Source of the DNA: Siniperca chuatsi
Taxonomy: Eukaryota > Chordata > Actinopteri > Centrarchiformes > Sinipercidae
DNA length: 64,000 bases
Direction: 5' to 3'
Assembly (NCBI RefSeq): GCF_020085105.1
Contig: NC_058056.1
Span: 20,012,429-20,076,428, forward strand
Part shown: positions 1 to 64,000 of the stretch, piece after piece
Numbering within the stretch: the first letter of the stretch is position 1
How the letters are laid out: every line of letters begins with the position of its first letter
Program-made: the position numbers and the translations under genes
The notes under the pieces: generated by a model
The model's input: only the letters and a program-made list of their open reading frames with translations
Databases searched by the model: none
What the model was told of the DNA's origin: nothing

Positions 1-340
1 CATTGTGGCCACCTGTTACACCCATATGTGATTTTTGAACATCTCATTCCAAAGTCACAGGCATTAATCTGCTGATGTAACAGCCTCCAGCTTCTGGAGC
101 CTGGCTGAAGGGATTTGCGCACATTCAGCCATAAGAGCATTAGTGAGGTCCAACACTGATGCTGGGCAATAAGACCAGATAAGGCTCCCAGTCTGCATTC
201 CAATTAATCCCAAAGATGTTCGATGGGGTTGAGGTCAGGCCAGTCAAGTTCTTCCACACCAAACTCTGAAAACCTTTCTTTATGGACCTGGTGTTGTGCA
301 CAGGAGCATTGTCAAGTTAAAAGACAAAAGAGCCTTACCC
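1..340 (-). mobile_element. Tc1/mariner-like transposase remnant
   Basis: Read on the minus strand this stretch holds a decayed Tc1-type transposase C-terminal part. A run reading like EELDWP, then DLNPIEHLWD, follows a piece resembling the catalytic-loop coding sequence (an NAP-like stretch near 300-315). This is the D-D-E region of Tc1/mariner elements common in fish. The reading frame is broken and the left end runs off the window. It lies in the intron upstream of the first transporter exon seen here. Family assignment is from recognised motifs, not from a search. Confidence 0.7.
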
Positions 341-543
341 CTGAAGTTTGAAATTTCAAAAGTTTTATTTGTTACTTTCTCATACAATGTGTGCGTTGAA
401 ATGCAGGGTGTTATAAATTTGAGGAAGTGCTGAGAAGGTTAGTGTGCAATAAAGAATGACAATCAGAAGAGTAAAAATAAGAGTTTGAGAAATAAATGAG
501 GCATAAAAATTCTAGAACAAAACATTTATAAATATATGTATGT

Positions 544-571
544 ATGTACTTTATATGTATATAAAGTACAT
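544..571. repeat. Short perfect inverted repeat
   Basis: Two 13-base arms (ATGTACTTTATAT and its exact reverse complement) are separated by 2 bases in AT-rich intron DNA. It could form a small hairpin. No role is evident. Confidence 0.7.
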
Positions 572-708
572 ATCTGTTGGATCTGTATGTGGGCTATGCA
601 TTTTTTAAGTATAGAAGAATATAAGCATGCTAATGTCTAAAATATTACTGTAGCATCAACATTTCCCTTAATTGGCACTAACCAAACCAGACCAAAATTG
701 CACACAAG

Positions 709-750
709 TATGTGGACAGGGTCTATATCCTTTTTGGCCATATAGTGTAT
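709..750. repeat. Terminal-inverted-repeat-like end of the Tc1-type element
   Basis: The stretch carries TATGTGGAC and then TTTTTGGCCATATAGTGTA, which resembles the ends of fish Tc1-like elements (TACACTATATGGCCAAAAGT on the other strand). It may be the far end of the transposase relic at the left edge, about 370 bases away, with the interior mostly lost. Confidence 0.5.
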
Positions 751-968
751 GAATAAACCTAATGTATCACAGGCTAAGTACACAATGTCTTTGATGTTGT
801 AGAATAAAGCTCTTGATTTTGTTCTTTTCACATTATAAGAAAGTGAAGACCACTGACTGTTTCTGTTGTGTAAATACACATGCTCAGCCAGAAGGTGCAG
901 TGTGAGATCAACACTTTCACAACAACGTCCATGACCACGATCTTCTCTCCCTCCTCTCCTCCATGCAG

Positions 969-3951
969 GTACTTCCCCTTTGGCATTGTGTTCCTTGTGG
1001 CAGGGAAGATCCTGGACATGCACGACCCGGCCCACCTGGGAGAGAAGCTGGGCATGTACTTCATCACGGTCCTGTCTGGATTGTTTGTGCATGGCCTCAT
1101 CCTGCTGCCTCTCTTCTTCTACTTCTTCACTCGCAAAAACCCCTTCACGTATATCAGAGGGCTGCTGCAGGCTCTTGTCATTGCCCTGGCCACGTCATCC
1201 AGGTAAGAGGAGACAGGTTTGTTTTTTTATCCCAGCCAGGTAGATGTAGTCCAGTGTCTTGGTTCTCTCTGTCTAAATGGACATGTTTGAGACTGGAGCC
1301 CATTGAGTACCCTGACCTGACCGTTTCCTCTTGTTCTCTTCCTCTGCAGCTCTGCCACATTGCCAATCACCATGAAGTGTCTCCTGGAGAACTGTGGAGT
1401 GGACCGGCAGATCGCTCGCTTTGTGCTGCCAGTGGGAGCTACCATCAACATGGATGGAACAGCCCTGTATGAGGCAGTGGCGGCCATCTTTATCGCTCAG
1501 GTTAATGAGTATGACTTGGACTTTGGCCAGCTGGTCACTATTAGGTGAGAATAAACACTAAACTCATTAACCCCCCATGATAAGTTTTTTGTGTCAAGAA
1601 CTGATTTATTTTACATCTCTAACATCCCGACTCTTGTCTCATCAGTATAACGGCAACAGCAGCCAGCATCGGGGCAGCTGGGATACCTCAAGCTGGTCTG
1701 GTTACCATGGTGATTGTCCTGACCTCTGTGGGGTTACCGCCTGCTGACATCTCGCTGATTGTGGCCATCGATTGGGTTCTGTGAGTCCCACAAAATTATT
1801 ATACTATATAAAGCATCAGTGGGCTTTCTAGGGGCTGTTGGGACATTGTGTAAATTATTTTTTCCACCCCTTTCACAGTGATCGCTTCCGGACGATGATC
1901 AATGTTCTTGGTGATGCCTTAGCTGCTGGGATTATGGCTCATTTATGTAGGAAGGACTTTGAGAAAGCAGCCACTGCTGCTGCAGCTACTACCACTGCTG
2001 CTGCCAATAATGGAGGTGGCCCCCAACGGGTAAGGAGGACAATTTCTATTTGTTCCGGCCAAAGTGCACATGCAAGTGTGAGGATTTAAAAGCCCTGAAA
2101 ACTTGATTTGAAATCTTAAGTATTACTCTAAAGCATTAAATATTAAGCAATTATCAAAGACACATTTCAGGAAAACGAGGCTATGGGAGTCTACACCTAT
2201 ACTAGTGGCTCTGTGAGGCTGTACTTGAGCACAACACTGCTTTGAGCTAAATGCTAGAGTCAGCATGCTAACATGCTCACAATAACAAAGCCAACATAGT
2301 GATGCTACGCAGGTATGTTTACCGTCTTAGTTTAGCATGTTAGCACTCTAACATTTGCTGATCAGACCCAAAGTACTACGGAGCCCCCTAAAGGTCATGG
2401 CGAGAATTATTTTGAGGACTACTTTTGCGTTCCCTCGCAATACTTTTCTTCTTCCATTCCTTCAGAGCCATATGTCTATTTCCGCTCAGCTGCTCCCAGC
2501 GCAACACTACAGTATATTAGCTAATTGAATTTTACTTTGAACTGGGCACAGTTGTACTGAGGAAAAGGAGACGTCTCCAGAGGCGAAATTACAGATGTGC
2601 CGTTGAAACTACCTCATGAAGCTAATGTACAGTATTATGAGTCAAAAAAAGCAACAAACAAGAAGGCAACTGAAATGCTGCAAACAGAGTCTGTGGTTCT
2701 GTCACAGAAAGAGCAGACAGCACTGAACCACTTGCAGAGATACATTAGGAATGCAGGCCGACACAAGCTGGAAAGCTTTTTGCGATTTTGCACAGGGTCT
2801 TCTGTTCTTTGCACAAAACAAATTAAAGTAACCTTCAATGCTGAAACAGGTTTTGGTAGAATGCCTGTTATAATAATGCAATAAGTGATATTCCTTATAC
2901 TATATTGATAATGCTCTATAAAATGACTTCTTTGCAATTTACATCATATATGGTAAGGTGTTCATAAACAATGCTAAATGCATTAACTTGAGAATCTCCA
3001 CATACCTTTCATTACAAATAGACATACGGCTCTGAAGGAATGGAAGAAAAGTATTGTGAGAATGCAAAACATTTTGCGAGGCAATGGAAAAGTAGTCCTC
3101 AAAAAAATATCTCGCCATGACTTTTAGGGGGGCTCCGTAAAGTACAGCTGAGGCTGATAAGAATGTCTTGATTGAAATAACTGTTTTGGTAACTGTGCAT
3201 GTAGGCCCCCACTGCTATTAATAAGAAACTTATTGAGAAAATATGTTTTCGGGGCCTTTAATTAAGTCACAACACTTCAAATATGGACTTTGATGCAGGT
3301 TTTAAAAAGTGACTTTTTAGGGCTTAAGCCATTTTTACCCACTTGTTCTGATGTTTTGATACACTTTGGTCATTTTAGTTAACATTTGGGTGACCATTTA
3401 TTACTACTATATAATCATCAACTTTTTTATGTATTTGGTTATTTTGTTGGTGCATTAGATTGTGTGTGGCTGACTTTCTAAACAACAACATGGCCACAAA
3501 TTGTTTGCCATCTGATCAAAACAATTGGAACGAATTTTCTGATGGCCCTGATATAAAAGAGATCACCTACAGTGACCCATGTGAAACAGTATTCACATTC
3601 ATACATTAGAACTGTGAATAGGATGTGATAGAAAATGCTACTGCTAATTATAGGGGACTTATTTTTTTTACTTCATATTTAATTTCACAGCCATTTTATA
3701 AACTTTCAAAGTCATTTTTGCTCTAAGCCTTCATTCATTTTAACCTTTGAGAACTCCTTTTACTACCTTAACTAACTGTACTGTTGGTGACTTCTTCCCT
3801 ACAGAGAGACACAGTAATCTCCTTTGGTAATCAGAGTGTGGCGTTGTCTGATGCTCCACTGATCACACACCGCTGCGATTACGTGTTTGAGGTGGATGGA
3901 GACAACGTGCTGGAGAGACCTGTGGCCTGCTACAACCTCTGCCAAGTCTGA
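969..3951 (+). CDS. Excitatory amino acid transporter, EAAT5-like (SLC1A family), 3' five coding exons
   Basis: This is a sodium-dependent glutamate/aspartate transporter of the plasma membrane. Coding exons: 969-1202, 1350-1544, 1646-1780, 1879-2029 and 3805-3951 (stop TGA 3949-3951), all with GT-AG introns and matching phase. The gene begins left of the window. Family hallmarks are the Ser-rich SSSSATLP loop (across the first intron), [14 protein letters not shown] in the substrate/Na+ site, and [17 protein letters not shown]. The run [19 protein letters not shown] is closer, as I recall the family, to EAAT5 (slc1a7) and the fish-specific slc1a8/slc1a9 group than to EAAT1-4. After that comes an Ala/Thr-rich tail and a last exon ending YNLCQV, which I do not recognise. 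The 1.8-kb last intron holds a MITE. Membership of SLC1 is near certain; the exact paralogue is open, so no symbol is given. Confidence 0.93.
2379..3137. mobile_element. 759-bp DNA transposon/MITE with long terminal inverted repeats
   Basis: The ends are CGGAGCCCCC and GGGGGCTCCG, flanked by TA on both sides (2377-2378 and 3138-3139). The inverted homology runs inward for more than 100 bases: the left arm through TTCAGAGCCATATGTCTATTT, the right arm from AATAGACATACGGCTCTGAA. Between the arms is an open stretch (2597-2884) whose translation (…[18 protein letters not shown]…) resembles the HECT-like domain fragments often carried by fish transposons. No transposase is visible, so it is probably non-autonomous. 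It sits in the last intron of the transporter gene. The superfamily is unsettled; a TA duplication would suit ISL2EU-like or Tc1-like elements. Confidence 0.8.
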
Positions 3952-4600
3952 GACACTTTTACAGGACGGACAGCAAGGGATACTGCCTTCTACAGCACAT
4001 AGATTCACCTGTTTGGTCTCGTTTAGGACGGAAACCAAAGATTGAGTATATTGTGGTGTTAGGGTTTAGCGGCTTAAATGGATTTTGCCTGTGCCATGCC
4101 GAAAACAAAAACCTTCATTACCTGATGTACTGTACGTCTCCATTCAGTTTAGACAGGAGTTGTGAGGTAACGCACATGTAACCTAAATCTTAAACTGACA
4201 CTCTGAACGCATCTGCAGACATTATGTGTTGCACTGACATGCATTAGATGGATTAGTGTTCATCAGTCAGTGGTGACAGTTAAGAGATTCACAGTAGGGC
4301 TGCCCTTATTAAGTCTGATTGCAGGTTTAGACTTCAGTCATGGTTTTGAGTTGCCTTAATATGATCTGAGTTTTGACAATAATTCTGAGAACTTGAAAGT
4401 AAACAGAAACGGATAGACATGGAGCAAATTCATTTTGATGAAGTGAACCTTTATCTATGTTAGACAACGCATTTATGGATATTGAAGCAACATTAATAAG
4501 AATATTTACATCATGCTAACTAGATTATCATTTGGTGTTTTTATACCTATGCTTTTAATTTTGTGTTCATGTTTTCTAATAAAAACCTGCTGCACTCCAA
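3952..4600 (+). other. 3' UTR of the EAAT5-like gene
   Basis: Noncoding sequence after the stop. A polyadenylation signal AATAAA lies at 4578-4583, followed by GT-rich sequence, so cleavage near 4600 is likely. The transcript then ends about 0.6 kb from the expected end of elavl1, which comes from the other strand. Confidence 0.7.
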
Positions 4601-5204
4601 GTCATGTCAATGACTGGTTTTATTTTAGACCTAATTGTGCGAGAACTTTACTAGGGCCTGTTATGCTTTAGATCAGTGAGGTATATGACCCTAGGCGATA
4701 CTTCTGCTTTTACCAGGCGGTACGTGGAAAGATTGTGTGCGATTTTGGTTTTTATATATATAAAAAAACTCTTGAATGCCCCAGATGGTCAGACCTGTGC
4801 CTTAAAGCTGGCTGCCATCGGTGTTTGTGTGTGTATGAGAGAGATTGAGAGGCACTTTGGAAAAAAGGTCTCAGAAGGTAATAACTGGGCCTACACCATA
4901 TGATCAGTTGAAGGCCAAGTGACATTACAAGATAAATCATCTATCTTCCTGTAACCACAAGACAAATGTTACTACTGAATTATATGTCGTTGCTGTTGTA
5001 TTCCGACACTTCATTTCCGTTTCTACTTGTTGGCATGCTGATGAGTAAAATAGGAAATATAGTCATCTTAGAACAATGCTAACTTAGGTAAAACATTGAT
5101 TTAAAAGTCAAAACTGTGCATTCAGGTCCATATATCTAGCATTTGTCAAGAAAATCCACTTACAGCAAACCCACAATAAGCTTCTGAAGAGACATTTCAT
5201 TCTT
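4601..5204. other. Convergent intergenic gap
   Basis: AT-rich DNA between the two convergent genes. It holds a small TA-rich palindrome near 4750-4770 and no convincing coding or RNA gene. Confidence 0.5.
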
Positions 5205-7982
5205 TCAAATTTTGAAAAGCCACCATGTTTTTATTGAAATGATCCAATGTTAGAAGACATTTAATGGGCTTCAACTTAGTGTCCTTCAAAACCAAGAAAA
5301 CAAAAATCGATCATTAAAAACACTCCAATAAGTAACAAGTATGACCGCATACATTGTCAAATAAATATTTGCACCTCCTCTGATGTAAAATGCACCATTT
5401 CCACTTATAAATTAAGGCGGAATGCAGTTTATTCCAACTGCCCCTAAAACAAATTCACTTGCATCTTTCATGCAATTCCAACCAGACTGCTGAGAAAACT
5501 AAGCAGTAACATAACGTCAGTAGAAAAAAGAAATTATATTAAAAAAAAAGATGACAGTCCAAGACTACAACAAATTTACCTGCTTTGGGCAGTCATGAAA
5601 TATTGCACAAAGTTCAGGATTGGGACATAAAAATAACATGGAATAACATGCTAAACCAAAAAGCACTTTAAAAACCCAAATCTGAAGCTTGTGATGGGAA
5701 TACTCCTTTCAAAAGGGGCAAACAGATTAAAGAGGCATTAATGAAGCATCAGGGGAATTATTGCTGGAAAAAAGTTTTTAAGTGAATCCTAAAAAGTGTT
5801 AGCAGGTACTGTTCTCAGGAATCATTTGCTACTTGTAACTATCACCAAGTGGTTCCTTTGTTCAATTTGTGGTCATCTTAAAACAAGAACAAGTACAGTA
5901 CCGATGCTAATGCGCCACCGTTCAACCACCTTGGAGAAAAAGACAATCTACCAAATTCATCACTATAAAAAGGTGAGCTATGATATGCCAATTATCTTCT
6001 GGGTAATATAATAAGTGTCTCACTGAGCAAGTAAACAAAGCCCTCACTAGTTAAAAGTAATCCCCATTAGACAAAAATCAGAGCAATGGGTTTGGGTCTA
6101 AAAGGCCTAAAGCTTAAAGTGAATGGTGTATATTTATTTGGCGTGTTTAAATATCAAACACAGCTGATGCACAACAAATCTGGCTTCACTGACTTCTACA
6201 CTCGAGCCAATAAATCAAATTTAATTTAAATGTAAAATCGCCCTCCCCAAACAGCTGGGTACCAAAAAGCAGATTTACTGAGCCAGATGTCAATAAAATA
6301 AGCCTGACTTTCAACTCACAACTGCTGAAAAAATGACCGTACCAAAAGTGCCAGCTTCAACTTGCTAATTATGTTTCTCTTCAGTGGTCAAACTTATAAA
6401 AGTGAATGCTGTCATGAAATGTTTGCAGGACAATCACTTCCCTTCAAGTTTTTGTGTACCGGTTAAATAACCGTTTCTCAACTAACATTGGTCCATATAT
6501 TGTTAATTTAAGCCTGTTTCAGACGTTTAAAAGCCTCCAGTGGAAACACTTTTTGTAACCGTCTGTTTTTATTTGACATGGGATCTTTTATCGTCACTGC
6601 AGATTTGCTACTAGAAAAACTTATAGAACAAAACTCCAAACCAAATCTAAAAAAAAGGTAAATAAAAAAAGAAACAAACCAAACAAAACTTTCAGCAAAA
6701 AGAAATAAAATTTAATGGTTTATGCTCAAAGTGAAACAACCAAAACAAAAGGAAGAAAAGAAAGCAAATCTAAACTGAAATAATTAACAAAGGCCATTAA
6801 TTTTTCTCCAAACTAGAGATTCACTCGTTAAAACAAGTTTGTAACTTACAGTGTAACAAATAAAAATCTATGCCTTCAGAAAGAAAAAAAAAATGTTCCA
6901 AACTAAAATAAAACTAATCAACTAAAAGAAAAAAACAAAACAGCAAACTGAACCAAAAGTGATGCTGCTCTCAATCAGCGTCAGATATAACCTTAGTACC
7001 TCTTCAAAAAAAACAACAAAAAAAAGGTGTAAATTTACCTTGTGAAAATCTGCTCAGAAAAAAACTCTTCTGGTGTTATGGGATCAAATCTTTCCCTGCC
7101 TTTGGTCCATCTTGGTTCCCTACTCTTTGACTGGGGTTCATATTCACCAGGACTCTCCTGAAATACAAGTTATAATAAAGACACTTTACACAGGGACAAC
7201 AAAACAAAAAGATTTCCCTCCAGAGCTCGTCATGTTTAAAAGTGTTAAGCTGGTACGAGGGTGAGCAAAGTCATAGATTAACATCAAAAAGACTGATATT
7301 CATAGTAACCTAAAACAGATTGGTTAAAAGTGCTTTGCTCTTGGATTGACTCGAGACAGTGAGTGGTATTGTAGGTCTATGTGTCCACTGGATGATAATT
7401 TAAGGCATCTATTTCTACTTATGATGAGGATCCAGAACAGAGCACTGCTTTTCCAAAAATGAAACAACCACTGGCTACAGGCAAAATATTGTTCTTCACC
7501 TCCTTTACACTAAATCATCCGCTAAAATCTCAACACTTTGAGAACAATTTGCAGGGCTTTCCTTACGCTCCATATTTTCAGTGCACTGCTAAGAACCATT
7601 TGCCTGCCTCCTCTATCTAGTCCCAACAGTTATACATGCAACACATACAGACAGTATTTTAGCTTTTTAGATAATTTTCAAAAGTTATCTTGGGGGTATC
7701 AAGGGATTTTGCCCTCTCCATCCCCTCCCTAAAAATTAAAACTACAGAGTGTCCTCAAGCCACAAGCAAGAGTATAAAGATGAAAACAAAAAAAACAAAA
7801 CAAAACCCACTCTTTTAGACAAGTACAAAGGTGCAGAAGAGTGAACATCTCATTTAATTCTGAATACACTAAAACCCAAACAGATGTGTCAGACTTTGCA
7901 AACTCATACTTCTGCTCTCTCCAATAAAAGCCTGACGGATGTCATTTCCATCTCTCCTCTACACCCGATTGTCCAGCTTTCT
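5205..7982 (-). other. elavl1: Probable long 3' UTR of elavl1
   Basis: About 2.8 kb of AT-rich sequence, with many T-runs on the minus strand, follows the elavl1 stop. The most distal good signal is AATAAA on the minus strand at 5230-5235. A long U-rich 3' UTR is expected for HuR, which binds such sequences and is known to regulate its own mRNA. The true end is inferred; nearer poly(A) sites are possible. Confidence 0.55.
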
Positions 7983-15150
<7,168 letters not shown>

Positions 15151-15260
15151 CAGCTTTTAGGGACAGTTTCTGTTTCTGCTCTTTTCTCCTATTTTTTCCT
15201 TTCTTTGCGACGTTCACTTCCCTCCAAGTCGGCCTCACGTAGTAAAGAAACCGTGGAAGG
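15151..15260 (-). promoter_or_regulatory. elavl1: elavl1 noncoding exon 1 and promoter region
   Basis: On the minus strand a good splice donor (AAAGCTG|GTGAGA, exon end 15151) closes a pyrimidine- and purine-tract-rich segment. CpGs are denser here than in the surrounding 10 kb. This fits a noncoding first exon with a TATA-less promoter just to its right. The start site itself is not resolved. Confidence 0.5.
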
Positions 15261-16373
15261 AGCTACGTGACTAATCCCACCACGCCCACTCGCGTCCAGC
15301 CACGCCTCTGCAGAGGAGACAGCGTGGTCAACATCCACGGTCAACATGCACTACTAAAATATTGCTAAATGGTGTTTTTCTGAAGTTCCTTCAAAAATTT
15401 AGGGCTCCAATCCATGTAAAAGAATATGCTATTATTTGGGATGCAACTGCACAGATCATTTTCGGTTTGTAAAGAATTGTAATCTCATAGAGACTAACAG
15501 TGTTGGCTCTATCAGCATTTTTATTGGATAATAAACCAGTAATAGGCACATCAGATATACTTTGAACTAAGTTACATTTCCTGCAGCAAAATGATTTTGG
15601 TCTTCTATATTTGGTGTTGTAGGCCTACAGTGGAAAAAGGCTTGCTGCAACATAAATACTGCATTAGTCATAGAGTTTGCCCTGATGTTCTGATTGATCT
15701 GTTTGCCCTTTAAGTAAAAAAAAAAAAAAAAAAAAAAAACTTAACATTGTTTAATCTCCTTCTATACCTTAAGACTTTTCCAAATTTTATGAGAATAAAG
15801 CATTGTTATAACAATGCTTTATGGTGATTTCTGTTTTTTTCACTTTCATTAAATGTGCAAGCCCAGTTTGTGGCAAAGGTAGGGATGACAATTTCAATAC
15901 TTCTCCACATATTGGGCTTTACTAAAGTCAGAAGAAGAAAAAATATTTTAGGTAAAAGTTAACAGATTTTGCAATTATCAATAGGCTAAAGTAATCTAAA
16001 CTTAAATTTTTTTTTGGTTGAGGTGGTCATTATGCTAAAAACAAAGAGTAGAGTGCGATGTGAAGCTTATCTTAACACAAAATAGAGGAGGATGTTGGCT
16101 AATCACTGTGTTCAGGTGTTCAGGTTCAGGTACCGTGTGATGTGCAACCAGTATATATACATACTAAGAAATGTGTGTATTAATGTAAATACAAGGGACA
16201 AGTATTCAGATCATGAAGCATGCAATGCAATTGTAAAATAAAGTAAAAAAGTGCTCTGTGTACAAAAATAACATCAAGGATAATACAATGTAACCTTACA
16301 CAGACATGAACCATCATATCACATATCATGATTTGTTTAACAGAAACCTTCATCAACCTGATGGTAACAACTC
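15261..16373. other. Intergenic DNA between elavl1 and the tetraspanin gene
   Basis: No gene seen. It contains a 24-base A run (15716-15739) and a perfect 28-bp palindrome (15795-15822). Confidence 0.5.
15795..15822. repeat. Perfect 28-bp palindrome
   Basis: ATAAAGCATTGTTA is followed at once by its exact reverse complement, with no loop. It lies about 80 bases from a long A run in intergenic DNA. Confidence 0.85.
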
Positions 16374-16739
16374 CATCCATCCATCCATCCATTTTCTACC
16401 GCTTGGTCCCGTTAGGGGTCGCGGGTGACTGGAGCCTATCCCAGTGACTTTGGGCCTTAGGCAGGGTACACCCTGGACAGTGGCCAACTCGTCGCAGGGC
16501 TAACACAGACACAGACAAGGACAGACAACCATTCACTCTCACATTCATTCAATACGGGCAATTTAGAGTTATCAATTAACCTACACATGCATGTCTTTGG
16601 ACGGTGGGAGGAAGCCGGAGAACCCGGAGAGGACATGCAGACTCAGAGAGATTGCGTGATGTTGGTCTGGTCCGGGAATCGAACCCACGATCTCCTTATT
16701 GGGAGGCAGGAGCTTTAGCCGCTCTGCCACCGTGCACCC
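16374..16739 (-). mobile_element. tRNA-headed SINE, full-length copy 1
   Basis: Read on the minus strand the element opens with a tRNA-like head: GCACGGTGGCAGAGCGGCTA (box A-like) and, about 45 bases on, GTGGGTTCGATTCC (box B). It ends in a run of ATGG units (CCAT on the plus strand). The flanks are an 11-bp target duplication, GGTAACAACTC, at 16363-16373 and 16740-16750. Related copies are at 28751-29062 and 36879-37004. The body resembles a family widespread in fish whose tail matches L2-type LINEs. Confidence 0.85.
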
Positions 16740-16779
16740 GGTAACAACTCATATTCACTAAATAGAGAATCTGATACAT

Positions 16780-17169
16780 CACTAAGAATTGTTTGCCCTT
16801 TTATTACCACTCAGCAATATCATACAACATTGTTGAGTCTACACATAAATAGACTGAATGGTGCAACAGTATATTTAAAGTAAGAAACAACTTTCTGTGA
16901 ACCATCGTAATCTATTGGGTGTCAGAAATACCAATAATTAACAATAGTAACTGCATTGCACCAAATATCTTTCACAACTTTAATGTTAGATGTCTTGTAG
17001 TGTACTGAAGTAAACCTGCATTAATCTGCAGTAGTGAGAGTGCCTGCAGCTCAGGAATAATTATTCTAACAACAGTCCCAATAATAATTTGATGAACATT
17101 TACACAATATGACATACTATGTAGTATTATAATATCTGTGCAATGCTGTCCTATCTGTCTTATCTGTCG
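16780..17169 (-). other. Probable 3' UTR of the tetraspanin gene
   Basis: AATAAA on the minus strand at 16800-16805 is the first good signal after the stop codon at 17170-17172. The SINE lies just beyond it. Confidence 0.5.
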
Positions 17170-20022
17170 TTAGTTTTTGTCCAGTACTTGATATTCCATC
17201 AATGGTTGGTCCTTCATCAGTTGTGCCACCGTCAGAAACAAAACAACCTGCATGATAAGAGGAAAGAGAGGAGAGGGGGATTCTGGTTAACTGCCAAATG
17301 AAACAATGCTCAATAATGAACTTCTGAAACTCAACAGATACATTTTTTCATTGGAATAATTAAATGCCACAGTACTGTGTATACACAATATTGATTTATG
17401 AAAAAGCATTGTATAATGCAATAATTCTGACCACCAGCAGTTGTGTTCATCCAAACTTTATTCCTTTAAAGTACCCCATAAATGAACAGCATAACAGTGC
17501 ATATGATGTTTAGAAGGTGTAGAGGACGTTTTGTTGGAATGACTTGGTTCAGAATTATTCATATACTATAGCTGTATAAAGCAAAACTTACAGTATGAGC
17601 AAAATAGTCGTCAATAATTTGATACATTCCAAGGAGAAAAATAGCAGCAATGCTTGTTTTTCCTAAGCCTACCCCTGAACGTCGTTTCAGGTCTGTTTTT
17701 AACAACTCACTTAAAGATGTACTAATCAATATTTTTACTTTACCAATGGCTCAAATGACTATGTCTAATGTGAGAGTCGCTTGTAGTGAAGAACCCACAG
17801 AGAATTATTGGCCAACTTGACAGTTGCTCTCAGCTCTACAGAGCTTTTTAGCCTCTTTCAGCTCATTGTTTTGGTTTAACGATTCACTGCTCTCATCATC
17901 CTTGTTTCAAGTAACTGTTTTCAGTGAAATAGCTCTGAAAAATTCACTGTACTCTGTATAGAAACGTTTAGTCAAATAATCTATTAGTTGATTGACCGAA
18001 AATTAATCTGTAACAATTTTGATAACTGTTGCACACTGGACCAGTGTGTAGGATTTAGTGGCATCTAGCAGATTGAGTGAGGTTGCAGATTGCAACCAAA
18101 TGAATACCGCTCGCCTCACCCTCCCCTTCCAAGCATGTAGGAGAAACTATGGTGGCCGTGAAACTCTCGAAAAACGTGAAAGGCCCTATCTAGAGCCAGA
18201 GTTTGGTTTGTCGGTTCTGGGCTACTGTAGAAACATGGCGGTGCAACATGGCAGCCTCCCTGGAAGGGGACCCGCTCCCTCTGTAGATATAAACGGCTTA
18301 TTCTAAAGTAATGAAAACACAACGATTCTTATTTTCAGGTGATAATACACTACTGAAAACATACTTATGAATATTATATTCCATTTCTGCCATATTCTGC
18401 CAATAGATCCCCCTAAATCTTACACACAAATTAAAGCTAATGTTGTTCTTTATATGCTGGATGTGTAAATAGGCCACTGTTTGCTTACACATTCGCTAAA
18501 ACAACTTTCTAAGGTGGTAATATGTCAATGTTGTGTATACAGCTTGGCCAAAATAAAACGAAAAAAATAATTAATGCAACTTTAAAGAACCACAGATCTA
18601 AAGTAGCAAAAGTCCCTTTCTATCTGTTTTGTTTTTCAATCAGGGTGCATTTTGTATCAAGTGTATACAAAATATTCCGAAAATGTTATGAAGTCTTTCA
18701 CACCTCCACCACAAAAACCAGTGGGAAGCCCCAGATGATAAAACCCAGCACAAACTGTAAGGACATCTCCACCTTCATCTGGCAGCCCTAAAAGAAGAGA
18801 GAGAAGAGAAAGAGAAAGAAAAACCAATCAGACATTCACGCTGGAGCTTTTTTATGTGTATGAGTGTTGAATTTATCTTGATGTCTACCTGCACATAAAG
18901 CTGCCATGGCTGGTCCACAGTGCCATTGCAGGAGGGAAAAGTAGAGTTGCAGCAGCTGTGAGGAACCAAGAGTCCTCCTGTACGGTCAAACCAAGAGGTT
19001 TCCAACCAGTCTCTGTAGTCATGGACACCACAACACTGCAACTAACAGGAACCAAAAGACAAAACATTCTACTATCAATCAGAATAAAATCTTCCAAAAT
19101 AGATCAGTTCAGTTAATGGGAGAGTTTTTGTAGGTAGGACAAAACATCTGTGATTGCACCATAAATTCATGAATGGATTATTTAAGGCCTGCGGTTTGGG
19201 TTGAGATGAGGTACAGCAAATGAGGACCAAGTATCACAGCTGAATGTAGTTTGAGACACCTGTCAATCAAGACAAATACCTCGCAAACATACCCCTCTTT
19301 AAGCCTCAATATCCTCTTAAAGGAAAAATACATTTCCAATTTGCAATCAAGGGAAGATGGAAGATTCTCATTTTCAAGAAAGCATTTAGTGGCCATTAGA
19401 GAAAGTGCAACCCAGCGTGTTTATAAACTGGCTTCAACAGACAGCTTTAGTTGTTTCTGCTTGTTTTCATGTCCCTGCTACTTGCAGTCTTTTGCTTAAA
19501 CACATTATTGGCTATATTGGTATTCTATTCAGGTATATGCTGCTGCTTTGGATAATTTTCATAATGTTGTAGACTTTTTGAAATGGTACATAGTTTTTAC
19601 AAATTTTGCACACCAGATACAAACATGCTTGGGGTATGTGAATCCCTTTATGACCCAGTTCACATGAACACACACCTCCTCTTGTGTAGCATCCACAGTT
19701 TGAGAGTTGGGGTCCTGGCTGCTGCCTGTGTATTTCTGAAACACTCCACTGAGGGGAGCTATCTCTGAATCCAGCTAAACAAAAAGGAAGTCAACACAAC
19801 AAACATAAACATGTTATTTTTTTCCAGAATAATCTGCAGTGTCATGAAAACACAACTGTCCAGTGCACATGAGTTTTTGTTTAACTTGCATACCTTCGTA
19901 TAGTGAAAATAAGCCAACGCTGAAGCCGTACTTTCCAGACAAAAGACCAAAACTAGCAGATAAACAAACTGGAGAAGAAAACACTTTATTATGTACAGTC
20001 CAAACACTGATGCACATACCCA

Positions 20023-20083
<61 letters not shown>

Positions 20084-21120
20084 CTTTACCAGTCCCTGCA
20101 GAAAAGTGGAATCCCTGAGGCTCAGCCAGGTGCCGAGGCACCCGCTGGCCAATAGGAACACAGCGCTGGCGAGAGCGAGGACAGCTGGCAGAGTGATGTA
20201 GGTGTGAGAAAAAAATAAGCTACTCTGTCTGTATTTCATCAGCAGGTAGACTCCACTCAGGCCCACCACCAACCCCACTACCTGTTAATAAAAAAAACAG
20301 AACACAACAGACAGTGTGTGTGCAAGACCATCAGTCTATTAAGACAAAACATTGCTGCATGACTTTGTGACATATCAAGCTCTCAAGGACCCCTCGCCAG
20401 CCCCCCTTTGACATTCCTCCATCCTTTTTTGAAGGGACACATAATTGTTCAACAATGTGGAAAATATGTTTGTTTTTCTTGCCAGGAGTTAGATGAGAAA
20501 ATCAGTACCATAATGATACTGAGGGGTAACTGCATCCAAAAACTCGAATAGTCACAACACAACATGTTATAAGCTTATTACAATAGAACTGAGTTACATG
20601 AAAAAAGAGGGAATCAAATAATATAAAACTCATAAAAGAAAGAAAAAATACAGTACAGTTCACATTATGAAATGAAGTAGTGTGTGTGTTAAAGATATCA
20701 TAGAAAGACGGCCAATTCATCTTGAGATATGTGTGCGCTAATCTGTTCGGTGTTCACTGTACTTCTACTTAGTTCCTGTCTCCAAAAAACACGCGCAAAC
20801 ATGCATTCCTGTGTCACATGACATCAAGCAATGCATGTATATTATAAAGTATAGGGCAATACATTCGTACACAACAAATAGAGGTGATTTATTCTACTTG
20901 GAGCTCTGTTTTATATGATGAGTAAATATCGATCATTTGTATTTGGTAACTTCATTAATCATCATAAATAAGATCACTATTGGCAATTTTTAGTGGCAGA
21001 ATACAAAAACGATACAAGATGCTGAGAACACGGCAACACTGATAAAGTCTTACATACCCATAGAAGTTGACACATCAACTGAAGTATTGTTTTTAAAGCG
21101 TTTCTTCTCTGATCAGTCAT
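17170..21120 (-). CDS. Tetraspanin, complete (247 residues, seven coding exons)
   Basis: Tetraspanins are four-pass membrane proteins that organise partner proteins in membrane microdomains. Coding exons on the minus strand: 21058-21120 (ATG at 21120), 20090-20281, 19894-19968, 19676-19774, 18889-19041, 18704-18787 and 17170-17247 (stop TAA). The sum is 744 nt. TM1 starts in exon 1 and runs into exon 2 (VVGLVVGLSGVYLL); TM2 has AVFLLASGCLG; TM3 has FVYLLVLVFCLE. The large loop carries CCGVHDYRDW, PHSCC, a further SC and a last GC, six cysteines in all, plus N-glycosylation sites (NST, NGT). TM4 (LQFVLGFIIWGFPLVFVVE) has an acidic residue, and the tail is short. The CCG...DW...SWF pattern is nearest TSPAN3-like proteins among those I recall, but the match is not close enough for a symbol. 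Confidence 0.93.
18045..18426. mobile_element. MITE-like repeat in a tetraspanin intron
   Basis: The ends are inverted: TGTGTAGGATTTAGTGGCATCTA on the left against the reverse complement of TAGATCCCCCTAAATCTTACACA on the right. The interior (GGCCCTATCTAGAGCCAG, TCTGGGCTACTGTAGAAAC) belongs to a repeat I recognise as frequent in percomorph genomes. It has no coding capacity. The limits are those of the inverted ends; I found no target duplication. Confidence 0.75.
20027..20082. repeat. (CA)28 microsatellite beside the exon 2 donor
   Basis: There are 28 uninterrupted CA units on the plus strand. They end six bases from the first base of the tetraspanin intron (donor GT at 20088-20089), so the pre-mRNA reads a GU repeat just after the 5' splice site. 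Confidence 0.95.
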
Positions 21121-21676
21121 TTTCAGACTTGCCAACGAGCGCGCAGTAATGGACGCAACCTGCAGATGCGCTAATGCGAAGATGGCGCAATCATAACTGA
21201 ACCATGAAGCCTTTGCGTAAAGAAAATTAAATCTGTTTTATTAAATGAGTGTTGGAGGCACGTGAATTTTTATAGCGCTGTAACTCATTAAACTTTCCTT
21301 CCGCGATGGCCAAAGACCAACTTCCCCCAAAGAACGCGGAAGCATCAAATTTTCTTGAGGGATCATACATGAACTGGTTATAGGTGGAATCAGCACTATG
21401 GTCTCTATAGTTATATGACTCTAAGGAGGAAGACCCCTGCACAAGACCTGACATCCTGTGTATGATGTGCAGTGATGTTTCATTCAAATTGACTTGAAAG
21501 TACGTTAACATTTATCTGTGTCTGGATGTGCTTGTGTGAGATGGTAATGAGACGTTCGATGCCTGTTTGCAATCCTGGATCTGATCAACACTGCCATCCA
21601 GCGAATTTAAGCGAAATAACTACAAAAAGAGACGAACAATTATATCCAAGTCTGGAACAGGGCGGCAGTGCATGGT
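21121..21676. other. Upstream region of the tetraspanin gene
   Basis: Small CpG-containing stretch (GCGCGCAG, GATGGCGCAATC) next to the tetraspanin start, a likely promoter. A 94-codon open stretch on the minus strand (21227-21511) has no recognisable family and is not called. Confidence 0.4.
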
Positions 21677-22476
21677 CAGTGGTGAAATAAATAGGCCTAT
21701 TCAGTTTTTTTACTTAAGTAAAAGTAGCCACAATGTAAAAACACTCCTTTACAAGTAAAATTCCTGCATTGAAAACTTAACTCAAGTAAAAGTGCAGAAG
21801 TATCAACAAAAGCAGAATGACACCTGTTAGTGTTATATTTTTATATACAATGTTAATTGATTGTTATAGCTGATGAATTAACATGCAAAGAGCATTTTGG
21901 TGCATCATGGTGAAGCTAATTTAGCTACGTTACATACTGTTGAATCTATAATAATGTCTAATATTTTATTAACTGATATTATATTGTTTGTCTGTAAAAT
22001 CTTAATCTGCAAGGTAACAAATAACTACACCTACATAACCAATACAGCCACTTACCTTTGGGCCGCAGATACAGGTCACTCCCATTCAAGACGAACCTTT
22101 GTGCTAACTTGGGTACTTGACCCCATTTGTTATTTATTTATGGACATTTTATGCACACTTAACTGCACTGGTGCATCTTGTTGCATTTGTATGTTGTCTA
22201 CTCTTTATTTGTCATCTGTCTGGTTATGTAATGTGTATGCACTGACTTTTTTACACAAATGAAGTTCCTAACAGATAAATAAAGTTATTTTGATTTGATT
22301 TTGATTTGAACAACAGCTGTTAAAACAAATGTAGTACAGTAAGAAATATTTCGCAATGAAATGTAGTGGAGTAGTAGTATAAAGTGCCAGAGAATGGAAA
22401 TACTCAAGTAAGGTGTCTCAAATTTGTACTCAAGTAGACAACATCACATGATTAAATGTAATTATATTCCACCACG
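21677..22476. mobile_element. hAT-type MITE of the CAGTGGTG(G)AA family, with an insertion
   Basis: The left end CAGTGGTGAAATAAATAGG and the right end (reverse complement CCGTGGTGGAATATAATTAC) are diverged inverted termini. The inner parts, with runs such as ACTCAAGTAAAAGTGCAGAAG and TACTCAAGTAGAC, are typical of a common fish MITE with CAGTGGTGGAA ends. The middle (about 22060-22310) is foreign and looks like a retroposon tail. Confidence 0.75.
22060..22310 (+). mobile_element. Retroposon 3' tail nested in the MITE
   Basis: Sequence ending AGATAAATAAAGTTATTTTG then repeated TGATTTGATTT units resembles the 3' end of a fish non-LTR element with a simple-repeat tail. The limits are approximate and the family is not assigned. 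Confidence 0.45.
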
Positions 22477-22775
22477 GGAACTGGTTGGACGATATGAAGA
22501 ATTATCATGTACATTGTCTTTATTTAACTTTTCAAAAAGGTTCATAGCACTATACTTTGTGCCATGAAGTTTATAAACAGAAAATATGGTGAAGTTGTTT
22601 TAAGAGTGTTAATGTGATTTAATTTGTGCTTGGTGAGGTTACTGTCAGCTCTGTGTTCAGTGGTCTGTGTCAGAGTCTCTTCTTCTTCAGCAGCTGCAGT
22701 CGGTTCCTGCTGTAACAGCTCAGTGTCTCTGCAGTCTGACTGAGGGAGGTTTTTGTACGACGACAAATCACTGTG

Positions 22776-23237
22776 TGAACACTGGGCCACTGTGGTAACT
22801 CTGACAGTAATAAACTGCTGCATCTTCAGTCTGAACTCCGCTGATGGTCAAAGTGAAGTCAGAGCTGCTTCCACTGCCACTAAACCGAGCTGGTGTTCCT
22901 GATTCACGAGTGCTCACATATTTTATTAGAAGCTTTGGAGGCTGTCCAGATTTCTGTTGATACCAGAACATAGCCTCATCTCCATCATCATATGTGTAAA
23001 CAGCTTGGTTGGTCTTACAGGTGAGAGTGACAGTGGATCCTGGAGTAGATGTCACTACTGGAGGCTGAGTCACCGTCACCTGACCGCTGCATCCTGCAGA
23101 CAAAAACAAATCATTCATTTATCAGCAGAACTAAATGAGAGAAAAGGCAGCACATCATGTTTGAAATGTTGCTGAGTGAATGAACCTGTGAAACAGCAGC
23201 AGGCCAGCGTCCAGATGAGGATGGTGATGAGAGTCAT
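22776..23237 (-). CDS. IgL V1, type 1 (germline kappa-like V segment)
   Basis: This segment supplies the variable domain of a light chain after joining to J. The leader exon is 23186-23237 ([14 protein letters not shown]…, 17 codons plus 1 nt) and the V exon is 22776-23093. The domain shows [16 protein letters not shown], Cys23 in [35 protein letters not shown] and Cys104 in [12 protein letters not shown]. The 12-RSS follows the last codon: heptamer CACAGTG (22769-22775), 12-bp spacer, nonamer ACAAAAACC (22748-22756), given as read on the minus strand. A promoter lies to the right: TATA-like TTTATA (23303-23308) and CTTTGCAT (23339-23346), one base from the Ig octamer ATTTGCAT. The V points away from J1, so joining is by inversion. 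CDR3 contains an extra perfect heptamer (22788-22794). Confidence 0.95.
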
Positions 23238-23301
23238 GGTTGTTGTGGTTTCTGCTGTGTTGACTGACAGATCTGAGTGCTGCAGTGTTGAACTCACAGG
23301 A

Positions 23302-23346
23302 CTATAAACCTTCTCAGTTCACTGCAGATCAGCTGACGATGCAAAG
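23302..23346 (-). promoter_or_regulatory. Type 1 V promoter with octamer-like site
   Basis: About 100 bases upstream of each type 1 leader ATG is a block with a TTTATA box, a CAGCTG E-box and an octamer variant CTTTGCAT in the light-chain orientation. Equivalent octamer variants lie at 26438-26445 (V2), 27506-27513 (V3), 32147-32154 (V5), 41472-41479 (V8), 44574-44581 (V9), 48848-48855 (V11) and 51947-51954 (V12, as TTTTGCAT). Octamer-driven V promoters are established for Ig genes; activity here is inferred. Confidence 0.7.
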
Positions 23347-23881
23347 CCTCCTCTCTATGGAAATGATTTCTCTGCTCTCAACAGACTGAAGGCAACGTGG
23401 GACACAAAATCAGGAGGAATACTGCTTGGATTAACAAAATCTATGGTATTATTGTGATGGGAAAAAATAGATTAGAAATAGAATTGAGGATGTTCAACGT
23501 TTGGATTAAAATGGTGTCACTGTGGTTGGTATGATATGTTTATTTCTTTTCCTATAATCACCTATAGGGTACATTATACTTTTCAAAGCTTCTTGTTATA
23601 GACTTGCAATTCAAGATTTTTGGGGGAAAAAATTGTTTCTCTTAACAGTCAAATACGTTAAGTAAAATAAGTATTAAAATACAAATATATTAAAGTGGAA
23701 ATTAAGTGTTTTTTCTCAACAGTTAAAAGTTACAATAAAATAATTACAATTTTCTCGATTCATGAAGAAATTTGAAGCCACATGAGTTAAATCATTTTGT
23801 ACATTGAATAAATTATTAATTATGCAGTTTTACCTGAAAAAAAGAGTTTTCAGAGGATAGATGCTTGTTCACAGTGCAGGA

Positions 23882-23958
23882 GGTTTTTGTACGGCCACTT
23901 AATGAGTTTGTATCACTGTGGTGGACTTTTGGTGGAGGAACCAAACTCATCTTTCACT
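23882..23958 (+). CDS. IgL J1 with 23-RSS
   Basis: Nonamer GGTTTTTGT (23882-23890), 23-base spacer, heptamer CACTGTG (23914-23920), then the J segment 23921-23958 encoding [12 protein letters not shown] with the FGxG motif. It ends in a donor T|GTAAGT that joins in phase to C1. The 23-bp spacer pairs with the 12-bp spacer of the V segments, as in kappa loci. Confidence 0.94.
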
Positions 23959-24416
23959 GTAAGTACCAGAGGTTTATATTTTCTACAACATAAAATTATA
24001 TAATACATTTTGCATGATAATGTGATGAAACAAGACATTATTTTGGAAAAATTTACATGTTGTGGATATTTTTTACCTTTATGAAGCTCGGCTAATATTG
24101 AAGTTTGACATTAACATTGTGCAGATTAAAATTCTTCTTGTATCATAGATGAAGTTATGGAAAAATATATGCCAAAAAACATGAATTTTATTCTTTTTTT
24201 CAATCTAATATTAGTTTCACAAAGGTTGGTTGCAAAATTTGCCTGAGGAACATTTTTAAAATTAAAAACATAAGTTTTTTTATTTATTTTGAAATTGAAA
24301 AAGTTATTAGGTATAAAATCTAATGTGGATGCTGTTAAAACATTAAGTGAGTTTATATGAACATCCAGTATCGCTGTAGTTTGCGTTCACAGTTCGTTAG
24401 TTTAAAGTGGTGAAAA

Positions 24417-24436
24417 GGAAGTGAAACAAACAGATG
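24417..24436 (+). promoter_or_regulatory. PU.1/IRF4 composite site and E-box, J1-C1 intron
   Basis: GGAAGTGAAA (24417-24426) fits the Ets-IRF composite consensus GGAANNGAAA. It is followed four bases later by the E-box CAGATG (24431-24436). The context AAAAGGAAGTGAAAC is close, as I remember it, to the mouse lambda enhancer lambda-B site. Mammalian Ig light-chain enhancers are bound by PU.1-IRF4 and E2A; that this works as an enhancer in fish is inference. Confidence 0.7.
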
Positions 24437-24812
24437 ACAAAGTCTTTAAACTGTATACAGACATTACAGTTTTTTAAACAAGAAAATAGTTGCAGGGATG
24501 AATTCTTTACTGAAAAACATTATAAAGCAGATACGAACATTTCATTTGATGATCCTTAATTGAAAGTTTTGATTACATTTCCAGCTAAATCATGTTGCAT
24601 ATTATTGTCTAAATCTCAGTGATTTCTGATGAGTGCCACAGTATAGCTTCCCATTCCTCACCTCCTCTCCTCTGTCTGATCACAGTATCATGCACACAGC
24701 CGATCCACAGTAGTGTAAACCTCTGTCATGTATTATAACTGTCTCCTGTTCAGCTGTCTGTCCTACAGTGGAAGTTCATCTGCTCCTTGTGTGTCTCTGC
24801 TCTCCCCTCCAG

Positions 24813-25132
24813 CTGGCCCCATGGTCAGGCCCTCAGTCTCTCTGCTTTCCCCCTCCTCTGAGCAGCTCTCTGGGGGCTCGGCCACGCTGGCCTGCCTGCT
24901 GACTGGCTACTCTCCTCAGGGAGCCGTGGTGAGCTGGGAGGTGGACGGTACAGAGGTGACAGAGGGCGTCCTGACCAGCTCAGAGGAGGAGAAGGGCGGA
25001 CGCTACAGCAGCAGCAGCACCCTGAGCCTGAGCCAGGAGCGCTGGATGGAAGGAGAGCTGTACTCCTGCAAGGTCCTCCATCATGACCAAAGCCAGACCC
25101 AGACCCTCCACAGGAGCCAGTGTAAGGGCTAG
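24813..25132 (+). CDS. IgL constant exon C1, kind A
   Basis: Single C1-set Ig domain exon of 320 nt: 2 nt complete the J codon, then 105 residues and stop TAG. The acceptor is CCCTCCAG|CT. The domain runs from VRPSVSLLSPSSEQLSGG through Cys in ATLACLLTG, Trp in VSWEVDG and Cys in LYSCKVLHH. The C-terminus SQCKG carries the cysteine that pairs with the heavy chain. A poly(A) signal AATAAA is at 25374-25379. It resembles the kappa-like light chains (L1/L3 group) of fish; the isotype name is not fixed here. Confidence 0.95.
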
Positions 25133-25865
25133 AGGGACTGGCTGAAGCCCGGGACAAGAGCTCTGTGTGGGGGGGAGCAGGAGGAACTAACCTGCTGCTC
25201 TGATCAATTTGAGTTTTAACGTTTGCAGAGGAAACTAAAGCTTTGTGTGACAGAGAACAACACTGCTCTAAAGTGTTGGACAACAACAACCACTTAGAGA
25301 GTAATGTGTGTAGCTCAGCAGCTGGATGTGAGTGTGCTTAATAACTGTCATGTTGATGATTGATGTTTTTGCTAATAAAGCTTTAACTGATAAATAACTT
25401 TATGAAGTGTTTGGTCTTTTATCTTCTGAAGAGGAGTAAGAAATTCAATGTTTTTTTTACTTCAGCTGATACTCCTCTCTGTGGAAAAAGAAATGGTTTG
25501 GATTGATCATGTAAATATTAATATCACCATTGCTTTTTATGTGGAGTTACTGAAGTTGATATTACATAGTATCATGATAAAAAACACTTGAACAATCAGT
25601 TTTGTGAATATGTGATTAGGCAACATTTGTCTCTATTTCCGACAGTAAATGTGAGCAGAATGTGATTTGGCGTCATTGGATGTTTAACTAATTTAATAGT
25701 GTGAATCTGTAGTTTGTGCTTGGTGAGGTTACTGTCAGCTCTGTGTTCAGTGGTCTGTGTCAGAGTCTCTTCCTCTTCAGCAGCTGCAGTCGGTTCCTGC
25801 TGTAACAGCTCAGTGTCTCTGCAGTCTGACTGAGGGAGGTTTTTGTACGACGACAAATCACTGTG

Positions 25866-26336
25866 TGAACACCCAAGCACTGTTTATGTTGTGTACACTC
25901 TTACAGTAATAAACTGCTGCATCTTCAGTCTGAACTCCACTGATGGTCAAAGTGAAGTCAGAGCTGCTTCCACTGCCACTAAACCGAGCTGGTGTTCCTG
26001 AGTGAAGCTTTTTCGCATATCTTATTAGAAGCTTTGGAGGCTGTCCAGATTTCTGTTGATACCAGTGCATATAGTCATCTCCATCACTGTCTCTGTAAAC
26101 AGCTTGGTTGGTCTTACAGGTGAGAGTGACAGTGGATCCTGGAGTAGATGTCACTACTGGAGGCTGAGTCACCGTCACCTGACCGCTGCATCCTGCAGAC
26201 AAAAACAAATAATTCATTTATCAGCAGAACTAAATGAGAGAAAAGGCAGCACATCATGTTTGAAATGCTGCTGAGTGAATGAACCTGTGAAACAGCAGCA
26301 TGCCAGCGTCCAGATGAGGATGGTGATGAGAGTCAT
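25866..26336 (-). CDS. IgL V2, type 1
   Basis: Leader 26285-26336; V exon 25866-26192, open throughout. The 12-RSS has heptamer 25859-25865 and nonamer 25838-25846. CDR1 is [17 protein letters not shown]2 has YAKKLHS, and CDR3 is [11 protein letters not shown]. It differs from V3 in CDR1 and by only a few bases elsewhere. The nearest downstream C (C2) has no J, so joining would need J1 or a more distant J. Confidence 0.93.
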
Positions 26337-26933
26337 GGTGGTTGTGGTTTCTGCTGTGTTGACTGACAGATCTGAGTGCTGCAGTGTTGAACTCACAGGA
26401 CTATAAACCTTCTCAGTTCACTGCAGATCAGCTGACGATGCAAAGCCTCCTCTCTATGGAAATGATTTCTCTGCTCTCAACAGACTGAAGGCAACGTGGG
26501 ACACAAAATCAGGAGGAATACTGCTTGGATTAACAAAATCTATGGTATTATTGTGATGGGAAAAAATAGATTAGAAATAGAATTGAGGATGTTCAACGTT
26601 TGGATTAAAATGGTGTCACTGTGATGATATTACATAGTATCATGATAAAAAACACTTGAACAATCAGTTTTGTGAATATGTGATTAGGCAACATTTGTCT
26701 CTATTTCCGACAGTAAATGTGAGCAGAATGTGATTTGGCGTCATTGGATGTTTAACTAATTTAATAGTGTGAATCTGTAGTTTGTGCTTGGTGAGGTTAC
26801 TGTCAGCTCTGTGTTCAGTGGTCTGTGTCAGAGTCTCTTCCTCTTCAGCAGCTGCAGTCGGTTCCTGCTGTAACAGCTCAGTGTCTCTGCAGTCTGACTG
26901 AGGGAGGTTTTTGTACGACGACAAATCACTGTG

Positions 26934-27404
26934 TGAACACCCAAGCACTGTTTATGTTGTGTACACTCTTACAGTAATAAACTGCTGCATCTTCAGTCTG
27001 AACTCCACTGATGGTCAAAGTGAAGTCAGAGCTGCTTCCACTGCCACTAAACCGAGCTGGTGTTCCTGATTGAAGCTTTTTCGCATATCTTATTAGAAGC
27101 TTTGGAGGCTGTCCAGATTTCTGTTGATACCAGAACATAGCCTCATCTCCGTCACTATATGTGTGAACAGCTCGGTTGGTCTTACAGGTGAGAGTGACAG
27201 TGGATCCTGGAGTAGATGTCACTACTGGAGGCTGAGTCACCGTCACCTGACCGCTGCATCCTGCAGACAAAAACAAATCATTCATTTATCAGCAGAAATA
27301 AATGAGAGAAAAGACAGCACATCATGTTTGAAATGTTGCTGAGTGAATGAACCTGTGAAACAGCAGCAGGCCAGCGTCCAGATGAGGATGGTGATGAGAG
27401 TCAT
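26934..27404 (-). CDS. IgL V3, type 1
   Basis: Leader 27353-27404; V exon 26934-27260, open. Heptamer 26927-26933, nonamer 26906-26914. CDR1 is [17 protein letters not shown]2 has YAKKLQS, and CDR3 is the same [11 protein letters not shown] as V2. It is the right-hand copy of the 1,068-bp duplication. Its 5' flank is cut at about 27598 by the deletion that took J from the C2 unit. Confidence 0.93.
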
Positions 27405-27598
27405 GGTGGTTGTGGTTTCTGCTGTGTTGACTGACAGATCTGAGTCCTGCAGTGTTGAACTCACATGACTATAAACCTTCTCAGTTCACTGCAGATCAGC
27501 TGACGATGCAAAGCCTCCTCTCTATGGAAATGATTTCTCTGCTCTCAACAGACTGAAGGCAACGTGGGACACAAAATCAGGAGGAATACTGCTTGGAT

Positions 27599-28251
27599 TA
27601 ATGATAACAAAATGTATATGAGCAAGAAAATTCAACTATTTTCGAATATTCCATTTTAATAAAAACTTTGAATTATTTGCTTAAAAATGTTCAAAAGTAA
27701 CATTCGGTCAAGTACAACTTTTAATGCTCAAAAGATAACATCAGTAGTTTAATTTTTTTTTCATTCATTCATTTTGAACATTCAAACTGTTTTATAATTT
27801 AAAATCTGATGTGGATTCCTGTCAAACACAAACACGATTTTATCAGTAAATGCAGCTTCTCTTTGTGTTCGCGGTTCAGTCATTTGACATGTAGTGAAAA
27901 GGAAGCGAAAGAGACAGATGGCAAAGATTTTAACTGTATTCACATGAGTGTTTCAGCTCTGTCAGTTTAAACAGAAGAAAATCATCACAGGGAAGAGTTA
28001 TTCACTGTCACACATTATGAAACACAGATGAAGATGTCATCAATAATCATTATCAATCAACCTTTTTAGTTGCATTTACACTTGAATCATGTGTCTGATG
28101 GTCTGATACTGAGTGATTTATGAGTGCAGCAGCAGCAAGTTATTCTGTTTTATTTGACAAAATATAAAAAATTAGCAGTTTGTCATTTGTCTTTATTACC
28201 AAGCCTTCACTCTCATTCCTTTGTCTTTCCTCCCCCCTCTCTTTCCTCCAG
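27599..28251 (+). other. C2 upstream intron without a J segment
   Basis: The V3 5' flank (…ACTGCTTGGATTA) joins directly to sequence (GATAACAAAATGTATAT) that in the J2-C3 and J5-C7 units lies 160-220 bases beyond J. No RSS or FGxG motif is present between here and C2. Confidence 0.85.
27901..27920 (+). promoter_or_regulatory. PU.1/IRF4 composite site and E-box upstream of C2
   Basis: GGAAGCGAAA (27901-27910) and CAGATG (27915-27920), in the same arrangement as in kind A introns. It has been kept although the unit has lost its J. Confidence 0.65.
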
Positions 28252-28574
28252 TGGGTGTGGTGCGGCCCACCCTGACCGTCCTCCCCCCCTCCACAGAGGA
28301 GCTGCAGCAGGGCAGTGCCACGCTGCTGTGTCTGGCCAGCGGGGGCTTCCCCTCAGCCTGGAGGCTGGGCTGGAAGGTGGGGGGCAGCAGCAGCTCCTCA
28401 GGGGTGTCACACAGCCTGGAGGTCCTGGGGAGGGACGGCCACTACAGCTGGAGCAGCACCCTGAGCCTCCCTGCAGACCAGTGGAGGAAGGCGGGCTCAG
28501 TGAGCTGTGAGGCCAGTCTGAATGGACAGAGCCCTGTCACTCAAACCCTGGACCCTGACCGCTGCTCAGAGTAG
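28252..28574 (+). CDS. IgL constant exon C2, kind B, no J of its own
   Basis: 323-nt C1-set exon: 2 nt, 106 residues, stop TAG. Key parts are VVRPTLTVLPPSTEELQQGS, Cys in ATLLCLASGG, WKVGG, WSSTLSLPADQWRKAG, Cys in SVSCEASLNG and terminal Cys in DPDRCSE. The acceptor TTTCCTCCAG|TG is intact and AATAAA is at 29166-29171. The exon is open and its protein equals C7, but the J that should precede it is deleted. It could be used only by splicing from an upstream J such as J1, or may be silent. Its 3' UTR carries a SINE. Confidence 0.9.
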
Positions 28575-28750
28575 AGCTTCAGCAACACTTCCTGTCTGGA
28601 AATGATGCTGCTTCTTTGGCAGAGATCTTGATGAAGCTACAGATCTCCTCTGTTCAGATATTTCTGCAAGTTTCACAGCTCTCTACTCAGTGTTTTAGTG
28701 TGCATGTTGCTTTCTAATACTGATCTTCTGCATATTCTTCTTTATGTTCA

Positions 28751-29062
28751 TCCATCCATCCATCCATTTTCTACCGCTTGGTCCCGTTAGGGGTCGCGGG
28801 TGACTGGAGCCTATCCCAGTGACTTTGGGCCTTAGGCAGGGTACACCCTGGACAGTGGCCAACTCGTCGCAGGGCTAACACAGACACAGACAAGGACAGA
28901 CAACCATTCACTCTCACATTCATTCAATACGGGCAATTTTTTTTTTTTAGAGTTATCAATTAACCTACACATGCATGTCTTTGGACGGTGGGAGGAAGCC
29001 GGAGATTTGAATTGGGAATTGGGAGGCAGGAGCTTTAGCCGCTCTGCCACCGTGCACCCCAG
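28751..29062 (-). mobile_element. tRNA-headed SINE, copy 2, in the 3' UTR of C2
   Basis: Same family as 16374-16739, with the tail (CCAT units) at the left and a shortened head at the right. It is flanked by the 13-bp duplication TTCTTTATGTTCA at 28738-28750 and 29063-29075. The matching positions after C3, C5 and C7 are uninterrupted, so the insertion is unique to this copy. Confidence 0.92.
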
Positions 29063-29734
29063 TTCTTTATGTTCATTACTTTTCAAATGAAACTGATTAT
29101 TATTAGTTTCACTCCAAGAGAATCTCAATCATCAAAAATGTGGCATGAACATTAAACCATCATTAAATAAAACTGTGGATTATAATGAGTCAGTGTCTTT
29201 GTATTTCTTTTAGAATATATTCATTATGAAAAACATTGTCAGTATCATACCTGACATTATCCTATACCTGATAGTACAGGAGATGGTTGTATATTTATTA
29301 CTTTGAATAGAAAATTCTCCATTTTGAGAATGACATCATTTGGATTTTCAAAATGAAGAGGGATAAATTGTGAATTTTAGTTTCTGCTTGGACTGTTGTT
29401 ACATTAAATTGTTTTGTGCAGCTATCAGTAGCGACACTGTTAAATATTTTTGATATCAGTGTCTGTAGTCCAACAAGAATTTCATTTCCCTGCTTACTCA
29501 TAAAAAGACTGAATGAACTGACCAGAATATAAGTTTAAAACTGTGTCTGGAAGAGTGTCTGTGAGTTTGTTTCAGTTTTATTTAGATTCATTGTGGTTCT
29601 GCTTGATGACTCTTGTGTTGTGTTCACTGGACCAGTTATCCTCATCACAGTCTCTACACCAACCCTCTGCACCTGCAGCAGGCCGTTTTCACTTCAAACT
29701 GAAGGAGGTTTTTGTACGGCTCTAAATCACTGTG

Positions 29735-30240
29735 TGAACACTCCACCACCATGGGCACCCAGACAGTAGTAATCTCCAGCATCTTCAGCCTGAACACCAC
29801 TGATGGTCAGAGTGTAGTGAGAACCAGATCTACTGCCACTGAATCGAGACGGAGTTCCAGAGAAGAGAGTTGATGCTTTGTATATAAGAAGTTTGGGAGC
29901 CTGTCCAGGTTTCTGAAGGTACCAACTGAGATCAGCACCAATATTTGAACTCCCTGTGGCGCTGATGGCCACAGTCCCTCCAAGACTAACAGACTTGGAT
30001 TTGTCAGTCTGAGTCAGAAAATTGTTGGCAGAAGACTCTGAAAAGAGAAGAGAAAAATCTTAAGGAGAAATATTTAACACTGTATGGAGAAGCAATTCAC
30101 GTTATAATAGAAGACAATAATAAACATGTTTAAACAAATGTAAAAAGGGATTGCACAGACTGGATTTACACCAAACATTTTCTAAACTTCTCACCCTGAC
30201 TCAGAAAACCCAACATGACAAGCAGAGTTATTGACAACAT
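29735..30240 (-). CDS. IgL V4, type 2 (lacks the first disulfide cysteine)
   Basis: Leader 30195-30240 ([15 protein letters not shown]), V exon 29735-30037, open. The 12-RSS has heptamer 29728-29734 and nonamer 29707-29715. The domain reads [47 protein letters not shown] and [10 protein letters not shown]. At the position of Cys23 there is Ala (codon GCC), while Trp and Cys104 are present. An octamer variant TTTTGCAT (30338-30345) lies about 100 bases upstream, with an AT-rich TATA-like run beside it. It sits between C2 and V5, with no J of its own type. Confidence 0.9.
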
Positions 30241-30715
30241 CGTCCTGATGAAGTTTTCAGTGTGAGTGCATGAAAACAGTTCAGACTCTCTGTGACATGA
30301 GAACTTAAACTCTGAGGAGCAGTGATGCATAAAATTCATGCAAAATATATTTAAGAAGGCAAACACACACCTGTTCTTGTGAAACTGAAAAAGCAGAGGT
30401 GAGGTGGAGTGAGAGTTCTTCATCTTGAGGATCATTCGGCCAATTAAAGTCCATGTAGAAAAGTTTGACTTCATGTTCCTTTTCATCGTGCTTTTCTTCA
30501 TTGTAAACACTCTCCTTTTTATTTCTTTATATTCTCACGTGCCTTTGTCCTCATTAACAGGTCTATAGCGCCCCCTGCTGGCAAACTGTGTAGACACTGA
30601 ACTCACTTAAAAGTGATTTTTGATTGATTTAGAATTTCTTCATTAACTTCATTGTCATGTATGTCATTCTTATATTCCAGATCCAGGTGTTGCATTTAGG
30701 ATAATGGGATGTAAA

Positions 30716-31167
30716 TGTCATGGTTTGGGTCTTGAGTTCAGTCATTTCCTGTTTTATTTTGTAATGCTCACCTCTGTTTTGTACTTTACTTCCTGCCTTT
30801 GTGTCTTTTCCCTCCAGTTTTGATTGTCCGCAGCGCCCTGATTAGTTTCACCTGTGTCTAGTTATCGTTCCCTCACCTGTGTATTTAGTCCACGTGTCTT
30901 CCCTCTGCCAGCTGTCAGGTTGTCTGCGTCTGTTCCCCAGTCCTGCGTTTGCTCAGTATTGTTACCTGTGTTTCTCATGCCAGTTTGTTTCTAGTGTAGT
31001 TTTTGTATCTCTCCTTTGTTTCTTGGATTCTGCCTTTACCTGCTCCCTCTGTTTTTGTTGTCTGTCTGTTTTGTTGGAATCAGTTTTTCTAATTAAAACT
31101 CTCCTTTAATTGTGAGACCTGCCTGCCTGGAGTTCTGCATTTGGGTCCTTTTTGCTCAACTGTAACA
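30716..31167. mobile_element. Solo-LTR-like fossil, copy 1 (452 bp)
   Basis: The element begins TG (TGTCATGG) and ends CA (TGTAACA). It is flanked by the 5-bp duplication GTAAA (30711-30715, 31168-31172), the signature of LTR-retroelement integration. No internal coding region is present, so it is read as a lone LTR. A second copy with the same flanks is at 47468-47919, carried there by the array duplication. The matching site near V6 is empty. The family is not identified. It is older than the array duplication but younger than the split of the type 2 V units. Confidence 0.75.
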
Positions 31168-31532
31168 GTAAACCCATCTGACCTCAGTGTATTTAGTTTA
31201 GAGCCCTCTGTGTTTCAGCTGACCATCCCAAATACCTGAACTTTCTCACCACACTAAACAGTAACATCAAGAAAAGATTCTTCTTTAAATAAAGTATTAA
31301 AATGTTGAGAAATATGTAATCAAAATGAAAGAAAATAAAAATATATAAAATATGCCAATATATTAGTGTGAATCTGTAGTTTGTGCTTGGTGAGGTTACT
31401 GTCAGCTCTGTGTTCAGTGGTCTGTGTCAGAGTCTCTTCCTCTTCAGCAGCTGCAGTCGGTTCCTGCTGTAACAGCTCAGTGTCTCTGCAGTCTGACTGA
31501 GGGAGGTTTTTATACGACGACAAATCACTGTG

Positions 31533-32045
31533 TGAACACCTTAGCACTGTTTATTTCATGGTAACTGACAGTAATAAACTGCTGCATCTTCAGTCTGAAC
31601 TCCACGGATGGTCATCGCAGCATTCACTCCATCCCCTCTGCCAGAGAATCAAGAAGAAAACTCACTTGTGGGATTTTTACCCAAGCTGATGACCAACTTG
31701 GGAGCTTCTCCAGATTTCTGCTGATACCAGTATACTCTACTATCTCCATCTGACCAAACGTAAACTTTAGGGTTGGTTTTACAAGTCAGAGTGACTGTGG
31801 ATCCAAGAGAAGATGTGACTACAGCAGGTTGAGTCACAGTCACTTGACTACTAGATCCTGAAAAAAATAGGGAAAAAACTGAACATTATTAACTCATATT
31901 AAGAAGTAAAGAAGTAAGTGTTATATCCAGCAATTACTGAAAGGTTTACGTGATCTGATTATTTTCTAATTTTATGTTCAAAATAATGCTGACCTTTGAT
32001 AAAGCAGCAGGCCAGCGTCCAGATGAGGATGGTGATGAGAGTCAT
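31533..32045 (-). pseudogene. IgL V5 pseudogene, type 1, diverged
   Basis: Leader 31994-32045; V-exon remnant 31533-31857. The frame matches the type 1 group ([17 protein letters not shown], Cys in [21 protein letters not shown]) but has an in-frame TGA in framework 3, where RFSG is expected as *FSG. Past it the frame continues to [16 protein letters not shown]. The RSS has heptamer 31526-31532, 12-bp spacer, and an altered nonamer (GGTTTTTAT on the plus strand). Only this V precedes J2. It is clearly more diverged from V1-V3 than they are from each other. Confidence 0.9.
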
Positions 32046-32700
32046 GGTGGTTGTGGTTTCTGCTGTGTTGACTGACAGATCTGAGTGCTGCAGTGTTGAA
32101 CTCACAGGACTATAAACCTTCTCAGTTCACTGCAGATCAGCTGACGATGCAAAGCCTCCTCTCTATGGAAATGATTTCTCTGCTCTCAACAGACTGAAGG
32201 TAACGTGGGACACAAAATCAGGAGGAATACTGCTTGGATTAACAAAATCTATGGTATTATTGTGATGGGAAAAAATAGATTAGAAATAGAATTGAGGATG
32301 TTCAACGTTTGGATTAAAATGGTGTCACTGTGGTTGGTATAATATGTTTATTTCTTTTCCTATATTTACCTATAGGGTACATTATACATTTCAAAGCTTC
32401 TTGTTATAGACCTGTAATTCTAGATTTTTTGAAAAAAACTTTTTTCTTTTCTTTACAGTCAAATAAGTTATGTAAAATAACTTTTAAAATATAAATATAT
32501 TAAAGTGGAAATTAAGTGTTTTTTCTCAACAGTTAAAAGTTACAATATAATAATAAATAATTTAAATTATCTTGATTCATGAAGCAATTTGAAGCCACAT
32601 GAGTTAAATCATTCTATACATTGAACAAATTATTAATTATGCAGTTTTACCTGAAAAAAAAAAAGTTTTCAGTGGATAGATGCTTGTTCACAGTGCAAGA

Positions 32701-32778
32701 GGTTTTTGTACGGCCACTTAATGAGTTTGTATCACTGTGTGTACACTTTTGGCGGTGGAACCAAACTCGTCGTTGACT
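32701..32778 (+). CDS. IgL J2 with 23-RSS
   Basis: Nonamer 32701-32709, 23-base spacer, heptamer CACTGTG 32733-32739. J segment 32740-32778 encodes [12 protein letters not shown] and ends T|GTAAGT, in phase with C3. It is one nucleotide longer at the 5' end than the other J segments (39 against 38). Confidence 0.94.
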
Positions 32779-33250
32779 GTAAGTACCAGAGATTTTTATT
32801 TTCTACAACATACAGCAAATATAACTTTTATTAAATATTGAATGAGACTGATCAAGTTCAGTGTTTGTGTTTGTAATTTTTGTTATTTTATCAAACTGAT
32901 CTCACAATCTGAGATGAAACCTTGCAGAGATTAATATTTATTCTGCATTACAGATAACAAAATGTATATAAGCAAGAAAATTCAACTATTTTCAAATATT
33001 CCACTTTAATAAAAACTTGAATTATTTGCTTAAAAATGTTCAAAAGTAACATTCGGTCAAGTACAACTTTTAATGCTCAAAAAAATAACATCAGTAGTTC
33101 AATTTTATTTTCATTCATTAATTTTGAACATTCAAACTGTTTTATAATTTAAAATCTGATGTGGATTCCTGTCAAACACAAACACGATTTTATCAGTAAA
33201 TGCAGCTTCTCTTTGTGTTCGCGGTTCAGTCATTTGACATGTAGTGAAAA

Positions 33251-33270
33251 GGAAGCGAAAGAGACAGATG
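33251..33270 (+). promoter_or_regulatory. PU.1/IRF4 composite site and E-box, J2-C3 intron
   Basis: GGAAGCGAAA (33251-33260) and CAGATG (33265-33270). Confidence 0.65.
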
Positions 33271-33613
33271 GCAAAGATTTTAACTGTATTCACATGAGTG
33301 TTTCAGCTCTGTCAGTTTAAACAGAAGAAAATCATCACAGGGAAGAGTTATTCACTGTCACACATTATGAAACACAGATGAAGATGTCATCAATAATCAT
33401 TATCAATCAACCTTTTTAGTTGCATTTATACTTGAATCATGTGTCTGATGGTCTGATACTGAGTGATTTATGAGTGCAGCAGCAGCAAGTTATTCCGTTT
33501 TATTTGACAAAATATAAGAAATTAGCAGTTTGTCATTTGTCTTTATTACCAAGCCTTCACTCTAAGTCCTTTGTCTTTTCTCCCCCCTCTCCTCCCCCCT
33601 CTCTTTCCTCCAG

Positions 33614-33936
33614 TGGGTGTGGTGCGGCCCACCCTGACCGTCCTCCCCCCCTCCACAGAGGAGCTGCAGCAGGGCAGTGCCACGCTGCTGTGTCTGGCCA
33701 GCGGGGGCTTCCCCTCAGCCTGGAGGCTGGGCTGGAAGGTGGGGAGCAGCAGCAGCTCCTCAGGGGTGTCACACAGCCTGGAGGTCCTGGGGAGGGACGG
33801 CCACTACAGCTGGAGCAGCACCCTGAGCCTCCCTGCAGACCAGTGGAGGAAGGCGGGCTCAGTGAGCTGTGAGGCCAGTCTGAATGGACAGAGCCCTGTC
33901 ACTCAAACCCTGGACCCTGACCGCTGCTCAGAGTAG
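33614..33936 (+). CDS. IgL constant exon C3, kind B
   Basis: 323-nt exon, open, with the same landmarks as C2. It differs by one Gly-to-Ser change (WKVGS). It has a functional J (J2) 835 bases upstream. The pyrimidine tract before the acceptor holds an extra CCTCCCCCCT-type repeat compared with the other B units. Poly(A) signal at 34203-34208. Confidence 0.95.
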
Positions 33937-34772
33937 AGCTTCAGCAACACTTCCTGTCTGGAAATGATGCTGCTTCTTTGGCAGAGATCTTGATGAAGCT
34001 ACAGATCTCCTCTGTTCAGATATTTCTGCAAGTTTCACAGCTCTCTACTCAGTGTTTTAGTGTGCATGTTGCTTTCTAATACTGATCTTCTGCATATTCT
34101 TCTTTATGTTCATTACTTTTCAAATGAAACTGATTATTATTAGTTTCACTCCAAGAGAATCTCATTCATCAAAAATGTGGCATGAACATTAAATCATCAT
34201 TAAATAAAACTGTGGATTATAATGAGTCAGTGTCTTTGTATTTCTTTTAGAATATATTCATTATGAAAAACATTGTCAGTATCATACCTGACATTATCCT
34301 ATACCTGATAGTACAGGAGATGGTTGTATATTTATTACTTTGAATAGAAAATTCTCCATTTTGAGAATGACATCATTTGGATTTTCAAAATGAAGAGTAA
34401 TAAATTGTGAATTTTAGTTTCTGCTTGGACTGTTGTTACATTTAATTGTTTTGTGCAGCTATCAGTAGCGACACTGTTAAAACATTTTTGATATCACTGT
34501 CTGTAGTCCAACAAGAATTTCATTTCCCTGCTTACTCATAAAAAGACTAAATGAACTGACCAGAATATAAGTTTAAAACTGTGTCTGGAAGAGTGTCTGT
34601 GAGTTTGTTTCAGTTTTATTTAGATTCATTGTGGTTCTGCTTGATGACTCTTGTGTTGTGTTCACTGGACCAGTTATCCTCATCACAGTCTCTACACCAA
34701 CCCTCTGCACCTGCAGCAGGCCGTTTTCACTTCAAACTGAAGGAGGTTTTTGTACGGCTCTAAATCACTGTG

Positions 34773-35245
34773 TGAACACTCCACCACCATGGTCACCCAG
34801 ACAGTAGTAATCTCCAGCATCTTCAGCCTGAACACCACTGATGGTCAGAGTGTAGTGAGAACCAGATCTACTGCCACTGAATCGTGACGGAGTTCCAGAG
34901 AAGAGAGTTGATGCTCTGTATATAAGAAGTTTGGGAGCCTGTCCAGGTTTCTGAAGGTACCAACTGAGATCAGCACCAATATTTGAACTCCCTGTGGCGC
35001 TGATGGTCACAGTCCCTCCAAGACTAACAGACTTGGATTTGTCAGCCTGAGTCAGAAAATTGTTGGCAGAAGACTCTGAAACGAGAAGAGAAAAATCTTA
35101 AGGAGAAATGTTTACCAGCCATTGGAGAAGCATATCACTAGTATAGTATAGGGATTGCACAGACTGGATTTACACCAAACATTTTTTTAAACTTCTCACC
35201 CTGACTCAGAAAACCCAACATGACAAGCAGAGTTATTGACAACAT
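34773..35245 (-). CDS. IgL V6, type 2
   Basis: Leader 35200-35245, V exon 34773-35075, open. Heptamer 34766-34772, nonamer 34745-34753. It has Ala at the Cys23 position ([11 protein letters not shown]). CDR2 is RAST and CDR3 is CLGDHGGG. It lies downstream of C3, and its 5' flank holds the empty counterpart of the LTR insertion site (about 35665-35700). Confidence 0.9.
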
Positions 35246-35559
35246 CGTCCTGATGAAGTTTTCAGTGTGAGTGCATGAAAACAGTTCAGACTCTCTGTGA
35301 CATGAGAACTTAAACTCTGAGGAGCAGTGATGCATAAAATTCATGCAAAATATATTTAAGAAGGCAAACACACACCTGTTCTTGTGAAACTGAAAAAGCA
35401 GAGGTGAGGTGGAGTGAGAGTTCTTCATCTTGAGGATCATTCAGCCATTTAAAGTCCATCTAGAAAAGTTTGTCTTCATGCTTTATTGAAAATTCTCCTT
35501 TTTATTTCCTTGTAATCTCACATGCCTTTGCCCTCATTTACAGGTCTATAGCGCCCCCT

Positions 35560-36249
35560 TCTGGCAAACTGCATCAACTCTGAATTCACAAAGAACTGAC
35601 ACAATTTTTGATTAATTTAGATTCTTTCATTAATTTGATTGTCATTTATTATCCAAATTTTGCATTTAGGATAGTGGGGTGTACACCCATTTTACCTCAG
35701 TGTATCTGGTTTGGGGCCTGCTCAGTGCTTCAGCAGACCATCGCAACTGCCTGATCTTTCTCACCACACTTCACAACAACATCAAGACATAAGTTTGTGT
35801 TTGGTGTACGGCTTCTTAGACAGCCACTAAATGAATGTGATTCTGTTTGGGTTGTTGTTTCATGGTAAACAAATGATACTCAGCATAAATAATGTTAATC
35901 ATCTTTTTATATAAGAAGATACATATTCTAACAACAACTCTGTTGATAAAAGGATGAGTTTGCTAGAAAATATTGGACTACAACTAATAGTTTGAGATTT
36001 GGGGAAATACACCTATATGATTACTTGCCGAGAATTAAATGAGAAGATCAATACCACTCTCATTTTTGTGTGAAAATATGAAAATATAAATATGCAGCTG
36101 GGGCCAGAAGAAAGTTAGCTTAGTTTAGCATAAAGACTGAAAAGAGGTGGAAACAGCTAGCTTGTCCTCAGGTGAGAAAATCTGCATACACCTCTAAAGC
36201 TCACTGCTGATTAGCTTCACTGCACCTGAACAAGAAAAAAACACACATA
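35560..36249. other. Non-genic DNA between V6 and the LINE
   Basis: Holds the flank homologous to 30600-31250 up to about 35.8 kb, then AT-rich DNA including TAGTTTAGCATAAAGACTG-type repeat sequence. No gene seen. Confidence 0.4.
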
Positions 36250-38723
36250 CGACGGTCTGCTCTCTTTAAAAGGGATGGTCTCGACCCGAACCACCGTGGC
36301 TCACAAATGCTGGCCGGTAACATGTTTTATTCAACCACATACCATCATCACTCTGACTCCCATGACCTCCTGACCACAAACCACAGAGTGGACATCCCTG
36401 TCACCGATTGACGTCCCCAGAGGCCAAGAAACTTTAGCTCTGCTTCCAGGTCAAAACTAAAATATCCCACAGTGCTTGGCCTATCAAAAAACAGCCCCAA
36501 TGATAATTCTTCCCCCATCAATATTCCTTCCTTCCATTACCAGGGAAAGACCTGAGAAAGTCTTTTAGCAACCGTCTGCACTTCAATCTCAGATAGGTAT
36601 AGATTGTACACTCCCACCTAGTTGTCAGGTTTGGACTTTTGAATGTCAGATCTCTCTCTAATGAGTCTTTTATCTGCCACTAATGTATTAACTCCTCCAA
36701 TCTCGATGTTCTTATTATTACTGAAACTTGGTTTAGTAATAATTGATTTCAGTAGTAAGTGATTTCACTCCATTGATTGAAGCAACACTCCCTAGTTTTA
36801 TTCATTTCCATCAACCCAGGCTGGTCATGGTGCCGTTGTAGCCGTTATTCATAGAAATCATATAAAATGTTCCCCCATCCTGCGACGAGTTGGCCACTGT
36901 CCAGGGTGTACCCTGCCTAAGGCCCAAAGTCACTGGGATAGGCTCCAGTCACCCGCGACCCCTAACGGGACCAAGCGGTAGAAAATGGATGGATGGATGG
37001 ATGGATGTTCCCCCATCTGTAATGGCACTTTTCACACCTTTGAATCACTGTATTATGTAATAAATGGCAAGGCTCCGTTGCTCTGTGTCCTAGTCTACAG
37101 ACCTCCTAAACTGAATTAAGATTTAATCCAGGAATTCTCTGATCTTCTGTCTCTCACTTTGCCTAGACATGACAGAATTTTAATACTTGGTGATTTTAAC
37201 ATCCGTGTGTGTTGCCCTTCTCATGATTGTCACTGATTTTATGCAGCTCATTGAGTCTTTTAACCTTACTTAATTTCTAAATGAACCTACTCATGTAAGG
37301 GGCCATACTCTTGACTTTATACTTACCCATAAATAATCCTGAGACAAAGCACATGTGTGTGTGTCTGACCATAAGGCAATTGTATTTGATGCTCTGCTGC
37401 TTCCTTCTATTTCAAAGTCATCCTCTCCACGCAGTTCGAGCATCTTTAACACATCCTCTGTAACCAAATCCTCTGAAGCTTTCCTGGCAACTCTCAGTGA
37501 TATGTGATCTGTCGTGTCATCCCACAAGGACACTGATGAGCTAGTCACCCATTTTAACAAAACCTTTGGGAACCTTGTTTGGAAGTGCTTGATTCAATTG
37601 CTCCTCTCAAAAATATGAGATCAAAATCTTGAGCTCTACTGTAGCTCAATGATACAACTCGGGCCTCGCTAAGAGAATGTAGAAAAGCTGAGTGTAAATG
37701 CAAGGCCAATAAATTACAGATCTTCCATGATATCTTGAGAAATCGAATGCTTATGTGCATCGGAAATTGCTCAGACCTTGTATCTAAAAAATGTCGCAAC
37801 TCTAAGGTTCTGTTCCAAACCATTGTTTTTGTCATTAGCCCCTCACCCGGTCATAGCCTTGAAGCCTCCAAAGAGAAGTGTGAGGAATTCTTAGTCTATT
37901 TTACTCAGAGGGTTGATAATATAAGAGGCCAGATTTCACCAGCTGACATGCACTCCTCTGTTATGCTGGGGAATTCAGCTGTTTTAAATTGTTTTCAACC
38001 AATTTTTTTATTGTTTTTAAAGGATATTGTCTCTCAAATGAGATCTTCTACTTGATGCTCTGATGTTCCAACAAAATTTCTCAAAGACGTCTTTGACACA
38101 GTAGGTCCTAGTATTCTGTCTGTTGTCTCTGGCAACAGGGATTTTTCTATCTACTTTTAAGCATGCAGTAGTACAGCCTCTTCTTAAAAGGCCCAGCCTT
38201 GATGCATCCGCTCTTACTAATTTTAGACCCATTTCTAAACTGCTTTTTAAATCCAAATTAAAAAATATATATTTTTACCCAATTATTATCTAATCTGAAT
38301 CATAATAATATTTTTGAAAAATTCCAGTAAGGTTTTAGAGCATTACACAGCACAGAAACAGCCCGTGTCAAAGTAGCTAACAACCTCGTCCTCACAGCAG
38401 ATGCAGGAGAATGCTCACATACTTCTACTAAGTCAAATAATTCGAAAGCACAATGTTTCTTTTCATAGCTATGCTGACGACACACAATTATATTTATCCT
38501 TAAGACATAATAATCCCAACTGCTTCAATACCATCAGAAACTTAATGTCTCAAGGACATTAAATGTTGGATGTCAAATAACTTTTTTCAGCTGAATGAAA
38601 GCAAAACTGAAATACTCTAATTTTGCCCACACAATGCAAGAAATCTCGACTTACAAGATCTAGGTGACTTATCATCTAATATAAAGCCTGTAGCCAGAAA
38701 CTTAGGAGTGATTTGCAAAAAGT
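36250..38723 (+). mobile_element. L2/Maui-clade LINE, degenerate
   Basis: On the plus strand successive frames show endonuclease pieces (TETWF near 36720, VYRPPK near 37090, ILGDFNI near 37190). They are followed by the linker to reverse transcriptase (SIAPLKNMRSK, EDIVSQMRSST, AVVQPLLKRPSLD), FRPISK, and the catalytic YADD at 38470-38481. Many stops and frameshifts are present, and part of the RT palm between about 38400 and 38460 is missing. A 5'-truncated SINE interrupts it at 36879-37004. It ends next to the V7 3' flank and accounts for most of the extra length between V6 and V7 relative to V13 and V14. Confidence 0.88.
36879..37004 (+). mobile_element. tRNA-headed SINE, copy 3, 5'-truncated, nested in the LINE
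   Basis: Only the 3' 126 bases are present, ending in GGAT/ATGG units. The flanks are the 12-bp duplication ATGTTCCCCCAT at 36867-36878 and 37005-37016. Truncation at the head end with a clean duplication is the mark of LINE-driven retroposition. Confidence 0.92.
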
Positions 38724-38924
38724 ATGTAAAAAAAATATGAAATATGCCAATATGTTAGAGTGAATCTGTAGTTTGTGCTTGGTGAGGTTACTGTGAGCTC
38801 TGTGTTCAGTGGTCTGTGTCAGAGTCTCTTCCTCTTCAGCAGCTGCAGTCAGTTCCTGCTGTAACAGCTCAGTGTCTCTGCAGTCTGACTGAGGGAGGTT
38901 TTTGTACGACAACAAATCACTGTG

Positions 38925-39426
38925 TGAACACTGGGCCACTGTGTACACCCATACAGTAGTAATCTCCTGCATCTTCAGCCTGAACTCCACTGATTGTCAG
39001 AGTGAATTCAGGTTCAGATCCACTGCTGCTGAAACGACTTGGAGTACCAGATTGACGGCTACTTATTTTGTAAAACAGCAATTTGGGAGGCTGTCCAGGT
39101 TTCTGTAGGTACCAGCTGAGATCATCATCAACTCCTGTACTGGCTGTACAGGTCAGAGAGACCGTCGCTCCCACACCAACAGACTTTGATACAGGAGACT
39201 GAGTCACAGGTGGACTGGCAACTGATCCTGGACATTTAAAAAAAAGTTTAAATACATTTTTAAAAAATGACATTGTGAGGTAAAGTACAATGTGTTAAAC
39301 CATGAAAATCTATTTCTGTATATAAAGAAATGACAGCCTAGATTCTAATATACTATTCTAATACTTCTCACCTTGAAGTCCTAACAGCAGCGTGGTCAGC
39401 AGTGGAGTCATTAACATCATCATCAT
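38925..39426 (-). CDS. IgL V7, type 3 body with a type 1-like 3' end
   Basis: Leader 39372-39426 (four Met codons at the start, then [14 protein letters not shown]); V exon 38925-39227, open. The domain has [18 protein letters not shown], Cys in [37 protein letters not shown] and [10 protein letters not shown]. Heptamer 38918-38924, 12-bp spacer, nonamer 38897-38905. From the 3' flank through the RSS to the heptamer inside CDR3 (38937-38943) the DNA matches V1; past that point it is type 3. It lies downstream of C3 and V6 and is the last V of the first array. Confidence 0.9.
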
Positions 39427-39539
39427 GATTTATTTCACTGTCAGAGAGACTGCACAGACTTGTCTCAGTGGTTCATCTTAAACTGGTCTAGGAGCAGTGA
39501 TGCACAGCAGTCATTCAAAACACCACATACATAGTCAAA

Positions 39540-40700
39540 CAAATAGGTTTGTTTGTGGGAGGAGAGAAAATGTGTGGTTACATCAGTTGCAGGTCAGATT
39601 TGTTCTTGCTGCACATCCCACAAACATTTTTGGTTTGTTTTAATATGGATCTTTACATGACTATACTCCATTATATTATTTGTATCATTTAACTTAAGTT
39701 TTATCTTATTACTCTTCAGTCATATAGTGTTAACTAATGTTTGTGTCCACCAAACAGCAGGATTTATGTAATACATCAATGACAGTGTCATGACAGTGTC
39801 ATCATGTTAAAATACATCAGTTTCCCTCATTTCAATGGAGCTGCTGTATTCTTTAAGGATTCTGTGTGGAACATAAAACACAGCTCAGTGTGGAACTCAA
39901 AGTGTACAATATTAAATAAATAGACAATAAACTATGAATATATTAACATTTCATAATAGTGAGGTAAGTTTTAATAATGTCATAAAATATTTCACAAATT
40001 GTTGCTTTACTCATATATTTTAGATCATTTATTCATATGATCATTTATTTCATAATGTCTTTTTTATTTATTTAATATTCAACACTTTGAGTTCCATAAA
40101 ACTGTAACCAGTCAGTCAGAGAGAAAAGAGTATAATCCTCACCAGGGTTAGTTTGTCACCATCTGTTAGAAGAGTACAATACAACATGGTGTTAAATGAT
40201 CTTTTTGTTCAAACTCTTTGTTGTCTTCTGGTTTGTCTTTTTGATTGAGTTTGATTGAATTATATTTGAATTAGAAAAGTGCTGGAAGAACAGCAAATGA
40301 GTCCAGGAGAACCAAGGTTGCAAGGCTTTTGTCAGGATCAGACAGCAAGCCAAAACGTAACATAAAGTGAGAAGAAAATACAAACACCTACAGTAGAGAT
40401 GTAGTGGACAGGAACATTTTAGTGGCACTTATTAGTTTGGGGCCGAGGTACACGAACAGCCAGCAGATCACCTGAACATGAAGGTCTAAAAGTCTAGCTA
40501 AATATTTTTAGCCCAGAAATGAAAGCAAAAGTGGGTTGGTTGGACAGGTGGTTGTTACAGATGAGATTTTTTTTTTTTAAATATCCAGATTTTCTGAATT
40601 GAAGAATAAACAAAAATATTGCAACTGAACCAAGTTCAGAGTGATGATGCAGCAACGAAAAGTAGAAACTAGAAAAAAATGTCTTACTCCAGGATAAAAA
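39540..40700. other. Spacer between the two arrays
   Basis: AT-rich DNA between V7 and the V8 unit. I see no V, J, C or other gene in it. A poly-T run lies at about 40567-40578. Confidence 0.45.
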
Positions 40701-40899
40701 TAGTCAGAATGATAATTTGACCTGAGAAGCAAAGTTTACGATAAGGTTTGTGCTTGGTGAGGTTACTGTCAGCTCTGTGTTCAGTGGTCTGTGTCAGAGT
40801 CTCCTCCTCTTCAGCAGCTGCAGTCGGTTCCTGCTGTAACAGCTCAGTGTCTCTGCAGTCTGACTGAGGGAGGTTTTTGTACGACGACAAATCACTGTG

Positions 40900-41370
40900 T
40901 GAACACATTAGCACTGTTTATTACATGAATACTCTTACAGTAATAAACTGCTGCATCTTCAGTCTGAACTCCACTGATGGTCAAAGTGAAGTCAGAGCTG
41001 CTTCCACTGCCACTAAACCGAGCTGGTGTTCCTGATTCACGAGTGCTCACATATTTTATTAGAAGCTTTGGAGGCTGTCCAGATTTCTGTTGATACCAGG
41101 ACATAGCCTCATCTCCGTCACTATATGTGTAAACAGCTTGGTTGGTCTTACAGGTGAGAGTGACAGTGGATCCTGGAGTAGATGTCACTACTGGAGGCTG
41201 AGTCACCGTCACCTGACCGCTGCATCCTGCAGACAAAAACAAATCATTCATTTATCAGCAGAAATAAATGAGAGAAAAGGCAGCACATCATGTTTGAAAT
41301 GTTGCTGAGTGAATGAACCTGTGAAACAGCAGCAGGCCAGCGTCCAGATGAGGATGGTGATGAGAGTCAT
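40900..41370 (-). CDS. IgL V8, type 1
   Basis: Leader 41319-41370; V exon 40900-41226, open. Heptamer 40893-40899, nonamer 40872-40880. CDR1 is [17 protein letters not shown]2 YVSTRES, CDR3 [11 protein letters not shown]. It is the positional counterpart of V1 in the second array but carries a longer CDR3. Confidence 0.94.
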
Positions 41371-42014
41371 GGTGGTTGTGGTTTCTGCTGTGTTGACTGA
41401 CAGATCTGAGTGCTGCAGTGTTGAACTCACAGGACTATAAACCTTCTCAGTTCACTGCAGATCAGCTGACGATGCAAAGCCTCCTCTCTATGGAAATGAT
41501 TTCTCTGCTCTCAACAGACTGAAGGCAACGTGGGACACAAAATCAGGAGGAATACTGCATGGATTAACAAAATCTATGGTATTATTGTGATGGGAAAAAA
41601 TAGATTAGAAATAGAATTGAGGATGTTCAACGTTTGGATTAAAATGGTGTCACTGTGGTTGGTATGATATGTCTATTTCTTTTCCTTATTTACCTATAGG
41701 GTAAATTATACTTTTCAAAGCTTCTTGTTATAGACCTGAAATTCAAGATTTTTTGAAAAAAAAAATTATTTCCTTTACAGTCAAATAAGTTATGTAAAAT
41801 ATCTTTTAAAATACAAATATATTAAAGTGGAAATTAAGTGTTTTTTCTCAACAGTTAAAAGTTACAATAAAATAATTTAAATTTTCTTGATTCATGAAAC
41901 AATTTGAAGCCACATGAGTTAAATCATTTTGTACATTGAATAAATTATTAATTATGCAGTTTTACCTGAAAAAAAAGAGTTTTCAGTGGATAGATGCTTG
42001 TTCACAGTGCAGGA

Positions 42015-42091
42015 GGTTTTTGTACGGCCACTTAATGAGTTTGTATCACTGTGGTTGACTTTTGGTGGAGGAACCAAACTCATCTTTCACT
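42015..42091 (+). CDS. IgL J3 with 23-RSS
   Basis: Nonamer 42015-42023, heptamer 42047-42053, J 42054-42091 encoding [12 protein letters not shown]. The first residue is Leu (TTG) where J1 and J4 have Trp (TGG). Donor T|GTAAGT. Confidence 0.94.
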
Positions 42092-42553
42092 GTAAGTACC
42101 AGAGATTTTTATTTTCTACAACATAAAATAATATAATAATACATTTTGCATGATAATGTGATAAAAACAAGACATTATTTTGGCTAATTTACATGTTGTG
42201 GATATTTTTTTACCTTTATGAAGCTCGGCTAATATTGAAGTTTGACATTAACATTGTGCAGATTAAAATTCTTCTTGTATCATAGATGAAGTTATGGAAA
42301 AATATATGCCAAAAAACATGAATTTTATTCTTTTTTTCAATCTAATATTAGTTTCACAAAGGTTGGTTGCAAAATTTGCTTGAGGAACATTTTTAAAATT
42401 AAAAACATAAGTTTTTTTATTTATTTTGAAATTGAAAAAGTTATTAGGTATAAAATCTAATGTGGATGCTGTTAAAACATTAAGTGAGTTTATATGAACA
42501 TCCAGTATCGCTGTAGTTTGCGTTCACAGTTCGTTAGTTTAAAGTGGTGAAAA

Positions 42554-42573
42554 GGAAGTGAAACAAACAGATG
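42554..42573 (+). promoter_or_regulatory. PU.1/IRF4 composite site and E-box, J3-C4 intron
   Basis: GGAAGTGAAA (42554-42563) and CAGATG (42568-42573). Confidence 0.7.
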
Positions 42574-42949
42574 ACAAAGTCTTTAAACTGTATACAGACA
42601 TTACAGTTTTTTAAACAAGAAAATAGTTGCAGGGATGAATTCTTTACTGAAAAACATTATAAAGCAGATACGAACATTTCATTTGATGATCCTTAATTGA
42701 AAGTTTTGATTACATTTCCAGCTAAATCATGTTGCATATTATTGTCTAAATCTCAGTGATTTCTGATGAGTGCCACAGTATAGCTTCCCATTCCTCACCT
42801 CCTCTCCTCTGTCTGATCACAGTATCATGCACACAGCCGATCCACAGTAGTGTAAACCTCTGTCATGCATCATAACTGTCTCCTGTTCAGCTGTCTGTCC
42901 TACAGTGGAAGTTCATCTGCTCCTTGTGTGTCTCTGCTCTCCCCTCCAG

Positions 42950-43269
42950 CTGGCCCCATGGTCAGGCCCTCAGTCTCTCTGCTTTCCCCCTCCTCTGAGC
43001 AGCTCTCTGGGGGCTCGGCCACACTGGCCTGCCTGCTGACTGGCTACTCTCCTCAGGGAGCCGTGGTGAGCTGGGAGGTGGACGGTACAGAGGTGACAGA
43101 GGGCGTCCTGACCAGCTCAGAGGAGGAGAAGGGCGGACGCTACAGCAGCAGCAGCACCCTGAGCCTGAGCCAGGAGCGCTGGATGGAAGGAGAGCTGTAC
43201 TCCTGCAAGGTCCTCCATCATGACCAAAGCCAGACCCAGACCCTCCACAGGAGCCAGTGTAAGGGCTAG
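42950..43269 (+). CDS. IgL constant exon C4, kind A
   Basis: 320-nt exon, open. The predicted protein is the same as C1, with only silent differences (for example ACG/ACA before CTGGCC). Poly(A) signal 43510-43515. The identity reflects the recent array duplication or gene conversion. Confidence 0.95.
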
Positions 43270-44001
43270 AGGGGCTGGCTGAAGCCCGGGACAGGAGCTC
43301 TGTGTGGGGGGAGCAGGAGGAACTCACCTGCTGCTCTGATCAATTTGAGTTTTAACATTTGCAGAGGAAACTAAAGCTTTGTGTGACAGAGAACAACACT
43401 GCTGTAAAGTGTTGGACAAAAACAACCACTTAGAGAGTAATGTGTGTAGCTCAGCAGCTGGATGTGAGTGTGCTTAATAACTGTCATGTTGATGATTGAT
43501 GTTTTTGCTAATAAAGCTTTAACTGATAAATAACTTTATGAAGTGTTTGGTCTTTTATCTTCTGAAGAGGAGTAAGAAATTCAATGGTTTTATTACTTCA
43601 GCTGATACTCCTCTCTGTGGAAAAAGAAATGGTTTGGATTGATCATGTAAATATTAATATCACCATTGCTTTTTATGTGGAGTTACTGAAGTTGATATTA
43701 CATAGTATCATGATAAAAAACACTTGAACAATCAGTTTTGTGAATATGTGATTAGGCAACATTTGTCTCTATTTCCGACAGTAAATGTGAGCAGAATGTG
43801 ATTTGGCGTCATTGGATGTTTAACTAATTTAATAGTGTGAATCTGTAGTTTGTGGTTGGTGAGGTTACTGTCAGCTCTGTGTTCAGTGGTCTGTGTCAGA
43901 GTCTCTTCCTCTTCAGCAGCTGCAGTCAGTTCCTGCTGTAACAGCTCAGTGTCTCTGCAGTCTGACTGAGGGAGGTTTTTGTACGACGACAAATCACTGT
44001 G

Positions 44002-44472
44002 TGAACACATCAGCACTGTTTATTTCATGGTAACTCTGACAGTAATAAACTGCTGCATCTTCAGCCTGAACTCCACCGATGGTCAAAGTGAAGTCAGAGC
44101 TGCTTCCACTGCCACTAAACCGAGCTGGTGTTCCTGATTGAAGCTTTTTCACATATCTTATTAGAAGCTTTGGAGGCTGTCCAGATTTCTGTTGATACCA
44201 TTGCATATAGTCATCTCCGTCACTGTCTCTGTAAACATCTTGGTTGGTCTCACAGGTGAGAGTGACATTGGATCCTGGAGTAGATGTCACTACTGGAGGC
44301 TGAGTCACCGTCACCTGACCGCTGCATCCTGCAGACAAAAACAAATCATTCATTTATCAGCAGAAATAAATGAGAGAAAAGGCAGCACATCATGTTTGAA
44401 ATGTTGCTGAGTGAATGAACCTGTGAAACAGCAGCAGGCCAGCGTCCAGATGAGGATGGTGATGAGAGTCAT
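44002..44472 (-). CDS. IgL V9, type 1
   Basis: Leader 44421-44472; V exon 44002-44328, open. Heptamer 43995-44001, nonamer 43974-43982. CDR1 is [17 protein letters not shown]2 YVKKLQS, CDR3 [11 protein letters not shown]. Small framework changes (TCETN for [14 protein letters not shown]) set it apart from V2 and V3, its counterparts in the first array. Confidence 0.94.
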
Positions 44473-44668
44473 GGTGGTTGTGGTTTCTGCTGTGTTGACT
44501 GACAGATCTGAGTCCTGCAGTGTTGAACTCACAGGACTATAAACCTTCTCAGTTCACTGCAGATCAGCTGACGATGCAAAGCCTCCTCTCTATGGAAATG
44601 ATTTCTCTGCTCTCAACAGACTGAAGGCAACGTGGGACACAAAATCAGGAGGAATACTGCTTGGATTA

Positions 44669-45319
44669 ATGATAACAAAATGTATATAAGCAAGAAAATT
44701 CAACTATTTTCGAATATTCCATTTTAATAAAAACTTGAATTATTTGCTTAAAAATGTTCAAAAGTAACATTCGGTCAAGTACAACTTTTAATGCTCAAAA
44801 AAATAACATCAGTAGTTCAATTTTTTTTTCATTCATTCATTTTGAACATTCAAACTGTTTTACCATTTAAAATCTAATGTGGATTCCTGTCAAACACAAA
44901 CACGATTTTATCAGTAAATGCAGCTTCTCTTTGTGTTCGCGGTTCAGTCATTTGACATGCAGTGAAAAGGAAGCGAAAGAGACAGATGGCAAAGGTTTTA
45001 ACTGTATTCACATGAGTGTTTCAGCTCTGTCAGTTTAAACAGAAGAAAATCATCACAGGGAAGAGTTATTCACTGTCACACATTATGAAACACAGATGAA
45101 GATGTCATCAATAATCATTATCAATCAACCTTTTTAGTTGCATTTACACTTGAATCATGTGTCTGATGGTCTGATACTGAGTGATTTATGAGTGCAACAG
45201 CAGCAAGTTATTCCGTTTTATTTGATAAAATATAAAAAATTAGCAGTTTGTCATTTGTCTTTATTACCAAGCCTTCACTCTCATTCCTTTGTCTTTCCTC
45301 CCCCCTCTCTCTCCTCCAG
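44669..45319 (+). other. C5 upstream intron without a J segment
   Basis: It has the same fusion as before C2: …GCTTGGATTA runs directly into ATGATAACAAAATG. No RSS or J between V9 and C5. Confidence 0.85.
44969..44988 (+). promoter_or_regulatory. PU.1/IRF4 composite site and E-box upstream of C5
   Basis: GGAAGCGAAA (44969-44978) and CAGATG (44983-44988). Confidence 0.65.
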
Positions 45320-45642
45320 TGGGTGTGGTGCGGCCCACCCTGACCGTCCTCCCCCCCTCCACAGAGGAGCTGCAGCAGGGCAGTGCCACGCTGCTGTGTC
45401 TGGCCAGCGTGGGCTTCCCCTCAGCCTGGAGGCTGGGCTGGAAGGTGGGGAGCAGCAGCAGCTCCTCAGGGGTGTCACACAGCCTGGAGGTCCTGGGGAG
45501 GGACGGCCACTACAGCTGGAGCAGCACCCTGAGCCTCCCTGCAGACCAGTGGAGGAAGGCGGGCTCAGTGAGCTGTGAGGCCAGTCTGAATGGACAGAGC
45601 CCTGTCACTCAAACCCTGGACCCTGACCGCTGCTCAGAGTAG
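45320..45642 (+). CDS. IgL constant exon C5, kind B, no J of its own
   Basis: 323-nt open exon. Compared with C2 and C7 it has Gly-to-Val in the LASGGFPS turn (LASVGFPS) and Gly-to-Ser (WKVGS, as in C3). The Gly-to-Val change in an otherwise invariant turn, together with the missing J, would suit relaxed constraint. Poly(A) signal 45909-45914. Confidence 0.9.
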
Positions 45643-46484
45643 AGCTTCAGCAACACTTCCTGTCTGGAAATGATGCTGCATTTTTGACAGAGATCTTGAT
45701 GAAGCTACAGATCTCCTCTGTTCAGATATTTCTGCACGTTTCACAGCTCTCTACTCAGTGTTTTAGTGTGCATGTTGCTTTCTAATACTGATCTTCTGCA
45801 TATTCTTCTTTATGTTCATTACTTTTCAAATGAAACTGATTATTATTAGTTTCACTCCAAGAGAATCTCATTCATCCAAAATGTGGCATGAACATTAAAC
45901 CATCATTAAATAAAACTGTGGATTATAATGAGTCATTGTCTTTGTATTTCTTTTATGATATGTTCTTTATGAAAAACATTGTCAGTATCATACCTGACAT
46001 TATCCTATACCTGATAGTACAGGAAATGGTTGTATATTTATTACTTTGAATAGAAAATTCTTCATTTTGAGAATGACATCATTTGGATTTTCAAAATGAA
46101 GAGTAATAAATTGTGAATTTTAGTTTCTGCTTGGACTGTTGTTACATTAAATTGTTTTGTGCAGCTATCAGTAGCGACACTGTTAAATATTTTTGATATC
46201 AGTGTCTGTAGTCCAAGAACAAGAATTTCATTTCCCTGCTTACTCATAAAAAGACTGAATGAACTGACCAGAATATAAGTTTAAAACTGTGTCTGGAAGA
46301 GCGTCTGTGAGTTTGTTTCAGTTTTATTTAGATTCATTGTGGTTCTGCTTGATGACTCTTGTGTTGTGTTCACTGGACCAGTTATCCTCATCACAGTCTC
46401 TTCACCAACCCTCTGCACCTGCAGCAGGCCGTTTTCAATTCAGTCAAACTGAAGGAGGTTTTTGTACGGCTCTAAATCACTGTG

Positions 46485-46991
46485 TGAACACTCCACCACC
46501 ATGGTAGCCCAGACAGTAGTAATCTCCAGCATCTTCAGCCTGAACACCACTGATGGTCAGAGTGTAGTGAGAACCAGATCTACTGCCACTGAATCGAGAC
46601 GGAGTTCCAGAGAAGAGAGTTGATGTACTGTATATAAGAAGTTTGGGAGCCTGTCCAGGTTTCTGAAGGTACCAACTGAGATCAGCACCAATATTTGAAC
46701 TCCCTGTGGCGCTGATGGCCACAGTCCCTCCAAGACTAACAGACTTGGATTTGTCAGCCTGAGTCAGAAAATTGTTGGCAGAAGACTCTGAAATGAGAAA
46801 AGAAAAATCTTAAGGAGAAATGTTTACCAGCCAACGGAGAAGCAATTCACGTTATAGTAGAAGAAAATAATAAAAATGTTTAAACAAATGTAAAAAGGAA
46901 TTGCACAGACTGGATTTGCACCAAACATTTTTTTAAACTTCTCACTCTGACTCAGAAAACCCAACATGACAAGCAGAGTTATTGACAACAT
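46485..46991 (-). CDS. IgL V10, type 2
   Basis: Leader 46946-46991; V exon 46485-46787, open. Heptamer 46478-46484, nonamer 46457-46465. Ala replaces Cys23 ([11 protein letters not shown]). CDR2 is STST, CDR3 CLGYHGGG. The last leader base is A instead of G, which turns the split codon from Glu to Lys; the donor GTGAG remains. Confidence 0.9.
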
Positions 46992-47467
46992 CGTCCTGAT
47001 GAAGCTTTCAGTGTGAGTGCATGAAAACAGTTCAGACTCTCTGTGACATGAGAACTTAAACTCTGAGGAGCAGTGATGCATAAAATTCATGCAAAATATA
47101 TTTAAGAAGGCAAACACACACCTGTTCTTGTGAAACTGAAAAAGCAGAGGTGAGGTGGAGTGAGAGTTCTTCATCTTGAGGATCATTCGGCCAATTAAAG
47201 TCCATGTAGAAAAGTTTGACTTCATGCTTTTTCTTCATGGTGTTTTTCTTCATTAAAAACACTCTCCTTTTTATTTCTTTATAGTCTCACATGCCTTTGT
47301 CCTCATTAACAGGTCTATAGCGCCCCCTGCTGGCAAACTGTGTAGACACTGAACTCACTTAAAAGTGATTTTTGATTGATTTAGAATTTCTTCATTAATT
47401 TCATTGTCATGTATGTCATTCTTATTTTCCAGATCCAGGTGTTGCATTTAGGATAATGAGATGTAAA

Positions 47468-47919
47468 TGTCATGGTTTGGGTCTTGAGTTCAGTCATTTC
47501 CTGTTTTATTTTGTAATGCTCACCTCTGTTTTCAACTTTACTTCCTGCCTTTGTGTCTTTTCCCTCCAGTTTTGATTGTCCGCAGCGCCCTGATTAGTTT
47601 CACATGTGTCTAGTTATCGTTCCCTCACCTGTGTATTTAGTCCACGTGTCTTCCCTCTGCCAGCTGTCAGGTTGTCTGCGTCTGTTCCCCAGTCCTGCGT
47701 TTGCTCAGTATTGTTACCTGTGTTTCTCATGCCAGTTTGTTTCTAGTGTAGTTTTTGTATCTCTCCTTTGTTTCTTGGATTCTGCCTTTACCTGCTCCCT
47801 CTGTTTTTGTTGTCTGTCTGTTTTGTTGGAATCAGTTTTTCTTATTAAAACTCTCCTTTAATTGTGAGACCTGCCTGCCTGGAGTTCTGCATTTGGGTCC
47901 TTTTTGCTCAACTGTAACA
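47468..47919. mobile_element. Solo-LTR-like fossil, copy 2 (452 bp)
   Basis: Same length, ends (TG...CA) and flanking GTAAA (47463-47467, 47920-47924) as the copy at 30716. The two derive from one insertion that was duplicated with the array; the high similarity fits a fairly recent duplication. Confidence 0.75.
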
Positions 47920-48284
47920 GTAAACCCATCTGACCTCAGTGTATTTAGTTTAGAGCCCTCTGTGTTTCAGCTGACCATCCCAAATACCTGAACTTTCTCG
48001 CCACACTAAACAGCAACATCAAGAAAAGATTCTTCTTTAAATAAAGTATTAAAATGTTGAGAAATATGTAATCAAAATGAAAGAAAATAAAAATATATAA
48101 AATATGCCAATATATTAGTGTGAATCTGTAGTTTGTGCTTGGTGAGGTTACTGTCAGCTGTGTGTTCAGTGGTCTGTGTCAGAGTCTCTTCCTCTTCAGC
48201 AGCTGCAGTTGGTTCCTGCTATAACAGCTCAGTGTCTCTGCAGTCTGACTGAGGGAGGTTTTTGTACGACGACAAATCACTGTG

Positions 48285-48746
48285 TGAACACTCTACCACT
48301 GTGGTAACTCTGACAGTAATAAACTGCTGCATCTTCAGTCTGAACTCCACTGATGGTCAAAGTGAAGTCAGAGCTGCTTCCACTGCCACTAAACCGAGCT
48401 GGTGTTCCTGATTGAAGCTTTTTCGCATATCTTATTAGAAGCTTTGGAGGCTGTCCAGATTTCTGTTGATACCAGAACATAGCCTCATCTCCGTCACTAT
48501 ATGTGTGAACAGCTTGGTTTGTTTTACAGGTGAGAGTGACAGTGGATCCTGGAGTAGATGTCACTACTGGAGGCTGAGTCACCGTCACCTGACCGCTGCA
48601 TCCTGCAGACAAAAACAAATCATTCATTTATCAGCAGAAATAAATGAGAGAAAAGGCAGCACATCATGTTTGAAATGCTGCTGAGTGAATGAACCTGTGA
48701 AACAGCAGCAGGCCAGCGTCCAGATGAGGATGGTGATGAGAGTCAT
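48285..48746 (-). CDS. IgL V11, type 1
   Basis: Leader 48695-48746; V exon 48285-48602, open. Heptamer 48278-48284, nonamer 48257-48265. CDR1 is [14 protein letters not shown], as in V3; CDR3 is the short CQSYHSGR form shared with V1, with an internal heptamer at 48297-48303. It precedes J4-C6. Confidence 0.94.
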
Positions 48747-49390
48747 GGTGGTTGTGGTTTCTGCTGTGTTGACTGACAGATCTGAGTCCTGCAGTGTTGA
48801 ACTCACATGACTATAAACCTTCTCAGTTCACTGCAGATCAGCTGACGATGCAAAGCCTCCTCTCTATGGAAATGATTTCTCTGCTCTCAACAGACTGAAG
48901 GCAACGTGGGACACAAAATCAGGAGGAATACTGCTTGGATTAACAAAATCTATGGTATTATTGTGATGGGAAAAAATAGATTAGAAATAGAATTGAGGAT
49001 GTTCAACGTTTGGATTAAAATGGTGTCACTGTGGTTGGTATGATATGTCTATTTCTTTTCCTATAATCACCTATAGGGTACATTATACTTTTCAAAGCTT
49101 CTTGTTATAGACTTGCAATTCAAGATTTTTGGGGGAAAAAATTGTTTCTCTTAACAGTCAAATATGTTAAGTAAAATAAGTATTAAAATACAAATATATT
49201 AAAGTGGAAATTAAGTGTTTTTTCTCAACAGTTAAAAGTTACAATAAAATAATTACAATTTTCTCGATTCATGAAGAAATTTGAAGCCACATGAGTTAAA
49301 TCATTTTGTACATTGAATAAATTATTAATTATGCAGTTTTACCTGAAAAAAAAAGTTTTCAAAGGATAGATGCTTGTTCACAGTGCAGGA

Positions 49391-49467
49391 GGTTTTTGTA
49401 CGGCCACTTAATGAGTTTGTATCACTGTGGTGGACTTTTGGTGGAGGAACCAAACTCATCTTTCACT
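49391..49467 (+). CDS. IgL J4 with 23-RSS
   Basis: Nonamer 49391-49399, heptamer 49423-49429, J 49430-49467 encoding [12 protein letters not shown], same as J1. Donor T|GTAAGT. Confidence 0.94.
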
Positions 49468-49926
49468 GTAAGTACCAGAGATTTATATTTTCTACAACAT
49501 AAAATAATATAATACATTTTGCATGATAATGTGATGAAACAAGACATTATTTTGGAAAAATTTACATGTTGTGGATATTTTTTTACCTTTATGAAGCTCG
49601 GCTAATATTGAAGTTTGACATTAACATTGTGCAGATTAAAATTCTTCTTGTATCATAGATGACGTTATGGAAAAATATATGCCAAAAAACATGAATTTTA
49701 TTCTTTTTTTCAATCTAATATTTGTTTCACAAAGGTTGGTTGCAAAATTTGCCTGAGGAACATTTTAAAAATTAAAAACATAAGTTTTTTTATTTATTTT
49801 GAAATTGAAAATGTTATTAGGTATAAAATCTAATGTGGATGCTGTTAAAACATTAAGTGAGTTTATGTGAACATCCAGTATCGCTGTAGTTTGCGTTCAC
49901 AGTTCGTTAGTTTAAAGTGGTGAAAA

Positions 49927-49946
49927 GGAAGTGAAACAAACAGATG
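49927..49946 (+). promoter_or_regulatory. PU.1/IRF4 composite site and E-box, J4-C6 intron
   Basis: GGAAGTGAAA (49927-49936) and CAGATG (49941-49946). Confidence 0.7.
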
Positions 49947-50322
49947 ACAAAGTCTTTAAACTGTATACAGACATTACAGTTTTTTAAACAAGAAAATAGT
50001 TGCAGGGATGAATTCTTTACTGAAAAACATTATAAAGCAGATACGAACATTTCATTTGATGATCCTTAATTGAAAGTTTTGATTACATTTCCAGCTAAAT
50101 CATGTTGCATATTATTGTCTAAATCTCAGTGATTTCTGATGAGTGCCACAGTATAGCTTCCCATTCCTCACCTCCTCTCCTTTGTCTGATCACAGTATCA
50201 TGCACACAGCCGATCCACAGTAGTGTAAACCTCTGTCATGCATCATAACAGACTCCTGTTCAGCTGTCTGTCCTACAGTGGAAGTTCATCTGCTCCTTGT
50301 GTGTCTCTGCTCTCCCCTCCAG

Positions 50323-50642
50323 CTGGCCCCATGGTCAGGCCCTCAGTCTCTCTGCTTCCCCCCTCCTCTGAGCAGCTCTCTGGGGGCTCGGCCACACTGG
50401 CCTGCCTGCTGACTGGCTACTCTCCTCAGGGAGCCGTGGTGAGCTGGGAGGTGGACGGTACAGAGGTGACAGAGGGCGTCCTGACCAGCTCAGAGGAGGA
50501 GAAGGGCGGACGCTACAGCAGCAGCAGCACCCTGAGCCTGAGCCAGGAGCGCTGGATGGAAGGAGAGCTGTACTCCTGCAAGGTCCTCCATCATGACCAC
50601 AGCCAGACCCAGACCCTCCACAGGAGCCAGTGTAAGGGCTAG
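50323..50642 (+). CDS. IgL constant exon C6, kind A
   Basis: 320-nt open exon. It differs from C1 and C4 by Ser-to-Pro (SLLPPSSEQ) and Gln-to-His (HHDHSQT). Cysteines and Trp are kept. Poly(A) signal 50883-50888. Confidence 0.95.
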
Positions 50643-51374
50643 AGGGACTGGCTGAAGCCCGGGACAGGAGCTCTGTGTGGGGGGAGCAGGAGGAACTCAC
50701 CTGCTGCTCTGATCAATATGAGTTTTAACGTTTGCAGAGGAAACTAAAGCTTTGTGTGACAGAGAACAACACTGCTGTAAAGTGTTGGATATCAACAACG
50801 ACTTAGAGAGTAATGTGTGTAGCTCAGCAGCTGGATGTGAGTGTGCTTAATAACTGTCATGTTGATGATTGATGTTTTTGCTAATAAAGCTTTAACTGAT
50901 AAATAACTTTATGAAGTGTTTGGTCTTTTATCTTCTGAAGAGGAGTAAGAAATTCAGTGGTTTTATAACTTCAGCTCATACTCCTCTCTGTGGAAAATGA
51001 AAAAGTTTGGATTGATCATGTAAATATTAATATCACTATTGCTTTTTATGTGAAGTTACTGAAGTTGATATTACATAGTATCATGATAATAAATACTTGA
51101 ACAATCAATTTTGTGAATATGTGATTAGGCAACATTTGTCTCTCTTTCTGACAGTAAATGTGAGCCGAATGTGATTTGGCGTCATTAGTTGTTCAATTAA
51201 TTTAATAGTGTGAATCTGTAGTTTGTGCTTGGTGAGGTTACTGTCAGCTCTGTGTTCAGTGGTCTGTGTCAGAGTCTCTTCCTCTTCAGCAGCTGCAGTC
51301 AGTTCCTGCTGTAACAGCTCAGTGTCTCTGCAGTCTGACTGAGGGAGGTTTTTGTACGACGACAAATCACTGTG

Positions 51375-51845
51375 TGAACACTCCACCACTGTTTATTTCA
51401 TGGTAACTCTGACAGTAATAAACTGCTGCATCTTCAGTCTGAACTCCACTGATGGTCAAAGTGAAGTCAGAGCTGCTTCCACTGCCACTAAACCGAGCTG
51501 GTGTTCCTGATTCACGAGTGCTCACATAGTATATTAGGAGCTTTGGAGGCTGTCCAGATTTCTGTTGATACCAGAACATAGCCTCACCTCCATCATCATA
51601 TGTGTCAACAGCTTGGTTTGTTTTACAGGTGAGAGTGACAGTGGATCCTGGAGTAGATGTCACTACTGGAGGCTGAGTCACCATCATCTGACCGCTGCAT
51701 CCTGCAGACAAAAACAAATCATTAATTTATCAGCAGAAATAAATGAGGGAAAAGGCAGCACATCATGTTTGAAATGTTGCTGAGTGAATGAACCTGTGAA
51801 ACAGCAGCAGGCCAGCGTCCAGATGAGGATGGTGATGAGAGTCAT
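51375..51845 (-). CDS. IgL V12, type 1
   Basis: Leader 51794-51845; V exon 51375-51701, open. Heptamer 51368-51374, nonamer 51347-51355. The N-terminus is GQMMVTQPP where others have [12 protein letters not shown]1 is [17 protein letters not shown]3 [11 protein letters not shown]. The octamer variant is TTTTGCAT (51947-51954). Confidence 0.94.
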
Positions 51846-52497
51846 GGTGGTTGTGGTTTCTGCTGTGTTGACTGACAGATCTGAGTCCTGCAGTGTTGAA
51901 CTCACAGAACTATAAACCTTCTCAGTTCACTGCAGATCAGCTGACGATGCAAAACCTCCTCTCTATGGAAATGATTTCTCTGCTCTCAACAGACTGAAGG
52001 CAACGTGGGACACAAAATCAGGAGGAATACTGCTTGGATTAACAAAATCTATGATCTTAGTGGAATAGAAGAAACCATTTATATTAGAAGTACAGTTGAG
52101 GATTTAAGGATAAGTTTGTGTCCACTGTGGTTGGTATGATATGTCTGTTGGTCTGCCTTTAACTTACTTGCAGGGTTTAACTGTAGATAAATAACATATT
52201 TCAGTTCTGCTTAATAATGTTTGTAAATCATTATTGTTCAAAAGCATCATGTTCATTTAACCATGTATCAGCTGATATGAAACTGAATCAAATGACTTTG
52301 TTACAAGGAGACTGTATCGTTTCTCTGTCAGGTGTAGGAAAGTAAAGAAAAATTAAAGAAATAATCTTCATTTAAACAATCATTTCAATCCATTTCATTA
52401 AAAAAACTCTGTAGATTCAATAGTATACATTTTTCTATTTTATTAGAAAAGGCAGAGAGTTTTTTTCAGCGGATAAATGCTTGTTCACAGTGCAGGA

Positions 52498-52574
52498 GGT
52501 TTTTGTACGGCCACTTAATGAGTTTGTATCACTGTGGTGGACTTTTGGTGGAGGAACCAAACTCATCGTTGACT
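52498..52574 (+). CDS. IgL J5 with 23-RSS
   Basis: Nonamer 52498-52506, heptamer 52530-52536, J 52537-52574 encoding [12 protein letters not shown]. The start is like J1 and the end (IVD) like J2, as suits a kind B unit. Donor T|GTAAGT. Confidence 0.94.
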
Positions 52575-53029
52575 GTAAGTACCAGAGATTTTTATTTTCT
52601 ACAACATACAGCAAATATAACTTTTATTAAATATTGAATGAGACTGATCAAGTTCAGTGTTTGTGTTTTATCAAACTGATCTCACAATCTGAGATGAAAC
52701 TTTACAGAGATGAATATTTATTCTGCATTACAGATAACAAAATGTATATAAGCAAGAAAATTCAACTATTTTCGAATATTCCACTTTAATAAAAACTTGA
52801 ATTATTTGCTTAAAAATGTTCAAAAGTGACATTCGGTCAAGTACAACTTTTAATGCTTAAAAGATAACATCAGTAGTTCAGCAGTGTTTTCATTCATTCA
52901 TTTTGAACATTCAAACAGTTTTATAATTTTAAATCTGATGTGGATTCCTGTCAAACACAAACACGATTTTATCAGTAAATGCAGCTTCTCTTTGTGTTCG
53001 CGGTTCAGTCATTTGACATGTAGTGAAAA

Positions 53030-53049
53030 GGAAGCGAAAGAGACAGATG
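53030..53049 (+). promoter_or_regulatory. PU.1/IRF4 composite site and E-box, J5-C7 intron
   Basis: GGAAGCGAAA (53030-53039) and CAGATG (53044-53049). Confidence 0.65.
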
Positions 53050-53380
53050 GCAAAGATTTTAACTGTATTCACATGAGTGTTTCAGCTCTGTCAGTTTAAA
53101 CAGAAGAAAATCATCACAGGGAAGAGTTATTCACTGTCACACATTATGAAACACAGATGAAGATGTCATCAATAATCATTATCAATCAACCTTTTTAGTT
53201 GCATTTACACTTGAATCATGTGTCTGATGGTCTGATACTGAGTGATTTATGAGTGCAACAGCAGCAAGTTATTCCGTTTTATTTGATAAAATATAAAAAA
53301 TTAGCAGTATGTCATTTGTCTTTATTACCAAGCCTTCACTCTCATTCCTTTGTCTTTCCTCCCCCCTCTCTTTCCTCCAG

Positions 53381-53703
53381 TGGGTGTGGTGCGGCCCACC
53401 CTGACCGTCCTCCCCCCCTCCACAGAGGAGCTGCAGCAGGGCAGTGCCACGCTGCTGTGTCTGGCCAGCGGGGGCTTCCCCTCAGCCTGGAGGCTGGGCT
53501 GGAAGGTGGGGGGCAGCAGCAGCTCCTCAGGGGTGTCACACAGCCTGGAGGTCCTGGGGAGGGACGGCCACTACAGCTGGAGCAGCACCCTGAGCCTCCC
53601 TGCAGACCAGTGGAGGAAGGCGGGCTCAGTGAGCTGTGAGGCCAGTCTGAATGGACAGAGCCCTGTCACTCAAACCCTGGACCCTGACCGCTGCTCAGAG
53701 TAG
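53381..53703 (+). CDS. IgL constant exon C7, kind B
   Basis: 323-nt open exon with the same predicted protein as C2. Poly(A) signal 53966-53971. With J5 upstream it is a complete J-C unit. Confidence 0.95.
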
Positions 53704-54538
53704 AGCTTCAGCAACACTTCCTGTCTGGAAATGATGTTGCTTCTTTGACAGAGATCTTGATGAAGCTACAGATCTCCTCTGTTCAGATATTTCTGCAAGT
53801 TTCACAGCTCTCTACTCAGTGTTTTGGTGTGCATGTTGCTTTCTAATACTGATCTTCTGCATATTCTTCTTATGTTCATTACTTTTCAAATGAAACTGAA
53901 TATTATTAGTTTCACTCCAAGAGAATCATATTCATCAATGTGGCATGAACATTAAACCATCATTAAATAAAACTGTGGATTATAATGAGTCAGTGTCTTT
54001 GTATTTCTTTTAGAATATATTCATTATGAAAAACATTGTCAGTATCATACCTGACATTATACTATACCTGATAGTACAGGAGATGGTTGTATATTTATTA
54101 CTTTGAATAGAAAATTCTCCATTTTGAGAATGACATCATTTGGATTTTCAAAATGAAGAGTAATAAATTGTGAATTTTAGTTTCTGCTTGGACTGTTGTT
54201 ACATTAAATTGTTTTGTGCAGCTATCAGTAGCGACACTGTTAAATATTTTTGATATCAGTGTCTGTAGTCCAACAAGAATTTCATTTCCCTGCTTATTCA
54301 TAAAAAGACTGAATGAACTGACCAGAATATAAGTTTAAAACTGTGTCTGGAAGAGTGTCTGTGAGTTTGTTTCAGTTTTATTTAGATTCATTTTGGTTCT
54401 GTTTGATGACTCTTGTGTTGTGTTCACTGGACCAGTTATCCTCATCACAGTCTCTTCACCAACCCTCTGCACCTGCAGCAGGCCGTTTTCACTTCAGTCA
54501 AACTGAAGGAGGTTTTTGTACGGCTCTAAATCACTGTG

Positions 54539-55011
54539 TGAACACTCCACCACCATGGGCACCCAGACAGTAGTAATCTCCAGCATCTTCAGCCTGAACA
54601 CCACTGATGGTCAGAGTGTAGTGAGAACCAGATCTACTGCCACTGAATCGAGACGGAGTTCCAGAGAAGAGAGTTGATGTACTGTATATAAGAAGTTTGG
54701 GAGCCTGTCTAGGTTTCTGAAGGTACCAACTGAGATCAGCACCAATATTTGAACTCCCTGTGGCGCTGATGGTCACAGTCCCTCCAAGACTAACAGACTT
54801 GGATTTGTCAGCCTGAGTCAGAAAATTGTTGGCAGAAGACTCTGAAACGAGAAGAGAAAAATCTTAAGGAGAAATGTTTACCAGCCATTGGAGAAGCATA
54901 TCACTAGTATAGTATAGGGATTGCACAGACTGGATTTACACCAAACATTTTGTTAAACTTCTCACCCTGACTCAGAAAACCCAACATGACAAGCAGAGTT
55001 ATTGACAACAT
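54539..55011 (-). CDS. IgL V13, type 2
   Basis: Leader 54966-55011; V exon 54539-54841, open. Heptamer 54532-54538, nonamer 54511-54519. Ala at Cys23 ([11 protein letters not shown]). CDR2 STST, CDR3 CLGAHGGG. In framework 2 it has QKPRQAP where the others have QKPGQAP. Confidence 0.9.
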
Positions 55012-55707
55012 CGTCCTGATGAAGTTTTCAGTGTGAGTGCATGAAAACAGTTCAGACTCTCTGTGACATGAGAACTTAAACTCTGAGGAGCAGTGATGCA
55101 TAAAATTCATGCAAAATATATTTAAGAAGGCAAACACACACCTGTTCTTGTGAAACTGAAAAAGCAGAGGTGAGGTGGAGAGTTCTTCATCTTGAGGATC
55201 ATTTGGTCATTCAAAGCCCATCTAAAACATTTTTCTATGTTATTTCTCTTCTTTCCAGACTTTTCTCCTTTTTAACCTCTGTCTTGATCCATGTCTCATT
55301 AACAAGTGTATGGCACCCCTTGCTGGCAAATGGATTCAAATTGAACACAATAGTAACTGACACTGTTATATTTTGATTTCCCCTCTTGTTTTCATAATTT
55401 GTCATCCTAATAAATGTCTGACGCGAGCAGCCTTCTTTTCTTAGTTTTCATAATTGAACATCTGGAGCTGTAACAGTGAACAAAACTTGACTGTCAGGGA
55501 CATGAAAATTCAGTTTCACTTCCCCTTTGACTGGGGATGAATTTACAGAAGTTTCTGTAAGTTACGGTTGTGCTTTGGGTGACTGTGCTATGTTCAGGTG
55601 AGCAGTGGTGCATGTCAGAATCTCCTGCAACAGGTCACAGCTGCAACATAGCTATCTGTATGCAGTCTAATTTGAGGGAGGTTTCTGTACGACTCTTTTT
55701 CACTGTG

Positions 55708-56194
55708 CGCAGGCCCGCATATTCTCCCATACAGAAATAATCTCCTGCATCTTCAGCCTGAACTCCACTGATGGTCAAAGTGAATTCAGGTTCAGATCCA
55801 CTGCTGTTGAAACGACTTGGAGTACCAGATTGATGGCTAGCCTCCCAAACAGTTTGGGAGGCTGTCCAGGTTTCTGCAGGTACCAGCTGAGATCATCATC
55901 AACTCCTGTGCTGGCTGTACAGCTCAGAGAGACCGTCACTCCCACACCAACAGACTTTAATACAGGTGACTGAGTAACGGTTGGATTGGCTGTCGATCCT
56001 GCAAAAAATAAAACATTGCTACTGTATGTAATATATTATAAAAAGACCAATTCCAATGTAAAAACATATCTAAGTCTGTATCAGTTATAGAAAAGTTGGT
56101 TAGTGCACTTGCTATAGACTCAAATCAATCAAAGCAGTATCTCACCCTGAATGTGGGCTGCAAGTATCAGCAGGAAAACCAGTAACATCTTCAT
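55708..56194 (-). pseudogene. IgL V14 pseudogene, type 3
   Basis: Leader 56146-56194 (MKMLLVFLLILAAHIQ) is intact; V-exon remnant 55708-55998. It begins well (TVTQSPVLKSVGVGVTVSL, Cys in [19 protein letters not shown]). In the framework 2/CDR2 region about 7 net bases are lost and replaced by a perfect inverted repeat, giving a frameshift that meets TGA in framework 3. Heptamer CACTGTG 55701-55707 and a 12-bp spacer remain; the nonamer is altered (GGTTTCTGT, 55680-55688). It is the counterpart of V7 at the end of the second array. Confidence 0.9.
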
Positions 56195-56515
56195 TATGGA
56201 TGTAGGCCTATGTGTGTGAGAAAATAATAAAGTTATGTATTACTTGGCACAAGAATTGGTGTCTTAAAAACATCTAATGTGCAGGGAAGCACAACGGATA
56301 TTCAAATTATGTCTGTGGGTGAACGCACTTGTGCCTGTGAGAGTTGTCTGTATTTCTGCCACATAAAGATGAATACTGCTCTCTTGTGTCAAAATAGGAG
56401 AATGTAAATTAATTTGAATCATTCACATCATTGACAGATTAGGAGATAATGGGCCCCTGGACACATACATGTAAAAGGCTCCCCAACCCCTACTTTTTAG
56501 GAGAAAGATCCTCAG
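56195..56515. other. Right boundary of the IgL locus
   Basis: No further V, J, C or RSS seen to the right of V14. This stretch has no recognisable gene. Confidence 0.45.
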
Positions 56516-56905
56516 ACTTTTTGTAGTCGTTTTGTGTCTCGTTGTAATTGTTCGAGTCTCTTTATGGTTGTTTTGTATCTTTGAGGTCATTATGTGTCTC
56601 TTTGTGGTTGTATTGTCTTTTTGAAGTTGTTTTGTCGTTTTGTGTCTCTTTGTAGTCGTTTCGTGTCTCTGAAGTCGTCTCTTTGCGGACGTTTGCATTT
56701 TTTAATTTGTTTTGCGTGTCTTTGTGGTCATCTCTGTTTCAATTTTGTGTCTCTGTCTTTTGTGGCTGAGTTGCGTCTCTTTTTGCATCTGTTTGTGTCA
56801 TTTTACGTGTCTGTGGTTGTTTTGCATCTCGGTGTCATTTTATGTCTCTTTGTGGTCATCTTGTATCTCTGTAGATGTTTTGCATATCTTTGTAATTGTT
56901 TGATT
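56512..56905. repeat. Degenerate tandem repeat of TTTGTGTCTCTTTGTGGTYG units
   Basis: About 20 diverged units of roughly 20-22 bases, flanked by GGGCCCCTGG-type motifs at about 56450 and 56950. The whole is a repeat family I recognise from fish genomes. The open frames in it are by-products of the repeat. Confidence 0.75.
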
Positions 56906-57049
56906 GACTTTCCAACAAGACATTTTAACAGTCACTTCAAACAGCTCTGGCCCAGGGGCCCTCTGACCTCTTGGGCCCCTGTGCCCGGTTGGCGGGTTCA
57001 GTGATCCAGACACAAGCCGATTTAGGTCCACCTTTATTAATAATTTACA

Positions 57050-59314
57050 TCCTGTATGGATTTTATTCAACGCCAGAAGTTGTTGGTTTCATGATAAACA
57101 ACAACACATTCATTTTAAACTCTTCAATCATTCATATTACACATATAACTGGAATGTGTGTTGTGGTAAAAAGCCACATAACAGTGTATTCCAGCCTGTT
57201 AATAGTATTTGCAAGTACTCAGTATTTGTGTCAACCTGTTTGGTACCATACAAGTAGGTTTTACTGCATCATGCATCTGTTAAGGGCACATTTAATAACC
57301 ATTTTTAAGCACTTTCCAATGATTGTCTAAACTTTCTAGAAAATTAGGTATAAACTGTAATTTGGTACTCCAAGCAGGTTAAAACAAATAATTGTTTCCA
57401 AATACTGCTTGACTCAGGTCTGGCTCGAGTGTCTCAGGCTTATCAATACATTTTATGGTTGGGAGTCCATAATTGCACAGTTCAGGGAACTGAGGATGAA
57501 TCGGTATACAAAAACAAGTTGAAAAAACTCATTTGTCTTCTGTTGTGTTAGTTACAAATATAAAATAATGATATACATACTTTTAAAAAAGCTGTTTAAA
57601 AAAAAAACACAGGGCATCACCAATACATAATATACAAAAAAATGCACGGCCTTCCTCCAGTTCAACACATTCAGACAGACAATTTCATACAGTATTTGTG
57701 TTGTACTCGCACCAACACACCAACAGTAAGGAGTCTATTGCAAAAGGTACAGCTAAAGACAAACAGGACAGCTAGAAAAACATCAGTGAAAGAAATTTGG
57801 CTTGTAGGTATAGTAAGCTCAAGGATTCAAGGCAATTTTTGATGCAGGAAACATCAGAGTGTTCAGATGGGTTTGCATAGTTTGCAGAAGAGCCTACAGA
57901 GAGAGTTTGATACCAGAGGTGTATGAAGTCAAGTTAATGATAGTGTGTTTCGGTGCCTGGTAACAACCTAAACAGCCACCAGAGGTTTGAAACCTTTTAC
58001 AGAAATTTAATTTACAAAAAACTTAAATCCTATTCCTTTTACTGGAATGGTTTAATTTTCAGTAAGATACAGGGTCAAATAAGGACATTGGTATGGCTTT
58101 GCCCCTGCACAAAGACTGCATTGTCCCATGCTAGGCCACAGTACAGCACAGTATTGGTACATTTTAGTTTTCCATGCCAATTTCAAAACTATTGGACCCT
58201 GTCAGAATGCACACGTGTAACCATAGCAACAGCAACCATAGCAAACAGTTGCAAAGATTCCAGTCTCTCCACACACCAAAATTCTAGGATCCTCACAATA
58301 TTCATCTCTCGTGATGAACAAGTTTGCTTGTGTCACAAAACTTTTATCTGATACACAAAATTATTTAAAGATTTCCTTATTCATAAAACATCCTACCACT
58401 AAAAGTAGCTCCTAACTGTTCAAGTTAGAAGAAACCAAAAATAAGGGCTGTGTCTGTCCAAACTTTAAGACCTGACATTTTTGTCTAAGAGTAATTCACA
58501 GAGCAATTCAGTGCTAAAACTAGCTCCTAAGTCTGTGAGAAGAGGACCCATAGTGACCCATAATGAATTCATAAAAGCATATTTTGATGGCTGGCGAGTT
58601 AATAAAGATCCAGTCAGCTCACCAACAAATCAAAACAATCCAGTAACATCAGAGATGATGGTTTGCACAACTCGCCACTACTTGGACAAATGCAATTTGC
58701 ATCGCTGACAAACTTAGAATATTTTCGCTGTAATCCTTAATATTTTATTTCACTGACACAGACCAGTCACCTGTCAACCAATCACTGTAGAGAGTAAGTT
58801 CATTCATTAAACATGTCATCCATAGTAACAGGGCCAACCGCGCCCCTTCCCTTAGCTTAGGAGTTCCTCATTTCTTCAGTAAAAGCTGCTCAGAGAAGCT
58901 TTGTGAACAGGTTTTAAGAGGAGACTCTTAGCCTGGAACCTTTAGCGCCTTTTAGGAAGACCTCTAGTAAGATAAAATCCTGTGTGAATATGGCTCTTGG
59001 TGTGCAAAGAGTCTTGAACCTTTGCAACAGCGTTCCTGCATTCCTGATATACTGTAGTAACCAGTGTCAACGTCAACAACACACACATGCTATGGCTGCA
59101 ACAAACAGAAAACATATTATATTATGGCTGTATGCAAGGCACAAAGGTAAGATAAATCTGGCGTCAGTACAGAAGCACTGGGAGGAGTGGAGAGGCCCTT
59201 TGAAAAAACACAAACATAGCAGGCTGCTGATGGTCATCATACGTAGACCAGTAGAAGATGCTGGCTGGTTGGCTGTCAGTGGCGTCAGCTCTGATAGTCT
59301 TTAGAGACTGGGAT
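57050..59314 (-). other. pak2: Probable 3' UTR of pak2
   Basis: AT-rich sequence after the pak2 stop without a recognisable gene. A candidate AATAAA on the minus strand lies near 57061-57066. Its extent is inferred; a nearer end is possible. Confidence 0.4.
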
Positions 59315-63940
<4,626 letters not shown>

Positions 63941-64000
63941 CTGCAACAAACCGACATACAAAGCTTAAACTGAATGACAGTCATACATTACTTAATGTAT

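Follow-up and report, generated by a model that had tools for sequence, protein, structure and literature searches.

The window analysed here is a stretch of 64,000 nucleotides from the mandarin fish Siniperca chuatsi (contig NC_058056.1, positions 20,012,429 to 20,076,428 of the forward strand; coordinates below are those of the window), and it holds an array of immunoglobulin light-chain cassettes in which V-set and C1-set domains are both present. The constant (C) exons lie on the plus strand and are of two kinds: kind A at 24815..25129 (A1), 42952-43266 and 50325-50639, and kind B at 28254..28571 (B1), 33616-33933, 45322-45639 and 53383-53700. The A1 and B1 exons matched Pfam C1-set, and the other constant exons were placed by own-genome matches. 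A V segment with a 12-RSS lies opposite to J and C, on the minus strand at 22748..23118, and 14 minus-strand 12-RSS were found between 21 and 57.5 kb. J segments on the plus strand, each with a 23-bp-spacer RSS on the minus strand, start at 23921 (A1; RSS at 23882..23920), 32740 (B2; 32701..32739), 42054 (A2; 42015..42053), 49430 (A3; 49391..49429) and 52537 (B4; 52498..52536), while a J with such an RSS was looked for at B1 and B3 and none was found. With V carrying 12-RSS (14) and J carrying 23-RSS (5), and V opposite to J and C, the array has the arrangement by which teleost kappa-type inversional clusters are recognized, and it resembles the L1/L3 loci described in the available parts of PMC5241823, PMC3014032 and PMC11223323 in these respects and in having several clusters.

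A pattern scan of the window with GAAAAGGAAGYGAAA gave seven exact matches, all on the plus strand, each of which opens one of the following cores: 24412..24436 (A1), 27896..27920 (B1), 33246..33270 (B2), 42549..42573 (A2), 44964..44988 (B3), 49922..49946 (A3) and 53025..53049 (B4). The sequence-only reading had numbered these elements by their GGAA, five bases past the start of GAAAAGGAAGYGAAA. When up to three mismatches were allowed, 16 matches were found in the window, while shuffled sequence gave 6.2 on average and 13 at most. All seven cores contain GGAANNGAAA (EICE), a PU.1/IRF-type composite that reads GGAAGTGAAA at 24417 in A1, and in all seven the E-box CAGATG starts 4 nt after GAAA, i.e. 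at +14, as had been claimed when it was placed within about 5 bases of the motif in every unit. The order is J, element, C in the five cassettes with a J. The 25-base pattern including the E-box, to which the figure for genome-wide specificity refers, has seven matches in the 718.8-Mb assembly of this species, all inside the window, and its reversed control has none. Two lineages can be distinguished, A (n = 3; 24417, 42554 and 49927; GTGAAAC) and B (n = 4; 27901, 33251, 44969 and 53030; GCGAAAG). Since the core-bearing stretches are 96-98% identical within each kind (blastn; 3/3 A pairs and 4/6 B pairs compared), the independent comparison amounts to one A-B pair. A candidate eighth element, GGAAGTGAAAC with CAGATG about 59 nt downstream, lies on the minus strand at the 3' edge of the array (55459..55523); it is a single copy and alone is not significant. 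Further minus-strand matches to GGAANNGAAA in the window, four of GGAAAAGAAA and four of GGAAATGAAA, look like copies of two sites.

The introns of kinds A and B can be aligned by blastn over about 370 bp (-143 to +224 of the core GGAA) at 67%, and this alignment delimits a putative enhancer block on the plus strand at 24274..24641 in A1 and at 27758..28127 in B1, with homologous blocks around the other cores. The sequence-only reading, which had described these introns as widely diverged around the core, thus overstated the divergence, but the core does stand out as the best-conserved 33 bp of the alignment: 29/33 positions are identical (88%), whereas identity in the remaining intron is 48% (Fisher 4e-6) and in the remaining block 57% (2.4e-4). 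Because the core limits were chosen after viewing the alignment, fairer p-values come from permuting the columns and scoring the best 33-column window, which gave 0.0008 over the intron and 0.024 within the block. The check that had been proposed, aligning the introns and scoring windows, has therefore found excess conservation of the core over the remaining A-B alignment. Over -95..+215, only one change separates the three A copies, whereas 310-bp stretches across the unit average 14.5, and no other 310-bp stretch of the 3.85-kb A unit varies as little as the block; in the B units, constant-exon windows are no more variable than the block. Nor can the A-B similarity be read purely as a footprint that old isotypes have in common: the A-B intron block has probably been exchanged inside this cluster, since the constant exons group B with those on a second contig, C17 (68-69%), and not with A (43%). 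The presence of the element in C17 introns is consequently better evidence of its age than the A-B similarity.

Own-genome constant-exon matches numbered 59, with 7 on C15, 5 on C21 and 47 on C17. Of the C17 rows, five were set aside (two overlapping counted exons and three fragments of 32-51 query residues), leaving 42, of which two are equally short (45 and 49 residues) and several contain stops; the C17 tree left out four short rows. With a search pattern that required GGAA, sense-strand GGAANNGAAA was found upstream of 35/42 of these exons and antisense GGAANNGAAA upstream of 0/42 (one flank having only 791 bp), and for the 26 loci whose 3' flank was available over 1500 bp, EICE was present in 24/26 upstream regions versus 1/26 3' flanks, there in antisense. 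An E-box lies 31-46 bp downstream of EICE in 21/21 C17 units with a J signal and in 1/21 without, and EICE by itself is found in 21/21 J-bearing and 14/21 J-less units (Fisher 0.0086). The p-values for J and E-box are descriptive, because units were treated as independent and the association corresponds to about three independent changes on a tree in which most forks are weak. One unit counted as J-bearing, 3487193, has an intact RSS and a degenerate J. Between C17 intron type 1 (L022) and type 2 (L012 and L024), blastn found at the element only matches of 17 bp (E 0.023) and 13 bp (E 0.079). The only one-wildcard 10-mer common to all four intron types is GGAAGNGAAA; some shared one-wildcard 10-mer arose in 13/200 shuffles (6.5%), and one with three or more G/C in 0/200, a filter that was written with the motif in view. 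Within the C17 introns EICE belongs to the best-conserved windows without exceeding them, 5.6-8.8% of all windows being as high. The E-box spacing varies (14, 31, 45 and 46 bp), as does the distance from element to C (61-396 bp).

Upstream of C in the four sigma-like units on C21, no sense EICE was found; an antisense site at a sigma-like unit may be chance. The match at C21:20.075 Mb was considered as a lambda-like light chain and rejected: many T-cell receptor beta chains are among the best named relatives of its protein, and it is now read as TCR beta-like, with no EICE in the 5 kb examined. No relatives of B, A and the aligned constant exons were found in the viral contig collection, nor relatives of one C17 constant-exon protein in the genome contig collection. 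A light-chain enhancer of Atlantic cod was reportedly described about 2000, and the novelty of the present element is therefore uncertain. At title and abstract level, we found no report that places an Ets-IRF site within the light-chain introns of teleosts, and none in the available part of PMC9936319; the parts of PMC5241823, PMC3014032 and PMC11223323 at hand describe no intronic enhancer, the string 'enhanc' having 0 occurrences in that of PMC5241823.

Compared with the enhancers of tetrapods, the fish elements have the E-box beside the composite that is a trait of the lambda and kappa 3' enhancers (7/7 window cores and 21/21 J-bearing C17 units), but they lie between J and C and not 3' of C. 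The mammalian kappa 3' enhancer is located 3' of C and so differs in place from the elements found here, and the mammalian kappa intronic enhancer occupies the same J-C intron position as the fish element. The former combines an E-box with a PU.1-IRF4 composite, as here, and also has an NF-kB site, which was not found in the fish blocks, while the latter has five conserved E-boxes and NF-kB, compared with one E-box common to A and B plus the Ets-IRF composite in the fish (PMC3972084, including a supplement legend). The chicken and human Ig lambda enhancers, known as hypermutation-targeting elements, likewise contain a PU.1-IRF4 composite and an E-box; NF-kB and MEF2 motifs are both present in the chicken, mouse and human lambda enhancers, and the chicken enhancer needs them whereas the human one tolerates losing them singly, according to the part of PMC3972084 available. 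We scanned the seven window blocks with NF-kB and MEF2 motifs: GGGRNWYYCC had no match in -200..+240 of the seven cores, and no MEF2 match was common to A and B, MEF2-like matches being present only in A1 and A2 at -161. The lack of an NF-kB match does not set the fish element apart from mouse, whose lambda enhancer is called functionally independent of NF-kappa B in the title of a paper cited by PMC10602925. The mouse lambda-B PU.1 site, taken from the probe given in PMC544580, shares 15 consecutive bases, AAAAGGAAGTGAAAC, with kind A, the 11 bases GGAAGTGAAAC with both C17 types and 9 bases with kind B; a match of at least 12 bases to the mouse probe was found in 0/1585 other 80-bp pieces of the window. 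Because the seven blocks have no NF-kB match, and A and B no MEF2 match in common, the element is not filed as a member of the tetrapod lambda/kappa-3' class, although it probably works like such an enhancer.

We consider it highly probable that each kappa-type light-chain cassette has a PU.1/IRF4 plus E-box enhancer in its J-C intron, which would move with the cassette on inversion. The nucleotide sequences give good support to an Ets-IRF composite and a neighbouring E-box in every unit, with independent support from the C17 array; the earlier proposal that each unit has its own intronic enhancer agrees with this and, as regards enhancer function, is a strong inference. A role of E2A itself is uncertain, as CAGATG is not of the CASSTG type preferred by E12/E47 (PMC3972084, in part). 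E2A is among the proteins that bind the mouse lambda enhancer in the part of PMC10602925 available, where mutation of the PU.1 or IRF4 site of mouse Elambda3-1 lowers reporter activity. A B-lineage enhancer some 300-370 bp long would be centred on the core; in it, PU.1 (or SpiB) on AAAAGGAAGYG would bring IRF4 (or IRF8) onto the GAAA next to it, and the downstream E-box would be bound by an E-protein or another bHLH factor. Such an enhancer would increase germline J-C transcription and hence accessibility for V-J joining, and would then drive the joined gene. To judge from RSS orientation, joining to an upstream V would invert the V alone and joining to a downstream V would invert J, enhancer and C as a block, so that, by its position between J and C, the enhancer would accompany the cassette in every join. 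Points that count against this reading are that the core is retained in B1 and B3, where no J was found, as EICE is in 14/21 J-less C17 units; that a 10-mer shared by the four intron types also arose in 6.5% of shuffles; that no block has an NF-kB match and no MEF2 match is common to A and B; that sense EICE is missing upstream of C in the C21 sigma-like units; and that the J/E-box link comes down to about three changes, E-box spacing varies and the C17 EICE does not exceed the best-conserved windows.

We give about an even chance to a second reading, in which the seven elements, together with those on C17, form one clustered enhancer and the array opens as a unit, with no unit regulated separately. 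It differs from the cassette-borne enhancer only on whether units act alone, and the confidences given to the two are not exclusive. Near-identical copies within 29 kb would suit such a hub, and the mouse lambda enhancers with PU.1/IRF4 sites, which are situated in the 3' domain of the locus and not one per cassette in the J-C intron, form one hub and activate the locus together, as described in part of PMC10602925. The earlier suggestion that clusters open and rearrange separately is unsupported, as seven copies in 29 kb could act like the mouse hub.

Persistence of the core through common ancestry and gene conversion alone, by recent copying and without function, we think improbable. The high identity within each kind, the 96% identity of the A1, A3 and B4 J regions and the conflict between the A-B intron block and the constant-exon grouping all speak of such copying; however, the otherwise unalignable C17 introns retain the same 10-mer, the core is more conserved than the remainder of its own block, the A copies differ less over -95..+215 than elsewhere, and the split of the C17 E-box between J-bearing and J-less units weakens this explanation further. 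Slightly less probable still is an interferon-response element (an IRF homodimer on GAAANNGAAA) or a site of another Ets factor: GGAAGTGAAA is one base off the ISRE consensus GAAAnnGAAA (PMC9454692, in part), but all seven window cores have GGAA and not GAAA (C17 hits are not countable here, their search pattern having required GGAA), the 5' flank is purine-rich, and kind A and the mouse lambda-B PU.1 probe have a 15-mer in common. We regard as very unlikely a germline J-C promoter or an intronic RNA or splicing signal, which would explain why window cores and C17 hits are always on the sense strand of the gene, since a fixed strand is also expected from common descent, the distance to C is variable and the change of GT to GC in kind B makes a splice donor improbable.

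For studying how a fish whose light-chain cassettes stand in tandem by the dozen selects the one to be rearranged, a compact element in every kappa-type cassette with a J signal found, on two chromosomes (5 here and 21 on C17), offers a defined target for mutation. As a tentative and speculative proposal, an ancestral Ets-IRF/E-box enhancer in the J-C intron may act as a per-cassette licence, which a cassette would have to retain for joining and expression and which inverts with J-C, loss of J being followed by loss of the E-box; tetrapods may have kept the module but shifted it to a place 3' of C as their clusters gave way to single loci. The match with the mouse lambda-B site points to a PU.1/IRF4 light-chain switch that is old and whose place relative to C has changed: mammals keep such a switch behind the gene, whereas the cassettes of this fish locus appear to carry it in the intron adjoining the constant exon.

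The core shared by the light-chain units, a PU.1/IRF-type composite site followed by a CAGATG E-box in the J-C intron, was found by pattern search to be exact and on the same strand in all three kind A units (A1, 24412-24436; A2, 42549-42573; A3, 49922-49946) and all four kind B units (B1, 27896-27920; B2, 33246-33270; B3, 44964-44988; B4, 53025-53049). The 25-base pattern GAAAAGGAAGYGAAANNNACAGATG has seven matches in the 718.8-Mb assembly, every one inside the window, and the reversed control has none; the common core proposed in the sequence-only reading is thus present in seven of seven units and confined to the window within the assembly. The Ets-IRF composite element (EICE) pattern GGAANNGAAA has no match on either strand in the 29 kb of the window outside the light-chain span. 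Core-bearing stretches within one kind are 96-98% identical (seven of nine within-kind pairs compared), and constant exons of A type, at 98-100% identity, were found by own-genome search at three places in the window only.

The A and B introns can be aligned over about 370 bp at 67% identity. In the MAFFT alignment, the 33-bp core is identical at 29 of 33 positions, against 48% for the remaining intron and 57% for the remaining block, and the best 33-column window has a permutation p of 0.0008 over the intron and 0.024 within the block; a lack of such excess, the first of the two outcomes that would have contradicted the sequence-only reading, was thus not seen. Between -95 and +215, counted from the core GGAA, a single change separates the three A copies; the average over 3.85 kb is 14.5 per 310 bp, and this interval has the minimum for the unit. 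The same interval has 1 change between B2 and B4, where the mean is 6.7 and windows over the constant exon are equally low, and 4 changes among all four B copies (mean 9.4; constant-exon windows are lower still).

The A-B conservation alone cannot date the element, because exchange inside the cluster on this contig would be the simplest account of the A-B intron and J similarity. The B constant exon has 68-69% identity to four aligned exons of contig C17 and just 43% to A, and a long intron alignment exists between A and B only, despite this grouping of B with C17. The J regions of A1 and A3 (-570 to -425) are 96% identical to that of B4, which, judged by sequence, is J exchange between the two kinds.

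The B constant exon has at least 59 own-genome matches, those listed being 7 in the window, 47 on C17 and 5 on contig C21; 42 C17 matches, several of them partial or with stops, were examined and 5 rows were dropped. They form a second, larger kappa-type array (C17:1578372-1802065 and C17:3443000-3690500), many of whose J-bearing units have two J segments. Sense GGAANNGAAA lies 61-169 bp upstream of the constant exon in 35 of the 42 matches, and antisense GGAANNGAAA is absent from all 42 upstream flanks (1500 bp each, one 791 bp). Of the 26 loci for which the 3' flank reaches 1500 bp, one has GGAANNGAAA in that flank, antisense, and 24 have a sense copy upstream. All 21 units with a J 23-RSS carry both the EICE and, 31-46 bp further downstream, an E-box of the form CATCTG, CAGCTG or CACCTG; of 21 units without J, 14 retain the EICE and 1 the pair. 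Of 819 overlapping 60-bp windows taken as a control, 112 contain an E-box. This association of J with the pair is suggestive and short of formal proof, since about three changes of J label account for the pattern on the constant-exon tree, most forks of which are weak. Together with five window units, the pair is present in 26 of 26 kappa-type cassettes with a J signal found.

C17 introns are of two types, and constant exons L022 (type 1) and L021 (type 2) are 99% identical in DNA with introns hardly aligning. By blastn of L022 against type 2 flanks (L012, L024), the element gives just 17-bp (E 0.023) and 13-bp (E 0.079) matches, the others being J-region stretches and a few short ones elsewhere. 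Of all one-wildcard 10-mers, GGAAGNGAAA alone is found in each of four introns compared (kind A, kind B and the two C17 types, one of each); some such 10-mer arose in 13 of 200 shuffles, and one with at least three G/C in 0 of 200, a criterion chosen with knowledge of the motif. Within C17 introns the element is not unique in its conservation, 5.6-8.8% of windows being as highly conserved.

Four C21 units (L053-L056, 11.17-11.22 Mb), which we take to be sigma-like because of their resemblance and their V12/J23 RSS, lack a sense EICE on the upstream side of C (0/4). All four, as near-identical copies, have an antisense GGAACTGAAA next to the J signal; it starts 36 bp upstream of where the J RSS starts, and rearrangement would part it from J-C. 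The constant exon of L057 (C21:20.075 Mb) is T-cell receptor beta-like, and J segments bearing 12-RSS lie upstream of it; the 5 kb read there contain no GGAANNGAAA. The rule of EICE plus E-box therefore holds, as far as tested, for kappa-type cassettes of one species.

The mammalian kappa intronic enhancer lies in the J-C intron and the kappa 3' enhancer 3' of C; in position the element here is like the former, and in content like a lambda or kappa-3' enhancer pared down to the composite and E-box. The stretch that kind A has in common with the mouse lambda-B PU.1 probe, as published in PMC544580, is AAAAGGAAGTGAAAC; the shared stretch is 11 bases long for one unit of either C17 type and 9 for kind B, and none of 1585 other 80-bp window pieces shares 12 or more bases with the probe. 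PMC9454692 gives the EICE consensus and describes IRF4 binding assisted by PU.1 or SPIB, and E-box, NF-kB, MEF2 and PU.1-IRF4 motifs are described as common to chicken, mouse and human lambda enhancers (PMC3972084). The blocks around the seven cores contain neither an NF-kB match nor any MEF2 match that A and B have in common; a reference title cited by PMC10602925 names the mouse lambda enhancer functionally independent of NF-kB. By sequence we class the element as an EICE that probably works like lambda and kappa-3' enhancers, and do not file it as their orthologue.

Two more minus-strand GGAANNGAAA families, 3' of kind B constant exons (29480, 34518, 46226, 54280) and upstream of V promoters (23543, 32351, 41676, 49052), are probably copies of chance sites. 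A lone eighth GGAAGTGAAAC on the minus strand (55459-55523) stands at the array's 3' edge, next to a V-like segment; its 5' flank is rich in purines, CAGATG follows some 59 nt further on, and it is a candidate locus-wide 3' enhancer. That V-like stretch (55775-56035) has no Pfam match; the other V exons tested have V-set and the constant exons tested C1-set. ATTTCCAT, the octamer variant that PMC5241823 reports in torafugu IGLV3, occurs on the minus strand at 23364, 26463, 27531, 32172, 41497, 44599, 48873 and 51972, upstream of V exons (as examined for one of them), and no perfect ATTTGCAT exists between 21.5 and 57.5 kb. J was not found in B1 or B3 and is taken as lost: the homology of B1 to B2 and B4 ends about 300 bp before the core, and B3 is like B1; V-side flank abuts the J-C intron there (about 27594 and 44662), placing a V promoter octamer 370 bp from the core. 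Pfam places a sodium:dicarboxylate symporter family gene (874-1206), an RRM protein, ELAV-like by eye (10449-10760), and a protein kinase, PAK-like by eye (60139-60531), in the flanks.

PU.1 or SpiB is predicted to bind and mark the intron, and IRF4 would then activate the element. The E-box would be bound by an E-protein or another bHLH factor; E12/E47 prefer CASSTG (PMC3972084), unlike the CAGATG of the window and the CATCTG of 14 of 22 C17 pairs. Fourteen 12-bp RSS lie on the V side (minus strand) and five 23-bp RSS precede plus-strand J segments; from this orientation, joining an upstream V would invert that V only, and joining a downstream V would turn J, intron and C around as one block, so that the intron element would stay with its own J-C either way. 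Since mouse lambda enhancers are described as acting as a hub (PMC10602925), joint action of the units may, by analogy, be at least as likely as their separate opening.
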